NCBI RefSeq assembly: GCF_036250695.1
Contig: NZ_CP109427.1
Coordinates: forward strand, 310,001 to 374,000
Reading direction: 5' to 3'
DNA: 64,000 bases
Origin: Streptomyces sp. NBC_01497
GTDB taxonomy: Bacteria; Actinomycetota; Actinomycetes; Streptomycetales; Streptomycetaceae
Part shown: positions 1 through 64,000 of the stretch, piece by piece
Position numbering within the stretch: the first letter of the stretch is position 1
Layout: the number at the start of each line of letters is the position of its first letter
Made by a program: the position numbers and the translations under genes
Notes under the pieces: model-generated
The model's database searches: none
What the model was told of the DNA's origin: nothing
What the model saw: the letters and a program-made list of their open reading frames with translations, nothing else

Positions 1-490
1 GTCGATCAGTGTCAGGCGTGGCCCGATCAGCGTAAGTGAGGCGAAGGCGGTGGCGGGTGAAGCGTTGTGCTGGTCGAAGATGTGCGCGCCGCGTTCGGCA
101 GTGCCAGAGGTGGCGACGGCCAGATCGTGGCGGGCGGTCACGACGGTGGCCACTGCACCGGGGTGTAGAGGGTGAGCGATGCCGATGCGCCAGGGGGCGC
201 CGGGGCCGGTTGGCCGCGGAGCTGGAGCTCGCCGCCGCCGTTGACCCAGGTGTCGTGCGTCCGCTTCGTGGAGGAGCTGGGATGAGGCTTCGGTGGCCCA
301 GCCTTGGACGAGACCGGACGGGTCGAGGCGGCCGGGATGACGCTGAACCAACCGCCACTTTCGTGGATGGGCCTGCGCGCACGGGACGGGACTTCGTGGA
401 CTTCGGGCGGGCAGTCCTGAAATCTGGATCTCGCTGCGGTCGAGCGGCTGATCTGGCTGTCGGGCCGGTGGAGAGCACGGCGTCGACCTG
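1..490 (-). pseudogene. decayed ApbE-like FAD:protein FMN transferase, cut by window edge
   Basis: No single frame is open, but joined pieces on the minus strand read as the C-terminal half of an ApbE flavin transferase. One frame gives GRLDPSGLVQGWATEA, another gives TWVNGGGELQLRGQP, and the first resumes with PWRIGIAHP and then VATSGTAERGAHIFD before running off the left edge. The order and the DPSGLVxGWA, NGGGELxLRG and TSGTAERGxHI blocks are typical of ApbE, which attaches FMN covalently to Thr residues of redox proteins such as RnfG/NqrC-type and FMN-binding-domain proteins. At least two frame changes lie near positions 215 and 260-340. The opposite-strand kinase next to it is decayed too. 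Sequencing error is an alternative, but several shifts within 500 bases favour a true pseudogene. Confidence 0.6.
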
Positions 491-524
491 GTGGAGATGG
501 TGCACGGCCTGGGCGAGCCTGTCC

Positions 525-840
525 CGGATGTCGTCGTCCACCGACGCCGGCCACGAACTGCGCACCCCCGTGGCCAACATCCGCGCTCACGCCGAACTCG
601 CCCTGCGCCATGCGAGTTCCGTCCCTTGCCGAAGTCCACCACGCCCTTGGGCGCATCGACAAAGAGTCCCGGCGCATGAGCCGCCTCGTCGACGACCTAC
701 TGCTTCTCGCCCGCTTGGACGCCGGGTGCCCCCTCCGAACAGGAACCGATCGACCTGACGCTGGTCTCTGCGGCACAATCCGAGCGAGGCCGCCCAGCGG
801 AGTGTTGCCCAGCACCATCGCTGCTTGGACGTCCTGACGC
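525..840 (+). pseudogene. sensor histidine kinase remnant
   Basis: The H-box DAGHELRTPVANIRAHAEL is read in one frame near 541-605. The continuation ALGRIDKESRRMSRLVDDLL then LLARLDAG is read in a second frame near 637-725, and EQEPIDLTLVSAAQSE in a third near 737-785. Together these are the dimerisation and phosphoacceptor (HisKA) domain of a class I sensor kinase and the linker to its ATPase domain. No ATPase N, G1 or G2 box can be followed afterwards, and no transmembrane sensor part is visible upstream. The gene is therefore broken by at least two frameshifts and truncated. It lies beside the ApbE remnant; in streptomycetes ApbE/FMN-binding genes often sit with a kinase-regulator pair. 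Confidence 0.6.
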
Positions 841-1558
841 CCGCTGCGCCTCAGCCCGAACCCGACAACGTCCCCGCCCCGCACTGGGCCGCATCGCCAT
901 TGCCGACAGGCCACCGCTGTGCCGACCGGAATCGGATTCTTCGCCCCGGCACGTGTGTTGCCCTTGTTCAGCTGTGCCACATCCAGATGTTGAGCTCGCG
1001 ATACACACCGTGATCGACAGGTCGGTCGACGTGAAGCAGGCTCAATCCTTTGGAATCACGTAGGCGCCCGACTCGGGGAAAGCCATTCCCCTCCACTGTT
1101 CCCACTCAGCAACCGTGCCGGTCATCGCCTGCGAAGCGGGAGTCGCCGAAAGGCTGAGGACCCGTCTCCGGCGCGTTCGGCCCGCTCGTCTGCCCTGCTG
1201 CGAGGGCTGCCCCCGCGCAGTCACGGCGCTAACCCCCCTCCAGTGAGGGCTCGTTGGCCTTCCACATGGGGTGCTCGATGTCGGCCCTGCTTCCGGTTCG
1301 GTCACTGCGCCGGCCTGGCGGAGGCCGGCCTTCGCGCCGAGGGAGAAGGCGTGTACGAGGTGGATGCGTAGGCGCCGTTGGCGTATGGGCGGCAGGGGTC
1401 GCTCATCCCGGACATCGGCCCCCGAATCGGCTCCGGGAGCCCGCAGCGCCGAACGTTGGAGGCACGGCAACGGTCCCGTAGACGGCCCGTGTTGTCTCCG
1501 GAAAGATCGACGAGGCCGCTCGGTGACGCGATCCGGAGGCGCTGGGCTCCTCGGCCGT
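841..1558. other. gene-poor stretch with coding-like remnants
   Basis: No intact gene is supported. Two short minus-strand peptides look like protein ends: one ending WRGMAFPESGAYVIPKD at 1042-1125, reminiscent of the C-terminal part of actinobacterial GNAT acetyltransferases, and one ending DIEHPMWKANEPSLEGG near 1231-1283. Both lack the rest of a gene, so this looks like eroded chromosome between the kinase remnant and amtB. Confidence 0.35.
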
Positions 1559-2878
1559 TCAGCGGTCGGCGTCGAGGCGCTCGGCGGTGGCCGATGGGCG
1601 GCTCGCCGACGGCCTGAGAACATGTGCCGTGCCCTGGCCGAGCACGCCGTGGTCGTATGCCGTCTCCGCGTGCACGGCCAGGTCCAGGCCGTCGCGCTCG
1701 TGCTCGGGCGAGGCCCGGAAACCCATCACACGGTCGATCGCCTTACCGATGCCGTAAGTGACGGCGAAGGCGTACGCGCCGACGGTCAGCACCGCTACCG
1801 CCTGGCGGCCCAGTTGCCCGAACCCTCCGCCGTGTACGAGCCCCGTGACGCCACCGGTCATGGCGGCGGTGGCGAAGACACCGATCAGCACGGTTCCGAC
1901 GACACCCGCGACGAGGTGCACACCGACGACGTCCAGCGAGTCGTCATAGCCGAGCCGGAACTTCCATCCGACGGCGAAGGAACACAGGACACCCGCCGCG
2001 AGGCCGATGACCAGGGCTCCGCCGATGCCGACGGAGCCGCACGACGGGGTGATCGCGACCAGACCCGCCACCGAGCCCGACGCGGCGCCCAGCGTGGTGG
2101 CGTGGCCGTTCCTGCGCTTCTCCACGGCGAGCCAGCCCAGGAGGCCAGCGCACCCGGCCGCCTGCGTGTTGATGAACGCGGCCGCGGCGAGCCCGTCCGC
2201 CGCGCCCGCCGAGCCCGCGTTGAAGCCGAACCAGCCGAACCAGAGGAGACCCGCGCCGAGCAGGACCAGCGGCAGGTTGTGGGGGCGCGTGGCTTCCTTC
2301 CTGAAGCCCAGCCGCTCGCCGAGCACCAGCGCGAGCGCGAGACCGGACGCCCCGCAGTCGACCTCCACGACGGTGCCGCCCGCGAAGTCCAGTGCGTGCA
2401 ACTTGGCGACGATCCAGCCCGCGGGCGAGAACACCCAGTGCGCGACGGGCACGTACACGGCCAGCGTCCATACGGCGACGAAGACGACCCATGCGCCGAA
2501 TTTGGCACGGTCCGCGATGGCGCCGCTGATCAGCGCGGCGGTGATCACGGCGAAGCTGAGCTGGAACGTGGCGTAGAGGAGGGTCGGCACATGGCCGGTG
2601 AGCGAGGCCGGTCCGATGCCGCGCATCCCGGCGTGCTCAAGGCCGCCCAGCAGGCCGGCGCCGCCGAGGTCGTGGCCGAACGCCAGACTGTAGCCGGCCA
2701 CCAGCCACACCACGGTCACCACCGCGATGGAGACGAAGCTCATCATGATCATGTTGAGCACGCTCTTGGTGCTCACCATGCCGCCGTAGAAGAGTGCGAG
2801 CCCGGGCGTCATCAGCAGGACGAGAGCGGTGCTCGCGAGGAGCCAGGCCGTGTCACCGGTGTCGAAGCCCGTAGGCAT
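1559..2878 (-). CDS. amtB: ammonium transporter, Amt/Mep/Rh family
   Basis: The 439-residue protein carries the Amt fold of about eleven membrane helices. Blocks typical of the family are GLALFYGGMV near residue 30, the FQLSFAVITAALISGA helix near 105, DFAGGTVV near 164, PLVLLGAGLLWFGWFGFNAG near 203 and YDDSLDVVGVHLVAGVVG near 311. Amt trimers take up ammonium, deprotonating it in the pore. Asp164 of the DFAGG motif and the second pore His (His321) are kept, but the first twin-His position is Glu172 (codon 2363-2365). The gene stands alone: no glnK or glnD follows it, unlike the usual streptomycete nitrogen operon. A GGAGG site precedes the ATG. The cytoplasmic tail is acidic and rich in HAETAYDHG-like sequence. 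Confidence 0.93.
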   Translation of the reverse strand: MPTGFDTGDTAWLLASTALVLLMTPGLALFYGGMVSTKSVLNMIMMSFVSIAVVTVVWLVAGYSLAFGHDLGGAGLLGGLEHAGMRGIGPASLTGHVPTLLYATFQLSFAVITAALISGAIADRAKFGAWVVFVAVWTLAVYVPVAHWVFSPAGWIVAKLHALDFAGGTVVEVDCGASGLALALVLGERLGFRKEATRPHNLPLVLLGAGLLWFGWFGFNAGSAGAADGLAAAAFINTQAAGCAGLLGWLAVEKRRNGHATTLGAASGSVAGLVAITPSCGSVGIGGALVIGLAAGVLCSFAVGWKFRLGYDDSLDVVGVHLVAGVVGTVLIGVFATAAMTGGVTGLVHGGGFGQLGRQAVAVLTVGAYAFAVTYGIGKAIDRVMGFRASPEHERDGLDLAVHAETAYDHGVLGQGTAHVLRPSASRPSATAERLDADR

Positions 2879-3377
2879 GTCGCTGGATCACCCTCCGAGT
2901 CGGCGCGACTCGACGGCGCGGGGCCGAGCCGGGATTCGCAAGAGCCTCGCCTTCTCGCATTACGACAGGAGGTCGACCGTGTTACCCCGTTGTTTCATAT
3001 TGCGGGGGCGTATCGTGAGGAACGGATCCTGCCGGTCCGCCTCACCGTCCGCTCCCCCGCCGTGAGCGGCTCGGCAAGAGTGTGATCGCGACCTGGACAG
3101 CGGCGGACGCGAACGCCGAACCCATCATGGCCGGCCGGCCGAAGGTGACCCTGCGACATCGCCCACGGTCTGCCCCACCTGATGTTCGCGCTGGACCGCC
3201 CGAGGTGCAAGTTCCCCTGCACCCCCCGTACATGACCTACCGCAAGCTCGAGGTGCTCCGCGGATCGGCGCCCGCCGCCCACCGGACGTCGTGGTCGTCC
3301 CCCGGGTTGTGGTGGCGGTCGAGGACACGCGGCCGTTGCCTGTCACGGCATGACGGGCACGACGCCCCGCCCGGCCC
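2879..3377. other. intergenic region upstream of amtB
   Basis: About 500 bases hold the amtB promoter side. The portion near 2955-3010 is the least GC-rich part. No open frame here has convincing family motifs or a ribosome site. No promoter elements could be fixed with confidence. Confidence 0.4.
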
Positions 3378-4715
3378 TCAGACCCCGGCAGCACCGCCGT
3401 CCGGGCTCGCACCGGCAGTGCGCGGGGTGCGGGCGCGCGGCATGAGCACCAGCGCGATCATGGCGATAACGCAGCATCCCAGCATGTACCAGCTGATCCC
3501 GACGCTGGAGTCGGTGTTCTCCAGTATCGCGGCCGCGACGAGCGGCGCCGGGCCACCCGCGATGACCGAGGCCAGTTGGTAGCCGAGGCCGGCGCCGCTG
3601 TAGCGGACGTTCGCGTCAAATCCCTCGGCTATCAGCGCCGCCTGCGGCCCGTACTGCATATCGTGGAAGAAGAGCGAGAGCACGATCGCCAGCAGCACGA
3701 GTCCTGAGTCGGCGGTGTCCAGCAACGCGAAGTAGGGAAAGGCGAACGCCCCGACGCAGACGATACCGATCCCGTACGTCAGGCGACGGCCGATGAGGTC
3801 CGAGACGTACCCCCACAGCGGGACGGTGACCAGTCCGATCGCCGCGGCCACCATGGTGTCGTCGAGCAGGTCCTGACGGGGCAGGCCCACCTTCTGCGTG
3901 CCGTACGTGAGGACGAACGTGATGAAGAGGTAGAACGGGGCCTGTTCGGAAAGTCGGACGAAGGCGGAGGTCAGCACCTCGCGCGGCTGCTCGCGCAGTA
4001 CGTGCAGGACCGGCTGACGCACCACTCGCCGGGTCCGCTTGACCTCGTCGAAGACCGGGCTCTCCAGCACCCTCAACCGCACGTAGAGACCGATCCCCAC
4101 GAGCACGATGCTGGCGAGGAACGGAACCCGCCAGCCCCAGCTGTCGAAGTCGTCGCCGGCCGTGGAGTCCATGAGGTTGACCATGCCGGTCGAGGCGAGC
4201 AGGCCGAGCGGCACGCCCAGTTGCGGCCAACTGGTCATGAACCCACGTCGGCGGCGCGAGCCCCACTCCATGGAGAGCAGGACGGAACCGCCCCACTCGC
4301 CGCCCACACCGATCCCCTGGACGATGCGCAGCAGCACCAGCAGCAGCGGGGCGGCGAAGCCGATCGACGCATAGCCGGGAAGCACGCCCATGAGAAAAGT
4401 ACTGAGGCCCATCATGAGCAACGTGACGACCAGGGTCGACTTGCGGCCGACCCGGTCGCCGAAGTGACCGAAGATCGCCGCGCCCACGGGGCGAGCCGCG
4501 AAACCGACGGCCTGGGTCCCGAAGGAGGCGAGGGCGCCGACATACGGGGAGGAGCCGGGGAAGAAAAGGTGCGGGAAGACCAGGGCGGCGGCCGTACCGT
4601 AGAGGAAGAAGTCGTACCACTCGATGGCCGTACCCACTGTGCTGGCGATCACCGCGCGGGAGCGCCGGCCGCCTGACGACTCAGCCGGGATGTCGGTGGG
4701 GGCGTGCGTGGTCAT
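3378..4715 (-). CDS. MFS transporter, metabolite:H+ symporter (MHS) type
   Basis: The 445-residue membrane protein has twelve predicted helices and the signature of MHS transporters such as ShiA, ProP and KgtP. AIEWYDFFLYGTAAALVFP marks helix 1. The loop 2-3 motif GHFGDRVGRKSTLVVTLLMM and GIGVGGEWGGSVLLSMEW of helix 5 follow. Members import small organic acids, shikimate, proline or betaine with protons; the substrate cannot be told from sequence. The start at 4715 is chosen because AGGAG lies eight bases before ATG, whereas an upstream alternative at 4745 has no site. It is monocistronic, between amtB and the helicase gene, all on the minus strand but well separated. Confidence 0.9.
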   Translation of the reverse strand: MTTHAPTDIPAESSGGRRSRAVIASTVGTAIEWYDFFLYGTAAALVFPHLFFPGSSPYVGALASFGTQAVGFAARPVGAAIFGHFGDRVGRKSTLVVTLLMMGLSTFLMGVLPGYASIGFAAPLLLVLLRIVQGIGVGGEWGGSVLLSMEWGSRRRRGFMTSWPQLGVPLGLLASTGMVNLMDSTAGDDFDSWGWRVPFLASIVLVGIGLYVRLRVLESPVFDEVKRTRRVVRQPVLHVLREQPREVLTSAFVRLSEQAPFYLFITFVLTYGTQKVGLPRQDLLDDTMVAAAIGLVTVPLWGYVSDLIGRRLTYGIGIVCVGAFAFPYFALLDTADSGLVLLAIVLSLFFHDMQYGPQAALIAEGFDANVRYSGAGLGYQLASVIAGGPAPLVAAAILENTDSSVGISWYMLGCCVIAMIALVLMPRARTPRTAGASPDGGAAGV

Positions 4716-4791
4716 GACGGCTCCTCTGCTGGGCAGGCGGACCATTGATCCACAAACGGGATGCCGTGAGGTTCACGTCACGAAGGCCTGC

Positions 4792-4808
4792 TGTCAAGGG
4801 AGTTGACA
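4792..4808 (-). promoter_or_regulatory. palindrome with possible -35 element before the MHS transporter
   Basis: TGTCAA and TTGACA form a perfect inverted repeat with a five-base spacer, about 80 bases before the transporter start. Read on the minus strand, the left arm is itself a consensus -35 hexamer (TTGACA), though the hexamer 17 bases further on is a weak -10. It could be an operator covering the promoter. Confidence 0.4.
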
Positions 4809-5323
4809 CAGGGGAACCGGATGCGCGCGTGATCGCGCGGTGTGGGCAGCCCCGCCGCAACGGCACATCGCAGCGTTCAGACGGTCACCTCACGACAGCC
4901 GGGGTTGGTAGCAGCCGCATGCCTCCGACCGTAAGGAATGAGGCCATGGTGCTGTCGCCACGTCCTTGGTGTCCGCGTGGGCAGCCATACGGCGGCACCC
5001 GGCAACCGGCGTACCGCAGAAGCACGTCGTGCCCGGACCTGTACGACAGGCGGCCCAGGGAGCGACCCAACCGGGCTCCCCCGCACCTCCCTCTAACACC
5101 CGGGCAACCCGACTGACACTTCTCCTGTCCACCGGCAATGGTCCTCCGTGCCTGCGGCCTGTGGTCCTGGCGGTGGTCAGCGCGCTGGAGAACGGCACAG
5201 GAGACGCGGGAAGGTGCCGAAGGTGTGTTGCAGGTGGGATGGTTACCCGGGCCGTGGGGCTGACAGGGGAAGCGGTCCTGCGGTGTACCCGTTCAGTCAG
5301 CGGGACGACGTGCGGTCGCCCCG
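4809..5323. other. intergenic region downstream of the helicase gene
   Basis: No gene is supported in these 515 bases. Several frames are open on both strands, as is usual at this GC content, but none shows family motifs, a ribosome site or coherent codon bias. I see no clear terminator stem. Confidence 0.4.
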
Positions 5324-6742
5324 TCAGCGGGACTTGCGCGTCTGGGCTGCCTTCCGGGCCTCCGCGAGCTGCCGGGCTTCGGCGGCCTTGCGGCTCTCCT
5401 TCACCGGACGACCCGGGCGGGTGCCCATGCCTCGGAAGGCGGCGTTGGTGTTTTTCGCGGGCGCCGTGGCCGGTGCGCGTCTGGCACCAGTGATACCGGA
5501 CAGCTTCGCGTCGCCGGACCGCACCGGTGTGATCGTGGGGCGGATGCGGGCCTCCGACATCATCCGGTTCACCTCGCGGCGCTCTCCGGGTGTGACCAGA
5601 GTGACCACGCTGCCCGACTCTCCCGCGCGGGCCGTACGCCCGCCTCGGTGGAGGTAGTCCTTGGAATCGGCGGGCGGATCCACGTTGACGACGAGGTCGA
5701 GGTCGTCGATGTGGATACCGCGAGCTGCCACATTGGTGGCCACCAGCACCATGATCCCGCCGTCCTTGAACCGGGCCAGCGTGTGGGTGCGCTGCGGCTG
5801 CGACTTTCCGCTGTGCAGGGCGGCGGCCTGAATTCCGCTGTCCCGCAGGTGGCGTGTGAAGCGGTCCACGGCCACTTTCGTGTCCAGGAACATCAGGACC
5901 CGGCCGTCACGGGCCGCGATCTCGGTTGCGGTGGCGACTTTGTCGGCCGGATGGACGAGCAGTACGTGATGCTCCATCGTGGTCACCGATCCCGACGATC
6001 GGTCGACGGAGGCCGACACCGGATCGTGCAGGTGTCGCTTGACCAGACGGTCGACGTCGCGGTCGAGCGTGGCGGAGAAGAGCATCCGCTGCCCGTCGGG
6101 GCGCACCTGGTCCAAGAACTCCGAGACCTGGGGCAGGAACCCCAGGTCACACATCTGGTCCGCCTCGTCCAGAACGGTGATCTCCACACGGTCCAGATGA
6201 CAGTAACGGCGGGAGACCAGGTCGGCCAGCCGTCCCGGGGTGGCGACGACGACCTCGGCCCCGTTCCGCAGCGAGGCGGCCTGCCGCCCGATCGACAGGC
6301 CGCCGACCACGGTCGCCAACCGGACGCCGAGGACCTGCGCGTACGGCGCCAGGGCGTCACTCACCTGCTGCGCGAGCTCCCTGGTCGGTACGAGGACCAG
6401 GCCGAGGGGCCGCTTCGCGTCGGCGCGTCGGCCCGCGATACGGACGAGTAGCGGGAGACCGAAGGCGAGTGTCTTGCCCGAGCCGGTGCGCGCCCGGCCG
6501 AGCACGTCGCGGCCGACGAGAGCGTTCGGCAGGGTGACTGCCTGGATCGGGAAAGGGTCCCGCACCGCCAGGCCGGCCATGGTGCGGACCAGCTCAGGCG
6601 GCAGATCCAGCTCGGCGAACGTCTCGATCGGCGGCAGGCCCGGTGTCATCGCCCTGGGTGCCGAGTCCTCGCCCTCCGGCTCGTCGGAGTGCTCGTTGTT
6701 GCCGGAACCGGAGTTTCCGGAACCAGACGTCTTCGCGTTCAT
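5324..6742 (-). CDS. DEAD-box ATP-dependent RNA helicase
   Basis: The 472-residue protein has the complete DEAD-box core. It shows the Q motif near PFPIQAVTLP, ARTGSGKT (motif I), PTRELAQQ (Ia), TPGRLADL (Ib), VLDEAD (II), FSATL (III), a motif IV region FLDTKVAVDRF, ATNVAARGIHIDDLDLVVN (V) and HRGGRTARAGESG (VI). Such enzymes unwind RNA during ribosome assembly, mRNA decay and cold adaptation. The acidic, Gly/Ser-rich N-terminus and the basic tail ending RKAAQTRKSR are probably disordered and may bind RNA. The start at 6742 has a GAGGAAGGG site just upstream; 50 further in-frame upstream codons exist but run through the leader hairpin and read as non-protein. It is monocistronic. Confidence 0.95.
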   Translation of the reverse strand: MNAKTSGSGNSGSGNNEHSDEPEGEDSAPRAMTPGLPPIETFAELDLPPELVRTMAGLAVRDPFPIQAVTLPNALVGRDVLGRARTGSGKTLAFGLPLLVRIAGRRADAKRPLGLVLVPTRELAQQVSDALAPYAQVLGVRLATVVGGLSIGRQAASLRNGAEVVVATPGRLADLVSRRYCHLDRVEITVLDEADQMCDLGFLPQVSEFLDQVRPDGQRMLFSATLDRDVDRLVKRHLHDPVSASVDRSSGSVTTMEHHVLLVHPADKVATATEIAARDGRVLMFLDTKVAVDRFTRHLRDSGIQAAALHSGKSQPQRTHTLARFKDGGIMVLVATNVAARGIHIDDLDLVVNVDPPADSKDYLHRGGRTARAGESGSVVTLVTPGERREVNRMMSEARIRPTITPVRSGDAKLSGITGARRAPATAPAKNTNAAFRGMGTRPGRPVKESRKAAEARQLAEARKAAQTRKSR

Positions 6743-6780
6743 GGGGCCCTTCCTCGACTGGTGACCCCGAACGAGACAGA

Positions 6781-6803
6781 GCCCGTGCCGTGGTGGCACG
6801 GGC
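6781..6803 (-). promoter_or_regulatory. leader hairpin of the helicase mRNA
   Basis: GCCCGTGCC and GGCACGGGC make a perfect nine-base-pair stem with a five-base loop, 39-61 bases before the helicase ATG and on its probable 5' leader. Helicase genes of this type are often controlled through leader structure, by cold or by their own product. A terminator for an upstream transcript is the alternative, but no run of T follows on either strand. Confidence 0.5.
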
Positions 6804-7273
6804 CCCTTGTGTTTCGAAGCGCACGATGATTTTACCAGCGTCCGGCTCGTCACGGCCGGCCACCACGACAGCACCGGAGGCCACCCCGGCACCCCGGCAC
6901 CCCGGTGGCACCGTGCGGGTCATCGTGCGGAGGATCCTGGCAGTTGACGGCCTGGATACAGCGCCGGCCTCGGCGGTCACCGTGCTGGGTGCCGCCCCGT
7001 GCACCGTGGGCAGAGTCGATGGCCGAGGTAACAACTCCTGCCCGTTCCTGGCTCGACGCCCACGGGACGGAGCAGGTGCCGGCGCGCACGTCGGGCCGAA
7101 CCGGTATCGGTCCGTCCCTGGTGATGGGTATCCTCGCCGCCAGAATCTCACCCAAGTCCGCAGGCCCACCGCACGGATGTCGACGCACCGGCTGCACGCT
7201 CACCTACGGGCACCTGCGCCACGCGGCCCCGACGACGACCATTGCAGGCACTGGGAGAAACGGGAGGACGACG

Positions 7274-8092
7274 TTGACTGACCAAGGATTCTCCGTCGAG
7301 GACATCGACACCAGCAGACCCCATCCCGCCCGCATGTACGACTACTACCTCGGCGGCCGGGACAACTACGAGATCGACCGCGAGGCCGCGCAGCGCGTGA
7401 TCGACCTGTTCCCGGACATCGTGCCCATGGCACGAGGAAACCGGAGGTTCATGCACCGGGCGGTGCGGTACATGGTGCAGAGCGGTATCCGGCAGATCAT
7501 CGACATCGGCACCGGCATTCCCACGGCGCCCAACACCCACCAGGTGGCGCACGAGGTGTCGCCCGAGGTCCGTGTGGCGTATGTGGACAACGACCCGATC
7601 GTGGCGACGTATGCGGGGGCGCATCTGCTGGGTGCGACGCACACCGGCCTGTTCCTCGGTGACCTGCGCGACCCGGACGGCATCCTGAAGCATCCGATCA
7701 TCAGCAAGCTGATCGACTTCGGCCAGCCGGTCGGGCTGATGCTGGTGGCCGTCCTGCACTTCATCCGGGACGATGAGGATCCGGCGGGGCTGGTGGCCGC
7801 CTACCGCGACGCGCTGCCCGCCGGCAGCCACCTGGTCCTCAGCCATACGACCGGCGACTTCCACCGGCTCGACGGCGATGCCGGAGAAGCCCGGGACGTC
7901 TACCGGGACAGGGGGGCCACCGCCACTCTCACCCTGCGGTCGCACGACCAGGTGCTGGGCTTCTTCGACGGATTCGAGCTGGTCGAGCCCGGACTGGTCC
8001 AACCGCCGCTCTGGCGTCCTGACGGTCCGGTCCCCACGGAGCGGGACATGGCGCATGTCGGCTTCTACGGCGGCGTCGGCATCAAACTCTGA
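7274..8092 (+). CDS. SAM-dependent methyltransferase, Methyltransf_19 (DUF574) family
   Basis: The 272-residue product matches the length and motifs of the DUF574 family that is expanded in Streptomyces. The N-terminal DTSRPHPARMYDYYLGGRDN block is a family hallmark, followed by the SAM-binding QIIDIGTGIPT loop near residue 78 and VAYVDNDPIV, where Asp should hold the SAM ribose. Cellular substrates of this family are mostly unknown. The TTG at 7274 is preferred because GGGAGGA stands six bases before it and the family N-terminus begins just after it. Codons further upstream (from 6905) stay open but carry no motif. It stands alone, transcribed away from the helicase gene and towards the DUF3152 gene. 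Confidence 0.88.
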   Translation: MTDQGFSVEDIDTSRPHPARMYDYYLGGRDNYEIDREAAQRVIDLFPDIVPMARGNRRFMHRAVRYMVQSGIRQIIDIGTGIPTAPNTHQVAHEVSPEVRVAYVDNDPIVATYAGAHLLGATHTGLFLGDLRDPDGILKHPIISKLIDFGQPVGLMLVAVLHFIRDDEDPAGLVAAYRDALPAGSHLVLSHTTGDFHRLDGDAGEARDVYRDRGATATLTLRSHDQVLGFFDGFELVEPGLVQPPLWRPDGPVPTERDMAHVGFYGGVGIKL

Positions 8093-8351
8093 CTCACGGG
8101 CCGCACCCCGCCCAGCCCACGCGCTTCGGAGCCACGCGCCACCGCGCCGCGCGCCTGCGGCCGGACAACGTGCCACGCCGGAGCGCTTGAACTGCCCTTC
8201 GGCACACCCTGGCCGCGCGAGAACCGCTTCCGCGCCTGGGGGGTCCGCATCGGGAAGAAGGCGCGCACCGCGCCTCCCGGCGGTTCGTGCCGGTCGGCCG
8301 TGTCCGGTGGGGCGTGGTGCGGGCGTGGTGCGGGGGCGGCGCGCGGGCCGC

Positions 8352-9359
8352 TCACGGCATGGGCGGCCCGGCGAGGTAGGTGCCGTGGGAGTCGTACGGC
8401 CAGGCATTGGCGACGCAGCCGTGCAGGCCGTCGATCTGCTGCATCATCGCGGGCGCGGGCCTGCCGGGACCCGGGCAGCCCTCGTGGCCGTGGCCGATGC
8501 GGTGCCCGACCTCGTGGTTGATGATCAGCGCACGGTAGTCGTGCAGCGGGCCCGGGAACTCCGGCGAACCCGTCTCCCACCGCTTCAGGTTGACCACCAC
8601 CTGACTGCCCACATCACAGTTCACCTCACCATGGGTGTGCAGCCCGGCAGCTCCGCAGATCCGGTCCACCGTCGCGGGGCTCGCGATCTTGATCTCGAAG
8701 TCGGCGACCCCGCCGGACACCAGCTGGAAGCCGTCATGCCCGTCGTCGGTCCAGCCGCGCGGATCGGCCAGCACCGTCTCGATCTCCCGCGCGGCGTCCT
8801 TCGCCGAGACACCCGTACCGCCTTCGACCTCGACCTTGTAGCGGCGGATGGTGCCCTGGCCGACAGCTTTCCCGGACGCGGCGGCGGTGGTGAACACACC
8901 ACTGCCGGGCCCGGAGAAGTCCGTGCCGCCCGACGGTTCGCCGGACCCGCCCGGCGTACCCGAGGAGGAGGCCGACGGCTTCTGCGAGGGGGAGGCCGAC
9001 GGCTTCCCGGACGCCTTTCCCGGGCCGGCACCGGTGTGCCTGGCGGCGGGCGGCGCCGCCGGAGACGTACGGGGCGGTGATGCCGCCGCCGACCCGGTCC
9101 CACCACCCCCACTGTTCAGCACGGTGAGGGCAGCGCCGACCACACCCGCGACGACCACGACCGCGATCATGAGGGCGGGGCGCCGTCTTCGGGGTCCCTT
9201 CCCCCGGCGCGCACCGCCCCGCCGCCGGGGCCGGCCGTGGGCGGACCGGGAGCCGGCGGTGGCTCTCCCGTGCGCCCTCTTCGCGGTGGACGGGGCTGCT
9301 GTCGGCTGTCGCATGTCACCCCGCACCGACGTGCGTGCTCGGTGCTTGATCATGCTCAT
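8352..9359 (-). CDS. membrane-anchored DUF3152 protein, metzincin-like
   Basis: The basic N-terminus ends in one hydrophobic helix (ALMIAVVVVAGVVGAALTVL, about residues 65-84). A Ser/Pro/Ala-rich linker and a 200-residue extracytoplasmic domain follow. That domain carries NHEVGHRIGHGHEGC, a zinc-binding HExxHxxGHxxC variant with Val-Gly after the Glu, so it resembles metzincin proteases. DUF3152 proteins are widespread in Actinobacteria and their substrates are unknown. Three ATGs compete: 9368, 9359 and 9353. AGGATG lies six bases before 9359, and AAAGGCAGG directly precedes 9368, so the start is uncertain by a few codons. It converges with the methyltransferase gene. Confidence 0.85.
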   Translation of the reverse strand: MSMIKHRARTSVRGDMRQPTAAPSTAKRAHGRATAGSRSAHGRPRRRGGARRGKGPRRRRPALMIAVVVVAGVVGAALTVLNSGGGGTGSAAASPPRTSPAAPPAARHTGAGPGKASGKPSASPSQKPSASSSGTPGGSGEPSGGTDFSGPGSGVFTTAAASGKAVGQGTIRRYKVEVEGGTGVSAKDAAREIETVLADPRGWTDDGHDGFQLVSGGVADFEIKIASPATVDRICGAAGLHTHGEVNCDVGSQVVVNLKRWETGSPEFPGPLHDYRALIINHEVGHRIGHGHEGCPGPGRPAPAMMQQIDGLHGCVANAWPYDSHGTYLAGPPMP

Positions 9360-9368
9360 TCTTTTCAT

Positions 9369-10560
9369 CCTGCCTTTGTCGGGGCTGCGCGACGCTCTCT
9401 CGGATGACGACTTCCGGAGTCATGAGGACGGACAGGTCGTCCCCCTTGTTGGTCACGCGCGGGAACCCGGTGGCGAGCTCTCGTCGTCGTGTGTGACCGT
9501 CCCGCCCCGGTACGTACGACGTTAGAGCGGCCACAGCTCTCCGAGAGTGTCACCGGCCCACCGCCACTCCCGCGCCGACTGTGTGATTCGGCCACCTCGC
9601 GGTGTGCTCTGCGGCCAACCGGGTCGTGTCTGCGGCGCTCGACAATGCGAATACCCTCGCCAGGGTGTGAAACCGGTCCGCCGGCGCGCTCGCCGAGTGC
9701 CGTCGCCTTGCCCTCCGTCGTGCGTACGGGGGGTTCGCGGCACGCCTCTCTCCTCGTCCTGTCACGGTCGGAGGTGTTGTTTCCATCCACACTGCATGTG
9801 GCCGCGCGGCGTGTGAGCCGGGCGGCCTCCAGGTGGTCCAGGCAGAGGTCGGGGCCGATGACGGGCGTGCCGCCCGCACCGGCGAGGCCGTTCCACGAAG
9901 CGTGCTCCGACGGCCCCCGGGGGCTGCTCGACGGGGAGCCCGCCCCCGCCTTCGCCGGCGCCGTCGACCGGGTCGACCTCGGGGCCCCTGCGGTACCCAC
10001 CGGACGGCCCCGCAAGCGAGTCAGCAGAACTCCCTCAACCGTCCTGCTCGCACGCCACCACGACGACCTTGCCCCACCTACTGCTCGATCTCGCGCCGGG
10101 GCACCTGAAAGAGGCCGAGCCGGTGCGCGAGCGCGCCGCGCAACGCAGCGATTCCCATCATGTACTCGCCGTGCGCCCGCCACCGTGCGCGATGCGACCC
10201 GCGCCGCCCGCCGACGCCGGAAAGCTCACGCGGACGGCGTCCCGGGGCGCACCGGATCTCCGGCCGGGGCACGCCCGAAGTACGTCCGCGGCCATGCGGT
10301 CCGTCGCATGCCCCCCGGAGCACCGCAGGTGGCGGTGCAGTTTCCGGCTCTCTCGCAGCGAGGAAGCCGGGCCCCGTCCCGTGCGGATCCGGCGTTCTCC
10401 CACGCGCAGGCCGATGGACCGCCACCCGTTCGTCGAGGCGGAGAACGCACAGGCCACCGCGGCACCGGGCGTGTGAGCACGAAGACCCCCCGGGCCGCCT
10501 ACTGCACGGGGCTTTCCGAGCGATGCGGTAGGCAGCCAGGGTCTTCGCGTGCGCCGGCCC
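9369..10560. other. 1.2 kb without an intact gene; protein-like remnants on minus strand
   Basis: No complete gene is supported. Minus-strand pieces resemble protein sequence. They are GEYMMGIAALRGALAHRL followed by GLFQVPRREIEQ and a stop (10078-10170), FSASTNGWRSIGLRVGERR (about 10380-10440) and GTPVIGPDLCLDHLEAARL (about 9815-9875). They sit in different frames and are separated by stops, which suggests one or more decayed genes of unknown kind. The far right edge is the 3' side of the GH3 gene. Confidence 0.3.
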
Positions 10561-12927
10561 TCATCCCCCGATGGTGAACCCCGCACGCAGCAGCAGCTCG
10601 TCACGCGACGACGGACCGACCAGGAGCTCGAAGGCGCCGGGCTCGACGACACGTTCGCCTTCGGCGTCGACCAGCGTGCACGAGGCGACCGGCAGATCGA
10701 TCAGGACCTCACGCGACTCGCCCGGCGCGAGCCGCACCTGCTGATAGGCCTTCAGTTCCTTCTCCGCCCATGTCACCGAGGTGACGGTGTCGCTGACGTA
10801 CACCTGCACCGTCTCCAGGACGGGACGCGTGCCCGTGTTGGAGACCGTGACCCGTGCGTGGACCGCGTCGCCCGCTCCGAGTTCCGCGGCGGGGATCTCC
10901 AGGTCCGTGTACTCGACGGTCGTATAACTCAGGCCGTCGCCGAAGGCGAAGGACGGGCTCTGCGTCAGATCCGCGTAGCGCCTGCCGTGCTGGCCACGTA
11001 CCTGGTTGTAGTACGTCGGCTGTTGCCCTGCGTGACGGGCGAAGGAGATGGGCAGGCGACCGGCCGGCTCGATGAGGCCGAGGACCAGCTCGGCGATCGC
11101 CTGTCCGCCGAGCATGCCGGGGTTGAAGGCGTGCACGATCGCTGCGGCGTCGTGCGCGGACGGCGGCAGGACCAGTGGCTTGGAACTGATGACCACGACC
11201 ACCAGTGGTTTGCCGGTCGCGGCGAGCGCGTCGAGGAGGTCGGCCTGCCCTCCGACCAGCTCCAGAGTCGCCGTCGACTTGCCCTCCCCCACCAGCTCGA
11301 TCCGGTCGCCCACGACGGCGACGACGTAGTCCGCGGCCTGCGCGCGTGCTACGGCTTCGGCGATCAGTGTCTCCGAGGGCTTCGCGGGCACGACGACCTC
11401 GGGGCGGGGCTGCCCGTCCGGGAAGAACGCGCCCTCCGGGTCGGTGTCGACACTCAGGATGTCCGCGCCCCGGGCATGCGACACGCTCCAGCCCTCGGGC
11501 ACGTGCGCGCGAAGCCCGTCGAGCACGGTGGTGATCATCACGCGCGGCTGGCCCTCGGGGAGCCAGTCGGCCTGGCCGGAGGAGCCGGCCCAGTCGCCGA
11601 GCTGAGTCTGGGCGTCGTCGGCGTTGGGGCCGATGACGGCGATCGTGCGCGCCGCGATCTCCGGGCCGGCGACGGCCCGGCCCTCGGCGTCCGCCTCGAA
11701 TCCCCCCGCGAGGGGAAGGGTGCCGTCGTTGGTGAGCAGGACGAGTGAGCGGCGTGCCGTCTCCAGGTTCAGGACGGCGTGCTCCGCGCTGCCGATCACC
11801 TCGGCCTGGCGGGCAGGGTCCGGGCGGCGCGGGTTCTCGAACAGCCCGAGTTCGAACTTGAGCGCAAGGATGCGGCGGACCGCCTTGTCGATCTCCGCCT
11901 CGTCGAGGACGCCGCCCTCGACCGCTTCCCTTGCCCCGTCGAAGAACTTCGGCGTCGTCATCACCATGTCGTTGCCCGCGCGGACCGCCGCCGCTGCCGC
12001 CTGTGCGTAGTCGCTGTGGATCCGCTGCTCCCACACCATGCGGCCGACGTTGTCCCAGTCGGTCACGAGCGTGCCGGTGTAACCCCACTCGCCGCGCAGT
12101 ACGTCGTTGAGCAGCCAGTTGTTGACCGTGATCGGGACACCGTCCATGGACTGGTATCCGAGCATGAAAGTACGGCAGCCTTCGCGGGCCACACGTTCGA
12201 AGGGAGGCAGGAACCAGGAGCGCAGTTTGCGCCGCGAGATGTCAGCCTCGCTGGCGTCCCGGCCGCCCTGGGTCTCCGAATATCCTGCGAAGTGCTTGGC
12301 GCAGGCGAGGATCGCCGTCGGGTCGGAGAGTCCGTCGCCCTGGTAGCCGCGGACCATGGCGGAGGCCAGCTCACCGATGAGGAAGGGGTCCTCGCCGAAG
12401 GTCTCGCCGACTCGGCCCCACCGCAGGTCCCGTGCGATGCACAGAACCGGTGAGAACGTCCAGTGCACACCGGTCGCCGCGACCTCCACCGCCGTCGCCC
12501 TGGCGACCCGCTCGACGAGGGCGGGGTCCCAGGTCGCAGCCATGCCCAGTTGAGTGGGATAGATCGTCGCGCCCTCCCAGAAGGAGTGCCCGTGGATACA
12601 GTCCTCAGCCACCAGGAGCGGGATGCGCAACCGGGACCGATCGGTGAGTTCGGCCGCCTGAAGGACGTTCTCGGACGAGGCGTGGAGGATGGAACCCGCG
12701 TGCATGTCGGCGACGACATGCACCCCCTCCTTCGCGTTCAACTGCAGCATCTGGCCGATCTTCTCGGGCAGCGTCATACGGCCGACAAGGTCGTCCACCC
12801 GTTCCGTCACGCTCAGAGCAGGGTCGAGATAGCGCGGGGACGACGGAACAGGATGGTCTTTCCCCCCGGACGAACCACTCCCGGCGTCGGCTTGCGGCGT
12901 GTTCTCTCCGGCGGCGGTGGTCGTCAT
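10561..12927 (-). CDS. glycoside hydrolase family 3 beta-glucosidase
   Basis: The 788-residue enzyme has the GH3 barrel (about residues 35-370), the alpha/beta sandwich with C-terminal acid/base side (about 400-640) and a fibronectin type III-like C-terminal domain (about 690-775). The nucleophile is Asp290 in TLVTDWDNV. Substrate-subsite motifs GRVGETFGEDPFL and CAKHFAGY are present. No signal peptide is seen, so it probably acts in the cytoplasm on imported beta-glucosides or xylosides. AGGAGA lies before the ATG. It is divergent from a TetR gene, with two palindromes between the starts, which points to local control by that regulator and a sugar or glycoside ligand. Confidence 0.92.
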   Translation of the reverse strand: MTTTAAGENTPQADAGSGSSGGKDHPVPSSPRYLDPALSVTERVDDLVGRMTLPEKIGQMLQLNAKEGVHVVADMHAGSILHASSENVLQAAELTDRSRLRIPLLVAEDCIHGHSFWEGATIYPTQLGMAATWDPALVERVARATAVEVAATGVHWTFSPVLCIARDLRWGRVGETFGEDPFLIGELASAMVRGYQGDGLSDPTAILACAKHFAGYSETQGGRDASEADISRRKLRSWFLPPFERVAREGCRTFMLGYQSMDGVPITVNNWLLNDVLRGEWGYTGTLVTDWDNVGRMVWEQRIHSDYAQAAAAAVRAGNDMVMTTPKFFDGAREAVEGGVLDEAEIDKAVRRILALKFELGLFENPRRPDPARQAEVIGSAEHAVLNLETARRSLVLLTNDGTLPLAGGFEADAEGRAVAGPEIAARTIAVIGPNADDAQTQLGDWAGSSGQADWLPEGQPRVMITTVLDGLRAHVPEGWSVSHARGADILSVDTDPEGAFFPDGQPRPEVVVPAKPSETLIAEAVARAQAADYVVAVVGDRIELVGEGKSTATLELVGGQADLLDALAATGKPLVVVVISSKPLVLPPSAHDAAAIVHAFNPGMLGGQAIAELVLGLIEPAGRLPISFARHAGQQPTYYNQVRGQHGRRYADLTQSPSFAFGDGLSYTTVEYTDLEIPAAELGAGDAVHARVTVSNTGTRPVLETVQVYVSDTVTSVTWAEKELKAYQQVRLAPGESREVLIDLPVASCTLVDAEGERVVEPGAFELLVGPSSRDELLLRAGFTIGG

Positions 12928-12965
12928 CGTCGATGGTCTCCTGTGTCGGAACGGCCCGGTCAGCC

Positions 12966-12982
12966 ATACGGGTCCACCGTAT
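12966..12982. promoter_or_regulatory. palindrome next to the GH3 start
   Basis: ATACGG and CCGTAT form a perfect six-base inverted repeat around GTCCA, in the divergent promoter region close to the GH3 gene. It is a second candidate operator or lies at its promoter. Confidence 0.4.
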
Positions 12983-12986
12983 CCTC

Positions 12987-13010
12987 AATACCGACCTGGT
13001 GGTAGGTATT
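12987..13010. promoter_or_regulatory. probable TetR operator between GH3 and TetR genes
   Basis: AATACCGACC and GGTAGGTATT form an inverted repeat with nine of ten positions matched around TGGT (24 bases). It sits about 60 bases before each start. The placement and length suit binding of a TetR dimer controlling both genes. Confidence 0.6.
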
Positions 13011-13074
13011 GGCTCTGAGGAACGACCCAGTGGTGCCGTCCGGCACCGCAGGACAAGACCCGGGAGGGTGGCCA

Positions 13075-13674
13075 GTGACCGCCGAACCAAGAGGCAACTA
13101 CGCCAAGGGCCGCGCCAAGCGGCTGGAGATCATCGAGCACGCCGTGACCGTGTTCGGAGAGGTCGGCTACCGGGGAGCCTCGTTGCGGGTGATCGCGAAC
13201 CGCGGAGGCATCTCCCACACCGGTCTGCTTCACCACTTCCCGACCAAGGGGTCCTTGCTGATCGCGGTCCTGGAGCACCGCGACCAGGTGGACGACGTGT
13301 GGCTGACCCGCGACGGCGCCACCGGTGTCGAGCAGTTGCGCGGGCTCACGGAACTCGCCGAACTGAACACCACACGCAAAGCGATCGTCGAACTGTTCTC
13401 GGTCCTCGCCGCAGAGGCCACATCGCCCGAACACCCCGCTCACAGCTACTTTGTGCGGCGCTACGAGAATTCCGTGTCGTCCATGGCGCTCACCTACACC
13501 CTGGCCCGCGAGGAGGGAGTCCTGCGGGCCGGAGTCGACCCGGACACAGCGGCGCAGCAGTTGGTCGCCCTGATGGACGGCCTTCAGGTCCAATGGCTCC
13601 TCAGCGGGTGTGTCACCGACATGGCCGGCGTGCTGCGTGCCCACATCGCGGCACAGCTCACTGTGCCCTTCTGA
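13075..13674 (+). CDS. TetR-family transcriptional regulator
   Basis: The 199-residue protein starts with a helix-turn-helix domain. AVTVFGEVGYRGASLRVIAN is followed by GGISHTGLLHHFPTKGSLL (about residues 22-62), where HTGLLHHF is the recognition helix. The C-terminal all-helical part binds ligand and dimerises. The GTG at 13075 has GGGAGGGT seven bases before it. An earlier TTG at 13009 would overlap the palindrome and is unlikely. The regulator is divergent from the GH3 beta-glucosidase and is likely its repressor and its own. The ligand cannot be told; a sugar derived from glucoside breakdown is only inferred from context. Confidence 0.9.
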   Translation: MTAEPRGNYAKGRAKRLEIIEHAVTVFGEVGYRGASLRVIANRGGISHTGLLHHFPTKGSLLIAVLEHRDQVDDVWLTRDGATGVEQLRGLTELAELNTTRKAIVELFSVLAAEATSPEHPAHSYFVRRYENSVSSMALTYTLAREEGVLRAGVDPDTAAQQLVALMDGLQVQWLLSGCVTDMAGVLRAHIAAQLTVPF

Positions 13675-14068
13675 ACCCTCAGGAGCCCGGTCGGCAGCGC
13701 CTCGGCGTCGAAGAACGACTCTGCGACGCAGGGCACCCCCGCAGCGTCCACCCACAGTGGATACGGCATCCCTTCTGAAGGACGATCAGGGGCGGCCCCC
13801 GGGCGTCCAGGCAAGGTCCGCTGCGACGTCGGGGCTCTCGGCAACGACGCGTGAGCGGCCCCGGGCAAGGGCTCGGGGACACAGTGGCACGGCTGCCGGC
13901 TGGGGCCCTGCCCTGTTCCATGAGGCCCGGCCCCTGCTCAGCGGGGTGGTCCGAGCAGGCGGCAGACGGTCAACTCGGCCGGCGGCATGCGTGCCGGCGA
14001 GGTCCCACCTCACCCCCTTCAGGATGAGATCCAGATCACATTACTCAGCGCCTAGCAAGTCCCCAACT
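13675..14068. other. intergenic region between TetR and PadR genes
   Basis: No intact gene is supported. On the minus strand 13678-13780 reads GMPYPLWVDAAGVPCVAES, which looks like the start of a small actinobacterial protein, but the frame then runs into the TetR 3' end and shows no continuation. It is probably a remnant. Confidence 0.3.
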
Positions 14069-14096
14069 ATTCACTGAATACATGTACTTGGTGAAT
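14069..14096. promoter_or_regulatory. probable PadR operator
   Basis: A 28-base inverted repeat matches at 11 of 14 pairs. The outer arms ATTCAC and GTGAAT flank a central TACATGTA-like core. It ends ten bases before the PadR start. The ATGTA/TACAT core is typical of PadR sites, so the operon is likely autoregulated. Confidence 0.65.
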
Positions 14097-14106
14097 ACTG
14101 CTGTCC

Positions 14107-14640
14107 ATGAGTACCCGTCACATCGTCCTTGGCTTGCTCGCCACCGGCTCCAGGCATGGATACGACCTCAAGCGCCGGCATGACGAACGCTTCCCGCAGG
14201 CCAGGCCACTTGCCTACGGGCAGGTCTACACGACACTGCAGCGGCTGGTGCGGGACGGACTCGCCGAGATCGAGGAGACGAGTTCCGACGGTGGTCCAGA
14301 GCGGACGATGTACCGTCGCACGGACGCCGGAGCGCGTGAACTCGCCGATTGGGCAGGGTCCATCACACCGCCCGCACCGTTTGTCGCGAACGAGATCTTC
14401 ACGAAAGTCATCGTCGCGATCCTGTCCCGCGGTGACCCGGCGGCCTATCTCGCGGCGCAGCGGGCCTCGCACATGCAGCGGATGCGAGAGCTCACGGCAG
14501 TGAAATCCACCAAAGGCGCCGATCTCGCCACCGTGCTCTCGGCGGACTACGCCCTCACCCACCTCAACGCCGATCTGCGCTGGATGACGACCACCGCCGA
14601 CCGGCTCGCCACTCTGACCGCGGAGGTCGAAACAACGTGA
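14107..14640 (+). CDS. PadR-family transcriptional regulator
   Basis: The 177-residue protein begins with the PadR winged helix: IVLGLLATGSRHGYDLKR, then GQVYTTLQRLVRDGLAEIEE and a wing with RTMYRRTDAGARELADW (about residues 6-80). A C-terminal dimerisation region of the AphA-like type follows. It overlaps the next gene by four bases (GTGA), so it heads an operon with an ABC ATPase and an FtsX-like permease. PadR-ABC pairs of this type are commonly inducible drug or peptide efflux systems, with the regulator repressing its own operon through the palindrome just upstream. The ATG is only ten bases after that palindrome, so the leader is very short. Confidence 0.92.
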   Translation: MSTRHIVLGLLATGSRHGYDLKRRHDERFPQARPLAYGQVYTTLQRLVRDGLAEIEETSSDGGPERTMYRRTDAGARELADWAGSITPPAPFVANEIFTKVIVAILSRGDPAAYLAAQRASHMQRMRELTAVKSTKGADLATVLSADYALTHLNADLRWMTTTADRLATLTAEVETT

Positions 14641-15338
14641 ATGCCACAGAGCCCGCACCTGGGCAACCGCTCCTCGCCGCCCGGGAACTGTACAAGGCCT
14701 ACGGCTCGACCCCCGCACTGCGCGGCATGTCGGCAGACCTCCACGCCGGAGAGATCCTCGCTCTGACAGGCCCCAGCGGTAGCGGCAAGTCCACCCTGCT
14801 GCACTGCATGGCAGGGATTGTCCGCCCCGATCGCGGGCCGGTGACATACCGCGAAGAGCGCCTCGATCGTGTGCCGGAGAAGCGCCTGAGCGAGCTGCGA
14901 CGCACCGAGTTCGCGGTGCTGTTCCAGTTCGGGCAGTTGATCCCCGAACTCACCGCGATGGACAACGTCTCCCTGCCGCTGATCCTCAACAAAACAGACC
15001 GTCGCGCCGCCCAGGAGCAGGCACGTACGTGGCTGGAGCGATTCGGGGTGCTGGACCGGGCCGAGGCACGCCCCGGTGAACTCAGCGGCGGCCAAGCGCA
15101 GCGCGTCGCGCTGGCCCGCGCGCTGGTCACCGGCCCGAAGGTCGTCTTCGCGGACGAGCCGACAGGCGCCCTCGACTCGCTCGCGGGTGAGCAGGTGATG
15201 ACCGAGCTGACCTCGGCTGCACGGGAGCTGAACGCAGCAGTGCTTCTGGTCACGCACGACGCCACGGTCGCCGCGTACGCAGACCGTGAGATCCGGCTGG
15301 CAGACGGCCGCAACGCCGCACTGGAGGTGTCCGCGTGA
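14637..15338 (+). CDS. ABC transporter ATPase, MacB/LolD type
   Basis: The 233-residue ATPase has Walker A GPSGSGKSTLLHCMAG, the Q-loop at FQFGQLIPELTAMDNV, the signature LSGGQAQRVALARAL, Walker B VVFADEPTGALDS and the H-loop LLVTHD. DEPTGALDS is typical of the MacB/LolD/FtsE group, which powers extrusion from the membrane rather than substrate import. It overlaps PadR by four bases and the permease gene by four, so the three are translationally coupled. The start is GTG. Confidence 0.93.
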   Translation: MNATEPAPGQPLLAARELYKAYGSTPALRGMSADLHAGEILALTGPSGSGKSTLLHCMAGIVRPDRGPVTYREERLDRVPEKRLSELRRTEFAVLFQFGQLIPELTAMDNVSLPLILNKTDRRAAQEQARTWLERFGVLDRAEARPGELSGGQAQRVALARALVTGPKVVFADEPTGALDSLAGEQVMTELTSAARELNAAVLLVTHDATVAAYADREIRLADGRNAALEVSA

Positions 15339-16666
15339 GGGCGGAACTGCGACTGGCCTGGCTTCTCACCAGTGGTTCTGACCGACGTGAATGGTGGCGG
15401 ATCGGCCTCACCGGCGTGGGCGCGGCCGGCCTCGCCGCCTGCGGCGGAATGGCCGCAGCCGTTGCGTCCATACGCGGATACGCGAACCTTCCGGTCGCCC
15501 ACGGCCTGCTGGACAATCCGGGTGAGCGCCGCGGCGTGCTCCTGGCGCTGCTGCTTTTACTGATCCCGGCTCTCGGCTTTCTCGGGCAGTGCGCACGGCT
15601 GGGTGCCGTGCATCGCGATCACCGTATGGCGCGGCTGCGGCTGGCAGGCGCCGCTCCGGGGCGAGTGCGGTGGATCGCCGCGCTGGAGTCCGGGTTTGCC
15701 TGCCTGGTGGGCTCGGTCCTGGGCGCCGTGGTGGTGGCCGAATGCGTGCTTGGCACGGGCCGGACTCCGGCTCGGCTGTGGTGGGTGATCACTGCTGTCA
15801 TGCTCGCGGTCCCGGTCATAGGCGTGGTGGTCAGCCTGACCGCCCTGCGCCGGGTGGTCGCCTCACCTCTCGGCGAGGTGCGACGGGTGCCGCGCGGACC
15901 GGGCGGGGGTCGAGCCCTCATGTTGGGCGCGATCCTCGTCGCGGCAGCCGTGACCGGTGCCATCCTCATGCTCGCGTACGGCCCTGCGGGGCTCGTGTCC
16001 CCGGTCCTGTTCGGCGCGTTGCTCCTGGTCGGCGCGGGGGCCGTGTGCGTAAGCGGTGGCCTGGCCCGGCTGACGGGACGCCGGTACGCGGCGCGCGCCG
16101 AGAGTGCGGCCTTGCTGATCGCCGCCGAGCGGCTGTGCGCCGATCCCTGGGCGGCGGCCCGCACCCATGCGGCCGTCCTGCTCGTGACGGTGGTGGCCAC
16201 CGGCTTGACGGGCGTGCGCGAGGCACTGCTCGATACGCTGAACCACAGCGAGTACGACCACACCAACCTTGACTTCTACACCAGCGGGATCAACCTGGCA
16301 GGTGCGGCGGTCCTGGCCGGTCTCCTCATCGTGCTCGTCTCGGTCGCCGTGAGCGCCGCCGAGTCACTGGCGGCCCGGCGCGGGGCACTGGCCCAACAGG
16401 TCGCCGCAGGTGTGCCGCGGACGGTTCTCAGCCGCGCAGTGCTCCTCGAAACCGCCCTGCCGTTGGCACCGGCCCTGCTTCTCTCTGGGGCCGCCGGGCT
16501 GGCCGTCGGCATCTGGTACATGTCGGTCGCCGAACACGGACTCACCGTGCCGTACTGGGCCCTGGCTGTCCCGCCCCTGTCGCTCACCGCCTGTCTGCTG
16601 GCCGCGGCCACGTCGCTGCCCCTGCTACGCCGCGAGACCGATCCGACCGAGCTGAGGCACACCTGA
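15335..16666 (+). CDS. FtsX-like ABC transporter permease
   Basis: The 443-residue membrane protein has a cytoplasmic start, then about eight hydrophobic helices in two clusters (roughly residues 25-215 and 225-435). The last four span the FtsX-like domain, with LVSVAVSAAESLAARRGALAQQVAAGV as the coupling region (quoted in part: AAESLAARRGALAQQ). It pairs with the ATPase encoded just upstream, sharing a GTGA overlap. Streptomycete FtsX-type permeases with PadR regulators usually serve antibiotic or peptide resistance. The substrate is unknown. The operon appears to end here. Confidence 0.85.
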   Translation: MRAELRLAWLLTSGSDRREWWRIGLTGVGAAGLAACGGMAAAVASIRGYANLPVAHGLLDNPGERRGVLLALLLLLIPALGFLGQCARLGAVHRDHRMARLRLAGAAPGRVRWIAALESGFACLVGSVLGAVVVAECVLGTGRTPARLWWVITAVMLAVPVIGVVVSLTALRRVVASPLGEVRRVPRGPGGGRALMLGAILVAAAVTGAILMLAYGPAGLVSPVLFGALLLVGAGAVCVSGGLARLTGRRYAARAESAALLIAAERLCADPWAAARTHAAVLLVTVVATGLTGVREALLDTLNHSEYDHTNLDFYTSGINLAGAAVLAGLLIVLVSVAVSAAESLAARRGALAQQVAAGVPRTVLSRAVLLETALPLAPALLLSGAAGLAVGIWYMSVAEHGLTVPYWALAVPPLSLTACLLAAATSLPLLRRETDPTELRHT

Positions 16667-17029
16667 CCAGCCGCTGAAGCGTGGCGGCCCAGCAGAAGGG
16701 TCGCCGGAGCGTCCGTTGTGCCCGGTCGCTCCGGCGACGACTCCCTCGGCAGTTCTGTATGCGCCTCATTTCGACGACCTGCTCTCTTGCGGTCGATGCG
16801 AGCCTGCCGCCGGCTTCACGACCACTCCCTCGCTGCCCGCCTCGCCCCACGCCGGACCGAATCAGCCGAGGGCCACCTGGCCATCTCCCAGGTACGGCAG
16901 GAGCGTCCGCGGCGCGTGTACCGCGTACCGCTCGGAGTCTTCCCCGTGCAGGTCCCGCCTCTCGCCCGGCGGCAGATGCGTCAGGTCCCGGCCGCGCTGC
17001 CGCTGGACGTCGAGGGCACCGAGCACGGA
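16667..17029. other. intergenic region with a protein-like remnant
   Basis: No intact gene is supported in these 363 bases. On the minus strand, downstream of the large hydrolase, 16863-17000 reads RDLTHLPPGERRDLHGEDSE then AVHAPRTLLPYLGDGQVALG and a stop. This looks like a real protein end but has no start or ribosome site. It is likely a leftover gene fragment; I cannot name it. Confidence 0.3.
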
Positions 17030-20000
17030 TCACACGTCCCAGATCTGGAACTCCGAGACCTGTCCGGCCGGCCAGCCCGTATTGGCTGTGATGTTCAGAC
17101 GGAAGTAGCGCTGGGTGGTGGCGGGGAAGGCGATGGTCACGGTGTTGTTGCTGGAGGGGGCGAAGGTGTAGGTCGCGGAGGGCTTCACCGTGGTGAAGTC
17201 CGAGCCGTCAGTACTGCCCAGCACCGACACGGTCTGGGCGCGGGTGCCCCACGCAGCGGGGAGCTGGAGGACGACACGGGACGCGCTGCGGGCGGAGCCG
17301 AGGTCGACCTGGACCCACTGCGGTAGCTGGTTGTTGCCGCTCTCCCAGTATGTGGACTGGTTGCCGTCGGTCACGTTCGACGAGGGGTAGACGTCGGAGT
17401 GACTGGACTCGCTGGTGGCCTTGCCGGCCGCAAGATCGGTGCCGGTGGCGGCGGTGCCATTGCCGGTGAGGGTGATGCGGGTCGGGGTGTTCGAGGCGTT
17501 GCTGTTCAGCGTGATCTCGCCGGTACGGGTGCCCGAGCCGGTCGGGGTGAAGGTGACACGGACCGAGCAGGACGAACCGGCGGGGATGGACGAACCGCAG
17601 GTGTTGGACTGCCCGAAGTCACCGGATGCGGAGACGCCGGACACGGCGGCCGCTCCCGTACCGGAGTTGGTCACCGTGACGGTCTGTGCGGCGCTGGTGG
17701 TGTGTACCGTCTGGCCGGTGAACGCCAGTGCCGCCGGGGAAGCCGACAGCGTAGGCGACTGCGAGCCGCTCGCCGCGGTGAAGCCCAGGTAGTTGATGTT
17801 GTAGCCGCCGGTGTCCTCGTTGAGAGTCAGGACCTGTTGACCGGCGGGGAGGGTGACGCGGCTGGTGACGGTGGTCCAGTTCTGCCAGTCGCCAGTGGCC
17901 GGGAGGTCGACAGCCCCGGTGAGGTCGGTGCCCGAGGTGTCGGACAGGTGCAGAGCGCCTGTCACAGCGGCAGGCGCTGCGACGCGCAGGCCGAGTGTGT
18001 AGGTGCCGGCCCTGGCGACGTTCACGGTGTAGCGGAACCACTGCCCGTCTCCGGTCCAGCCGAGGTCGTAGGCGCCCGCGGAGTCCGAGGTCGCTTCCAG
18101 GTCGACGCCGTCGGCTCGGTATCCGTTGGCGTTGCCGTTGACGGCGGTGACGCTGTAGCCCGCACCTTGGCCGCCGGTGTCGTAGTCCTCCGCCTGTACC
18201 GTCCCCGGCACCGTGGGGGACGTTCCGCCGTAGGGGCCCTCGGGAGCGGACGGGGGCCAGTTGTTGTCGCTCAGCGTCGCGGTGAACCCGCTGGAGTTGT
18301 TGACGAACGCGGAGGCCCCGGAGTGCAGCCCGGTGACGGTGTTGCCGCTGATCGTGGCGGAGCCGGTGGGCGCGGGATAGAACGGTGGCGCGATCGCGAT
18401 GCCGTTGCGGCCGGGGTTGGTGACGGTGTTGTCCCGCAGCTGGGTGCCGGTGGAGGTGGAGAAGCCGATCCCGTCGTAAAGCGAGTCGGTGACGGTGTTC
18501 CCCGTAACGGTGACCTTGTCGACCGTGCCGGTGTTCTGGCCGTCGCCGCCGTTGCCGATGTGGAGGGCGGGCTGGCCCTGGCTGTAGGCGTTGCCTCCGG
18601 CGCGGACCACGGTGTTGCCCGACACCGTCGCCGACAGGAGGTCGCTGCCGTTGACCCCGAACCGGCCGGCTCCCAGCCCGATGTAGCGCGCGGTGTCGCT
18701 GATGTAGTTGTCGGTGACCTGTTGCCCACTGCCGCCGTAGATTCCGACGCCCTTGCCGCCCCACGGCGCGATCGACGTGTTGTGGCTCACCGTGATGCCG
18801 GTCATCGGGTGGTAGTTGGTCTTGGAGCCGTCGCTGTTGGTGTTGTAGTCCACCGAGTTGATGGCGATGGCGTCGTCGCCCGTCCCTCGGACGAAGTTGT
18901 TGGTGACGGTCAGGTTGTTCCCGGTGTCGGCCCCCAGGGATACGTTGTTGACGTTGATGCCGTCCGCCCAGACCGCGGTGAGGCGGCTGTTGCGAACGGT
19001 GCCCCCGGTGCCCGAGGCCCAGAAGCCGGACATGGTGTGCTGGGTCCAGATTCCGTCGGCCACCCAGTTCGTTCCGGTGGTGTCCATGGCACCACCATCA
19101 CCCCCTACAGTGCTGCGGCTGACCGCGCTGGCATCGATGTGGAAGTTCTCCACGATGCAGGAGGTCACGCTGAACAGTGCCGCCAACGGAGTGCTGTTGG
19201 GTACCGGCACGTCACGGTATATGGTGCTGTACCACATGCCCGCGCCCGCGATCGTGATCCCTCGGGCGTTCAGGCCCGCGGTCCCCTTGACATAGAAGGT
19301 GCCCTGCGGGATCCAGAGGGCCTTGCCCTGCGACTGGGCCTGGTCGATGCAGTTCTGGATCGCGGACCGGCTGTCCACCGCCTGGGCGTCCGCGGCTCCG
19401 TTTGTCGGATTGTTGTCCGCCACCGCCCCGCAGCTGGTGATCGAGATCGAATTCGCGGGCTGCGTCTGCGGCGCGGGCGGGTTCTCCACGTCGATCGCGT
19501 CCACGTCGTAGAAGGACGCACTGTTGGAGGAGTCCTTCCGCAGCGAGAACGTGGCCCCCGGCGGGATCGGCGCTCCGGCGACGAAGGTGTGCGACTCGTC
19601 CCAGAAGACCCTCGGATCGCCGTCACCCGGGTTCTGGTCGTCACTGGTGTTGTAGTTGTCGCCGCCCTCGTACACCCAGGTCTGGCGCGAGTTCAGGTCC
19701 AGGGCCTGCCGGAACACTCCGTTGACGTACAGGTCCAGCGTCCCGGTGACACCGCCTCCCGACGCCGAATCCGGAATGCTGGCGCGTACGTTGAGGAAGC
19801 TGATCGGTTGTCCGGTGGCGTTCGTCCATCCCACCGACTGCCCCGTGCCACCCAGGTGTACGTAGCCGTGACCCGATGCTTCGAGGGCGGCACTCGAGTA
19901 CTGCGTCGTGGGCGCCGACGTCAACGACGTGACAGCGGCACCCCCGCCCACCGATCCCGCCTCGGCCTCGTAGGTGGAGAACGGCGTCGTCGCACCGACC

Positions 20001-20197
20001 GCGGCGCTCGCGGCCGGCTCGGGCTTCGCAGCGGGCGCCGTACGGACTGCCCGGGACGCACCGGTCGGTGCCGCCTGCGCCGAGGCGCCCGCCGGCAGGA
20101 CGGACACGCACAGCGCGCCGAGCGCGGTGGCGGCGATCACCGCCAGCCGTCGTCGGGCGTGGTCCATGCCACGTGGAAATCTGAGGATCTCCCGCAT
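17030..20197 (-). CDS. secreted multidomain beta-helix glycoside hydrolase, GH87-like (alpha-1,3-glucanase)
   Basis: The 1055-residue protein has a signal peptide (hydrophobic LAVIAATALGALCVSVLPAG, cleavage near ASA-QA). A CBM35/CBM6-like module follows (about 70-240, beginning YEAEAGSVGG). A pectate-lyase-like right-handed beta-helix comes next (about 245-650), starting SITSCGAVADNNPTNG with repeated VSGNTV-type rungs. Then come a CBM6 (about 660-790, VQAEDYDTGGQGAGY), a HYDIN/ASPM-like Ig domain (about 800-900) and a C-terminal discoidin/CBM32 domain (about 920-1055). The helix plus flanking CBM layout fits bacterial mycodextranases of GH87. The Asp-rich catalytic triad was not assigned, so another beta-helix polysaccharidase is possible. 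The start has AAGGAGC just upstream; an earlier in-frame ATG at 20269 does not. Confidence 0.8.
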   Translation of the reverse strand: MREILRFPRGMDHARRRLAVIAATALGALCVSVLPAGASAQAAPTGASRAVRTAPAAKPEPAASAAVGATTPFSTYEAEAGSVGGGAAVTSLTSAPTTQYSSAALEASGHGYVHLGGTGQSVGWTNATGQPISFLNVRASIPDSASGGGVTGTLDLYVNGVFRQALDLNSRQTWVYEGGDNYNTSDDQNPGDGDPRVFWDESHTFVAGAPIPPGATFSLRKDSSNSASFYDVDAIDVENPPAPQTQPANSISITSCGAVADNNPTNGAADAQAVDSRSAIQNCIDQAQSQGKALWIPQGTFYVKGTAGLNARGITIAGAGMWYSTIYRDVPVPNSTPLAALFSVTSCIVENFHIDASAVSRSTVGGDGGAMDTTGTNWVADGIWTQHTMSGFWASGTGGTVRNSRLTAVWADGINVNNVSLGADTGNNLTVTNNFVRGTGDDAIAINSVDYNTNSDGSKTNYHPMTGITVSHNTSIAPWGGKGVGIYGGSGQQVTDNYISDTARYIGLGAGRFGVNGSDLLSATVSGNTVVRAGGNAYSQGQPALHIGNGGDGQNTGTVDKVTVTGNTVTDSLYDGIGFSTSTGTQLRDNTVTNPGRNGIAIAPPFYPAPTGSATISGNTVTGLHSGASAFVNNSSGFTATLSDNNWPPSAPEGPYGGTSPTVPGTVQAEDYDTGGQGAGYSVTAVNGNANGYRADGVDLEATSDSAGAYDLGWTGDGQWFRYTVNVARAGTYTLGLRVAAPAAVTGALHLSDTSGTDLTGAVDLPATGDWQNWTTVTSRVTLPAGQQVLTLNEDTGGYNINYLGFTAASGSQSPTLSASPAALAFTGQTVHTTSAAQTVTVTNSGTGAAAVSGVSASGDFGQSNTCGSSIPAGSSCSVRVTFTPTGSGTRTGEITLNSNASNTPTRITLTGNGTAATGTDLAAGKATSESSHSDVYPSSNVTDGNQSTYWESGNNQLPQWVQVDLGSARSASRVVLQLPAAWGTRAQTVSVLGSTDGSDFTTVKPSATYTFAPSSNNTVTIAFPATTQRYFRLNITANTGWPAGQVSEFQIWDV

Positions 20198-20884
20198 CGG
20201 ATGCTCCTTCGAGGAACGTGGGAACCGGCGCCCCGACCGTACTGAGCACTCTCGATTCTCGCAATACATGGATCAAGCAAAGAATAAATTACGCAGACGA
20301 ACGAAAGAACTTGCGTTGAGGTACCGCCCATGCCACCAGCCGAGCCCTCGGATCGCCGGGTGGGACAAGGGGCTCGACACGGGGGTCACCCAGAGGGTCG
20401 TCGGCAATGCCCTTCGCCCCGCCAGTTCATGACTGTCGACCACGGACAGGCCGACGTCTCCATCCACACGTGCCCCGACGGCGAGGTGACGTTCGCCCTG
20501 TCCGTCGATGCATTCGGGGACGACCCGAACGCACGCGATCCACCCACTCCGCGGTGAACTGATCGTCCAACCCCTGTGGCGGCTGGGGTTCGGCGGCCCC
20601 ACCGACTCGACCTCACGCACGCGGTCGCTGGTCAACGACGCGTTTTCCCCGATCCGGAGTTACGCGGATCGGCGTACGGTCGGATCGGCGTACGGTCCCC
20701 CGTCGCCGTGTCGGACGGCACCGCGGCCCCGATCGGGGCCGGGATCGCCGTCGAACCCCCGTCCACCGGCTGGCGTCCCTCGAAACGCGGCCGCCTCTGC
20801 GGATCCCGACGTGGGGAGGGCCGGAGCCGGGGCCGCGTGTGCGGTCCGGACTCCGGCCCTCCCCGGTGCCCGCCGGGGCCGGCG
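20198..20884. other. intergenic region between hydrolase and cysN
   Basis: The left end (about 20230-20320) is unusually AT-rich for this chromosome and probably carries the hydrolase promoter. At 20429-20557 on the plus strand a 42-codon frame reads MTVDHGQADVSIHTCPDGEV and on to a stop. It looks like the end of an actinobacterial protein, but no ribosome site is evident, so it is a possible tiny gene or a remnant. The rest holds nothing I can support. Confidence 0.35.
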
Positions 20885-22159
20885 TCACGTGCTCATGCCC
20901 GCGGTGAGGATGTCGCCGTCGGACGGGTCGATGAGGATGAAGGAGCCGGTGAGACGCGAGTCGGCGTACCGGTCCATCGGGAGCGGCTCCGAGGTGCGCA
21001 GGACGACGGTGCCGATGTCGTTCGCGACCAGCTCGCCGGGGTCGTCCTGGCGCGTCAGGCCCCTGGTGAGGTCGGCGCGGTACGGGATGGCCTCGACGGT
21101 GGCCCGCACGGTCCTGGTGCCGTGTTTGAGCAGGACCCGGGCCCCCACGGTGAGCGGACGCCCGTGCAGGTGGCAGGCGGTCGCCTCGAAGCGGCGCGTG
21201 GTCGGCGGAGCTGACGCGACCGGGGCGATCACGTCCCCCCGTGAGACGTCCAGTTCGTCGTCGAGGCAGACGGTGACCGACTGCGGCGCCCAGGCGGTGT
21301 CCACCGCGCGGCCCAGCACGTCGATGGAGCTGATGGTGCTGGTCGGGCCCGTGGGGAGCACGGAGACCTCGTCGCCGACGTGCAGCACACCGGATGCGAC
21401 CCGGCCCGCGTAGCCCCGGTAGTCGGGCCGTTCGGCGGTGTGCGGCCGGATGACGTACTGCACCGGGAGACGGCCGGGAGCGCGGGCCGGGTCGTCGCCC
21501 GCCTCCACGGTCTCCAGGTGCTCCAGCACGGTGCGGCCGCTGTACCAGTCCATGCGCGCGGACGGCTCGACCACGTTGTCCCCTGCGAGCGCCGAGATGG
21601 GGATCGCGGTGGCCTCCGCGACTCCGAGGGAGTCCGTGTACGCCGTGAACTCCTGGGCGATCGTGGCGAAGACGGACTCCGCGTAGCCGACCAGGTCCAT
21701 CTTGTTCACGGCGAGCACCACGCGCGGGACGCGCAGCAGCGCGGCGATGGCGGCGTGCCTGCGGGTCTGCTCGACGACACCGTGCCGGGCGTCGACGAGG
21801 ATGACGGCGAGGTCGGCCGTGGAGGCGCCGGTCACCATGTTCCGGGTGTACTGCACGTGTCCGGGGGTGTCGGCGAGGATGAACCGGCGCCGGGCGGTGG
21901 CGAAGTAGCGGTAGGCGACGTCGATGGTGATGCCCTGCTCGCGTTCGGCCCGCAGGCCGTCGGTGAGCAGCGCGAGGTCGGGCGCGTCCTGCCCCCGGTC
22001 GCGGGAGACGTGCTCGACGGCCTCCAACTGGTCGGACAGGACCGACTTCGAGTCGTACAGGAGACGGCCGACCAGGGTCGACTTGCCGTCGTCCACGGAT
22101 CCTGCCGTGGCGAAGCGCAGCAGTGAGGCCGCCCTGGGAGGTGCGGCGGTGGTCGTCAT
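20885..22159 (-). CDS. cysN: sulfate adenylyltransferase subunit 1 (GTPase)
   Basis: CysN is the GTPase subunit that drives ATP + sulfate to APS with CysD. The 424-residue protein has the G1 loop GSVDDGKSTLVGRL, the switch DTPGHVQYTRNMVTGAS (G3) and AVNKMDLVGY (G4), then two beta-barrel domains as in elongation factors. The ATG at 22159 matches the usual start of streptomycete CysN. A GTG four codons upstream (22171) is possible; GAGGAGA lies immediately before it. It is the last gene of the cluster's minus-strand run, 195 bases after cysD. No cysH or sulfite reductase follows, so the APS made here most likely feeds PAPS for sulfation rather than cysteine synthesis. Confidence 0.95.
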   Translation of the reverse strand: MTTTAAPPRAASLLRFATAGSVDDGKSTLVGRLLYDSKSVLSDQLEAVEHVSRDRGQDAPDLALLTDGLRAEREQGITIDVAYRYFATARRRFILADTPGHVQYTRNMVTGASTADLAVILVDARHGVVEQTRRHAAIAALLRVPRVVLAVNKMDLVGYAESVFATIAQEFTAYTDSLGVAEATAIPISALAGDNVVEPSARMDWYSGRTVLEHLETVEAGDDPARAPGRLPVQYVIRPHTAERPDYRGYAGRVASGVLHVGDEVSVLPTGPTSTISSIDVLGRAVDTAWAPQSVTVCLDDELDVSRGDVIAPVASAPPTTRRFEATACHLHGRPLTVGARVLLKHGTRTVRATVEAIPYRADLTRGLTRQDDPGELVANDIGTVVLRTSEPLPMDRYADSRLTGSFILIDPSDGDILTAGMST

Positions 22160-22354
22160 GGGGGATGTCACTCTCCTCGTCGTTGGGTGGCTGGGAGGGT
22201 CGACCGGGCGCAGGCCGGGCGCCCGGGGACGGCGTGCGGGGAGCAGTGCGAGGCGGGCCGTCGGCGCGGTGGCCGGGCCGTCCGGCCAGGCAGCCCCGAT
22301 CGTGCGGGCCCCGAGGCGGACCCCGCCACGTCACGCCTGCTCGGGTACGCGGGG

Positions 22355-23320
22355 TCAGAAGTAGCCCTCGCGCTTGCGGTCCTCCATGGCCGCCTCCGAC
22401 AGCTTGTCGTCCGCACGGGTCGCGCCGCGCTCCGTCAGCCGCGATGCCGCGACCTCCGCGATGACCTCTTCCGTGGTGGTGGCCTCCGATTCGACGGCAC
22501 CGGTGCAGGACATGTCCCCGACGGTCCGGTAGCGGACCTGCCGCTGTTCGACGGTCTCGTCCTCCTCGGGACCGCCCCAGTCCCCCGGTGCCAGCCACAT
22601 GCCGGACCGTTGGAAGACGTCACGGTCGTGGGCGTAGTAGATCGCCGGCAGGTCGATGTCCTGGTGGTCGATGTACTGCCACACGTCCAGCTCCGTCCAG
22701 TTGGACAGCGGGAAGACACGGACGTGTTCGCCGGGCGCGTGGTGGCCGTTGTAGAGCTGCCACAGCTCCGGACGCTGGCGGCGGGGGTCCCAGCCGCCGA
22801 ACTCGTCGCGCAGTGAGAAGATCCGCTCCTTGGCGCGCGCCTTCTCCTCGTCCCTGCGTCCGCCGCCGAACACCGCGTCGAAGCGGCCCTCGTTGATCGC
22901 GTCCAGCAGGGGCACGGTCTGCAGGGGGTTGCGCGTTCCGTCGGGGCGCTCGCGCAGCCGCCCGTCATCGATGTAGTCCTGCACGGACGCGACGTGCAGC
23001 CGCAGACCGTACTCCTCGACCGTGCGGTCCCGGTGGTCGAGGACCTCCGGGAAGTTGTGACCGGTGTCGACGTGCAGCAGGCCGAACGGCAGCGGGGCCG
23101 GCGCGAACGCCTTGCGCGCGAGGTGCAGCATGACGATGGAGTCCTTGCCGCCGGAGAAGAGGATCACCGGCCGTTCGAACTCGCCGGCGACCTCTCGGAA
23201 GATGTGCACCGCCTCCGATTCGAGCGCGTCGAGGTGCGACAGCGCGTACGGGTCTTCCGTGCGTTCGGCGTCCTGGGCGTGCCGGCCGTCCCTGGTGAGG
23301 CGGGCCTCGACAGTGGTCAT
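22355..23320 (-). CDS. cysD: sulfate adenylyltransferase subunit 2
   Basis: This is the ATP-pyrophosphatase (N-type) subunit that forms APS with CysN. The 321-residue protein carries the PP-loop FSGGKDSIVMLHLARKA near residue 55, HVDTGHNFPEVLDHRD and FGGGRRDEEKARAKERIFS, all typical of CysD. The length is normal (about 300-312). Its ATG overlaps the cysC stop by four bases, so CysC and CysD are made together. The CysC-CysD-CysN order copies the primary assimilation operon. Here it is joined to LysK by overlap and belongs to the LysW cluster. Confidence 0.96.
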   Translation of the reverse strand: MTTVEARLTRDGRHAQDAERTEDPYALSHLDALESEAVHIFREVAGEFERPVILFSGGKDSIVMLHLARKAFAPAPLPFGLLHVDTGHNFPEVLDHRDRTVEEYGLRLHVASVQDYIDDGRLRERPDGTRNPLQTVPLLDAINEGRFDAVFGGGRRDEEKARAKERIFSLRDEFGGWDPRRQRPELWQLYNGHHAPGEHVRVFPLSNWTELDVWQYIDHQDIDLPAIYYAHDRDVFQRSGMWLAPGDWGGPEEDETVEQRQVRYRTVGDMSCTGAVESEATTTEEVIAEVAASRLTERGATRADDKLSEAAMEDRKREGYF

Positions 23321-23895
23321 GCCAACTCCTTCCGTATCAGCAGTTCGTGCAGCGCGTCGACCGAGTCGGCCGCATTCTCGGCCTGGGTCTCGATCCGCAA
23401 GTCGGGTGCCTCGGGTGCTTCGTAGGGGTCGTCCACTCCTGTCAGGCCCGTGACCCGGCCGACCGCCTGCCCGGCGTACAGGCCCTTCACGTCACGCTGT
23501 GAGCAGACCTCGACGGGGGTGGCGACATGCACCTCCAGATAGGGGGTCGCCGTCGTCTCGTGGCGGCCACGCACCTCCTGCCGGGAGTCCGCGTAGGGCG
23601 CGATCACCGGGACGAGTACCAGCACGCCGTTGCGTGCCAGTGTCTGCGCGACCAGACCGATGCGCTGGACGTTGAGATGGCGGTCCTCGCGGGAGAAGCC
23701 GAGGCCGGCGGACAGGAACCGGCGGATCTCGTCGCCGTCGAGTACTTCCACCCGACGCCCTTCGTGCCTGAGCCGCTCGGCCAGTGCGTGGGCGATGGTG
23801 CTCTTTCCCGCGCTCGGCAGGCCGGTGAGCCATACGGTCGCGCCGGGCCAGCAGGTGCAGAACGGGGGTGCTGTCACCGCCTGGTCATTCTTCAC
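23317..23895 (-). CDS. cysC: adenylylsulfate (APS) kinase
   Basis: CysC phosphorylates APS to PAPS, the sulfate donor of sulfotransferases. The 192-residue protein has the P-loop GLPSAGKSTIAHALAERL near residue 26, DGDEIRRFL, LGFSREDRHLNVQRIG and the lid segment RDVKGLYAGQAVGRVTGLTG, all of the family. It overlaps lysK by eleven bases upstream and cysD by four downstream, so its translation is tied to the LysW pathway. With CysD and CysN it gives the cluster its own PAPS supply, matching the sulfotransferase gene at the other end. Confidence 0.95.
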   Translation of the reverse strand: MKNDQAVTAPPFCTCWPGATVWLTGLPSAGKSTIAHALAERLRHEGRRVEVLDGDEIRRFLSAGLGFSREDRHLNVQRIGLVAQTLARNGVLVLVPVIAPYADSRQEVRGRHETTATPYLEVHVATPVEVCSQRDVKGLYAGQAVGRVTGLTGVDDPYEAPEAPDLRIETQAENAADSVDALHELLIRKELA

Positions 23896-25054
23896 GGCGG
23901 CCTCCGGCAGTGGGCGCCTCTTCGTCGCCCGGTCCTTCTGTGCCCACGGCGGATCCTTCTCCTGCGGGCAGGTCCGACAGTTCGCTCAGCGCCTTCGTCA
24001 GTACGGCGATCCCGCGCAGGTACTCGTTCACGAGGGCGTACTCGTTGTCACTGTGGTCCAGGGCGCTGTCCCCGGGGCCGTAGGTCGCCATGGGGATGTC
24101 CCAGGCCTCGGCAAGTGTGTTCATGTCGGACGTGGCCGTCTTCACAGCCGGACGCGGTGTGCCGCCGAGCGAGCGGATGCCCGCGCTGAGGGCGCGGACG
24201 ACCGGGCCCCTGCGATCCGTCCGCACCGCCCGTACGCCGTTGACGACCTGCAGTTCCCCGCCCCTGGCGCGCTCGCGCAGGGCGGCCACGAAGGCGCCCT
24301 GGTCGAAGCCGGTGGGGGTGCGGACACTGATGTCCAGTTCGGCGTCCTCGGCGTCGCCCCGCATGCCGACGAGCGTGGCGCCGGGCGTCGAGAACGAGCC
24401 GTGGCCCTGGTCGGGGCCGAGCAGTTCCAGGACGTCCTGCCAGAGCGCGGCGGCGCATTCGGACGCCTTCTCCACGGGGTTGCTGGGGTGCGTGGCCGGG
24501 CGGTGGACCCGGTAGGCCAGGTCGAGTTTGCCCTTGTAGCCGATGACGATGCCGGGCCAGCCGCTGGGTTCGCCGACGACGAGAGCGTCGGGCCGCGGCA
24601 GCGTACGGCCGATGTGCACTGCTCCGCGGGAGCACGGGGTCTCCTCCTCGACCACTCCCACGACCGTCAGGCGGCCGGGGAAGTCGCGGTGTGCGGCGAC
24701 CGCGCGGATCATTGCGGCAAGGGGGCCCTTGGCGTCCACGGAGCCACGCCCGTAGAGGCGATCGCCCTCGCGGCGCACGGGCACCGCGCCGGGGACGGTG
24801 TCCATGTGTCCGAGCAGCATGATGTGCGGTCCGGGGCGCGCGGGGGTCTCGCCGATGGCGTTGCCCGCTTCGTCGATCCGGGCACAGAGGCCGAGTCCGG
24901 TCATGACGCCGGTCAGATGGCGCGCGATCCTGTGCTCCTCGCCGGAGGGCGAGGGGATGTCCAGCATGGACCGCAGCATGTCCACGGCCTCGTCGGGGTC
25001 CGTGCCGAGGAGCGCCGGGGCCGGCTCCGTGGACGGGGAGATGTCGGTGGTCAT
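23885..25054 (-). CDS. lysK: LysW-amino acid hydrolase (M20 metallopeptidase)
   Basis: LysK-type enzymes cleave the gamma-glutamyl isopeptide bond that holds the finished amino acid on LysW. The 389-residue protein is an M20 dinuclear zinc hydrolase. It shows SPSGEEHRIA, the metal-binding LLGHMDTVPG, GRGSVDAKGPLAAMI, the catalytic VEEETPCSRGA, VVGEPSGWPGI and a late TATSDMNTL block. The last 30 residues are a disordered acidic tail beyond the usual length of about 350. It overlaps lysZ by four bases and cysC by eleven. In this cluster it should release the modified amino acid from the carrier, before or after sulfation. Confidence 0.88.
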   Translation of the reverse strand: MTTDISPSTEPAPALLGTDPDEAVDMLRSMLDIPSPSGEEHRIARHLTGVMTGLGLCARIDEAGNAIGETPARPGPHIMLLGHMDTVPGAVPVRREGDRLYGRGSVDAKGPLAAMIRAVAAHRDFPGRLTVVGVVEEETPCSRGAVHIGRTLPRPDALVVGEPSGWPGIVIGYKGKLDLAYRVHRPATHPSNPVEKASECAAALWQDVLELLGPDQGHGSFSTPGATLVGMRGDAEDAELDISVRTPTGFDQGAFVAALRERARGGELQVVNGVRAVRTDRRGPVVRALSAGIRSLGGTPRPAVKTATSDMNTLAEAWDIPMATYGPGDSALDHSDNEYALVNEYLRGIAVLTKALSELSDLPAGEGSAVGTEGPGDEEAPTAGGRREE

Positions 25055-26088
25055 CGGTTGCTCCCGTCGCTGTGCGCTCGGGTACGGGTTTCCCGCGCCG
25101 GTTCGGGGCGCCCGTCGGAGCCCGGTTCCGGTGCGAGATGCACCGTCGTACCGGCTCCGTCGAGCGCGTCGCCGACCGGCCGCTCGCCCCTGCCGTCGGC
25201 CACGGTCACCTCGTCGACTCCTCCGGTCAGTGCCTCGCGCGCCGCCACGAGCTTGATCGCCATGCCGCCCTTGGCGAACTTCCCCGGCCGGCCTGCCGCG
25301 TTGACGTCGTAGTCGGTCAGCACGCTGTCCTCGTCGTGCGGATCGGCGAGCACACCGGAGGCGCCGGTGAGCAGCACCAGCCGGTCGGCGCCGAGAGCGG
25401 CGGCGAGCGCCGCGGCGACCCGGTCGGCGTCGGCGTTGACGGTCACGCCCTGTTCGTCCACCGCGGGGGGTGAGACGACGGGCACGTAGCCCTGCGTGAG
25501 CAGCGCCGAGACGAGTTCGCCGCGTACCGCCTGGATACGCCCGCTGCGGTCGTCACGCACGACCACGGTGCGGCCGTCGACCACCGCCTTCTGCCCGGTC
25601 CTGCGGCGGGTGCGTATCAGGCTGCCGTCCACGCCGGTCAGGCCGACCGCCTCGACGCCGTTGCGGATGAGTTCGCTGACGAGCCTGGGTTTGACCGAGC
25701 CGGCCAGTGCGAGCGTCACCACTTCCAGGGTGGCATCGTCGGTCCGGCGTGTGGAGACGCCGTCCGGCGAGACGAGGCGGCGCTGCGGTACGCCGAGTTC
25801 GTCGGCGAGCCGGTCGATCTCGGCGGAGCCGCCGTGCACCAGCACGAGGCGGTGGCCGGCGCGGACCAGTTCGGCGACGTCCGCGCACACGCTGTCGGCG
25901 TCCACTTCGCTGTTGCCCCCGCACTTGACGACGAGCAGCTTCGACGCGTCGTCCGAGCCGCTCCTGTCCTGTGCCTCCTCCTCGTCCTCGGGCTCCTTCT
26001 CCGGTTCGTCCGGTGAGATGTGCCGCCACGTACCCCGCGGATTCCCGTGTGTGGTTCCCGGCACGTCCGTGCCACTGATCGTGGTCAT
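25051..26088 (-). CDS. lysZ: LysW-linked amino acid kinase (acetylglutamate kinase family)
   Basis: LysZ phosphorylates the side-chain carboxylate of the amino acid bound to LysW. The 345-residue protein has the amino-acid-kinase fold: [57 protein letters not shown] and GGMAIKLVAAREAL. An acidic extension of about 50 residues (SPDEPEKEPEDEEEAQDR) precedes the kinase core, which is odd for the family. The ATG at 26088 has GGGAGAGG before it, so the extension is probably real. It overlaps lysK by four bases. LysZ of Thermus acts on LysW-aminoadipate or LysW-glutamate; here LysW-glutamate is the likelier substrate because a transketolase is present. Confidence 0.88.
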   Translation of the reverse strand: MTTISGTDVPGTTHGNPRGTWRHISPDEPEKEPEDEEEAQDRSGSDDASKLLVVKCGGNSEVDADSVCADVAELVRAGHRLVLVHGGSAEIDRLADELGVPQRRLVSPDGVSTRRTDDATLEVVTLALAGSVKPRLVSELIRNGVEAVGLTGVDGSLIRTRRRTGQKAVVDGRTVVVRDDRSGRIQAVRGELVSALLTQGYVPVVSPPAVDEQGVTVNADADRVAAALAAALGADRLVLLTGASGVLADPHDEDSVLTDYDVNAAGRPGKFAKGGMAIKLVAAREALTGGVDEVTVADGRGERPVGDALDGAGTTVHLAPEPGSDGRPEPARETRTRAHSDGSNR

Positions 26089-26182
26089 GTCCCTCTCCCA
26101 GTTCACGTCCTTGTGTCCTTCGGAAGGTGTGTCCGGCGGATGTGCGCGCCGGACGGCGCCGTGTCCGCCCGGGCGGTCCGGC

Positions 26183-27208
26183 TCACACCGGGTGCAGCCC
26201 CGGGAAGCCAAGCCCGTGGTTCTCGGGCCAGCCCATCCGCAGGTTGAGGCACTGCACGGCGTTGCCCGCGCCGCCCTTGACGAGGTTGTCCAGCGCGGCG
26301 GCGGCGACCAGCCGGCCCGAGCCGGGGTCGAAGGCGTGCCCGACGTCGCAGAAGTTGGAACCGAGCAGGATCTTGGGTTCCGGATAGCGATAGGTGCCCC
26401 GCTTGTGGGCCACCAGCCGTACGAACGGCTCGTCGGCGTACGCCTCGCGGTACGCGGCCCGTACCGCCTTCTCCTCGGTGCCCTCGCGGAGGGTGGTGTG
26501 GCACAGGACCTGCACGCCCCGCACCGCCTCCACTCCGGTCGCCGTCATATGGGCGTCAAGACCCGTGTGCTGAGTCACCTCTGCCTCATGACGATGCGTC
26601 AGCGGCGCGAACAGCCGCATGGCGCCGCTGCGTTCGGCGTGGAGATTGGCGTTCCCGGCGCCGGTGCCGGACCCGCTGGATCCGGTACGGCCGTCCACCA
26701 GTACGGACGACTCGGCCAGTTTCGCCTGGGCGAGCGGGTGCAGTGCGAGGATCGCGGCGTTGGCCATGCAGCCGGGGACGCTGATCATGCGCGCGGTGCG
26801 CAGCCGCTCCCGGTGCAGCTCGGGGATGCCGGGGACGAAGTCGTCGAGCAGGCCGGGCGCCTCGTGGGCGAGACCGTAGTGACGCTCGTAGACGTCGCCG
26901 TCGCGCAGCCGGAAGTCGCCCGACAGGTCGATCAAGGTGTCCGCGCGCCCGGCCCAGGTGCGCACCAGTTCCATCGTGGAGCGGTGCGGTGTGGCCAGGA
27001 GGACCACGTCGCAGTCGGCCGCCCGCTCGGCGTCGCAGAAGGTGAGGTCGGTGACCGAGCGGAGATTGGGATGCACACTGTCAACGCGTTTGCCCGGGAA
27101 GCGCGAGGACACCGCGGCCGCCACCTCTGTTTCCGGGTGGCCGAGGAGCAGCCGCAGCAGCTCGCCGCCGATATAGCCGGCCGCGCCGAACACCGCTGCC
27201 CTGATCAT
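26183..27208 (-). CDS. lysY: LysW-gamma-acyl-phosphate reductase (ArgC-like)
   Basis: LysY reduces the LysW-bound acyl phosphate to the semialdehyde with NADPH. The 341-residue protein has the Rossmann start AAVFGAAGYIGGELLRLL, the catalytic Cys in SVPGCMANAAILAL, GSSGSGTGAGNANLHAERS and a late GAGNAVQCLNLRMGWPE, all typical of ArgC/LysY enzymes. It overlaps lysX by four bases and is followed by a 94-base gap before lysZ. Since arginine and lysine synthesis in Streptomyces use acetylated intermediates and the DAP pathway respectively, this copy belongs to secondary metabolism. Confidence 0.92.
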   Translation of the reverse strand: MIRAAVFGAAGYIGGELLRLLLGHPETEVAAAVSSRFPGKRVDSVHPNLRSVTDLTFCDAERAADCDVVLLATPHRSTMELVRTWAGRADTLIDLSGDFRLRDGDVYERHYGLAHEAPGLLDDFVPGIPELHRERLRTARMISVPGCMANAAILALHPLAQAKLAESSVLVDGRTGSSGSGTGAGNANLHAERSGAMRLFAPLTHRHEAEVTQHTGLDAHMTATGVEAVRGVQVLCHTTLREGTEEKAVRAAYREAYADEPFVRLVAHKRGTYRYPEPKILLGSNFCDVGHAFDPGSGRLVAAAALDNLVKGGAGNAVQCLNLRMGWPENHGLGFPGLHPV

Positions 27209-28071
27209 GTGTTCACCTCCAGCACGAGTCGGTCGACGATCTCCTGGGCCACGTCGGTCCGGTCACCGTGCGCGTGCTGGAAGCCCTTGAACTCGACTCC
27301 GTGATTGACCTCCAGCACGTACGGGCGGCCGTCGCGGTCCTCGACGAGGTCGACGCCGGCGATCTGCGCGCCGGTCTCCTTCGCGGCGGCCGCGGCGGGT
27401 GCGGCGATGTCCGGGGTCAGCTCGCATGGTTCCGTTGTGCTGCCGCGCGCCACGTTGGTGCGCCATTCGTCCGACCTGCGGTAGACGGCGCCGATGGGGG
27501 TGCCTCCGACGACGATCACCCGGATGTCCCGGTCCGGCTTGTCCACGTAGCTCTGCAGGTAGACCAGCTTGGCCTGGGGCGAGGGCAGCGCGTCGCAGTA
27601 CTCCAGCACCGTGCGCAGCGCTGCCGCGTCGGGCAGGAGCGCCACGCGCCGGCCCCACGAGCCGACCAGGGGCTTGAGCACCACCGGGTAGCCGAGCCGC
27701 TCCGCCGCCTCCTCGCCGGCCTCCGCGGTCAGGGCGAGGGCGGCGGGCGGGGTGGGTATGCCGGCCGCGCGCAACGCGAGCGACGTACGCCACTTGTCGC
27801 CGCAGGTCTCCACGGCGGCGGCCGAGTCGAGGACGGGAACGCCCATGGCTTCGAAGGTCAGGGCCGCGTAGAGCGCGCGGGTCGCGGAGATCTCCCGGTT
27901 GAGCACCAGGTCCCACGGCGGGCGGCCGTCGTCCAGGTGCTGGTGCACCGTCCGCGCGTCGATGAGTGTACGAGGGATTCCCCGGCGGTCCAGGGCCTCC
28001 AGGATCCGCTTCTCCTCGAAGCGGACCCGGGAGGCCAGCAACGCCGTCCGGGGCGCTGGGGTGGGCCTCAC
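27205..28071 (-). CDS. lysX: LysW-glutamate/aminoadipate ligase (RimK-like ATP-grasp)
   Basis: LysX ligates the alpha-amino group of the substrate amino acid to the C-terminal Glu of LysW, using ATP. The 288-residue protein has the RimK-type ATP-grasp fold: NREISATRALYAALTFEAMG, GYPVVLKPLVGSWGRRV, QSYVDKPDRDIRVIVVGG, and metal-binding EDRDGRPYVLEVNHGVEFKG. The length is normal for LysX/ArgX (about 280). The start is GTG, five bases after the lysW stop, and the stop overlaps the lysY start, so W-X-Y are translated as a unit. Whether it prefers Glu or aminoadipate cannot be settled by eye. Confidence 0.92.
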   Translation of the reverse strand: MRPTPAPRTALLASRVRFEEKRILEALDRRGIPRTLIDARTVHQHLDDGRPPWDLVLNREISATRALYAALTFEAMGVPVLDSAAAVETCGDKWRTSLALRAAGIPTPPAALALTAEAGEEAAERLGYPVVLKPLVGSWGRRVALLPDAAALRTVLEYCDALPSPQAKLVYLQSYVDKPDRDIRVIVVGGTPIGAVYRRSDEWRTNVARGSTTEPCELTPDIAAPAAAAAKETGAQIAGVDLVEDRDGRPYVLEVNHGVEFKGFQHAHGDRTDVAQEIVDRLVLEVNT

Positions 28072-28075
28072 GTCG

Positions 28076-28252
28076 TTACTCTCCCCAGTCCTCTTCGACC
28101 TCGGGGGCCACGGCGAGCAGCAGGGGCCGCGTGGTGACGACCTCCAGTTCGCTACGGCACTCGGGGCACTCGATGACCTCGCTCGCGGAGACGGAATCGT
28201 CGACCTTGAGCGGGCCGTCGCACTCGGGGCAGGTCTGGGTCGCGGTCGTCAT
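28076..28252 (-). CDS. lysW: LysW amino-group carrier protein
   Basis: This 58-residue acidic protein is the defining gene of the cluster. It has two zinc-binding CPEC motifs (residues 8-11 and 29-32) and ends EVEEDWGE; the C-terminal EDWGE is the canonical LysW tail whose final Glu gamma-carboxylate carries the amino acid. LysW protects the alpha-amino group and presents the substrate to partner enzymes by charge. GGAAGGA stands just before the ATG. It is first of the W-X-Y unit, 157 bases after the transketolase genes. The gene is too short for most gene finders and could easily be missed. Confidence 0.96.
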   Translation of the reverse strand: MTTATQTCPECDGPLKVDDSVSASEVIECPECRSELEVVTTRPLLLAVAPEVEEDWGE

Positions 28253-28409
28253 GAGATGTCCTTCCGTTGGGTTGGTCGGTGCTGTGTTGTCCTGCGCGTG
28301 AATGGTGCGGTGAGTGGTACCGCCGTCGTGGGCGGTGGAGGGGGCTCCCCGGGGCTTCCCCGTGGGCGTTGCGGACGGTGGCGTGCGCGGGACCGGTGGT
28401 GCCGGTCTC

Positions 28410-29504
28410 TCACGTCCCGGCGGGTGCCCGGCCGGCCGCCGGTCCTTCGAGCGCTTCCATGACGGTCGCCGCGGTCCGCTCCGCGGTGATCCCGTAGCGG
28501 TCGAGCAGGTACTGCTGGCTGCCGGCGGTGTCGCTGAACCGGTCCGGCATCCCGATGCGCAGCACCCGCGTCGGGCGTGTCTCGGCCAGCGCCTCGCACA
28601 CGGCGCCGCCGAGGCCGCCGCTGCGCCAGTGCTCCTCCACCGTGACCACCAGGGAAGCGTCCGCGCTCGCGCCGAGCAGCGTCTCGGTGTCGAGCGGCCG
28701 CAGGGTGTGCATGTTCAGCACGCACGCGGAGACTCCGCGTGCGGCCAGCAGCTCCGCGGCCTCGGTGCAGGCCGTCACGGGATGGGGTCCGCAGCCCACG
28801 AGCACGACGTCCGTTCCGGGGCGCAGCAGTTGGGCGCGGCCGATGACCGCGGGCTCGTCGCAGGGGACGGCCGGTGTCGCCTTGCGGCCGAGCCGCACGT
28901 ACATCGGGCCCGGCAGGTCGCGGCTCTGCTCGACCACCCCGGCGGTGGCGGCCGCGTCGGCGGGGACGACGACGGTCATGGTGGGCAGCGCCCGCATGAC
29001 GGTCAGGTCTTCCAACGCCTGGTGCGTGGGGCCGAGATGGCCGGCCGCGAGCCCGCCGTGTGTGGCCATGATCCGTACCGGCAGCTCCGGGTAGGCGATG
29101 TCGACCTTCACGGCCTCCAGCGCCCGCGCGCTCGCGAATCCGGCCATCGTGTTGACGAACGGCATCCGGCCGAGGGATGCGAGTCCCGCGGCGATGCCCA
29201 TCAGGTTGTGCTCGGCGATGCCGAGGTTGACGTAGCGCTCACCGGCCGCCTCGGTGTGGCGCGGGCCGAACAGCCCGGTGTCGGTGTCCAGGCACATCAG
29301 CCGCGGGTCGTCGGGAAGCAGCTCCATCAGACGGTCGCGGTAGGCCTCGCGGGTCACCCCGGGAGCCCCGGCCTCGCGCTCCTGATGCGCGGCGAGCCCG
29401 CGTCCGGCCGCCCGGCCGGTCCTCCTCGTGCTCTGTGTGCTCCGCGCGCGGCCGGTGTCGGCGTCGCCCGCGGTATGCGTGTCGCGCTCGGTGGTCGTGG
29501 TCAT
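28410..29504 (-). CDS. transketolase, C-terminal subunit
   Basis: The 364-residue protein holds the pyrimidine-binding and C-terminal domains of a transketolase. RYVNLGIAEHNLMGIAAGLA contains the catalytic Glu that activates thiamine diphosphate. SLGRMPFVNTMAGFASARA and GPTHQALEDLTVMRALPTMTV follow, and the C-terminal domain holds VVLVGCGPHPVTACTEAAELL and VVTVEEHWRSGGLGG. About 50 N-terminal residues are low-complexity. Split transketolases occur in secondary metabolism. In LysW pathways they add a two-carbon ketol unit to the LysW-bound semialdehyde. The ATG overlaps the stop of the N-terminal subunit by four bases, giving equal synthesis. Confidence 0.92.
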   Translation of the reverse strand: MTTTTERDTHTAGDADTGRARSTQSTRRTGRAAGRGLAAHQEREAGAPGVTREAYRDRLMELLPDDPRLMCLDTDTGLFGPRHTEAAGERYVNLGIAEHNLMGIAAGLASLGRMPFVNTMAGFASARALEAVKVDIAYPELPVRIMATHGGLAAGHLGPTHQALEDLTVMRALPTMTVVVPADAAATAGVVEQSRDLPGPMYVRLGRKATPAVPCDEPAVIGRAQLLRPGTDVVLVGCGPHPVTACTEAAELLAARGVSACVLNMHTLRPLDTETLLGASADASLVVTVEEHWRSGGLGGAVCEALAETRPTRVLRIGMPDRFSDTAGSQQYLLDRYGITAERTAATVMEALEGPAAGRAPAGT

Positions 29505-30403
29505 TTCTCGTCCTCCTTTCCGGTCGTTCGGTCCTCTTCCGTGCTCCTGACGCCCTCCCCGGAACGGCGCAGCACAGCGCGCGCCTTGGCGAGGTTGCGT
29601 TCGGAGAAGGTCACGTAGTGGCAGGCCGGGCGGCCCTCCAGGAACGGCAGGCCGTGTCCCTTGGTGGTCCTCGCGATGACGACGCTGGGCCGGCCCGGCT
29701 CCCACGGCGCACTGCCGAGTGCCTCGGTCAGCTCGCCCAGGTCGTGGCCGTCGAACTCGCGCACCGCCCAGCCGAAGCTGCGCCAGCGGTCCGCGAGCGG
29801 TTCCATCGCGGCGATCCCGTCCGTGGGCCCCGTCAGCTGCAGGCTGTTGCGGTCCACCACCGCGACCAGCCGGTCGAGGCCCAGTGACGCGGCGCCGATG
29901 GCTGCCTCCCAGACCGAGCCCTCCTGGAGTTCGCCGTCGCCCATGAGCACGAACGTCCTGCTGTCCCTGCCCTCCAGCCGGGTCCCCAGCGCGAAGCCGC
30001 AGCCCAGCGCGAGTCCGTGACCGAGTGATCCGGTGGCCGCCTCGACTCCCTCCACCGCCCGTACCGGGTGGCCGAGCAGCCGGCTTCCGGGGCGCGCGTA
30101 GGTGTCCAGCTCACCGACGGGGAAGTAACCGCGCTCGGCGAGCGTCGCGTACAGCCCGACGGCCGCGTGTCCCTTGCTGAGGACGAAGCGGTCGCGCTCG
30201 GGCGCGTCGGGCCGGTCCGGGTACACGTTCATCACGTCGAAGTACAGGGCGGTCATGATCTCCGTCGCGGAGTACGCGCCGCCGAGGTGTCCGCCCTCGG
30301 GTCCCGCGCACATGTCCGCGACGTGTTCCCTGATGCGGGTGGCCCTCTCCCGCAGGGCGTCCAGGTCCGTCGTCCGCCGTGCCCGGGGCAGGGTCGTCGT
30401 CAT
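29501..30403 (-). CDS. transketolase, N-terminal subunit
   Basis: The 300-residue protein is the thiamine-diphosphate-binding half. [20 protein letters not shown] and [19 protein letters not shown] are near the N-terminus. [19 protein letters not shown] and the TPP/magnesium motif [16 protein letters not shown] ending near [13 protein letters not shown] follow. It forms a heterodimer-of-dimers with the next gene's product. It overlaps the aminotransferase gene by four bases at its start and the C-terminal subunit by four at its end. Primary transketolase is a single chain in Streptomyces, so this pair is specific to the pathway. The donor (for example xylulose 5-phosphate) is inferred from characterised clusters. 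Confidence 0.93.
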
Positions 30404-31734
30404 GCCGTCACCCCCGCGAAGCTGCCCACGGTGTCCAGGTGCTGCCAGGTCTTCTCGAACGCGTCCGCGTACCGGTCCAGGAGCGCGCCGCTGCCGGGGT
30501 TGAGGTGGCGTTTCTGGATGGTCAGGGAATCCCGTACGACCTCGTGGCTCACGGGGTACTGCGCGTGCGAGTGGACCGAGTGCTGCGAGCCGTACGAGCC
30601 GGCGGGCGGCCGTTCCTCGCCCGCGTCCAGCGCCGCCCAGGGGTAGCCGCGACCGAAGCCGGCGCGCTCGCGGAAGACCGTCTGGTCGGGCAGCGGCATC
30701 AGCTGGTACCGGGACATCGGCACGCCCTCCGCGCGCAGCACCCGGCGCAGCGCGTCCCTGAAACGTTCCGGGGTGACGCCGTGAAGACCGGCGGCTGCCG
30801 GGTCGAACCGGAAGCGCAGGATGTGCCACACGTGGGTGGTGCCGGCCAGTGGCCGTGGCACGGTGAGGCCGGGCAGGTCGCGCAGACGGCCGAGGAACCG
30901 GCCGATGTTGGTCTGGCGTGCCTGCTCATACTCCTCGAAGCGGCTCAGCTGCGCGGTGGCGAAGGCGGCCTGGATACCGTTCATCTTCTGGTTCCAGCCG
31001 AGTTGGTGGGAGACGTAGTCGCGCTCCTTGCCGCTCTCCATCACCTCGCCGAACTGGCGGGCGCGGCGGGCCGATTCGGCAAGCGTGTCGTCGTTGGTCA
31101 CCAGCAGCCCGCCCTCGCCGCAGGTCGGGATGTTCTTGGTGACCTGGAGGCTGAAGGCGCCCATGTCCCCGAGGCCGCCCACCGGGCTGCCGTGGTGGGT
31201 CGCTCCCGGTGCCTGTGCGGCGTCCTCGACCACCGCGATGCCGTGGCGGCGGGCGATGTCGTTGATGCGGTCCATGTCCGCCGGCGCGCCGTGCAGGTGA
31301 ACGGGGATGATCGCGCGGGTCCTCGAAGTGATGCGGCGCTCGACGTCCGCCGGGTCCAGGTTGAAGGTGACGGGGTCGACGTCGGCGAAGACGGGCACGG
31401 CCATGTTGTGCAGCGGGGCGAGCCCGGTCGCGATGAACGTCAGTGCCGGCACGATCACTTCACTGCCGGGTCCCACGCCGAGCGCGGACAGCGCGAGCGA
31501 GAGCGCCGCGGTACCGTTCGCGACAGCCACGCAGTGGCCGAAGCCGAACCGTTCGGCCCACTGCCGCTCCAGCGAACTGACCGGTGTCTCGCCGTCCGCG
31601 TCGGACACGAACCGTCCGCCGTCCAGGGCGTCGAGCACCGCCTTGCGGTCCTCGTCCTCGATCACCGGCCACTCCACGTGGCGTTCGGTCTTCGCCACGG
31701 CGGGTGTACCGCCGAGTACTGCGAGCTTGTTCAT
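30400..31734 (-). CDS. DegT/DnrJ/EryC1-type PLP aminotransferase
   Basis: The 444-residue enzyme belongs to the sugar/AHBA aminotransferase family. [20 protein letters not shown] is near residue 71, [16 protein letters not shown] binds PLP, and [15 protein letters not shown] follows. The Schiff-base Lys200 lies in [15 protein letters not shown]. It should aminate the ketone left after ketol transfer, giving a 2,6-diamino-5,7-dihydroxy acid still on LysW. GAGAGGAC precedes the ATG at 31734. It overlaps the transketolase N-subunit gene by four bases, which ties the two steps together. At 444 residues it is longer than the usual 370-400, mainly through an insertion near the C-terminus around [20 protein letters not shown]. 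Confidence 0.93.
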
Positions 31735-31776
31735 GTCGTCCTCTCTGGCGGCGAGGGACTCCCGCGCCGCCGGTAC

Positions 31777-31804
31777 GGTCACAACGCCCCGGTCACAACG
31801 CCCC
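31777..31804. repeat. 14-base tandem duplication at the end of the BtrH-like gene
   Basis: GGTCACAACGCCCC occurs twice with no gap (31777-31790 and 31791-31804). The second copy contains the gene's last codons and stop. The repeat duplicates the stop context and adds spacing before the aminotransferase ribosome site, and looks like a recent slippage event. Confidence 0.7.
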
Positions 31805-32830
31805 GACGGCGCGTCGGACGGCCTCGATCGCGTCGGTGTAGCGCCACCGCAGCACCTCCGCGTGCCGGCGCAGGTCTGCCGCCGCTCCGGCCGGGTCGTC
31901 CAGGGAATGTGCCCCGGTGATCCGCAGCGGGGTCCACGCGTGCGCGACGCTCTCCACGGCACGGCCGGCTCCGGCGAGTGCCGGCAGCCGCCAGGCGGTC
32001 CCCCGCTCTCGCAGGAGTTCGCCGTGGAGTGCCGCTTGCGCCTGCATGCCCCAGCCGAACGGGTAGAGCTCCTGCAGCGGGCGGGTCTCGCCGGCCCGTG
32101 CGCCGGCTGCCAACTCCCTTGCGTAGCGGTCGAGTCCGGCCAGCCCGGCGTACCCCTCCCCCTCCCCCGGCTCCTCGAACTGCTCCAGGTTCGCGCGCAG
32201 CCAGCCGGCGAGGCGGCCGGGGTCGGGAACCGCCTGGGCCTCTCCCGCCGAGACGGCGAGGCACCGCCGGCTGATCTCCGAGTCGCTGAAGAAGGCGTCC
32301 TGATGGTCCTGCGGGTTCGCCGACCCCCAGCTGCGCAGGAAGTCGTCGACCGGGAGCGGCCCCTGGAACGCCGGGGGCATCGCGTCGGACACGTGGACCA
32401 GGCCCCTGCGTTCGTCGAGGCCGTACACGACGAGCAGATGCGCGGCGTGCACGTCGCCGAAGGCCGGCCGGAAGGGGAGGTAGTAGTTGTCCACGGCGGC
32501 GATGACGAGTCGGCGTTCCGCCAGCGACTCCCGGATCTCACGCAGTGGATCGTCCTGGTTTTCGGGGCGCCACCAGGAGGACGTCACGTCGTGGTGGGGG
32601 AACAGGCTGCGGCCGAGGTCTCCCCGGTACCTGCACGGGTAGTAGAACTCCTCCGACCGTACGTCACCCGGGACGTGACGGAACTCCCAGCCCGCGCCGA
32701 GCGCGGGCAGCGGCTCGGTACCCGTGTGGGCCAGCACGGAGGCGAACGTGGACTGGAGGCAGCTGACGGGGTCCCGGTACCAGAGCAGGGGCGTCTCGGT
32801 CCGTGCGGGAGCGAGCGGTTCACTGGTCAT
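31793..32830 (-). CDS. BtrH-like protein (papain-like acyl/aminoacyl transferase candidate)
   Basis: The 345-residue protein resembles the BtrH_N domain, named for the butirosin enzyme that moves an acyl chain from a carrier protein to an amine. It has an N-terminal Cys (Cys24, in [18 protein letters not shown]), the [22 protein letters not shown] block near 116-137 with His128 and His131, and an Asp in [13 protein letters not shown]. Cys, His and Asp in this order suit a C39/transglutaminase-like active site. The C-terminal third is helical and unrecognised. It overlaps the next upstream gene by eleven bases, so the two products probably work together. The pair could be the aziridine-forming enzyme analogous to AziU3/U2, or this protein could transfer the product from LysW. 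Both are inference. Confidence 0.6.
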
Positions 32831-33542
32831 GGCCGGCCTCCGGGTTCTCGGTGGACGTGTGCGGGGCGACGGACCCATCCCGTACGACGGGCCGCTGCGG
32901 CGGTGTCGCCGACTCCTGCAATGTGGCGGCGAAGACGTGGACGGCCGCGTTGGGGGGCAGCCGGAATCCCGTCAGGACCGAGCGGCGCGTCACCGGGATC
33001 CGCTGCGACCACATCGCGGCCTGTACGTGTCGCTGGACGTGGTGCGGATAGTGCATCACCGGCGTCCGGTAGGCCTCCGTCTCGCCGAACCATGCCGGCG
33101 CCACCCAGAAGTCGGAGACACGCAGCCACTCGGCGTCGACGCCGCCGTCCTCGAAGTGCATCTCCACGACGTCCTCGGCGCGCCTCTCGGACGCCGCGAG
33201 CACATGCAGCCAGTCGTAGCGACCGGGCGGGACCGGCACGAACTGCCCGTCACAGCGCACGTTGTCGTCGCCTGCCGCGATCCTCGGGAACACGTACGGG
33301 ACACCGCCGACACTCACCGGCTCACGCCCCGCGGGGCCGCCGGGCAGGAACTCCGCCGGGAACGAGTTGCCCCAGACGTTGAACGATCCGCGGGAGGTGT
33401 CGTCCGCCGTGGAGACGCCGATGTTGTTGACGTACGGCGCCAGGTCCACGGTTCGGCACGGCGCGCTCCCCCCGGCCGTACCGGAGGCGCTCCCCGTGTC
33501 GACGGGGCCCGTGGCGGTGATGGATGCGAATAGGTCGGTCAC
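32820..33542 (-). CDS. protein of unknown function, first gene of the LysW operon
   Basis: I do not recognise this 240-residue protein with certainty. It looks like a soluble beta-rich fold: VDLAPYVNNIGVS, WGNSFPAEFLPGG, GGVPYVFPRIAAGDDNVRCD, PGRYDWLHVLAASERRAED, GVDAEWLRVSDFW, YPHHVQ, and a late LPPNAAVHVFAATLQ. This carbohydrate-binding-like layout (NxxG, PxGRYDW, SDFW, HVFAxTL) recurs in actinobacterial proteins of unknown role, as I remember them. The GTG at 33542 follows AGGGGA by six bases; a GTG two codons earlier is possible. It overlaps the BtrH-like gene by eleven bases and is the first gene after the divergent promoter. Its constant partner gene suggests a two-component enzyme. Confidence 0.5.
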   Translation of the reverse strand: MTDLFASITATGPVDTGSASGTAGGSAPCRTVDLAPYVNNIGVSTADDTSRGSFNVWGNSFPAEFLPGGPAGREPVSVGGVPYVFPRIAAGDDNVRCDGQFVPVPPGRYDWLHVLAASERRAEDVVEMHFEDGGVDAEWLRVSDFWVAPAWFGETEAYRTPVMHYPHHVQRHVQAAMWSQRIPVTRRSVLTGFRLPPNAAVHVFAATLQESATPPQRPVVRDGSVAPHTSTENPEAGHDQ

Positions 33543-33938
33543 GATCACTCCCCTGGTCTCCCACCTGCAACAGGGCTGCGATGGGGATTCCTTCTCCATC
33601 GGGCTTCTCCATCAAGACAAACACCGGGGAACGCGTGCGTCCTCCGTCACACGCTTACACGTGCGAGCCGATTTCTCATCCACGCGCCGTAATCCGGGCA
33701 TCATCGCGATGATTTTCGCGTAGTCGCCTGTATGGCCGCGCCCGGAACCGGAGGCCGACATACGGCATGAAATGAGGAATGCCGCAGTTCGCGATGTCAT
33801 CACCACGATTACCCCGGGAGCAACGGCGCGTCCAGGAAGGTCGGTTCGCCGCGACGCAGGGCCCCGCCCCGGGTGTACCGTCCAGGAAAACGGAAACGGA
33901 GAATTCAAGCGATTCCAGAGATTCGAGCGAAGGCGGTT
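33543..33938. promoter_or_regulatory. divergent promoter region of the LysW cluster
   Basis: These 396 bases separate the minus-strand biosynthetic operon from the sulfotransferase gene and are less GC-rich than the surroundings. A perfect 14-base palindrome ATCATCGCGATGAT lies at 33700-33713. A six-base inverted repeat, CGGCAT and ATGCCG with a ten-base gap, lies at 33763-33784. No convincing gene is present. The LuxR-type regulator encoded at the cluster edge is the obvious candidate to bind here. Confidence 0.55.
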
Positions 33939-34703
33939 ATGGTGAGCGAGAATTCGGATACGGAGACCACGGGCGTGACCACGCGGCCACGCGTCATCGC
34001 CCTGTGGAGCGCGCCACGTTCACGCTCCACGGCTTTTCTCCGCATGATGATGGAGCGCGGTGATCTCACGACGCTCCACGAGCCGTTCTCCCACCGATCG
34101 GACTTCGGCTCCACGGAGGTGGCGGGACGCACGGTGACCACGGAGCCCGATCTCATCGAGGCGATTCGCGAACTGGCGCTCACGGCCCCCGTCTTCTTCA
34201 AGGACACGACGGACTTCCGCTTCCCCGGGGTGCTCGCGGACCCGCGCTTCCTCGCGGAGGTCCGGCACACCTTCATCATCCGCAGGCCGGACGAGGTCAT
34301 CGCCTCGCACTACGCGCTCGATCCGGAGGTCACCGCCGACGGCATCGGCTTCGGCAGGCTGCACGAGTTGTTCGAGGCCGTCCGCACGGCAACCGGGACC
34401 ACGCCCGCGGTGGTGGACTCCGACGATCTGCTCGACGACCCGGCGGCCACCGTGCGGCTCTACTGCGAGAGCGTGGGGCTGCCCTTCCGGGCCGACACCC
34501 TGACCTGGGCGAGCGGCATGCGCGAGGAATGGCAGAAGGCCTCAAAGTGGCATGCGGACGCCGGCAGGAGCGGCGGATTCACCCGCACGGAGCGCACTTA
34601 CGAGTTCACGGTGGACAACCATCCCGTGCTCGCGGAGCACCACCGCAGGCAGAAGCCGTACTACGACGATCTGTACCGGCACCGGTTGCCCGTCCACGCG
34701 TGA
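33939..34703 (+). CDS. sulfotransferase-family protein (PAPS-dependent)
   Basis: The 254-residue protein starts a P-loop-like fold with VIALWSAPRSRSTAFLRMM (residues 19-37), matching the 5'-phosphosulfate loop of sulfotransferases. LHEPFSH and VFFKDTTDF follow, and the 3'-phosphate region HTFIIRRPDEVIASHYAL has the Arg and Ser expected of PAPS binding. It belongs to the bacterial group often mislabelled branched-chain aminotransferase-like or sulfotransferase-like. The start at 33939 has GAAGGCGG before it. It is divergent from the LysW operon, whose far end encodes CysC, CysD and CysN, so it very probably sulfates a hydroxyl of the LysW-bound amino acid. That would prime it for elimination or make a stable sulfate ester. 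Confidence 0.8.
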   Translation: MVSENSDTETTGVTTRPRVIALWSAPRSRSTAFLRMMMERGDLTTLHEPFSHRSDFGSTEVAGRTVTTEPDLIEAIRELALTAPVFFKDTTDFRFPGVLADPRFLAEVRHTFIIRRPDEVIASHYALDPEVTADGIGFGRLHELFEAVRTATGTTPAVVDSDDLLDDPAATVRLYCESVGLPFRADTLTWASGMREEWQKASKWHADAGRSGGFTRTERTYEFTVDNHPVLAEHHRRQKPYYDDLYRHRLPVHA

Positions 34704-34781
34704 CCCGCACGCACCCGGCGACCGCCCGTGGCCCCCGCGCCCGGCGGGTCCGGTGGCCGCCCGGCGAACGGAAGGACTGTG

Positions 34782-35885
34782 ATGAACGCACGCCCCTGGC
34801 CACGTCCGACACGCGGCAACCTGCGGTTGGCCGCCGTGCTCGGTCTGCTGACCGTCACCGCGATCTGGGGCGCCACGTTCCTGGTCGTCAAGGACGCCAC
34901 CGCGCACATGTCCGTATGGGGCTTCCTGGCATGGCGGTTCGGGATCGCCGCGGTGGCGATGGCCGCGCTGCGGCCGGCCGCCGTCCTGCGCATCCGGCGC
35001 GACACGCTGGGCCCGGGGGCGGGCGCGGGACTGCTGCTGGGCGCCTCGTACATCCTGCAGACCTTCGGGCTGCAGCACACCTCGGCCGCCATCAGCGGGT
35101 TCCTGACCGGTCTCTTCGTCGTCTTCACACCGGTGCTCGCGCTGCTCCTGCTGCGCGAACGGCTCTCGCCGCCGGCATGGGCGGCCGTTGTGACCGCCGC
35201 TGTCGGCCTCGGCCTGATCACCATCACCGGCGTGGCGTTCGGCGCCGGTGAGGTGCTCACCCTGCTGTGCGCCGTCTGCTTCGCGCTGCACCTGCTGGCC
35301 CTCGGACGCTGGTCGCCGGGGCGTGACGCCTACGCACTGACCGTCGTACAGCTCGGGACGGCCTGTCTGATGAGCGTTCTCGGTGGGCTCGTCCAGGGGC
35401 CCTCCGGGCTGCGGCCGCCGGAGAACTGGAGTGCGTGGACGGGTGTCCTCGTCACCGCACTGCTGGCCTCCGCCTTCGCCTACATGGTGCAGACGTGGGC
35501 CCAGACGCACATGACACCCACACAGGCGGCGGTGGTGCTGACCATGGAACCGGTCTTCGCGGGGGTCTTCGCCGTCCTGGTCGGCGGCGAGCGCCTGACG
35601 ATCGCCACCCTCGTGGGAGGCGCACTGGTCGTGGCGGCGATGTTCCTGGTGGAGGTCCCCGGCGCGTCGTCCGGGAAGGACCCGCAGACCGTCGATTCCG
35701 CACCGCCCGCCTCAGGAGGCGGGCCCGGCGGGACCGACGCGACCGGCAAGGCGGACAGGGGGGCCGGAGGAAGGTCCGGCGACGCGGAAACCGGAGGAAG
35801 CACCGGCAAGTCCGATGATGCCCGCGCGTCCGGCGCGACAGCCGGTGCGCGCCGGAGGGACACGCCGGACGAGGCGACGCGATGA
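34782..35885 (+). CDS. EamA/DMT-family exporter
   Basis: The 367-residue protein has ten helices in two EamA repeats (about residues 10-145 and 150-290): AIWGATFLVVKDA in helix 1, SAAISGFLTGLFVVFTPVLA, and MTPTQAAVVLTMEPVFAGVF near the end. Members export amino acids and small metabolites. A hydrophilic Gly/Asp/Ser/Arg tail of about 75 residues follows the last helix and is low-complexity, probably cytoplasmic. GGAAGGA precedes the ATG. It lies 78 bases after the sulfotransferase gene, in the same operon, so it is the likely exporter of the cluster product and may serve as self-protection. Confidence 0.88.
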   Translation: MNARPWPRPTRGNLRLAAVLGLLTVTAIWGATFLVVKDATAHMSVWGFLAWRFGIAAVAMAALRPAAVLRIRRDTLGPGAGAGLLLGASYILQTFGLQHTSAAISGFLTGLFVVFTPVLALLLLRERLSPPAWAAVVTAAVGLGLITITGVAFGAGEVLTLLCAVCFALHLLALGRWSPGRDAYALTVVQLGTACLMSVLGGLVQGPSGLRPPENWSAWTGVLVTALLASAFAYMVQTWAQTHMTPTQAAVVLTMEPVFAGVFAVLVGGERLTIATLVGGALVVAAMFLVEVPGASSGKDPQTVDSAPPASGGGPGGTDATGKADRGAGGRSGDAETGGSTGKSDDARASGATAGARRRDTPDEATR

Positions 35886-35901
35886 GCGGCCGGCAGCAAC
35901 G

Positions 35902-36555
35902 TCAGAGCAGGCCGGAGCTGAAGACGAACGAGACGAGCTGAGCCCGGTCGCGCACACCCAGCTTGTGCCGTAAGCGGTAGATGTGGGTCCGTACGGTCGC
36001 CACGCCGATCACGAGATACGTGGCGATCTCCTCGACCGACCTGCCCTCGCCCACCAGCAGCAGCACCTCCCGCTCGCGCGGGGTCAGCGACTCGACCTGC
36101 GGATCGGGTTCCGGGTCGGGGCCGAAGTCCTGGCTGCGAAACCACCCGACGAGCCGGCCCGTCACACTCGGCGCGAGCGTCACCTCACCCCGTGCGGCCG
36201 CCCTGACGGCCATCAGGACCTGCTCCGGCCGGGTCTCCTTCTCTATGAGGGTGCGCACGCCGGCCTTCAGCAGCGTCTCGACCGTCCGGTCCGTTATGTC
36301 GCTGGTGAACACGACGATCTTCGACTGCGCCTCACGGGAATCCTCATGGAGCAGCCGATGGATGAATTCCATTCCGTCCATGCCGTCCGGATGAAGGTCT
36401 GTTATCACCACATCGGGATCGGTCCTCCGGGCCATGATCAGCCCTTCCACCGCGCTGCCGGTGACCGCCACGTCCGTCACGTCGGCCACGGATTCGAATA
36501 AAGTCTTCAGTCCGTCCCGGACAACAGGAACGGAGTCACACACAAGGACACGCAT
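35902..36555 (-). CDS. response regulator, NarL/LuxR type
   Basis: The 217-residue protein has a receiver domain (residues 1-120) with an acidic start MRVLVCDS, the phosphoacceptor Asp53 in VVITDLHPDGMDGMEF, Thr/Ser in FTSDIT and Lys in LIEKETRP. A LuxR helix-turn-helix follows (about 148-213): SLTPREREVLLLVGEGRS, then VEEIATYLVIGVATVRTHIY. No sensor kinase gene is adjacent, so it is an orphan regulator. GGAG stands before the ATG at 36555. It converges with the exporter gene and ends the cluster. It is the only regulator in the cluster and probably controls the divergent promoter region at 33.6-33.9 kb. Confidence 0.92.
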   Translation of the reverse strand: MRVLVCDSVPVVRDGLKTLFESVADVTDVAVTGSAVEGLIMARRTDPDVVITDLHPDGMDGMEFIHRLLHEDSREAQSKIVVFTSDITDRTVETLLKAGVRTLIEKETRPEQVLMAVRAAARGEVTLAPSVTGRLVGWFRSQDFGPDPEPDPQVESLTPREREVLLLVGEGRSVEEIATYLVIGVATVRTHIYRLRHKLGVRDRAQLVSFVFSSGLL

Positions 36556-37277
36556 CGTCAATCTCCACGTCTGCACGGATGAGCGGTCGGTGTTGACGGC
36601 GGACGGCCACTCGGCACGGGCGCCGCCGGTGAGCGTATGACTCTCGCGCCACGGCCGGAACGGAGACCGGGCACATTCAGCACTCCGGAAACACCTTCAG
36701 GCCGACCTTGGGGTGGAGCGACAGGCCGGCCAAAAGTGCACCGCAAAACAGAACACCGCGCATCGAGTGAAGAATGCCGCGCTCGTCCATTGCTCCGGGC
36801 CGAGTCCGCCGCTCGCGCGGCGGAGGTTCTCTATCACCCCCGGCATGCTGGGTCGCTGACCCAACTCTGCTTCCCCCTCTCCACGCCCCCAAGCGCCCCA
36901 TCCATGCCAACGAACCTCTGTTTCCCGGGATTTGACCTTCGGACGACGACGGACGACGAGACCCCGGGGAGAGGGACGGGAGAGAGGGCTGCTCGGGGGG
37001 TGCGGTCGACCCGGGGGTGCACCCGGGTGCTGTCCGGATGGCCACGCTGTCCTTGCGGGAACCGCCGGCGAGGCAGGAGCGCGAGCGATGGGCCGAGGTG
37101 ATCGATGATGCGGTCACCTGCTGCAGCACTGACCCGAAGGCGCGTGGCGACGACTGACCCACCGCCCCCGAATCGCTGATCCGTCCATGGGCGCCTCCCG
37201 GGTCCGCGACCTCGGCACCTGCGGCCCCCTACGGAAGGCGTGGCCCCGGGACGCAGCATGCCCCCACTCCACGTACA
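36556..37277. other. intergenic region right of the LysW cluster
   Basis: About 720 bases hold the regulator's promoter side at the left and the 3' side of corA at the right. No open frame carries recognisable motifs. It marks the cluster boundary. Confidence 0.45.
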
Positions 37278-37309
37278 CCGGAGGGGGCGCTTTGCCCCCC
37301 GCGCTCCGG
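37278..37309 (-). terminator. probable corA terminator
   Basis: GGGGGC and GCCCCC form a six-base-pair stem around a GCTTT loop, and CCGGAG with CTCCGG extend it outward. It begins ten bases after the corA stop on the minus strand. There is no T run, as is common for streptomycete terminators. Confidence 0.6.
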
Positions 37310-37318
37310 GGAACGGCG

Positions 37319-38374
37319 TCAGATCCAGTCCTTGCGGCTGAAAACGAGGTACAGCGCCAGTGCCAGCAACACGATGACGCCGCTGGAGACGGCGAACCCC
37401 CACTCGTGAGCGAAGCCCGGGTACGGGACGTTCTGCCCGTAGAATCCGGTCACCGCGGTGGGCACGGCGATGATCGCCGCCCAGCTGGTCACCTTCTTCA
37501 TGATGGTGTTCACCCGGTTGGCCTGGACGGCCAGGTTCGTCTCCACGACCGAGTTCATCAGGTCGCGCAATGACTCGGTCCATTCGGTGGCCCGCAGCAC
37601 GTGGTCATAGACCTCCTGGTAATAGGGCGCGAGCGGCACGGTGACGAGTCGGAGGCCAGGGCGCATCAGGGTGTTGACGACCTCCCGCATCGGCAGCACC
37701 GTCCGCCGCAGGTCGACGAGTGACCTGCGCAGGACGAGTACCTGCCGCTGAACGGCGAGAACCTGTTCCCGCCCCTCGGCGAACACCAGGTCCTCCAGCT
37801 TCTCGATGGAGTCGTCGAGCGCTTGGACGGCACGGAAGTGCCCGTCGACGAGAAGGTCCAACAGGCCGTGAAGCAAGAACCCGACGCCCTCGGAGGCCAG
37901 TTCCGGGGAGCCGTCCCAGCGGGCCATCACCTCGTCGATGTCGATCCCGGGACTCTTACGGACGGTGATCAGCGCCTGGTTGGTGACGAACGCCGCGATT
38001 TCGCTGACGGACAGCGCGTCGCCGTCCTCGCCGACACTCGTCGCGTAGGCGTTCAGGTAGATGTGCGTGCGGTAATGATCGATCTTCGGGCGCTGGCCCT
38101 GGTGCAGGGCGTGCTCCACCGCGAGCTCGTGCAGACCACACTCTTCACCGATCACCGCGAATTCGTCATGCTCGGGCTCATAGAGGTCGAGCCAGATGAC
38201 CGAGGCCGGATCGCGGAGGTACTCGGAGACGTCCTGGACGGGGAAATTCTCGGAGATCAGAGTGCCGTTGCGGTAGAGGCGGGTGCGCACCATGGACGCC
38301 GAGGGTAGCCGTCCGCGCCGCTCCCACCCGCGGTCGGCTCGCCGCCGTTGTTCCACGGACGCCGGACGCGACAC
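37319..38374 (-). CDS. corA: CorA-family divalent cation transporter
   Basis: The 351-residue protein has the soluble N-terminal domain, the long stalk helix (about residues 175-285) and two C-terminal helices. The CorA pore signature GMN is replaced by GQN (TGFYGQNVPYP near residue 318) at the end of the first membrane helix, and the short charged tail SRKDWI follows. CorA channels bring in magnesium or cobalt as pentamers. The GTG at 38374 is preceded by GGAAGGGTGAAGG. A later ATG at 38293 has no ribosome site but would begin closer to the conserved core, so the first 27 residues are uncertain. It is monocistronic with a terminator hairpin. Confidence 0.9.
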   Translation of the reverse strand: MSRPASVEQRRRADRGWERRGRLPSASMVRTRLYRNGTLISENFPVQDVSEYLRDPASVIWLDLYEPEHDEFAVIGEECGLHELAVEHALHQGQRPKIDHYRTHIYLNAYATSVGEDGDALSVSEIAAFVTNQALITVRKSPGIDIDEVMARWDGSPELASEGVGFLLHGLLDLLVDGHFRAVQALDDSIEKLEDLVFAEGREQVLAVQRQVLVLRRSLVDLRRTVLPMREVVNTLMRPGLRLVTVPLAPYYQEVYDHVLRATEWTESLRDLMNSVVETNLAVQANRVNTIMKKVTSWAAIIAVPTAVTGFYGQNVPYPGFAHEWGFAVSSGVIVLLALALYLVFSRKDWI

Positions 38375-38431
38375 CCTTCACCCTTCCGGCCGGACGAACG
38401 ACCGGTCCGGTACCGCGCCGGGGGCGAAGCA

Positions 38432-38773
38432 ATGCACGCCGAGGCCTGGCGGGTCCTGGCCCCGGGCGGGCGGCCGGCCCGGTGGGATGTGACGGCCGGT
38501 CCGGTCCAGCCACTCCACTTCCCCGTCATGTGGGCGGAGCGCGCCGAACTGAGTCACCTGGTGACCCCGGAGCGCCTGCGCGAGACCCTTGAGGAGGTCG
38601 GGTTCGAGCTCATCGCGTGGAACGACCTGACGGCGCTTCACGCCTGCGCGACGCCTGACCGACGCTGGCTTCGGGCAGCGGAGCAGGGCCCCGAGCCGAC
38701 GGACGCGGCATCACCCGGCAGCCTCACCGCACCGCACCGCACCGCACCGCACCGGCTGAAGGGACCGTGCTGA
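38432..38773 (+). pseudogene. C-terminal remnant of a SAM methyltransferase
   Basis: The frame begins abruptly with MHAEAWRVLAPGGRPARWDV, the region just after the SAM-binding half of a ubiE-like methyltransferase. It continues FPVMWAERAELSHLVTPERL, then TLEEVGFELIAWNDLTAL, typical of the same fold. The SAM-binding N-terminal half (about 130 residues with a VLDVGCG-type loop) is missing and the 3' end drifts into a six-copy CACCG repeat. No ribosome site is evident. It is a truncated gene, possibly left by a deletion next to corA. Confidence 0.6.
38725..38754. repeat. six-copy CACCG microsatellite
   Basis: CACCG is repeated six times without interruption. It lies at the end of the methyltransferase remnant and fits slippage in non-selected sequence. 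Confidence 0.85.
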
Positions 38774-39036
38774 GGCAAGGGTGCGGGCCGCTCACCGTGC
38801 CTTCCGGCGCGGGGGTCCCGTTTTCTCGGGCCGCTGTCAGTGCCACCGCCTGCCCCGGCCTGACCAGCGCCCTCATCCGCAGTCCGTCACTCACCTGGCG
38901 AGCCGGTTGACCCGGCAGGCCATGCGGCCGACGAACGTGCGGGGTGCCATGAACACACGCCTGGGTGAAGGCCCCTGACCCCCGCGCCCGTCCCCGTGCC
39001 CACCCCGGCGAGGTGTGGGCACGGGGACGGGCAACG

Positions 39037-39846
39037 TCAGCAGCCGTCGCTTCCGGCGGCCGGTACGACATCGGGGTGCTGCCCCAAGGTCGCACGAAGG
39101 ATCAGTGTGTCCGCCTGCCAGGTGAGCGGCGAGGAGTACGAGGCGTACTCGTAGCAACCGCCCTGGTGCAGGCCCCCGATGATGCCGCTCACCTCGGTCA
39201 GATGGGTGCCGGGCAGCTCGGACAGCCACGGGCTGCCGCTGCTGCCGCCCACGTAGCCGTGGCAGTCGAATCCGGGGAATCCGTCCGTGTAGGCGACCGT
39301 GACCGAGCAGCGGATCGGCAGGTCGTCGATGCCGGCGTTGTAGGCGACGTCCGTGATGGCCTGACCCGCGCGGGGCGCGGGACCGAGGACGTTGGCGCCC
39401 GTCACGTCCTGGATCGCGGTCTTGCGGTGGCCGACCGACCGGTCGGCGACTTGCAGGATGGCGTAGTCGTACCGCGGGTCCTGACCGCTGCTCCACCGTG
39501 GGTCGACGTAGGCGTGAGTCACGGTCCATACACCGTACGGGGTGCGGCCGTTGCGATAGCCGGGGGCGAACTCCCAGCCGGCAGCCGTTCCCGAGACGCA
39601 GTGCGCGGCGGTCAGGAGGAGGTCGTGGTGGGGGCTCGCCACCACGCTGGCGGTGCACTCGTGGTGCTGGTCGAGCCCGTCGCGGAACAGGGGGCCCACG
39701 GTGGACGTACCGTCGAACGCGGTGGCCGTAGGAGTCCCGGGCGGCGCGGGCGGGTCGGCCAGCGCGGGTGTGGCGGACATGATCCCCATCGCCACCAGTG
39801 CCGTCGCGAGCACCGTGGCCACCCGGGCTCGGGAGAATCTGATCAT
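39037..39846 (-). CDS. secreted trypsin-like serine protease
   Basis: The 269-residue protein has a signal peptide (VATVLATALVAMGIMSATPALA-DP). The chymotrypsin-like triad is visible: His in LLTAAHCVSG, Asp in RYDYAILQVAD and Ser in YVGGSSGSPWLS. Six or so Cys residues suggest extracellular disulfides. The GGSSGSPW form, instead of GDSGGP, places it with the V8/glutamyl-endopeptidase-like or trypsin-like group of actinobacteria, so specificity is open. GAAGGG precedes the ATG. It appears monocistronic. Confidence 0.9.
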   Translation of the reverse strand: MIRFSRARVATVLATALVAMGIMSATPALADPPAPPGTPTATAFDGTSTVGPLFRDGLDQHHECTASVVASPHHDLLLTAAHCVSGTAAGWEFAPGYRNGRTPYGVWTVTHAYVDPRWSSGQDPRYDYAILQVADRSVGHRKTAIQDVTGANVLGPAPRAGQAITDVAYNAGIDDLPIRCSVTVAYTDGFPGFDCHGYVGGSSGSPWLSELPGTHLTEVSGIIGGLHQGGCYEYASYSSPLTWQADTLILRATLGQHPDVVPAAGSDGC

Positions 39847-40148
39847 GTGTGGGACCCTTCACTCGAACGGCCGGCTGGAGTCGGCTGGCTATGTGGATAT
39901 AAGACACCGGATGTGCTGGTCAGCGGATCAGCGGACGCCGATCAGTGGACGATCGTCCCCTGACCCCGCAGGCCCACGGCTCCGCACATGACATCGGCCC
40001 GGACCGGAGTGCCGCCGGTTCCCAGCACGATGCGGAACGCTACCCCCCGATCCGTCGGCGGAACAGGGGTGTTGGGTCTACTGCCCAGACCAGCTCCCAC
40101 AACCTGGGCGAAGCGGAATCAACAGGCGTCCTGTTGCCATCACTCCTG
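39847..40148. other. intergenic region between protease and truncated epimerase
   Basis: About 300 bases. The left part should hold the protease promoter. I see no gene, and in particular no continuation of the truncated epimerase gene that ends at 40149. Confidence 0.4.
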
Positions 40149-40538
40149 CTACGAGCAGCGTCGGTGATCAACCGGCGTGGCGGGCCGGCCCTCGACCAGA
40201 CCGGAGAGAGGCGCGGCGACAACGAACGGGCGGTCGGTCCCGGCCAGGGCGTCGCCGAGGGTCTGGACCGCGGCGCGTTCGCAGCGGTCGGACTCCGCGG
40301 GGTTGCCCCAGTCGTGCTTGTTGGCCAGGTGGATGACCGCGTCCGCCTGGGCGGCGCCTCGTTGCAGCGAGGCGAGATCGTCCAGGTCACCGCGGACGAC
40401 GCCGGCGCCCTTGGCCACGAGAGCCTGCTCGGCCCGGTCGGATCGGGCCAGGCCGACGACGTGGTGGCCCGTCGAGATGAGTTCGTCGACAACGGCGGAT
40501 CCGATCCAGCCGGTCGCTCCAGTGACAAATGCACGCAT
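40149..40538 (-). pseudogene. truncated NAD(P)-dependent epimerase/dehydratase
   Basis: The first 120 residues are a sound extended-SDR start: MRAFVTGATGWIGSAVVDEL (NAD(P) loop), GVVRGDLDDLASLQRGAAQ, ADAVIHLANKHDWG and VVAAPLSGLVEGRPAT. The frame then ends after ten unrelated residues, at 129 in total, against about 290 for the family. The catalytic YxxxK region and the C-terminal half are missing and not found downstream. GGAGGTC stands eight bases before the ATG, so the 5' end is still functional-looking. A 3' deletion or frameshift with loss of the rest is the best reading. Confidence 0.7.
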
Positions 40539-40644
40539 GAGCGTGACCTCCTTCGCCCGGAAAGGGGCAAGTGATGGATGGAGAGGGAGGGGAGTGCCCT
40601 GACCACGGCGCGGGCGCCGCGTCAGGTGGTGTGTGGGCCCTCGG

Positions 40645-42020
40645 CTACCGCGGCGCGATCCGGTGGGCCCGGCGGGCCCCTGCGACGACGAGGGCTCCGG
40701 CAAGGAGCACGACGAGTGCGGCGGCGCGCAGCGCGGTGTCAGCGCCGTGGGTGAATGCCTCGGTGACGGCGGTGTGGTCGGCTGGCGCCGGCATGAGCGC
40801 TTCCTGCACCGTGTGCGGGAGCGGCGAGTGACGGCTCAGGTCGGTGGGCAGGTGGTCGGTGAACCCCGCGGTGACGATGGTGCCGACGACAGCCACGCCC
40901 AGAGCGCTGCCCAGTTCGCGGGTCGCACGCTGCAGACCTCCGGCGATGCCCGCCCTCTCGACGGGCAGGGCCGAAAAGATCTGGGCGGTCAGACAGGGGG
41001 CGGCCAGCATGATGCCGAGCCCGACGACGAACAGGGCGACCGCGTACACGGGGTAGGCCATGGTCGAGGCGTACGAGGGGCCGAGGAGGCCGGCGCCGGT
41101 GAGTACGAAGGCCGCGCAGAGGGTCGCGGGGATGCCGAGGCGGCGGATGAGCCCGGGAACGTAGCGGGTGCCCACCAGGAGCGGGATGGTCAGCGGGATG
41201 ATCCCGAGCCCCGCCTCCAGGACGGAGAAGCCGCGTCCGTATTGCAGGAGTGAGGCGTTGACGTAGAAGAGTCCGAAGGTTTCCGAAGAACGTGATCGTC
41301 ATGCCGACGCCGGCGGTGCTGAGTGCTGGGCTGCGAAACAGCCGCGGGTCGAGCAGCGGATGGAAAACGCGCAGTTCGACACGCACCCAGCACAGGCCCA
41401 GCAGGATGCCGCAGGCGAAGGCGGCGAGGACGACCGTGCTGCCCCACCCCTGTTCGGGCCGTTCGATGATTCCGATCAGCAGTGACACGACGGCTGCCAC
41501 GCACAACAGCGTGCCGGGCAGGTCGAGGGTGCGCTCCTGCCGGGCGCTGCGCGGCGCCGACCGGGCCGCCCACACCGAGCAGCCGGCCGCGATGAGGGCG
41601 ACCGCCATGAACAGCGCGCGCCAGGAACCCGTACTCAGCACCGCGCCGCCCCCGACGTTGCCGACGACACCGCCGATTCCGGAGGCCGCCGCCCAGATGG
41701 CCGGCGCGTGCGGGCGGCGCCCGGGGGCAGTGGCGTGCAGGAGGATGCCGACGCAGTTGGGCAGGACGCAGGCGGCGCCGAGGCCCGTGACGGCGCGCCC
41801 GGCCAGCATGATCGCCACGTCCGGGGCCGTGGCCGACACGACAGCGCCGCAGGCGAATATGCCGAGCCCCGCCATGAGGACCCCCTTGCGGCCGAGCTTG
41901 TCGCCGGCCGCACCGGCGGGGATGACCAGGCAGGCGAAGATCACGACATAGGCGTCGACGATCCACAGCAGGTCCGACAGGTGCACCGCACGACACTCAG
42001 CCCTGATCGAGGCCGCCGCC
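40645..42020 (-). pseudogene. MFS drug-efflux pump (DHA2 type) with a frameshift
   Basis: Residues typical of a 14-helix DHA2 pump run from LLWIVDAYVVIFACLVIPAG and GDKLGRKGVLMAGLGIFACG to AGVGMTITFFGN near 41285. The frame then changes: FGLFYVNASLLQYGRGFSVL and the C-terminal half, with GTRYVPGLIRRLG and LPVERAGIAGGLQRATRELG, follow in a second frame to 40645. One extra C in the AACCTTCGG stretch around 41278-41283 accounts for the shift. The first membrane helix and start are not found upstream of 42020 in a sensible form. So the gene lacks its 5' end as well, or the reading there is also shifted. It lies beside the truncated epimerase gene, a decayed patch. Confidence 0.7.
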
Positions 42021-42382
42021 TTCCCGTTCCGCATCGCGTTCCTGCGATACCACGGGCCCGTTGTGGCCGGACCGGATCTGCGGTCCGCGACCGGCGCGGG
42101 GACAGAACGGGGGAGGGCTGCGCCCTGCTCCTCCTGCTCGCGGGCAGCGATCAACGCTACGTGAGCCCTGATGAGATGGAGGAGCTCAGGGCCGGCCACC
42201 AGGCGCCGAGGGACCTCCGACCTCCTGGTACGTCACCGTGCCTCGACGCGAGGGCCGGCAGCCCCGCGCAGGGTCCCCAGCCCGAACGCCGGACATGGGC
42301 CCCGCGCCCGGCCCACGCCTCTCAGGCCCATGAGCGGGCCCCGATCGCCACGGGCGCGCGGTCCTCCACCTCTGCCCGCTCG
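42021..42382. other. intergenic region between the MFS pseudogene and enolase
   Basis: No gene is supported. The right end is the 3' side of the enolase gene; no clear terminator stem was found. Confidence 0.4.
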
Positions 42383-43690
42383 TCAGGCCCGACGCAGTGC
42401 GGCGCGGCCCGCGAAGCGCGCAGAGTCACCCAACTCCTCTTCAATTCTGATCAGTTGGTTGTACTTGGCGGTGCGGTCCGAGCGGGAGAGCGAGCCCGTC
42501 TTGATCTGACCGCAGCCGGTCGCCACTGCCAGATCCGCGATGGTGGTGTCCTCCGTCTCGCCTGAGCGGTGTGACATGACAGCCGTCCAGCCCGCCTCGT
42601 GGGCCACGGCCACCGCGGTCAGCGCCTCGGTCAGGGTCCCGATCTGATTGACCTTGACCAGCACCGAGTTGCCGACGCCGGTGCGGATACCCTCGCGCAG
42701 CAGCGTCTCGTTGGTGCAGAACACGTCGTCCCCGGTGAGCTGACAGCGCTCGCCGACGCGGGCGGTCAACTCGCGCCAGCCCTCCAGGTCGTTCTCCGCC
42801 ATCGGGTCCTCGATGGAGAGGACCGGGTAGGCGTCGATGAGCCCGGCAAGGTGGTCGGCGTGCTCGGAGGGAGTACGGCGCACCCCCTCGCCCGCGTAGT
42901 CGTACAGCCCCTCGCGGAAGAACTCCGACGACGCCGGGTCCATGACCAGGCCGATGTCCGTGCCGGGACGGTAGCCGGTGCGCTCGATGGCGGTCATCAC
43001 GAAGTCGAGGGCCTCCTCGGCGGTACGCAGCGCCGGCGCGAAGCCCCCCTCGTCGCCGACGCCCGTGGAGTGCCCGGCGGCCAGCAGATCGCGGCGCAGG
43101 GTGTGGAAGACCTCGCTGCCCATGCGGACGGCTTCGGCAAAGGTGTCCGCGCCCACGGGCGCGATCATGAACTCCTGGAAATCCAGCGGGTTGTCGGCGT
43201 GGGCGCCGCCGTTGACGATGTTCATCATCGGCAGGGGCAGGAGGTGGGCGTCCGCGCCGCCGAGGTAGCGGTAGAGGGGCTGGCGGTGGGCCGTCGCAGC
43301 GGCCTTGGCGGCGGCGAGGGAGACGCCGAGGATCGCGTTGGCGCCGAGCCGGGACTTCGTGGCGGTGCCGTCGAGGGCGACCAGCGCGGCGTCGAGACCC
43401 GCCTGGTCCCCCGCGTCCCGGCCGCGCACCGACGCCGCGATCTCCCCGTTGACGTGGGCCACCGCGCGGTCGACGCCCTTGCCGTGCCAGCGCGACGCGT
43501 CTCCGTCGCGCAGTTCCACGGCCTCCCGAGCGCCGGTGGAGGCACCGGAGGGGACCGCCGCGCGCCCGAGGGACCCGTCCGCCAGGACCACGTCGACCTC
43601 GACCGTGGGGTTGCCCCGGCTGTCGATGATCCGGCGGGCGGTGACGGTCTCGATAGCGGCGTCAATGGTTCCGACTGCCTGTGCGGACAT
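42383..43690 (-). CDS. eno: enolase (second-type paralogue)
   Basis: Enolase converts 2-phosphoglycerate to phosphoenolpyruvate. The 435-residue protein has [32 protein letters not shown], the [20 protein letters not shown] block, the metal ligands in [23 protein letters not shown] and TGDDVFCTN. It also has the catalytic Lys in [30 protein letters not shown] and [17 protein letters not shown]. Streptomycetes commonly have a main eno near ftsB and a second copy. This one stands outside the usual housekeeping context and diverges from a MarR gene, so it is the regulated copy. GGGAAGGAAC precedes the ATG at 43690; there are 28 further in-frame codons upstream without a site. Confidence 0.95.
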
Positions 43691-43768
43691 GGGAGTTCCT
43701 TCCCGTTGTCGTATGCCGCGACCCCGGCTGCGACGGCGCTGGCGCTGAGCCCGACCAGGCAAACAATA

Positions 43769-43805
43769 CAGCAATGCTGCTCAGTTTTGCTGTACAGCAT
43801 TGCTG
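43769..43805. promoter_or_regulatory. repeated palindromes between eno and marR
   Basis: Two CAGCA-N-TGCTG palindromes (43769-43779 and 43795-43805) are reverse complements of each other. Between them lies a third, perfect 12-base palindrome TGCTGTACAGCA (43788-43799) overlapping the second. The array sits midway between the divergent starts and is the likely operator of the MarR protein. Confidence 0.65.
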
Positions 43806-43852
43806 TGCAGGTCAGAAGCACAGCCACGCTGACCAACGGGGTAAAGTGCCGT

Positions 43853-44275
43853 ATGCCCACCTCGGAAGCCGCCGCCATCGCCGCTGAACTGCGCACCGCG
43901 ATGGGCAAGCTCACCCGACGCGTCAAACACGAGGACCGCATCCCGCTGAGCCAGGTCGCCGTGCTCGGTGCACTCGACCGCGACGGCGCCATGACCACCA
44001 GCGACCTCGCCGCCGATCAGCGCGTACGCCCCCAGTCGATGGCCCGGGCCGTGGGATTGCTCATGGAGCAGAACCTGATCACGCGCCGTACGCACCCCAC
44101 GGACGGCCGCAAGTCGCTGGTCGAACTTTCGGACGCGGGCCGGGCCGCGCTCGAAGCGGAACGCGGCCGCAGGGCCGGTTGGCTCGCTCAGGCCATCGAG
44201 GCCGAACTCACCGATGAAGAGCGGGACTTGCTGGCTCGAAGCGCCACGCTGCTGGACCGGCTGGCCACACGCTAG
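43853..44275 (+). CDS. MarR-family transcriptional regulator
   Basis: The 140-residue protein has the MarR winged helix: LSQVAVLGALDRDGAMTTSD, LAADQRVRPQSMARAVGLLM, EQNLITRRTHPTDGRKSLVE, then the dimerisation helices with LTDEERDLLARSATLLDRL. It is divergent from the second enolase gene with a palindrome array between them, so control of enolase and itself is likely. The ATG at 43853 has no strong ribosome site (GGGGTAAAG lies 11 bases upstream). MarR proteins answer phenolics or oxidants; no ligand is suggested by the context. Confidence 0.9.
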   Translation: MPTSEAAAIAAELRTAMGKLTRRVKHEDRIPLSQVAVLGALDRDGAMTTSDLAADQRVRPQSMARAVGLLMEQNLITRRTHPTDGRKSLVELSDAGRAALEAERGRRAGWLAQAIEAELTDEERDLLARSATLLDRLATR

Positions 44276-44881
44276 ACGAGCGATCGCCATGTGCCCGCCG
44301 GCCGCCGCGCCTGACCGTGGCGTCCTCGGTGGTCTCGGGCCGCATCTGCGTGCGGCGTGGCCTACCCTTTCGACGTGACCGGGCCGACGCAGGTCGAAGA
44401 ACCGTCGGCGGCCCGCAGTGACCGGGGCGCCGTCGCCACCCGCGCGGCTGTGTCCGGCCCACCGCGGACGGCACCGCGCCCTCGCTGTACTGCATGCCTT
44501 CGACGAAGCCTCGCGCGGCACCGAGCCCGCTGGCGTCGGAGCCGTGGAACCGCGAGAAGCCCCGTGGCGAGGTCGTAGACCAGAGCGCCACTCAGCACGC
44601 ACGCGGCCCGCACGACCGGCTCAGCGAGGCTGAACCACCTCGGTAGCCGCCCGTGGCCCGGCCGTGCCGTCGCCAGTCGCCGCCCGCGAGGGCCGGGCGG
44701 GCCCGACGCTCGTCGCCGCCGACACCAACCAACTGCTCCCCGGTGCGCGCGTCCTCGTCTGGGCGCTCCCGCGCAGCGACGACAGTCCGCGTGCGGAGTC
44801 GATGCCGACCTTCCCGCCGAGGTCGCCGCGGCGCCCGGCGGCGGTGGCAGCGGTGGCTGTGCGTGGCGCGGGCGGCGGGTG
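44276..44881. other. gene-poor stretch between marR and the aldo/keto reductase
   Basis: About 600 bases of very GC-rich sequence with open frames on both strands but no motif, ribosome site or consistent codon bias. A hydrophobic minus-strand stretch near 44565-44600 (ACVLSGALVYDLATGLLA) is not part of a recognisable gene. Confidence 0.4.
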
Positions 44882-45931
44882 TCAGAGGTTGTCGTAGCCG
44901 GGGATAGCGGCTTTGATGCGGTCGAGTTCGCGTGCGTCCGAGACGCCCTGGAAGTCGTGGCGGGGGGTGTAGGGCGCTTCGAGGCGGTGGGCCTCGTCGT
45001 CGCTGAGGTCGAGTTCGACGCAGGCCACGGCGTCGTCGATCTGCTGGACCGTGCGGGCGCCGACGACAGGAGCGGCGACGACGGGGTTGCGTCGCAGCCA
45101 GGCGAGAGCGACCTGGGCGCGGGAGATACCGCGAGCCGCGGCGATGGCGCCGACTTCGTCGATGATGACGCGGTCGCTGTCGGCGGTGGCCTTGTAGAGC
45201 ATGTCGGCGTAAGCGCCGTCGGTGGCGGAGCGTACGCCGGCGTTCGCCTGGTCGAAGGGGCGGGCGAGGCGGCCGCGGGCAAGCGGGCTCCAGATCATGG
45301 TGGCGACGCCTTCGTCGGCGCACAGTGGGAGCATTTCGCGCTCCTCCTCCCGCGCGAGGAGGTTGTAGTGGTCCTGCATGGTGACGAAGCGGGCCCAGCC
45401 GTGGCGCTCCTGGAGGTGGAGGGCCTTGGCGAACTGCCAGGCGTGCATGGACGAGGCACCCAGGTAGCGGGCCTTGCCGGACTTCACCACGTCGTGCAGG
45501 GCCTCCAGCGTCTCCTCCATCGGGGTGTCGTTGTCGAGACGGTGGATCATGAGTACGTCGACATGGCCGGTGCCCAGGCGGCGCAGGCTGTGGTCGACCT
45601 CGCTCATGATCGCCTTGCGGGACAGGCCACCGCTGTTGGGGCTGCCGGGGCGCATCGCGTGGCGCACCTTGGTGGTGATGACGACGTCGTCGCGGTTCGC
45701 GAAGTCCTTCAGTGCGCGGCCGAGGATCTCCTCGCTGGATCCGTAGGAGTACAGGTTGGCGGTGTCGAAGAAGTTGACCCCGGCTTCCAGGGCGTGCCTG
45801 ATCAGGGGGCGGGCGGCCGCCTCGTCCAGGGACCAGACCGGGTGGCCGCGGTCGGGCTCGCCGTAGGTCATGGCGCCGATGGCGACCGGGGAGACGTCCA
45901 GGCCGGTGCGGCCGAGTTTGATGTAACGCAC
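44882..45931 (-). CDS. aldo/keto reductase
   Basis: The 349-residue protein is an NADPH-dependent (beta/alpha)8 reductase. The catalytic tetrad is visible: Asp in NFFDTANLYSYG with the Tyr in the same block, Lys in VVITTKVRHAM and His in DVLMIHRLDNDTP. NADPH contacts are in VVAAPVVGARTVQQIDDAV. It resembles the YajO/Tas-like group (AKR11-13), which reduces aldehydes and sugar-derived carbonyls. It is divergent from a TetR gene with two palindromes between, so it is probably inducible by an electrophile or its own substrate. The ATG has GGAGCCCC upstream. Confidence 0.93.
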   Translation of the reverse strand: MRYIKLGRTGLDVSPVAIGAMTYGEPDRGHPVWSLDEAAARPLIRHALEAGVNFFDTANLYSYGSSEEILGRALKDFANRDDVVITTKVRHAMRPGSPNSGGLSRKAIMSEVDHSLRRLGTGHVDVLMIHRLDNDTPMEETLEALHDVVKSGKARYLGASSMHAWQFAKALHLQERHGWARFVTMQDHYNLLAREEEREMLPLCADEGVATMIWSPLARGRLARPFDQANAGVRSATDGAYADMLYKATADSDRVIIDEVGAIAAARGISRAQVALAWLRRNPVVAAPVVGARTVQQIDDAVACVELDLSDDEAHRLEAPYTPRHDFQGVSDARELDRIKAAIPGYDNL

Positions 45932-45962
45932 GGGGGCTCCTACTGTGGGAAACGGAAGAAAA

Positions 45963-46012
45963 GCGGAGAGATCTCCGCCTGACCGTTCCGACGTTAGCGG
46001 AGAGTTCTCCGT
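45963..46012. promoter_or_regulatory. two-copy TetR operator
   Basis: The site CGGAGA-N2-TCTCCG occurs twice, centred at 45970-45971 and 46004-46005, 34 bases apart centre to centre. The first copy extends to seven-base arms (GCGGAGA and TCTCCGC). The position between the divergent reductase and TetR genes fits paired dimers repressing both. Confidence 0.7.
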
Positions 46013-46050
46013 ATCGCAAACGGGTGACCGCTCACACCGCAGGAGGACCC

Positions 46051-46602
46051 ATGGCCGACAGTGCGCCGCAGCGCTCCGACGCTCTGAAGAACCGGGAGCT
46101 GATCCTCCAGGTCGCCCACGACGCGCTCACCGAGTCGCCGGACGCCTCGCTCAACTCGATCGCCAAGCGCGCGGGCGTCGGCCCGGGCACGCTCTACCGG
46201 CACTTCCCCACCCGCGAGGCGCTGATCCTTGAGGTCCACCGTCACGACACGAAGCGGCTCGTCGACTCCGTGCCGGACGTCCTCGCCGCACACCCCCCGC
46301 TGGACGCGCTGCGGCAGTGGTTCACCACCCTGGCCTCCTACGTGCGCATCAAGCACGGCCTGGGTGAGGCACTGCACTCGGCTGCCGCGCAAGAGGTCGT
46401 CAGCGCCTCCTGGCCGCCCGTCACCGCGGCCGTCGCGCAGCTCCTCGACGCGTGCGAAGGCGCCGGCGAGGTACGCCCCGGCATCGACCCGGTCGACGTC
46501 ATCATGCTCATGAGCTGCCTGTGGCGCACCCCCGACACCCCCGACGGCATCGCCCAGGCCGACCGTCTACTGGAACTGGCCATCGACGGCTTCCGCCCGT
46601 AG
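46051..46602 (+). CDS. TetR-family transcriptional regulator
   Basis: The 183-residue regulator has the N-terminal helix-turn-helix, where SLNSIAKRAGVGPGTLYRHF then PTREALILEVHRHD fit the TetR pattern. A C-terminal TetR_C-like domain follows (DALRQWFTTLASYVRIKHGL onwards). CAGGAGGACCC precedes the ATG at 46051, nine codons inside a longer open frame. Related regulators adjoin and repress oxidoreductase genes. The double palindrome between it and the aldo/keto reductase supports the same here. Confidence 0.92.
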   Translation: MADSAPQRSDALKNRELILQVAHDALTESPDASLNSIAKRAGVGPGTLYRHFPTREALILEVHRHDTKRLVDSVPDVLAAHPPLDALRQWFTTLASYVRIKHGLGEALHSAAAQEVVSASWPPVTAAVAQLLDACEGAGEVRPGIDPVDVIMLMSCLWRTPDTPDGIAQADRLLELAIDGFRP

Positions 46603-46704
46603 CGCCTCCCTGAAGCCGCGCCCCCCTGAAGCCGACCCGCGGGTGCGCGGCCCCACCCGACTCAACGTGCCGGGCGCCGGAGGCGCGACGCTGACCATGT
46701 GGCC

Positions 46705-48033
46705 TCAGTCCGACGCGCCGGGCTCGGGGGCGGCCGCGCCCGTCGTGGCCGGCAGCGGGGACGTACGACGCCACGGCCCGTGGAACAGCAGCGACGCCGG
46801 CAGGAACAGTGCCATGCAGCCGAGCGAGATGACCATCCAGAGGTGCCAGCCGGCGTGGCCGACCACACGGGGGACGGCGAACAGCACCAGCACCGCCACG
46901 GCCTTGGACGTGAAGCCGAACAGCCCCCAGGCACTGCCCTGCAGTCGCGCGTCGATGTCCTCGGCGTCCTCGGAGAAGTTGGCCATCCAGGGCCCGTAGG
47001 AGACACCCATGGCTCCGCCGAGCAGAGCGCCGGTGATCATCACGTGCGCAGGGGAGACGTCTTGGCGATGCATCAGGATCAGCAGGTACCCGGTGACGAC
47101 CGCCGTCGCGAGTGTGCCGAACACACAGAGCGGTTTGCGCAGTTGCAGCCGGTCGGAGATCCGGCCGCTCGCCACGACGGTGAGCAGATTGAGCACCCAG
47201 AACACCGACATGACTCCGGACGCGGTCGACGCACTCAGATCGAACGACTCCCCCAGCATCGTCGGCCCGTAGAGGGACAACGTCAGGTAGAGGACCAGCC
47301 ACAGCGCGATGCCGACGACGTGGGCCCAGATGGTGCGGTGCGCCAGCAGTTCCCGCGCCCTGGGCGGATCGGCGCGCTCCGAGGTGGCCAGTGCCTGGTG
47401 TTCCGTCTGCCGGATACGGCCGCGCAGTCGGGGCGAGAGGTCGGCGATGTTGAACGCGATCACCAGCGAGGCGATCAGCGACACCGCGCCCATGATGACG
47501 AACTGGGAGCGCCAGGAGTCGTGGAAGAGTGGCAGTGTGGCGCTCGCGATCGCGGCGGCGAGGAAGTTGGCCCCGACCGGCCCCCAGGTCCAGAAGCCGA
47601 AGGCCTGTGCGCGGCCCATCCGCGGCGAGAAGTCCCGGACGATGGGTGCGGTGCCCGCCAGTGACATGCCGTCGATGACGGACAGCGCGATCCGGACCAG
47701 CAGCAGCTGCGTGGGCGAGTGCACCGTCGTCATCAGCACACAGCACACCGTGGTCAGCAGCATGAACGGGATGAGCAGGCGCACCCGCCCGACGGTGTCG
47801 GTGAGCCGGCCGCCGATGACGGACGCGAGGGCGCCCGCGATGGTCGCGAGGGCGGACACCGTGCCGTACGTCGACAGCGACATGTGCAGGTCTTTGAGCA
47901 TCAGGGGGACCACGGGGGCGATCTGCCCCTCGTACGATCCGATCAGGACGGCGAGCACCGCCATGCCGAGGATGCGCATGCGGCGCCCGCCGGTCGGGTA
48001 CTCGTCGAGTTCGCGCATGTAGGAGAGCTTCAT
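46705..48033 (-). CDS. MFS transporter
   Basis: The 442-residue protein has twelve helices and MFS signatures: GGRLTDTVGRVRLLIPFML after helix 2, VIDGMSLAGTAPIVRDFSPR (helix 4-5) and SGRISDRLQLRKPL in the second half. The N-terminal 25 residues are polar. The substrate is unknown. It lies 250 bases downstream of the acyl-CoA ligase gene on the same strand, so it may be the uptake system for the acid degraded by that island, but no overlap ties them. It is convergent with the TetR gene. GGCCGGAGCA precedes the ATG. Confidence 0.88.
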   Translation of the reverse strand: MKLSYMRELDEYPTGGRRMRILGMAVLAVLIGSYEGQIAPVVPLMLKDLHMSLSTYGTVSALATIAGALASVIGGRLTDTVGRVRLLIPFMLLTTVCCVLMTTVHSPTQLLLVRIALSVIDGMSLAGTAPIVRDFSPRMGRAQAFGFWTWGPVGANFLAAAIASATLPLFHDSWRSQFVIMGAVSLIASLVIAFNIADLSPRLRGRIRQTEHQALATSERADPPRARELLAHRTIWAHVVGIALWLVLYLTLSLYGPTMLGESFDLSASTASGVMSVFWVLNLLTVVASGRISDRLQLRKPLCVFGTLATAVVTGYLLILMHRQDVSPAHVMITGALLGGAMGVSYGPWMANFSEDAEDIDARLQGSAWGLFGFTSKAVAVLVLFAVPRVVGHAGWHLWMVISLGCMALFLPASLLFHGPWRRTSPLPATTGAAAPEPGASD

Positions 48034-48282
48034 TGCTCCGGCCTTTCTGCGAGTGGACCAAGTACCTGATCCGGCCGACCCTCACTCCGCCGCGCAGCGC
48101 CGTTCGCGGAGCGCGAGTATGCCGCGGGAGTTCCCTCTCATCCCGGCGCCGGCGCCTGGGACCGTTGGTCGTCAAGGCGGCGAGCCGGCCTTTCCCGAGG
48201 CGGCTGCCAGGTGGTGGACGAAGGCCGCCGCGGTCGCGGCGGGCGACCGCGGCGGCCTCCGGGTGGCGCTACGGGAGGGCGC

Positions 48283-50409
48283 TCAGTTCCAGGTGACCAG
48301 CGCGTCCAGCGCCTCGACCTCGCCCCCGCGGACGAGCAGCGGGTTCACTTCGAGCGATTCGAGCCGCGGTCCCAGCCCGCCTGCGAGCGCGCCGATCCGG
48401 GCGATCACCTCGGCGACCTGGTCCAGGTCCGCGCGCTCGGACCCGCGCGCCCCTTCCAGCAGCCGGGCGCCGCGCAGTTCGCCCAGCGCCCGACGGATCT
48501 CGGCGGCGTCCACGGGCAACAGCCGCAGTGCGGAGTCACGCAGCGCCTCGACCCAGACCCCGCCGAGACCGACGGCGAGGGTCAGACCCCACGCGGGATC
48601 GCGGACCACACCGACCAGCAGTTCCACACCTCCTCGGCGCTGCGGCTGCACGAGGGTGCCGCTGCCGGTGATCCCGTGCCGCCCGAGGGCTTCGCACACC
48701 TCGCGGTGGGCCCGGCGTACGGCTTCGGGTCCGTTCAGCGCGAGCTTCACGCCCCCGAGGTCGCTCTTGTGACCGAGCCCGTCGGCAACCGCCTTGAGAA
48801 CGACCGGGTACCCGAACCCGTCGGCCGCCGCGACCGCCTCGTCCTCAGTGGCGGCCAGGGCGGAGGGGACGACGGTGACTCCGTTGTCCCGCAGCAGCCG
48901 CGATGCCCGGTACTCCGTCCAGAGCCCCGTGGTCTCCCCGTGCACGACCGGCGCGGCGCCTGCCTCGGCGGGTGGCGCGGTGGCGGCGGCGGGCAGTGTG
49001 CGCGACCATCGGACGGCCGCGCCGATCGCCGTCATGGCGTGCTCGATGCCGCCCGCCACGTACGGGAATCCCGTCTCCCGCTGTATGTGACGACCCGTCT
49101 CCGTGACATCGGTGAGCATGTTGCTGGCGACGATCACCGGCCGCTGTGCGTCGCGGATGCGCTGCGCGGTCGCGCCGAAGTTCCCGAGTGTCGCGCTCAG
49201 GTCGGCCGGCGGCAGCCGGGGCAGGTCGGACAGGAGCATGATCGCGTCCATGCCCGGGTCGTCGGCGACGACCTCCAGGGCGCGGCTGAGCAGCGTCCGG
49301 TCGACCACGACGTAGCCGGTGACGTCCAGCGGGTTCTGCACGGTCGCGAAATCCGGCAGGAGTTCCTCCAGCCGCGCCACCGTCTTGGGGGCGAAGGCGG
49401 GGAGTTCCAGCCCCTCCTGCTCGGCCCGGTCGGCCACGATCTCGCACGCCCCGCCCGAGGGTGTCACCACCCCGATCCGCCGACCACTGATCGGGCCGGT
49501 CTGGGCCAGCAGTCCGGAGGTGATGATCAGGTCCTCCAGCGAACGGACGCGCACCACGCCCAGTTCGCGGAACGCCGCTTCGACGACAGCGTCGTCGCCC
49601 ACGAGCGCTCCGGTGTGGGCCTGCGCGGTGTGCGAGGCGAGCGTGCTGGAACCTATCTTGAGCGCCACGACCGGCTTGCCCGCCGCGGCGGCGCGGCGGG
49701 CCGCGCGCGCGAACTCCTCGGGATGGCGCACGGATTCGAGGAACAGCGCGATCACCTTGGTGGCCGGATCGTCCACGAGGTGGTCGATCACGTCGGTGAC
49801 CGAGACCATCATCTCGTTGCCCATGGAGGTGAGCAGGCTCAGACCGACGTTGCGGGCCTGGGCGAAGGACAGGATGGAGCTGGCCAGGGCTCCGCTCTGC
49901 AGTACCACGCCCACGGGGCCGCCGATCAGCGGCGGCGGGATCGGCAGTCCGTAGGGTGTGGTCCGCGTGGCGGCGTTGATGTACCCGTTGCCGTTCGGCC
50001 CGAGGACGGTCAGCCCGTTCTCCTGGGAGAAGGCGAGGATCTCCTCCTCCAGTTGCCTTCCCCGCGGGCCGGTCTCGCCGAAGCCCGCGGTGAGCACCAC
50101 GTAACTGCGGATGCCGAGGCCCGCGCCCTCCCGCAGCACGGGCAGTACCGCGGGTGTCGGCACCATGACGTACGCCATGTCGACACGTTCGCCGATGTCC
50201 GTGAGGCTGCGCCGCGCGGGCTGCCCGTGCACCACGTCGGTACGGGGATTGACCAGGTGGACCGGCCCCGGGAAGCCGTTGTTGCGGAGGTTGTCGAACG
50301 TCGACAGCGACCAGCCCGACTTGTCCGTGGCGCCCACCAGCGCGATGGACCCGGGCGTGAAGAGGGCTCGCATCGCCTCAGGGCCGAGCCGCTTCCTGCC
50401 CGCGTTCAT
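48283..50409 (-). CDS. ADP-forming acyl-CoA (acetate-CoA) ligase
   Basis: The 708-residue protein fuses the alpha and beta parts of NDP-forming CoA ligases. A CoA-binding Rossmann domain comes first (SIALVGATDKSGWSLSTFDN). A succinyl-CoA-synthetase-like flavodoxin domain follows, with GVVLQSGALASSILSFAQA and the phospho-His loop TAQAHTGALVGDD. The C-terminal ATP-grasp has GFGYPVVLKAVADGLGHKSD and VGLGGVWVEALRD. It activates a carboxylic acid to its CoA thioester at the cost of ATP to ADP. It lies 13 bases after a DUF35 gene in the acyl-CoA operon, so it probably starts degradation of an imported acid. AGGAAGA precedes the ATG. Confidence 0.92.
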   Translation of the reverse strand: MNAGRKRLGPEAMRALFTPGSIALVGATDKSGWSLSTFDNLRNNGFPGPVHLVNPRTDVVHGQPARRSLTDIGERVDMAYVMVPTPAVLPVLREGAGLGIRSYVVLTAGFGETGPRGRQLEEEILAFSQENGLTVLGPNGNGYINAATRTTPYGLPIPPPLIGGPVGVVLQSGALASSILSFAQARNVGLSLLTSMGNEMMVSVTDVIDHLVDDPATKVIALFLESVRHPEEFARAARRAAAAGKPVVALKIGSSTLASHTAQAHTGALVGDDAVVEAAFRELGVVRVRSLEDLIITSGLLAQTGPISGRRIGVVTPSGGACEIVADRAEQEGLELPAFAPKTVARLEELLPDFATVQNPLDVTGYVVVDRTLLSRALEVVADDPGMDAIMLLSDLPRLPPADLSATLGNFGATAQRIRDAQRPVIVASNMLTDVTETGRHIQRETGFPYVAGGIEHAMTAIGAAVRWSRTLPAAATAPPAEAGAAPVVHGETTGLWTEYRASRLLRDNGVTVVPSALAATEDEAVAAADGFGYPVVLKAVADGLGHKSDLGGVKLALNGPEAVRRAHREVCEALGRHGITGSGTLVQPQRRGGVELLVGVVRDPAWGLTLAVGLGGVWVEALRDSALRLLPVDAAEIRRALGELRGARLLEGARGSERADLDQVAEVIARIGALAGGLGPRLESLEVNPLLVRGGEVEALDALVTWN

Positions 50410-50422
50410 ACGGTCTTCCTGC

Positions 50423-50821
50423 TCATGCGGTCTCCCTCACTCGGAAGCACGGCAGCGTGGGAGAGCCCTCGCCGCCCAGTCGGGTGATCTCCAGCTCGAC
50501 CCGGTCACCGATCCTGACCCGGCCGCCGCCGACGATCCGGGACATCATCCGCACGCCCTCGTCGAGGTCGATCAGCGCGACCGTGTACGGCGGGGTGCCC
50601 GCGGAGGGGCTGAAGGCCCGGTGCGCGACGGTGTACGAGTAGACGGTTCCGGTCCCTGGCGAGGTGAACCAGTCGAGCCGGTCACCGAAGCAGTGCGGGC
50701 ACAGGGCCCTCGGGTAGAACACGGCACGGGCGCAGTCCCGACAGCGCTGCAGCCGCAGTTCCCCGGCGGCGATGCCGTCCCAGAAGGGCTGGGTCTCCGC
50801 ATCGGACGCGAGATCCGCCAC
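50423..50821 (-). CDS. DUF35 OB-fold zinc-ribbon acyl-CoA partner protein
   Basis: The 132-residue protein has a rubredoxin-like zinc ribbon, LQRCRDCARAVFYPRALCPHC (quoted in part: CRDCARAVFYPRALCPHC), and an OB fold with TGTVYSYTVAHRAFSP and YTVALIDLDEGVRMMSRIVG. Such DUF35 proteins bind thiolase-like partners and channel acyl-CoA; the best-known example is the partner of the steroid aldolase Ltp2. The GTG at 50821 follows AAGGAG by nine bases. It lies five bases downstream of the thiolase-like gene, as expected for a complex. Confidence 0.9.
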   Translation of the reverse strand: MADLASDAETQPFWDGIAAGELRLQRCRDCARAVFYPRALCPHCFGDRLDWFTSPGTGTVYSYTVAHRAFSPSAGTPPYTVALIDLDEGVRMMSRIVGGGRVRIGDRVELEITRLGGEGSPTLPCFRVRETA

Positions 50822-50826
50822 AGTGA

Positions 50827-51981
50827 TCAACTCCTTCCCAGGACGACGGTGGACGCGGACGAGAGGACTCCGCCGGTTCCGTGCACGAGAGCGAGCCGGG
50901 CACCGTCGACCTGTCGGTCCGGGTCGGAGACGAAGTCGTGCCGTAGCTGCCGGGTCGCCTCGATGAGCAGGAAGATCCCGTACATCCCGGGGTGGGTGTA
51001 GGACAGCCCGCCGCCGTTGGTGTTCATCGGCATCTCGCCGCCGGGGGCCGTTCGCCCGTGTGCGACGAACTCCCCGGCCTCCCCCGGCTTGCACAGGCCC
51101 AGGGATTCGAGCGTGAGGAGCACAGTGATCGTGAAGGAGTCGTAGATCTCCAGCAGATCGAGATCGTCGTGGGTGATCCCGGCCATCCGCATCGCGGTGG
51201 GGCCGGACCGCGCCGCCCCGGTGACGGTCAGGTCGGGCATCTGGGCGATGGAGCTGTGCGTGGTCGTCTCGCCGTGGCCGAGCACCTCGACCGGATGGGT
51301 GCCGAGGTCGGCCCACCGGTCCTCCGCGGCCACCACCACGGCGCCGCCGCCGTCCGTGACCAGGCAGCAGTCCAGCAGATGGAGTGGTTCGCTGATCATC
51401 GGGGAGTCGAGCACATCGTCGACCGTGATCGGATCGCGGTAGTAGGCGTCCGGGTTGAGCGCCGCCCACCGGCGGGCGCTCACCGCGACCTCGGCCAGTT
51501 GTTCACCGGTCGCACCGTACTGGTGAAGGTAGCGGTTGGCGGCCAGAGCGTACGCGCCGACCGGTTGGGGCAGTCCGAAGGGACGGTCGAACTGCTCGGT
51601 CAACGTCGCGGGTGGCCTGGCAGCGCCGCGGGAACGGTTGCTGCGCTGGGTGCTGCCGTAGGTGATCAGTGCGACGTCGATGACCCCGGCCTCGATCGCG
51701 GCGGCCGCATGGCCCACGTGTGCCTCGAACGAGGAGCCGCCGATGTTGGTGCCGTCCAGGTAGTCGGGCCGCAGGCCCAGGTACTCCGCCAGTGTCAGTG
51801 CCGGCGCCCACGACCAGTTCCCCGCGACGAACAGCGCATTCACGTCCGCCGGCCCGAGGCCGGCCTCGGCCAGGGCCGCCCGGCTCGCCCTGGCCTGCTG
51901 GGACAGCACGGTCAGGTGCGGGGTTTTGCCCACCTCCGACTCCGCCACTCCGACGATCGCCGCGCGCCTGCGCGGACTCAT
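50827..51981 (-). CDS. thiolase-like (SCP-x/Ltp-type) protein, Cys-less
   Basis: The 384-residue protein has the thiolase fold of the lipid-transfer group: SRAALAEAGLGPADVNALFV, HLLDCCLVTDGGGAVVVAAE, LLEIYDSFTITVLLTLESLG and GGLSYTHPGMYGIFLLIEAT. The nucleophile Cys of true thiolases is Ser in NIGGSSFEAHVGHAA, and the late Cys-Gly loop is LSSASTVVL without Cys. Proteins of this kind with a DUF35 partner are aldolases or retro-aldolases of acyl-CoA side chains, using Tyr such as that in EIYDSFT. It overlaps the acyl-CoA dehydrogenase gene by four bases. Confidence 0.88.
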   Translation of the reverse strand: MSPRRRAAIVGVAESEVGKTPHLTVLSQQARASRAALAEAGLGPADVNALFVAGNWSWAPALTLAEYLGLRPDYLDGTNIGGSSFEAHVGHAAAAIEAGVIDVALITYGSTQRSNRSRGAARPPATLTEQFDRPFGLPQPVGAYALAANRYLHQYGATGEQLAEVAVSARRWAALNPDAYYRDPITVDDVLDSPMISEPLHLLDCCLVTDGGGAVVVAAEDRWADLGTHPVEVLGHGETTTHSSIAQMPDLTVTGAARSGPTAMRMAGITHDDLDLLEIYDSFTITVLLTLESLGLCKPGEAGEFVAHGRTAPGGEMPMNTNGGGLSYTHPGMYGIFLLIEATRQLRHDFVSDPDRQVDGARLALVHGTGGVLSSASTVVLGRS

Positions 51982-53150
51982 TCGCCGATCCCGCCGAGTC
52001 GTACGTGTCCCTTAAGAAGGTTGCGGGCTATGGTGCGGCGCTGGATCTCGTCGGTGCCCTCGAAGATGCGCAGGAGGCGCAGCTCCCGGTACCAGCGCTC
52101 GATCGGCAGTTCCTTGGTGTAGCCCATGCCGCCGTGGATCTGCAGCACGCGGTCCACCACCTGATTGGCCATCAGAGCGCCGTTGAGCTTCGCGATGGAG
52201 GAGGCATGACGGGCGTCCATGCCCTGCTGGACCCGCCAAGCGGCGTACAGCGTAAGCCACTTGGTCGACTCGATCTCCACCTGGGAGTCCGCTATCTGCC
52301 ACTGGATGGCCTGGTAGTCGCCGATCGGACGGCCCATCGAGTGCCGGATCTTGGCGTAGTCCACAGCCATCTGCAACATCCGCTCGGCGGAACCGATGGC
52401 ACGCGCCGGGATCATGTAGCGCCCCTGACCGATCCACCGCAACGCCAGGGAGAACCCCTGGCCGACCTCACCCAGTACATTCTCGGCGGGCACTCGCACG
52501 TTGTCGAACACCAGCGCCGCCGGGCCCCACTGCCCCATCGTGTGGATCGGCTCGGACTTCCAGCCCATGTCCCGGTCGACCAGGAAACAGGTGACTCCGC
52601 CATCCGCGCCCCGGTCCGGATCGGTGACGGCGAAGACCATCACGAAGTCGGCCTCGTTGCCGCCGGTGATGAACGTCTTCTCGCCGTTGATCACCCAGTC
52701 GCCGCCGTCGCGCACGGCGCGGGTACGGATGTTCCGGGCGTCGGAGCCCGCTCCCGGCTCGGTGATGGCGAAGCAGGAACGCCGCTCACCTTCGATGGTC
52801 GGGAGGAGGTAGCGCTCCTTCTGTTCGTCGTCGGCGCTGTAGAGGATGTTGTCCGCGGAGCCGCCGAAGCTGAACGGTACGAAGGTCCGGCCGGTCTCCA
52901 TCGCCAGGATGGCCGACATGACGGCACCCAGATTCATCCCGCCGTACTCCTCCGGCGTGTTCACCCCCCAGAAGCCTGCCCTGCGCGCCTTCGCCCGTAG
53001 TTCGGCGAGGACGCCCGCGTCCACGGCCGGAGCGCCTGTCCGTTCATTGCGCAGCACGTCCTGCTCCAGGGGCATCACCTCCTTGGAGATGAAGGTGCGC
53101 ACGGTGTCCCGGATCTGCCGTTCCTCGTCACTGAGGGAGAAATCGACCAT
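51978..53150 (-). CDS. acyl-CoA dehydrogenase
   Basis: The 390-residue FAD enzyme introduces the alpha-beta double bond in an acyl-CoA. CFAITEPGAGSDARNIRTRA and WVINGEKTFITGGNEADFVM are the FAD/substrate blocks. MGRPIGDYQAIQWQIAD and QIHGGMGYTKELPIERWYRE follow, and the catalytic base Glu lies in LLRIFEGTDEIQRRTIARNL. The length is typical. It is the first gene of the minus-strand operon that continues with the thiolase-like protein, DUF35 and CoA ligase. Upstream is a palindromic site shared with the second operon of the island. Confidence 0.94.
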   Translation of the reverse strand: MVDFSLSDEERQIRDTVRTFISKEVMPLEQDVLRNERTGAPAVDAGVLAELRAKARRAGFWGVNTPEEYGGMNLGAVMSAILAMETGRTFVPFSFGGSADNILYSADDEQKERYLLPTIEGERRSCFAITEPGAGSDARNIRTRAVRDGGDWVINGEKTFITGGNEADFVMVFAVTDPDRGADGGVTCFLVDRDMGWKSEPIHTMGQWGPAALVFDNVRVPAENVLGEVGQGFSLALRWIGQGRYMIPARAIGSAERMLQMAVDYAKIRHSMGRPIGDYQAIQWQIADSQVEIESTKWLTLYAAWRVQQGMDARHASSIAKLNGALMANQVVDRVLQIHGGMGYTKELPIERWYRELRLLRIFEGTDEIQRRTIARNLLKGHVRLGGIGE

Positions 53151-53203
53151 CGAAGGAAGTCCTTCCGGCTCAGGGCGTGCGGGCGAACGCCCGGGGATTG
53201 TTT

Positions 53204-53220
53204 CTAGAACGCAACTCTAG
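53204..53220. promoter_or_regulatory. TetR-type site before the acyl-CoA dehydrogenase
   Basis: CTAGA and TCTAG form a perfect inverted repeat with a seven-base spacer, 54 bases before the dehydrogenase start. A near-identical site (56872-56888) precedes the SDR operon. The divergent TetR is the likely binder. Confidence 0.55.
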
Positions 53221-53507
53221 GAATAAACTCAGACTGGTCCCGGCCGACAAGCGTGTCAAGACGCCTGGCATCGTCGGTGCCACCGATGTGGGGCCGGCGA
53301 ACGTATCGGACCGGGACAGAACCGGGCCGGCCCCGGCCGCATGACCCACCCGAGGAACCGGACGGGCCGGCCCCTCGCCGGCGGCAGGAGGAGCACGGCC
53401 GGTCGGCGGAGTAAGCACAACCGGCACAGTGCGATACTCAATTCTAAGATTGGATTCGGTACGGTGGGCATGTCGGCGGCCGTCGGCTGCACGCGAGGAG
53501 AGGACCC

Positions 53508-54140
53508 ATGACGCGAAGCGCGGGCAACGCCGCAACCGGGGGCAACGCCTGGCAGTGGAGCCGCACCGCGGAAACCCGCCGCGTGCTGTTGAGCGCCGCC
53601 CGCGAGGTGTTCTGCGACAAGGGTTTCGCCGAGGCGAGTGTCGCCGCCGTCGTGGAACGCGCCGACTCCAGCGTCGGCAGTCTCTACCACCACTTCGGGG
53701 GCAAGACCGAGCTTTTCCTCGCACTCTGGGAGGAGCACCAGGCCACCCACGAGCGCAATGCGGTGGCCGCCGTTGCCGCGGCCCGGGCCGCGGGCGAGGG
53801 AGACGATCCGCTCGCCCTGTTCATCGCGGGAGCGCGGGCCTTCCTGGAGGGCTCCTGGCAACGCCGGGACCTGGCCAGGCTGTTCATGGACGGCGACGGT
53901 CCACCCGGCTTCGAACTGGCGAGGCGTACGCGCAGCCGTGAGTGGGTCCGGCAGAACGGAGTGCTGCTCGGCGCCGGCATCGATTCCGTCGACCGGCTCA
54001 CGGTCGCCGTGCTGACCACGATCATCGGCGAGGCGGGCCGCGAGATCGCGACCTGCTCGTCCAAACGCCAGGCCAACAAGGTCACCGAAGCCGCGGTCGT
54101 ACTGATCCGCCGGCTCGGATCGACGCGGGACGAGAGCTGA
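53508..54140 (+). CDS. TetR-family transcriptional regulator
   Basis: The 210-residue regulator begins WQWSRTAETRRVLLSAAREV, then FAEASVAAVVERADSSVGSL and YHHFGGKTELFLALWEEHQA, the complete TetR helix-turn-helix. The C-terminal half is a ligand domain with a FadR-like look. GAGGAGAGGA stands before the ATG. It is divergent from the acyl-CoA dehydrogenase operon and followed 36 bases later by the thioesterase gene. Acyl-CoA is therefore a likely ligand and the island its regulon. Confidence 0.92.
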   Translation: MTRSAGNAATGGNAWQWSRTAETRRVLLSAAREVFCDKGFAEASVAAVVERADSSVGSLYHHFGGKTELFLALWEEHQATHERNAVAAVAAARAAGEGDDPLALFIAGARAFLEGSWQRRDLARLFMDGDGPPGFELARRTRSREWVRQNGVLLGAGIDSVDRLTVAVLTTIIGEAGREIATCSSKRQANKVTEAAVVLIRRLGSTRDES

Positions 54141-54176
54141 CGGACGGACCGTCAGACCACACGAACGGAGGCGCTC

Positions 54177-54968
54177 GTGGCCCAGACGGAGCAGCGGGAG
54201 GCGTTTTTCACCCGGGCGGGGGACGAGTTCCTGCCCGCGGCGCACGCACGCGGCTGGTGGACATCGGGCATGATCCATGGTCGCCTGCTCGGCGGTCTGG
54301 CGGCCAGGGCGCTGGAGGCCGAACATGCGGCAGACGGCCTCCACTTCACCCGGCTGACCGTGGACCTGTTCCGCAACGCGCCGATGGCGCCCCTGCGCGT
54401 TCAGACCCACCGGGTGCGCGACGGACGACGCGTCCGGGTCGCCGACGCCACCGTTCACGGTGCGAACGGCCTTGTCGCCCGGGCGAGTACGGTCATGCTG
54501 CGGCGCAGCGAGGAGCCACCCGGCCACATCCCGGAGACTCCGCCCTGGGACGCCCCACCCCCCGAAGAGCTCTTCGCACCGCGCGAAAGAGTATGGACGG
54601 CCTGGATGTTCGACGAGCACAACGCCTCCGCGAAGGACGGCTGGCGCGGCGACGGCAGGCGCCGGGCCTGGCTGCGCGAGTCGCGTGAGCTGGTGGCAGG
54701 CGAACCCCTGTCGCCGTTCGTACGGGCGGCCCTCGCCGCGGACACCGCGAGTCCGCTCGCCCACAGCGCGGACACCGGCCTGCAGTTCATCAACGCCGAC
54801 TACACCCTGTGCCTGAGGAGACTGCCGCTCAGTGATGCCATAGGCCTGGAGTCGACCGCCCACACCAGCGAGGACGGGGTCGCCGTCGGGCACTGCACCA
54901 TGCACGACTCGGCCGGGCCGATCGGTTACTGCATGACCACAGCAGTGGCCAACCCGTCACCCGCCTGA
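54177..54968 (+). CDS. double hot-dog acyl-CoA thioesterase-like protein
   Basis: The 263-residue protein looks like two hot-dog domains: the first contains WWTSGMIHGRLLGGLAARAL and LTVDLFRNAPMAPLRVQTHR, the second ADTGLQFINADYTLCLRRLP and HTSEDGVAVGHCTMHDSAGP. This matches the TesB-like/4HBT_3 group that hydrolyses acyl-CoA. An Asp is present in NADYTLCL; a full Asp-Ser/Thr-Gln triad was not traced. The GTG start has GGAGG nine bases before it. It is cotranscribed with TetR and would release CoA from dead-end intermediates of the island. Confidence 0.82.
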   Translation: MAQTEQREAFFTRAGDEFLPAAHARGWWTSGMIHGRLLGGLAARALEAEHAADGLHFTRLTVDLFRNAPMAPLRVQTHRVRDGRRVRVADATVHGANGLVARASTVMLRRSEEPPGHIPETPPWDAPPPEELFAPRERVWTAWMFDEHNASAKDGWRGDGRRRAWLRESRELVAGEPLSPFVRAALAADTASPLAHSADTGLQFINADYTLCLRRLPLSDAIGLESTAHTSEDGVAVGHCTMHDSAGPIGYCMTTAVANPSPA

Positions 54969-55025
54969 ACCCCGTGTCCGGGACCGGGCCTGGACACGCG
55001 CCACCGAACCGGCAGGGGGCGGGAG

Positions 55026-55892
55026 TCAGCTGCCCGGCCCGTCCACCCCGCGAACGCGGACGTGCCCGCGGTCGATCACGACCGTCCCGTCGGTCTTGGT
55101 GGTACGAAAGCGTGCGCTGTCGCCGTCGTCCCAGACGGACACGGTCAGCGACTCCCCCGGAACCACCGGACTGCTGAAGCGACCTGACATCGACACGAAA
55201 CGTGACGGGTCCGACGCCGCCAGCGTGTGCAGCAGCGCCCGCCCCGTGATCCCATAGGTGCACAGTCCGTGCAGGATGGGGCGCTCGAATCCTGCCTTCG
55301 TCGCGAAGGCGGGATCACTGTGGAGCGGGTTGCGGTCGCCGGACAGCCGGTAGAGCAGCGCCTGCTCCGGCCTCGTTGGGACGGTGACCTGGTGGTCCGG
55401 CGCGCGGTCCGGCGCGGACCAGTCTCCCTTGGGGCCGCGATCGCCTCCGAACCCGCCTTCACCGCGAACGAACAGCGCACTGCGCGAGGTGATCACCGGT
55501 TCACCGGAGACGGGGTCCACGGCCACCGCCTCGCTGGTCACCAGAGCGCCCGATCCCTTGTCGTACATCCCGGTGACCTTCGATGTGACGCGTACGGTTC
55601 CTGCCGGTGTGAGCGGCCGGTGGAGAGCGAAGGACTGCTCCGCGTGCACCAGCATCGCCGGGTCGAACGTCCCGATGCCTCTGCCGCCGCCTCCTTGCGT
55701 GGCGAGTACCGCGAAGGTCGGCAGGACCTGCTGCCGCACGCCCTGCGAGTTCTCCGTGGTGAAGGCCAGTTCGCACAGCGGGTCGTCCAGGCCCGCGCCG
55801 ACACCCACCGCGTACAGCAGCGTGTCTTTGGACGTCCAGGACCGCTCCACGGGTGCGGACTCGATTCCGATGACACTGCGATCGAGGGTCAT
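55026..55892 (-). CDS. MaoC-family enoyl-CoA hydratase
   Basis: The 288-residue protein is a (R)-specific enoyl-CoA hydratase 2 of double hot-dog type. An N-terminal inactive half (KDTLLYAVGVGAGLDDP) is followed by the catalytic half with LYRLSGDRNPLHSDPAFATK then GFERPILHGLCTYG. The Asp and His of SGDRNPLHSDP are the catalytic pair. It adds water to the double bond made by acyl-CoA dehydrogenase. It is one base after the SDR stop, so the two are translated together, and the SDR would oxidise the hydroxyl formed. Confidence 0.92.
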   Translation of the reverse strand: MTLDRSVIGIESAPVERSWTSKDTLLYAVGVGAGLDDPLCELAFTTENSQGVRQQVLPTFAVLATQGGGGRGIGTFDPAMLVHAEQSFALHRPLTPAGTVRVTSKVTGMYDKGSGALVTSEAVAVDPVSGEPVITSRSALFVRGEGGFGGDRGPKGDWSAPDRAPDHQVTVPTRPEQALLYRLSGDRNPLHSDPAFATKAGFERPILHGLCTYGITGRALLHTLAASDPSRFVSMSGRFSSPVVPGESLTVSVWDDGDSARFRTTKTDGTVVIDRGHVRVRGVDGPGS

Positions 55893-55893
55893 G

Positions 55894-56814
55894 TCAGGTG
55901 CTCTCCAGGGGGGCGCGACCGTTCTGCGAGGCGTTCGGACGGGCCTTGCCCACCATGGCCGGGATCACCTCGTCCAGTTCGGAGAGCTCCCAGCGGGACT
56001 CCTTCTCGGCTCCCGGCCCGGCGTGCCAGCCCTCCGCGACACTGATCGATCCTCCGCGCACGTTGAACACCCTGCCGGTGATGCCGTGGGCCGAGGGACC
56101 GGCCAGCCAGACCACCAGCGGCGCGATGTTCTCCGGCGCCGAAGCGTCGAACGCGTCCGGCGCCGGAGCCACCCGGTCGGGTCGCAGCCCCTTGGTCATC
56201 CGGGTGAGCGCCGCCGGGGCCACCGCGTTCACCGCCACGCCGTAGCGTTCCAGTTCGCGCGACGCGATGACGGTCAGCCCGGCGATTCCCGCCTTGGCGG
56301 CACCGTAGTTGGCCTGCCCGGGGTTGCCGTAAATGCCCGATGAGGACGTGGTGTTGATGACACGTCCGTCCACGCGCACCCCCGCCTTCGCCTGAGCCCG
56401 CCAGTACGCCGCCGCGTGGCGCAGCGGGGCGAACGTGCCTCCCAGGTGCACCCGGATCACCGCGTCCCACTCGTCGGCGGTCATGTTCACGAGCATGCGG
56501 TCACGGAGGATGCCGGCGTTGTTCACCAGGACGTGCAGGTCGCCGAAGCGTTCGACCGTGGACTCCACGAGCCGGCGTGCGCCGTCGAAGTCCGCGACGT
56601 CGTCGCCGTTCGCCACCGCCTCGCCACCGGCGTCGCGGATCTCCCGCACGACCTCGCCCGCAGGGCCGGACGAAGCGCCGCTGCCGTCGACCTCCGCTCC
56701 CAGGTCGTTGACCACCACCCGTGCTCCCTGTCGTGCGAACTCCAACGCGTGCCCGCGACCGATCCCGCGCGCCGCACCCGTGACGATCACCACCCGGCCG
56801 TCCATGACGCCCAT
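55894..56814 (-). CDS. SDR 3-hydroxyacyl-CoA dehydrogenase
   Basis: The 306-residue protein has the classical SDR layout: VTGAARGIGRGHALEFARQG, ARVVVNDLGAEVDGSG, VLVNNAGILRDRMLVNM, catalytic Ser in NTTSSSGIYGN, and YGAAKAGIAGLTVIAS with Tyr and Lys. It resembles the dehydrogenase part of peroxisomal multifunctional protein 2 (HSD17B4), which fits its coupling to MaoC hydratase. Together they perform hydration and oxidation of the beta-carbon. The RBS is AGGACGT. The promoter region holds a palindrome like that before the acyl-CoA dehydrogenase. Confidence 0.93.
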   Translation of the reverse strand: MGVMDGRVVIVTGAARGIGRGHALEFARQGARVVVNDLGAEVDGSGASSGPAGEVVREIRDAGGEAVANGDDVADFDGARRLVESTVERFGDLHVLVNNAGILRDRMLVNMTADEWDAVIRVHLGGTFAPLRHAAAYWRAQAKAGVRVDGRVINTTSSSGIYGNPGQANYGAAKAGIAGLTVIASRELERYGVAVNAVAPAALTRMTKGLRPDRVAPAPDAFDASAPENIAPLVVWLAGPSAHGITGRVFNVRGGSISVAEGWHAGPGAEKESRWELSELDEVIPAMVGKARPNASQNGRAPLEST

Positions 56815-56871
56815 ACGTCCTCCCGTCCACGACTCGGTCCCGGCGCCGCGGTTCCGCGGAGCCGGTCAATG

Positions 56872-56888
56872 CTAGAATCACTTTCTAA
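56872..56888. promoter_or_regulatory. TetR-type site before the SDR-MaoC operon
   Basis: CTAGAATCACTTTCTAA is an inverted repeat in which TAGAA and TTCTA match exactly around a five-base core. It lies 58 bases before the SDR start and matches the site at 53204-53220 in ten of its end positions. Confidence 0.55.
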
Positions 56889-57559
56889 AAAGAGTCTCGG
56901 TATGGCGGATCGATGTCAACCCTCGGGCTGGGAAAGCGACTTACGACCAAGATCCGACGCTGCGCCTCGGGCACCTCGCTCCCCGACCCTCGCGGCCGAC
57001 GATGAGGGACGGTGAACGGCCGGGTCGCACCCTCCGCTTCCTCCTGCCGCGCTTTCGCCGCAGGGAGCGAGCAGACCCGCGGGACACCGAGACCCGCGGG
57101 ACAGCGGAAGAGGCCGCTGCTGTGCTCGTGCACGAACCGAACCCCGGGCGAAGGCGTGCGGCGAGGCGCAAACGACATCGCCGACGCCACGCGAGGGCTC
57201 AACTCGGCGTCGCTGAGCGCTACCTGTGCGGCGCCTTCCCGGCGCCGCCGATCGAGCAGGACGTCGGGGCACGGAGGGCAGCGGGCCCGGTCGCCGGCCG
57301 CAGACGTGCCGAAGCCGGCGCCGCTCGGAGGCGATATCCGAGCGTCGCCGGCATGACGACAACAGGGATGGCCGGTTCGGCGTCACCGTGCGTGGTCGTG
57401 ATTCTCGTGCCGGGCCGCTACGGAGCCGACGACGGCGCGGCCTTCAGCCCGTCGTCGATCCGGGTGCGGGGTGCCGAGGCGAAGGGTGTCCGGGACTGTC
57501 TTCACCCACGGGTGCGGAGCACCCTCCCGCCCTGCTCGCAGCCAATCCCCCGGACTTGC
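56889..57559. other. intergenic region with a direct repeat
   Basis: No gene is supported. GACCCGCGGGACA occurs at 57074-57086 and again at 57091-57103, each copy containing the eight-base palindrome CCCGCGGG. The two could pair as adjacent stems near the 3' side of the ROK operon. Confidence 0.45.
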
Positions 57560-58576
57560 TCAACCAGGCACCGCGGAGCCAGCCGACTCCGGTGCCTTCG
57601 CGGCACCCGAAGCCGCCGGGGCCCCCGCCGTGCCGGTTGCCGTCAGTTCCGTGCGGGTGCGGGAGGCCGCGCCGACGGCGACAGCGCTGCTGCCCAGTGC
57701 CGCCCTGACCAGGGTGATCGGAACGCCGCTGACGGGCGGTTCTGCCGCGAGTGCCGCGAGGATGCGCGGTTCCAGCAGGTGCCAGGCGCCGCTGACACCG
57801 CCGCCCACGACGACAGTCGTCACATCGGCCACCCCCGCGACGATGACGATGGCGCGGGCGAGTGCCGCGCCCGCGGCGTCGAACACGGCGAGCGCGTCGG
57901 CGTCGCCGCGGCCGGCCGCCGCGCCGACCTGCTTCGCCGTCGCGATGTTTCCCGTCCGCTCCCGGTACCGGGCGGCGATGGACCGGCCGGACGCGAGGGT
58001 CTCCAGGTGGCCGTGCCCGCCGCACGTACAGCGGATGTCGCCGAAGCCCGGGACGTGGCCGATCTCGCCCGCGGCTCCGTGCAGACCCTCGAAGAGCTCG
58101 CCGCCCAGCCAGAGCGCCCCGCCGACGCCGGTGCCGAGCATGATGCCCAGCGCGTACGGTTCGCCCGCGACAGCGCCCCTCGACGCCTCGCCGCGCAGGA
58201 ACGCGTTGACGTCGTTGTCGAGGAACGCGGGCACGCCGAGTGCGGCCTCGACGGTCTTGGTGACCGCGAAGCCGGCCCAGCCGGTGAAGGAGTCGCTCGC
58301 GACGAGGATGTGCCCTGTCCGGGCGTCGACGACGCCCGCGGCGCCGACACCGACGCCCGTCAGCCGTGCGGCGGGTGTCCTGTCGAGAAGGCCTCGCAGC
58401 GCTCCGAGGGCGGCGCCGACCATGGCGTCACCGCCTTCGGCCGCGGGAGTGGGGACTTCGGCACGGTCGACCACGTCGAGACCGTCCGTGCAGAGCACGA
58501 CCTGGGTGGTCGTACCCCCGATGTCGATCCCCGCGTACAGCTCGCGCGGGGTCCCAGGGTCGGTCGACGAGCTCAC
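57560..58576 (-). CDS. ROK-family sugar kinase
   Basis: The 338-residue protein has the ROK phosphate-binding start YAGIDIGGTTTQVVLCTDG, catalytic Asp in FLDNDVNAFLRGEA, GIMLGTGVGGALWLGGE and GAAGEIGHVPGFGDIRCTCG with the zinc-binding His of EIGH. The zinc motif is CTCGGHGHLE, with His where the fourth-ligand Cys usually stands. ROK enzymes phosphorylate glucose, N-acetylglucosamine or N-acetylmannosamine. The GTG start overlaps the ABC ATPase stop by three bases, so it is the last gene of the importer operon. This suggests that the imported compound yields a sugar phosphorylated here. About 25 Ala/Thr/Gly-rich residues form a loose tail. Confidence 0.92.
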   Translation of the reverse strand: MSSSTDPGTPRELYAGIDIGGTTTQVVLCTDGLDVVDRAEVPTPAAEGGDAMVGAALGALRGLLDRTPAARLTGVGVGAAGVVDARTGHILVASDSFTGWAGFAVTKTVEAALGVPAFLDNDVNAFLRGEASRGAVAGEPYALGIMLGTGVGGALWLGGELFEGLHGAAGEIGHVPGFGDIRCTCGGHGHLETLASGRSIAARYRERTGNIATAKQVGAAAGRGDADALAVFDAAGAALARAIVIVAGVADVTTVVVGGGVSGAWHLLEPRILAALAAEPPVSGVPITLVRAALGSSAVAVGAASRTRTELTATGTAGAPAASGAAKAPESAGSAVPG

Positions 58577-60270
58577 GCGACGCCGTCCGATCCGCCGGCG
58601 GCCGCGAGGCGTTCCGCCCGGCGCTGCCGCTGCCTCACCGGGTCCGGTACGGGCACGGCGGCCAGGAGCCTGCTCGTGTAGTCGCTCTCGGGGTGCATGA
58701 GAGTGGTCTTCGTGGGCCCCTGTTCCTCGATGCGTCCGAGGCGCATGACGACGACGCGTTCCGCGAACTGCTGCACCACGGCCAGGTCGTGGGAGACGAA
58801 CAGGCAGGCGAAGCCGAGTTCGTCCTGGAGCTCGGTGATCACTTCGAGGACCGTCTCCTGGACACTCACGTCGAGGGCGCTGGTGGGTTCGTCCGCGACG
58901 AGGAGCCGCGGGTCGAGAACGAGTGCCCTCGCGAGGCTGACGCGCTGGCGCTGGCCTCCGGACAGTTCGCGTGGCGCTCGCTGGGCGAACGAGCGTGGCA
59001 GGCGCACCCGTTCGAGGATGTCCCCGACCCGCGCCGCGCGTTCCCGGGCGGACATGCCGCTCCGGTGGACGCGCAGCGGTTCGGCGATGCACTCGGCGAC
59101 GGTCATGCGGGCGTCGAGCGAGGCGACCGGGTCCTGGAGGACGACGCCGATGCCCGCGCGCATGGCGTGCCGGTCGCGCCGGCGCGTCTTGTGCAGGTCG
59201 GATCCGAAGAGGTGCACCGCACCCTCCGAGGGAGTGATGAGGCCGAGCGCGACGCGGGCCGCCGTCGACTTGCCGGACCCCGACTCGCCGACGAGGCCGA
59301 CCGTCTCGCCCGGCCGCACGACGAGGGAGACGCCGTCGAGCGCCCGTACCGCCCGGCGGCCGCGGCCGAAGACGACCGAGACCTCCCGGAGGTCCACGAC
59401 GGGCTCGGGAAGGGCGGGTCCCTCCTGTACAGCGGCGGGGCCCTCTCCTCCTTCCGCCACCGTGAGGCGCGGGACCGCGGCGAGCAGCCGCTTGGTGTAC
59501 TCGTGGGTGGGCCGCAGCAGGACGTCCTCGACGGTGCCGGTCTCGACGATCTCGCCCTTGAGCATCACGGCGACCCGGTCGGCGAAATCGGCGACGACTC
59601 CCATGTTGTGGGTGACGAGGAGTACTCCCGTGCCCGAGCCGACGGTGAGTTCGCGCAGCAGGTCGAGGATCTCGGCCTGCACGGTGACGTCGAGCGCGGT
59701 GGTCGGCTCGTCGGCGATCAGCACCTTGGGGTCGTTGGCGATGGCCATCGCGATGACGACCCGCTGGCGTTGGCCGCCGGAGAGCTCGAACGGGAATGCC
59801 GACGCGCGGCGTTCCGGATCGGGGATGCCGACGCGGCGCAGCAGGTCCACTGCCGCGGCCGCGGCCTCCTTGGCCGGTACGTCCCGGTGGTTGGTGATGA
59901 CTTCGGCTATCTGGGCGCCGACCCGTGTGAGGGGGTCGAGCGCGGTGGCCGGCTCCTGGAACACCATGGAGACGGTGCTCCCCCGCAGCCGGGCGAGGTC
60001 GGGTTCGGTGGCGGCGACGACGTCGTTGCCGTCGACCGAGGCGCTGCCCGTGGCGCGTGCGTTGCCGGGCAGAAGCCCGATCGAGGCGAGCGCGACGGTC
60101 GATTTCCCGGAGCCCGACTCGCCGACCAGGGCGAGCGTCTCGCCGGGGCGTACCTGGAGCGACACACCGCGCACGGCAGGTACCTCGCCGGTCTCGGTGG
60201 TGAACGTGACACCGAGGTCGTCGAGTTCGAGTATGGGCTCCGTTGCGGCGGAGCGTTCTGCGGCGGTCAT
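58573..60270 (-). CDS. ABC importer ATPase, fused double NBD (DppD-DppF type)
   Basis: The 565-residue protein carries two complete nucleotide-binding domains. The first (about 15-270) has LALVGESGSGKSTVALASIG, LSGGQRQRVVIAMAIA and VLIADEPTTALDVTVQ. The second (about 295-545) has VGLVGESGSGKSTAARVALG, ELSGGQRQRVSLARALVLDP and LLVADEPTSALDVSVQE. Peptide importers usually have two separate ATPase genes; fusion is common in actinobacteria and in Gsi/Ydd-type systems. It overlaps the permease gene by four bases and the ROK gene by four. It powers uptake by the two permeases and the lipoprotein encoded upstream. Confidence 0.95.
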   Translation of the reverse strand: MTAAERSAATEPILELDDLGVTFTTETGEVPAVRGVSLQVRPGETLALVGESGSGKSTVALASIGLLPGNARATGSASVDGNDVVAATEPDLARLRGSTVSMVFQEPATALDPLTRVGAQIAEVITNHRDVPAKEAAAAAVDLLRRVGIPDPERRASAFPFELSGGQRQRVVIAMAIANDPKVLIADEPTTALDVTVQAEILDLLRELTVGSGTGVLLVTHNMGVVADFADRVAVMLKGEIVETGTVEDVLLRPTHEYTKRLLAAVPRLTVAEGGEGPAAVQEGPALPEPVVDLREVSVVFGRGRRAVRALDGVSLVVRPGETVGLVGESGSGKSTAARVALGLITPSEGAVHLFGSDLHKTRRRDRHAMRAGIGVVLQDPVASLDARMTVAECIAEPLRVHRSGMSARERAARVGDILERVRLPRSFAQRAPRELSGGQRQRVSLARALVLDPRLLVADEPTSALDVSVQETVLEVITELQDELGFACLFVSHDLAVVQQFAERVVVMRLGRIEEQGPTKTTLMHPESDYTSRLLAAVPVPDPVRQRQRRAERLAAAGGSDGVA

Positions 60271-61184
60271 CCGCGTCCCCTCACGTCGAAAGCGTCCCGC
60301 AGGCCGTCGCCGATGGCGTTGAACGCGCAGACCACGAGGATGATGGCGAGGCCGGGCGGCAGGATGAGCCACCAGCGGCCGGAATACGCGGCGGTCAGGC
60401 CCGCCGACAGCATCCCGCCCCAGTCGGTGGCGGGTGGCTGCGCGCCCAGCCCCAGGTAGGACACGTACGCGACGAGCAGGATCGCGTCGGCCACCTGGAA
60501 GGTCGCGGCGACCACGATCGTGGAGATCGAGTTCGGCAGGATGTGCCGGCCGATGGCGCGGGTGTGGCCGCCGCCGATCGCGCGCAGGGTGAGGACGTAG
60601 TCCCGGTTCTTCAGGGTCAGCGTCTCGGCACGGATGAGGCGGGAGGGCACCAGCCAGGACACGAAGCCGATGATCACGATGAGCCCGGGGACGCCCGGGT
60701 TAGATATGGCCGAGATGACCAGCAGGATGAACAGCGCGGGGATCGCGATGCCGGCGTCGACGACGCGCATCATCGCCGCGTCGACCCAGCCGCCCGCGTA
60801 TCCGGCCGCGGCGCCCCACAGGGTGCCGATGACGGTCGCGAGGACACCGGCCGCGAGGCCGACGAGCAGCGAGACCTTGCCACCGAACATCAGCCGGCCC
60901 AGTTCGTCGTGGCCGACGGCGTCGGTGCCGAGCAGGTGGCTACCGCTCGGTTTCAGGTTCACCTGGTGCAGCAGTGTGTGGGTCTGGTCGGTCGAGTAGA
61001 GGAGCGGCCCGACGAAGCAGAACAGGAAGAACACGACGACGGCCACGAGCCCGATGACGGCGAGCCGGTTCTTCGTGAACCTGCGCACCGCGAGGCGGAA
61101 GCCGGTGGTCCCGGCCGCTTCGGGGTCCGTCTCGGCGGACGCCCCTGTGCCGGGCGCCTGGCCCGGCTGCAGTACGGCGCTCAT
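60267..61184 (-). CDS. ABC importer permease, DppC type
   Basis: The 305-residue membrane protein has an N-terminal helix (LAVIGLVAVVVFFLFCFVGP), the OppC-type periplasmic piece with HLLGTDAVGHDELGRLMFGG, and five further helices. The EAA motif for ATPase contact is in YVLTLRAIGGGHTRAIGRHI (residues about 195-214). GGAAGG stands before the ATG at 61184. Its ends overlap the ATPase and DppB-type genes by four bases each. It forms the channel with the DppB-type permease. Confidence 0.93.
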   Translation of the reverse strand: MSAVLQPGQAPGTGASAETDPEAAGTTGFRLAVRRFTKNRLAVIGLVAVVVFFLFCFVGPLLYSTDQTHTLLHQVNLKPSGSHLLGTDAVGHDELGRLMFGGKVSLLVGLAAGVLATVIGTLWGAAAGYAGGWVDAAMMRVVDAGIAIPALFILLVISAISNPGVPGLIVIIGFVSWLVPSRLIRAETLTLKNRDYVLTLRAIGGGHTRAIGRHILPNSISTIVVAATFQVADAILLVAYVSYLGLGAQPPATDWGGMLSAGLTAAYSGRWWLILPPGLAIILVVCAFNAIGDGLRDAFDVRGRG

Positions 61185-62140
61185 GAGCGACCTTCCTTCA
61201 CTCGTGGATCGATGAGGCGCTGCACGACGTCGGCGAGGAGCGTGCCGACGACGGTCGCGACCGCGATGACGAGGACGCAGCCGAGCAGCACCGGGTAGTC
61301 GGAGGACTGCGCCGCGGACCAGAACAGCAGGCCCATTCCCGGGTAGTTGAACAGCTGCTCGACGACGAGCGATCCGCCGAAGACGACCGGCACGTAGTAA
61401 CCGAGCATGGCCACGACGGACGTGAGGGAGTTGCGGAACACGTGGCGCCACAACAGGGAGCGCCCACGCGAGCCCCCCGCGCGTGCTGTGCGCACGTAGT
61501 CCTCGGAAAGGTTCTCCAGGGTGGCCGCGCGCATGTAGCGGCTGAAGACGGCGACCATGGAGGCCGCGCCCGCGACGACCGGCAGGACCAGGCCCTGGGG
61601 GTCGGCGAAGACCTGCGCGAGTGTGTCGCCCTGGGGCGCCTGCGGCGGGAGGATCGGCAGGATCTGGCTGAACACCAGCACCAGGATGAGGCCCAGGAAG
61701 TAGACGGGCGTCGAGTAGGCGATGAAGCTGAGCGTCGTGGCGACGTAGTCGACGGCCTTGTTGCGTCGTACGGCCTGCCACATGCCCAGCGGGATGGCCA
61801 GCAGCAGCCCGATGACCGCCGAGAGCACGGTCAGCACGAGGGTCTTCGGCAGACGCTGCACGATGAGCTGCGACACCGGTTCGTTCAGGGTGTACGAGGT
61901 GCCGAAGTCACCGTGCAGAAGGCGGCCGAGGTAGTAGACGTACTGCACGGGCAGCGACTTGTCGAGGCCCTGATCGTGGTTGAAGTCAGCCAGTTGCTGA
62001 GCCGAGGCCTGGGGCCCCAGGATGCCGCGGGCTGGGCCGCCGGGCAGCGCGTGCAGCAGGCAGAACACCACGATCGTGACGATGAAGATCACGACGATGG
62101 CCTGCAGGACACGCCGGGTCAGGTACAGAAAGGTCGTCAT
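61181..62140 (-). CDS. ABC importer permease, DppB type
   Basis: The 319-residue membrane protein has the DppB start FLYLTRRVLQAIVVIFIVTI, VFCLLHALPGGPARGILGPQ, and VQYVYYLGRLLHGDFGTSYT before five helices. The EAA loop is in LSEDYVRTARAGGSRGRSLL. It overlaps the DppC-type gene by four bases. Between it and the upstream lipoprotein gene there are 106 bases with a large hairpin, so expression of permeases is probably lower than that of the binding protein. Confidence 0.93.
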   Translation of the reverse strand: MTTFLYLTRRVLQAIVVIFIVTIVVFCLLHALPGGPARGILGPQASAQQLADFNHDQGLDKSLPVQYVYYLGRLLHGDFGTSYTLNEPVSQLIVQRLPKTLVLTVLSAVIGLLLAIPLGMWQAVRRNKAVDYVATTLSFIAYSTPVYFLGLILVLVFSQILPILPPQAPQGDTLAQVFADPQGLVLPVVAGAASMVAVFSRYMRAATLENLSEDYVRTARAGGSRGRSLLWRHVFRNSLTSVVAMLGYYVPVVFGGSLVVEQLFNYPGMGLLFWSAAQSSDYPVLLGCVLVIAVATVVGTLLADVVQRLIDPRVKEGRS

Positions 62141-62200
62141 GTGTCATCCGGCCGGTTCGGTTCGGGGGAACGGGGCGGGCGGTGCCCGGTGGTCCGCGAG

Positions 62201-62232
62201 GGCGCCGGCCCGCTCATGAGCGGGCCGGCGCC
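62201..62232 (-). terminator. strong intercistronic hairpin
   Basis: A perfect 32-base palindrome with 16-base arms, beginning GGCGCCGGCCCGCTCA, lies between the lipoprotein stop and the DppB-type start. There is no T run. It probably ends or stabilises the abundant lipoprotein transcript, letting some readthrough reach the permeases. Confidence 0.7.
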
Positions 62233-62246
62233 GTGGGACGCGGTCG

Positions 62247-64000
62247 TCACTTGCCGGTCCACTGCCACTGCTGGGGGTGGAAGTTGGCGAGTGCGTCCTG
62301 GGCGAAGCCGCCGAGTCCCTTCTTGATCACCGAGATCTGGTAATCGGGCTCGGGCAGCCAGACGACGGGCAGGTCCTTGGCGAGCGCGGCACTGTACTGC
62401 TGCACGGCCTCGTTGGTCGACGAGGTCGTCGACGCGCCGATGACCTTGTCGGCCGACGGGTTCGTGTAGTTGCCGAAGTTCGAGCCGCCCTTGGTCTGGA
62501 AGAGCGAGTCACCGGTCGGGAAGGCCGGGAAGTACCAGCTGCCCGCGGTGCCGAAGAACGACAGCTGCCACTTGCAGATCGACTGCGACGCGGTGCACTG
62601 CGGGGTCTGCGAGAGCACCGAGTTGACGGGCGCGGTCTTGATGTCGAACTTGATGCCGGTCCTCTCCAGGGAGGACTGGATCGCGCTCATCATGTTGTCA
62701 GTGACCGGCGAGCCGGACTGCGACAGCACCTGCATCTCGAACTTGGTGCCCTTGGCGACACCCGTGCCGCACTGCGAAGCGGACGAACCGGGGCTGGTGC
62801 AGACCATCACACCGCCCTGTTCGGACCAGCCGTGCGCGGCGAGGAGCGCCTTGGCCTTGGCGGTCGAAAACGGGTACGGGTTGTCCTTCTGGGCCGAGGA
62901 GACGAAGTCGGACGCCTCGGCGGTCGGGATCGGGCCGTAGCCGGGGACAGCGGTGCCGTTGAAGATGACCTTCGCGAGGCTGGTCTGGTCGATCGACTCC
63001 TGGACCGCCTGTCGTGCGTACAGCTGCTTGAACACCGGCCCCATGGTCGGGTTGTTGAAGTTGTACGGCATGTAGGTGATGGCCCAGCCGGTCCACGGCT
63101 TGACGTCGTAACCGAGGTTGGTGAACGACGACTTCTGGTCGAGGTCGCTGGCGTTGATGTAGCCGTAGTCGACCTGCCCGGAACGCAGCGCGTTCTCCTC
63201 GGCGTCCGTGGTGGTGAACGGAAGGAGGTTCACCGTCGAGATGTTGGCCTTCTCGCCGCCGTCGTACTTCTTGTTGGCGGCGAGGACGACCTTACCCGCG
63301 CTCGAGAAGGACTTGAGGGTGTAGGGACCGTCGACGGTCTTCCACAGCGGGTCACTCGCGTAGGCCGATATGTTCTTGGCGGCGTTGTTGAGGTACGTCC
63401 ACACCTGCTTGGCGCCGGCCGGGGTCTTGTCCGCGTCGGACACCTTGCCGGACGCGGAGGTCTTGTCCCACACGTGCTGCGGCATCGCGGTGATGAGAGG
63501 CAGCTCGTTGGCCAGCATCCACTGCGGGTTGTAGGCCTTGTCGAACGCGATGGTGAAGTGGGTGTCGTCGACGACCTTGAACGACGTCCAGTTGTCCGGC
63601 GCCTGTCCCTGGTTGTAGCTGGCCCACTGCCCCTTGTTGGCCTTGACGACGTTGTAGAAGAACTGCACGTCGCGGGAGGTGACGGGCTTGCCGTCGCTCC
63701 AGTGCCGGTTCCCGAGCGTGATCGTGACGCTCTTGCCGTCCTTGGCGAAGTCGGCCGCGTTCGCCAGCGACGCCTTCTTGTTCCACTGGATCGAACCGGT
63801 CGAGCCGTCGTAGGCGATCAGTGGTTCCCACAGGGCCGCGATGATCGAGTTGTTGTTGGTGTTGAGGTGGGCGGCGGTGCCGAGCGGGAGGATCCAGTTC
63901 GGTGTGAAGTTCGCCGGCAGCGCGTAGTTGATCGTGTCCGACGAGGCGGACGCGGAACCACCACCGCTCGACCCACTGCACCCCGCGACCAGCGCGGTCG
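62247..64000 (-). CDS. extracellular solute-binding lipoprotein, family 5 (partial, 5' end outside)
   Basis: The gene runs off the right edge; at least 583 residues lie in the window. The visible N-terminus has the lipobox ALVAGCSGSSGG, so the protein is lipid-anchored outside the membrane. Family 5 (DppA/OppA) features follow: NYALPANFTPNWILPLG, GRHWSDGKPVTSRDVQFF, a mid-protein DVKPWTGWAITYMPYNFNNP and the C-terminal KDLPVVWLPEPDYQISVIKK. It binds a peptide, nickel or oligosaccharide and hands it to the permeases encoded next. The ROK kinase in the operon favours a sugar-containing ligand, which is inference only. Confidence 0.93.
   Translation of the reverse strand, partial: TALVAGCSGSSGGGSASASSDTINYALPANFTPNWILPLGTAAHLNTNNNSIIAALWEPLIAYDGSTGSIQWNKKASLANAADFAKDGKSVTITLGNRHWSDGKPVTSRDVQFFYNVVKANKGQWASYNQGQAPDNWTSFKVVDDTHFTIAFDKAYNPQWMLANELPLITAMPQHVWDKTSASGKVSDADKTPAGAKQVWTYLNNAAKNISAYASDPLWKTVDGPYTLKSFSSAGKVVLAANKKYDGGEKANISTVNLLPFTTTDAEENALRSGQVDYGYINASDLDQKSSFTNLGYDVKPWTGWAITYMPYNFNNPTMGPVFKQLYARQAVQESIDQTSLAKVIFNGTAVPGYGPIPTAEASDFVSSAQKDNPYPFSTAKAKALLAAHGWSEQGGVMVCTSPGSSASQCGTGVAKGTKFEMQVLSQSGSPVTDNMMSAIQSSLERTGIKFDIKTAPVNSVLSQTPQCTASQSICKWQLSFFGTAGSWYFPAFPTGDSLFQTKGGSNFGNYTNPSADKVIGASTTSSTNEAVQQYSAALAKDLPVVWLPEPDYQISVIKKGLGGFAQDALANFHPQQWQWTGK

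Follow-up and report, generated by a model that had tools for sequence, protein, structure and literature searches.

A 16-gene LysW-carrier cassette with an AziU3/AziU2-type enzyme pair and no linked assembly line in Streptomyces sp. NBC_01497, with a free aziridine amino acid as its predicted product

To our knowledge, few aziridine-making enzymes are known, and the characterised ones of the AziU3/AziU2 type feed assembly lines. We take AziU3 and AziU2 to be the pair that forms the azinomycin aziridine via sulfate elimination, and Vzb10/11 to be their equivalent. The vazabitide A cluster reportedly uses NRPS genes to build a dipeptide that contains an azabicyclic residue. For azinomycin, section 3.3 of a review (PMC9570651) describes sulfation of a diamino-dihydroxy-heptanoate followed by displacement of the sulfate by the adjacent amine; text of the same review mentions a carrier-protein route and says of the aziridine intermediate only that it "may be" acetylated and cyclised to give the azabicycle. 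No NRPS-free aziridine cluster was found in the literature searched (titles and abstract starts, among the matches listed), and Kurosawa 2022 and Hasebe 2016 may mention one.

We analysed a 64-kb stretch (the window; C1:310001-374000) of the 9.08-Mb genome of Streptomyces sp. NBC_01497, which holds a 16-gene cassette at 20885..36555 in which, with predicted start codons, 7 of the 15 adjacent gene pairs overlap by 4 or 11 bases. A preliminary description of this DNA had placed it among LysW-carrier secondary-metabolite clusters of the vazabitide/azinomycin kind, and the gene set supports that assignment. As claimed there and borne out by the translation, the amino-group carrier protein LysW (28076..28252, minus strand) has 58 residues, two CPEC motifs and a C-terminal EDWGE; with the zinc ribbon and acidic C-terminal Glu of a LysW carrier, it scores 51.6 bits against PF21344, above the cut-off, and under the cut-offs of the NCBIfam models TIGR01206 and NF041070, and is the sole LysW match at E 0.001 in the genome. 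The partner enzymes listed in the preliminary description were also recovered, all on the minus strand. Those matched by both Pfam and NCBIfam models are a LysX-type ATP-grasp ligase predicted to load LysW (27205..28071; TIGR00768 232 bits, above cut-off; TIGR02144 267.7 bits, short of the 275.6 set as its cut-off; PDB 3vpd E 2e-58 and 1uc8 E 2e-53), a LysY-type semialdehyde dehydrogenase of the ArgC/LysY family (26183..27208; TIGR01850 341 bits; PDB 5eio E 4e-92), a LysZ-type [LysW]-amino acid kinase (25051..26106, start predicted; NF010659 256.5 bits, cut-off 223), a LysK-type M20 hydrolase that would free the amino acid from LysW (23885..25054; TIGR01902 263.7 bits, above cut-off; the [LysW]-lysine hydrolase model NF003367, 343.7 bits, short of the 363 set as its cut-off), and the C-terminal half (28410..29504; PF02779 and PF02780) and N-terminal, thiamine diphosphate half (29501..30403; PF00456 152 bits) of a transketolase. 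The two halves overlap by four bases, as do the N-terminal half and the gene for a DegT/DnrJ/EryC1 aminotransferase (30400..31734, start predicted), which was matched by a Pfam model only (PF01041, 294 bits).

Two further minus-strand genes encode homologues of the aziridine-forming pair. The large subunit, AziU3 (31793..32830), matches PDB 7wuw_C at E 2e-73 with 45% identity over 329 aa; the small subunit, AziU2 (32820..33542, start predicted), matches 7wuw_A at E 2e-49 and has no Pfam match. The preliminary description overlooked the AziU2 gene and took its neighbour for a BtrH-like addition to the known gene set. A BtrH_N match is indeed present (83.1 bits, Pfam only), but it is far exceeded by the AziU3 match (250.9 bits), and a BtrH-like acyltransferase role for this 361-aa ORF was dropped; with an AziU2 partner adjoining it, the protein belongs to the known set. 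Conservation was counted over 48 aligned rows, after G320, G102 and G163 had been dropped from 51 AziU3 sequences and G102 and G163 from 50 AziU2 sequences, with L106 and the loci added later outside the count, and positions with the same letter in at least 47 of the 48 rows were called near-invariant. All 41 such positions of AziU3, including C40, H144 and D165, and all 32 of AziU2 keep the family letter in the window proteins.

Given sulfate elimination by AziU3/AziU2, the sulfotransferase and PAPS genes of the cassette would provide the sulfate. The latter lie on the minus strand and encode a CysN-type sulfate adenylyltransferase large subunit (ATP sulfurylase GTPase; 20885..22171; TIGR02034 530 bits), a CysD-type small subunit (22355..23320; TIGR02039 460 bits) and the adenylyl-sulfate kinase ApsK, for PAPS formation (23317..23895; PF01583 190 bits; TIGR00455 194 bits), each matched by Pfam and NCBIfam models. 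Two cysN copies score over the cut-off in the genome, that of the cassette and one at C1:1591070, and a further argC copy lies at C1:6747016; these second copies suggest that the cysN and argC copies of the cassette are dedicated to it. The sulfotransferase, with predicted activity on a C7 hydroxyl, is encoded on the plus strand (33939..34703; PF19798, Sulfotransfer_5, 56.8 bits) and has no PDB relative at E 0.01. Between it and AziU2 is a divergent intergenic region of 396 bp between predicted starts (33543..33938), a possible two-way promoter, and when a conserved operator was sought there a five-member alignment of the region showed little that was alignable outside the AziU2 start. The remaining genes encode an EamA/DMT-family transporter, the predicted exporter (34782..35885, plus strand; PF00892 in two stretches, 114 bits), and a response regulator with a LuxR-type DNA-binding domain (35902..36555, minus strand; PF00072 and PF00196); like the sulfotransferase, both were matched by Pfam models only. 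Profile matches thus agree with the preliminary description on the presence of the PAPS genes, sulfotransferase, exporter and regulator. Its view of the sulfotransferase as an addition to the known set did not hold, since 45 of the 56 untruncated AziU3 loci, the azinomycin-type loci G076, G077 and G086 among them, have a relative in the flanks that were fetched. Eight duplicate records were removed, as were three truncated loci (G163, G002 and G320), which leaves 56 of 59 loci. L093, L107, L108, L111 and L106 were set aside as presumed duplicates in the gene clustering, the tables and the first tree; L106, whose contig differs in length from that of G360, is included in the final count. PAPS genes are less common than the sulfotransferase, with ApsK in 18 of the 56 loci.

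LysW, LysX, LysY, LysZ and LysK also make up a route of primary lysine or arginine biosynthesis, and the kinase model that scored above its cut-off, NF010659, is by its NCBIfam name an aminoadipate enzyme, so that glutamate as substrate rests on the azinomycin and vazabitide precedent. A primary role, which the preliminary description had named as the finding that would count against it, is nonetheless scarcely credible and was rejected: the only LysW match of the genome sits in the cassette, a separate argC exists, and the transketolase, DegT, sulfotransferase and AziU3/AziU2 genes of the same cassette have no known role in such a route. In addition, 28 of 392 genomes from the same genus yielded AziU3 relatives, a number too small for a pathway that is essential.

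From the genes, their homologies, order and conservation, and the absence of linked assembly-line genes, we infer a set of reactions, a substrate, a product and a role in export, and we give a probability of roughly 60% to the reading that the cassette makes a free single-ring aziridine amino acid exported by the EamA-family protein. LysX would attach glutamate, by its alpha-amino group, to LysW at the terminal Glu of the carrier, LysZ and LysY would convert the side-chain carboxyl to an aldehyde, the split transketolase would add a two-carbon ketol unit, and DegT would aminate C6 to give LysW-bound 2,6-diamino-5,7-dihydroxyheptanoate. With PAPS from CysD/CysN and ApsK, the sulfotransferase would then sulfate the C7 hydroxyl, and the C6 amine, with AziU3/AziU2, would displace the sulfate to form an aziridine across C6-C7. 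Cleavage from LysW by LysK would yield 2-amino-5-(aziridin-2-yl)-5-hydroxypentanoic acid (predicted C7H14N2O3, 174.100 Da, [M+H]+ 175.1077), the free amino acid that the EamA protein may export; this transporter has no PDB relative at E 0.01, so its cargo is a guess. The preliminary description had pointed to the 2,6-diamino-5,7-dihydroxyheptanoate that the same enzyme set makes on LysW in vazabitide A biosynthesis. A route to it is predicted here too, but the presence of AziU3/AziU2 makes the compound more likely an intermediate than the end product, which likely carries an aziridine. It is improbable that the pathway instead ends in the diamino-dihydroxy-heptanoate, its sulfate ester or an opened aziridine, with the aziridine itself missing or transient. 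A free protonated aziridine is reactive, and a sulfate ester product could be what the PAPS and sulfotransferase genes are for, but in the window neither AziU subunit is missing and every near-invariant position of the two is intact, and both subunits are kept in 6/6 loci of the window type.

The preliminary description saw no assembly-line gene in the window, and we likewise found no NRPS or PKS gene in these 64 kb. Five NRPS protein queries gave no match in the window under the default filter. With the filter off, the window gave a single 44-residue match (46.6 bits), which falls within LysK at 24075-24206, and weak matches also appeared in L085 (54.3 bits) and L105 (53.1 bits). All three derive from one stretch of query G188, which looks like an over-long, wrong-frame start of that query, and a hidden assembly line was rejected; a 23-residue match in L085 and a 46-bit match in G662 obtained with the filter on, neither of which reached the threshold used for the pooled count, probably arose in the same spurious way. 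The nearest condensation domain (C1:553128), ketosynthase (C1:547599) and AMP-binding domain (C1:510551) all lie outside the window. No AlkZ-like self-resistance glycosylase was found in the cassette or window, and the genome has three near full-length AlkZ-like genes and one weak partial match elsewhere; AlkZ is linked in just 5 of 47 NRPS loci, and is therefore not a general feature of such loci.

The identical 16 genes occur in identical order in five further genomes (L084-L087 and G662), with hosts including Streptomyces hokutonensis, Streptomyces sp. P3, S. xylophagus and Actinacidiphila oryziradicis. The six loci form one AziU3 clade (SH-aLRT 99), the LuxR-type regulator gene lies at the same cassette end in all six, and almost none of the flanking genes are common to the window and L084-L087. 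No NRPS was detected within ~30 kb of AziU3 in the five other loci. These data bear on whether the aziridine amino acid is a building block only, joined to other residues by an NRPS or stand-alone ligase elsewhere in the genome, a reading that we consider unlikely. In the host, NRPS/PKS genes lie around C1:547-556 kb and C1:7.77-7.78 Mb, its NRPS genes being at least 200 kb from the cassette, so that use in trans is conceivable; S. hokutonensis, Streptomyces sp. P3 and S. xylophagus give 15, 37 and 23 condensation-domain matches, respectively; and NRPS genes are present in the fetched flanks of 47 of the 56 family loci. Against this, the cassette is kept without a linked NRPS in six genomes, one of which, A. 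oryziradicis, has just two condensation-domain matches, both weak and both on contigs other than that of the cassette, in the 11.5 Mb of a fragmented assembly (apparently G538: 390 contigs, contamination 7), and a transporter gene is linked in 6/6 window-type loci and in 0/47 NRPS loci.

The wider family also favours the free, single-ring product. NRPS genes are absent from the fetched flanks of 9 of the 56 loci, and an EamA homologue was found in six of these nine, namely all six window-type loci. A close ACAD-like protein, counted above a 150-bit line drawn by us, is present in 38/47 NRPS loci and 0/9 NRPS-free loci; these NRPS, ACAD and EamA counts are not independent, given how few changes of the NRPS-free label the tree requires, and since G102 (a 9.3-kb contig) and several 16-21 kb loci were kept, some absences may reflect short flanks. 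Short flanks may also lie behind the 10 of the 47 NRPS loci in which no LysW was seen. A relative of the sulfotransferase is missing from the fetched flanks of 11 of the 47, which counts against the proposed route. An ACAD-like, Fe/2OG-type, hydroxylase-like or P450 candidate oxidant occurs in 46/47 NRPS loci, the exception being L094 (21 kb), and no close counterpart was found in the window. Counting against this reading, the window, L085 and G662 carry weaker ACAD matches in their flanks (93-125 bits, 28-30% identity), the one in the window (51978-53150; 28%, 93 bits) adjoining a thiolase and 15 kb away from the cassette, and the outer flank of L085 has a P450 match of 116 bits. With both an NRPS and a close ACAD-like or other candidate oxidant missing, the pathway is predicted to make no peptide and to stop short of closing the second azabicyclohexane ring. 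Conversely, judged by the gene content of the 56 loci, the candidate for azabicycle ring closure is the ACAD-like enzyme or, in its place, an enzyme of Fe/2OG type, a hydroxylase-like protein or a P450. Core gene order in G459, G462 and G503 matches that of the window, but these loci carry an NRPS and two ACADs beyond LysK, a place taken in the window by ApsK-CysD-CysN. On the AziU3 tree the NRPS-free label needs only two changes, which may be gains or losses.

A more elaborate version, in which the stand-alone pathway secretes monocyclic 2-amino-5-(aziridin-2-yl)-5-hydroxypentanoate through EamA as an amino acid antimetabolite, the assembly line having been lost twice in the family, is tentative and somewhat less probable than its negation. 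The compound perhaps mimics lysine or diaminopimelate; synthetic aziridino-diaminopimelate is an irreversible epimerase inhibitor. If the stand-alone reading is true, the aziridine warhead would be a product in its own right and a probable new antimetabolite, the cassette would be a compact, self-contained 16-gene source of a free aziridine amino acid, conserved in six genomes, and a simple system for reconstituting aziridine chemistry, and the ACAD-like enzyme beside the NRPS in its relatives would be the missing azabicycle ring-closing enzyme. Window-type clusters are without the NRPS and PKS genes on which rule-based cluster finders often key.

Among known systems, vazabitide A (vzb) has in common with the window the route through a LysW-bound diamino-dihydroxy-heptanoate and is set apart, by description, by its reported NRPS, there being no linked NRPS in the window. 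Ficellomycin (fic) is an azabicyclic aziridine dipeptide of the same class. The iso-Maleimycin cluster of Streptomyces sp. QL37 also places a LysW carrier in a secondary-metabolite cluster, for which the excerpted report names no NRPS; it differs in having an AMP ligase, RimK and a beta-lactone-like cluster, with no aziridine genes named in the excerpt (PMC12022981). Pearlins such as 3-thiaglutamate are likewise amino acid analogues built on a carrier, here a peptide, and then freed, and differ from the window cassette in this peptide scaffold and in their enzymes, with no aziridine mentioned in the excerpts (PMC9303977, PMC9016710). Azinomycin B (azi; PDB 7wuw), compared via G076, G077 and G086, whose AziU3 proteins are 79-94% identical to the PDB 7wuw protein, shares AziU3/AziU2, the sulfotransferase, split transketolase, DegT and LysW-type genes. 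These azinomycin-type loci add an NRPS, an ACAD, a P450 and an AlkZ-like glycosylase, all four absent from the window cassette, whereas the EamA gene is an addition of the window cassette relative to them.

The genome that holds the window comprises 9.08 Mb in two contigs, and within it a cassette of 16 genes spans 20885–36555 (C1:330885–346555 in genome coordinates). On the minus strand, in order of transcription, lie genes for homologues of AziU2 and AziU3, followed by DegT, TktN, TktC, LysW, LysX, LysY, LysZ, LysK, ApsK, CysD and CysN. A sulfotransferase gene and then an EamA transporter gene are divergently transcribed from the plus strand, and beyond them a gene for a receiver/LuxR-type regulator, again on the minus strand, marks the cassette end. 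With the start codons as chosen, 4- or 11-base overlaps occur in 7 of the 15 neighbouring gene pairs. Just outside the cassette, 17030–20269 encodes an alpha-1,3-glucanase-like protein of 1079 aa with carbohydrate-binding and F5/8 domains; a GH3 glycosidase gene (10561–12927) and an enolase gene (42383–43774) were also seen in the vicinity.

The gene set named in a preliminary description of this DNA was borne out, except that one gene, the AziU2 homologue, had been missed and that the AziU3 homologue had been taken for a 'BtrH-like' protein. The former is a 259-aa ORF without a Pfam match that matches AziU2 of PDB 7wuw (E 2e-49), and the latter is a BtrH_N protein whose match in that entry is AziU3 (E 2e-73). 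According to what Kurosawa et al. reportedly described in 2022, AziU3/AziU2 perform aziridine closure in azinomycin biosynthesis, and Vzb10/11 are said to be the vazabitide equivalent. Across the family, 41 positions in AziU3 and 32 in AziU2 are near-invariant (one letter in at least 47 of 48 aligned rows), and the window homologues carry the family letter at every one of them. The positions kept in the window AziU3 include C40, H144 and D165, which, as a guess, might form a BtrH-like triad. Separately, in-frame stops were observed within the AziU3 match of locus L020 from genome G360 (one TGA), of L032 from G041 (one TGA and one TAG) and of G414, the genome of locus L106 (one TGA).

As the preliminary description had it, no assembly-line gene was found in the window: five NRPS protein queries, run with the default filter, gave no match in the 64 kb. 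Without the filter, one weak match appeared; it falls within LysK and is apparently an artefact of a wrong-frame stretch in one of the queries. In whole-genome family searches, the nearest matches were an AMP-binding domain at C1:510551, a ketosynthase at C1:547599 and a condensation domain at C1:553128. The main rival explanation is that a distant NRPS uses the cassette product; such NRPS genes of this genome lie at C1:547–556 kb and 7.77–7.78 Mb. None of the five sister loci had an NRPS match within ~30 kb either side of AziU3. Three of the four named relatives gave no condensation-domain match on the cassette-bearing contig, and in the fourth, Streptomyces sp. P3, the nearest such match is ~130 kb from the cassette. 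The whole assembly of Actinacidiphila oryziradicis yielded only two such matches, both weak (E 2e-18 and 2e-11) and on contigs other than that of the cassette.

AziU3 relatives were found in 28 of the 392 same-genus genomes searched and, at E 1e-100, in 15 of 394 genomes searched at family level (own genome included in both cases). Scanning contigs of species representatives yielded 28 loci. Gene-by-gene tblastn recovered all 16 genes, with order and orientation unchanged, in S. hokutonensis (L084), Streptomyces sp. P3 (L085), A. oryziradicis (L086), S. xylophagus (L087) and genome G662; we refer to these and the window as window-type loci. Because genes outside both cassette ends have almost no counterpart among the loci compared (the window and L084–L087, with G662 left out), the conserved unit runs from LuxR to CysN. 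Genomes G459, G462 and G503 share the same core order, with NRPS and two acyl-CoA dehydrogenase-like (ACAD) genes beyond LysK, where the window has ApsK–CysD–CysN.

After removal of duplicates and three truncated loci, 56 AziU3 loci were counted, of which 47 had NRPS genes in their fetched flanks and 9 had none. In the AziU3 tree, the NRPS-free loci group in two places: all six of window type share one clade (SH-aLRT 99), and L105, L106 and G360 make up another (SH-aLRT 100). Two changes suffice to place this label on the tree, versus a shuffled mean of 8.5; the tree was built by a quick method without bootstrap and does not distinguish gain from loss of NRPS. An ACAD-like protein (Pfam acyl-CoA dehydrogenase) scoring >150 bits was present in 38 of the 47 NRPS loci (for example L066:4395–5555 and L048:9620–10675) and in none of the other nine (Fisher p = 6e-6, a value that ignores relatedness). 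Matches below 150 bits, with 28–30% identity, occur outside the cassette in the window (93 bits), L085 (123 bits) and G662 (125 bits), that of the window being a gene at 51978–53150 that adjoins a thiolase gene. A close ACAD is lacking in nine NRPS loci; eight of these encode a 2OG-Fe dioxygenase, a P450 or an Asp/Asn-hydroxylase-like protein instead, and L094, with its short flank, is the one in which no substitute oxidant was found. A P450 match of 116 bits lies in the outer flank (L118) of L085. The ACAD-like proteins are candidates for azabicyclic ring closure, as are the dioxygenase, hydroxylase-like and P450 proteins. An EamA homologue was found in 6 of the 9 NRPS-free loci, versus 0 of the 47 with NRPS.

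The clade of L105, L106 and G360 (L057–L058) is a second NRPS-free type and carries no EamA gene. Neighbours in G360 and L105 include PLP decarboxylase, family-2 glycosyltransferase, arabinofuranosidase-like and flavoprotein-like genes (one representative of each scanned), and the product of this type may be a decarboxylated or otherwise tailored aziridine.

In azinomycin biosynthesis, a neighbouring amine closes a sulfated intermediate to the aziridine (PMC9570651, section 3.3). The cassette would provide the sulfate leaving group through its sulfotransferase and PAPS genes. For 45 of the 56 loci, the fetched flanks held a sulfotransferase relative (36 of the 47 NRPS loci and all nine NRPS-free ones); the 11 negative loci include all six counted NRPS loci from the clade most distant in the family (genomes G041, G102, G199, G200, G021 and G303), where the explanation is a flank of insufficient length or another route to the leaving group. 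In G157 (L044–L045) and G471 (L150–L151), ~10 kb of other DNA separates the sulfotransferase and AziU2 genes, which are adjacent in most relatives.

We infer glutamate, not aminoadipate, as the starting amino acid; the NCBIfam model that matches the LysZ-type kinase is named for aminoadipate. In the azabicyclohexane structure, the five-membered ring arises from a bond between the aziridine nitrogen and chain C3, and oxidation at C3 is therefore needed. Since the candidate oxidants are found with NRPS genes and the cassette has none of them, this chemical and comparative argument points to a monocyclic end product, in which the second ring would stay unclosed. LysK would then release a free amino acid from LysW, and the linked EamA protein is a candidate for its exporter, with the product amino acid as candidate cargo. 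The predicted product, C7H14N2O3, has a calculated ion at m/z 175.1077 and would add 156.090 Da to LysW while attached; calculated masses are 192.111 Da for diamino-dihydroxy-heptanoate, 272.068 Da for its sulfated form and 6280 Da (average) for unmodified LysW. Some EamA-family members are known amino acid exporters; no PDB relative of the cassette protein was found at E 0.01.

Among the literature matches listed, titles and abstract openings mentioned no NRPS-free aziridine cluster. LysW clusters also occur with other chemistries, as in the case of iso-maleimycin (PMC12022981). The cassette, conserved in six genomes, is an apparently new version of the known LysW/aziridine pathway that has no linked assembly line.
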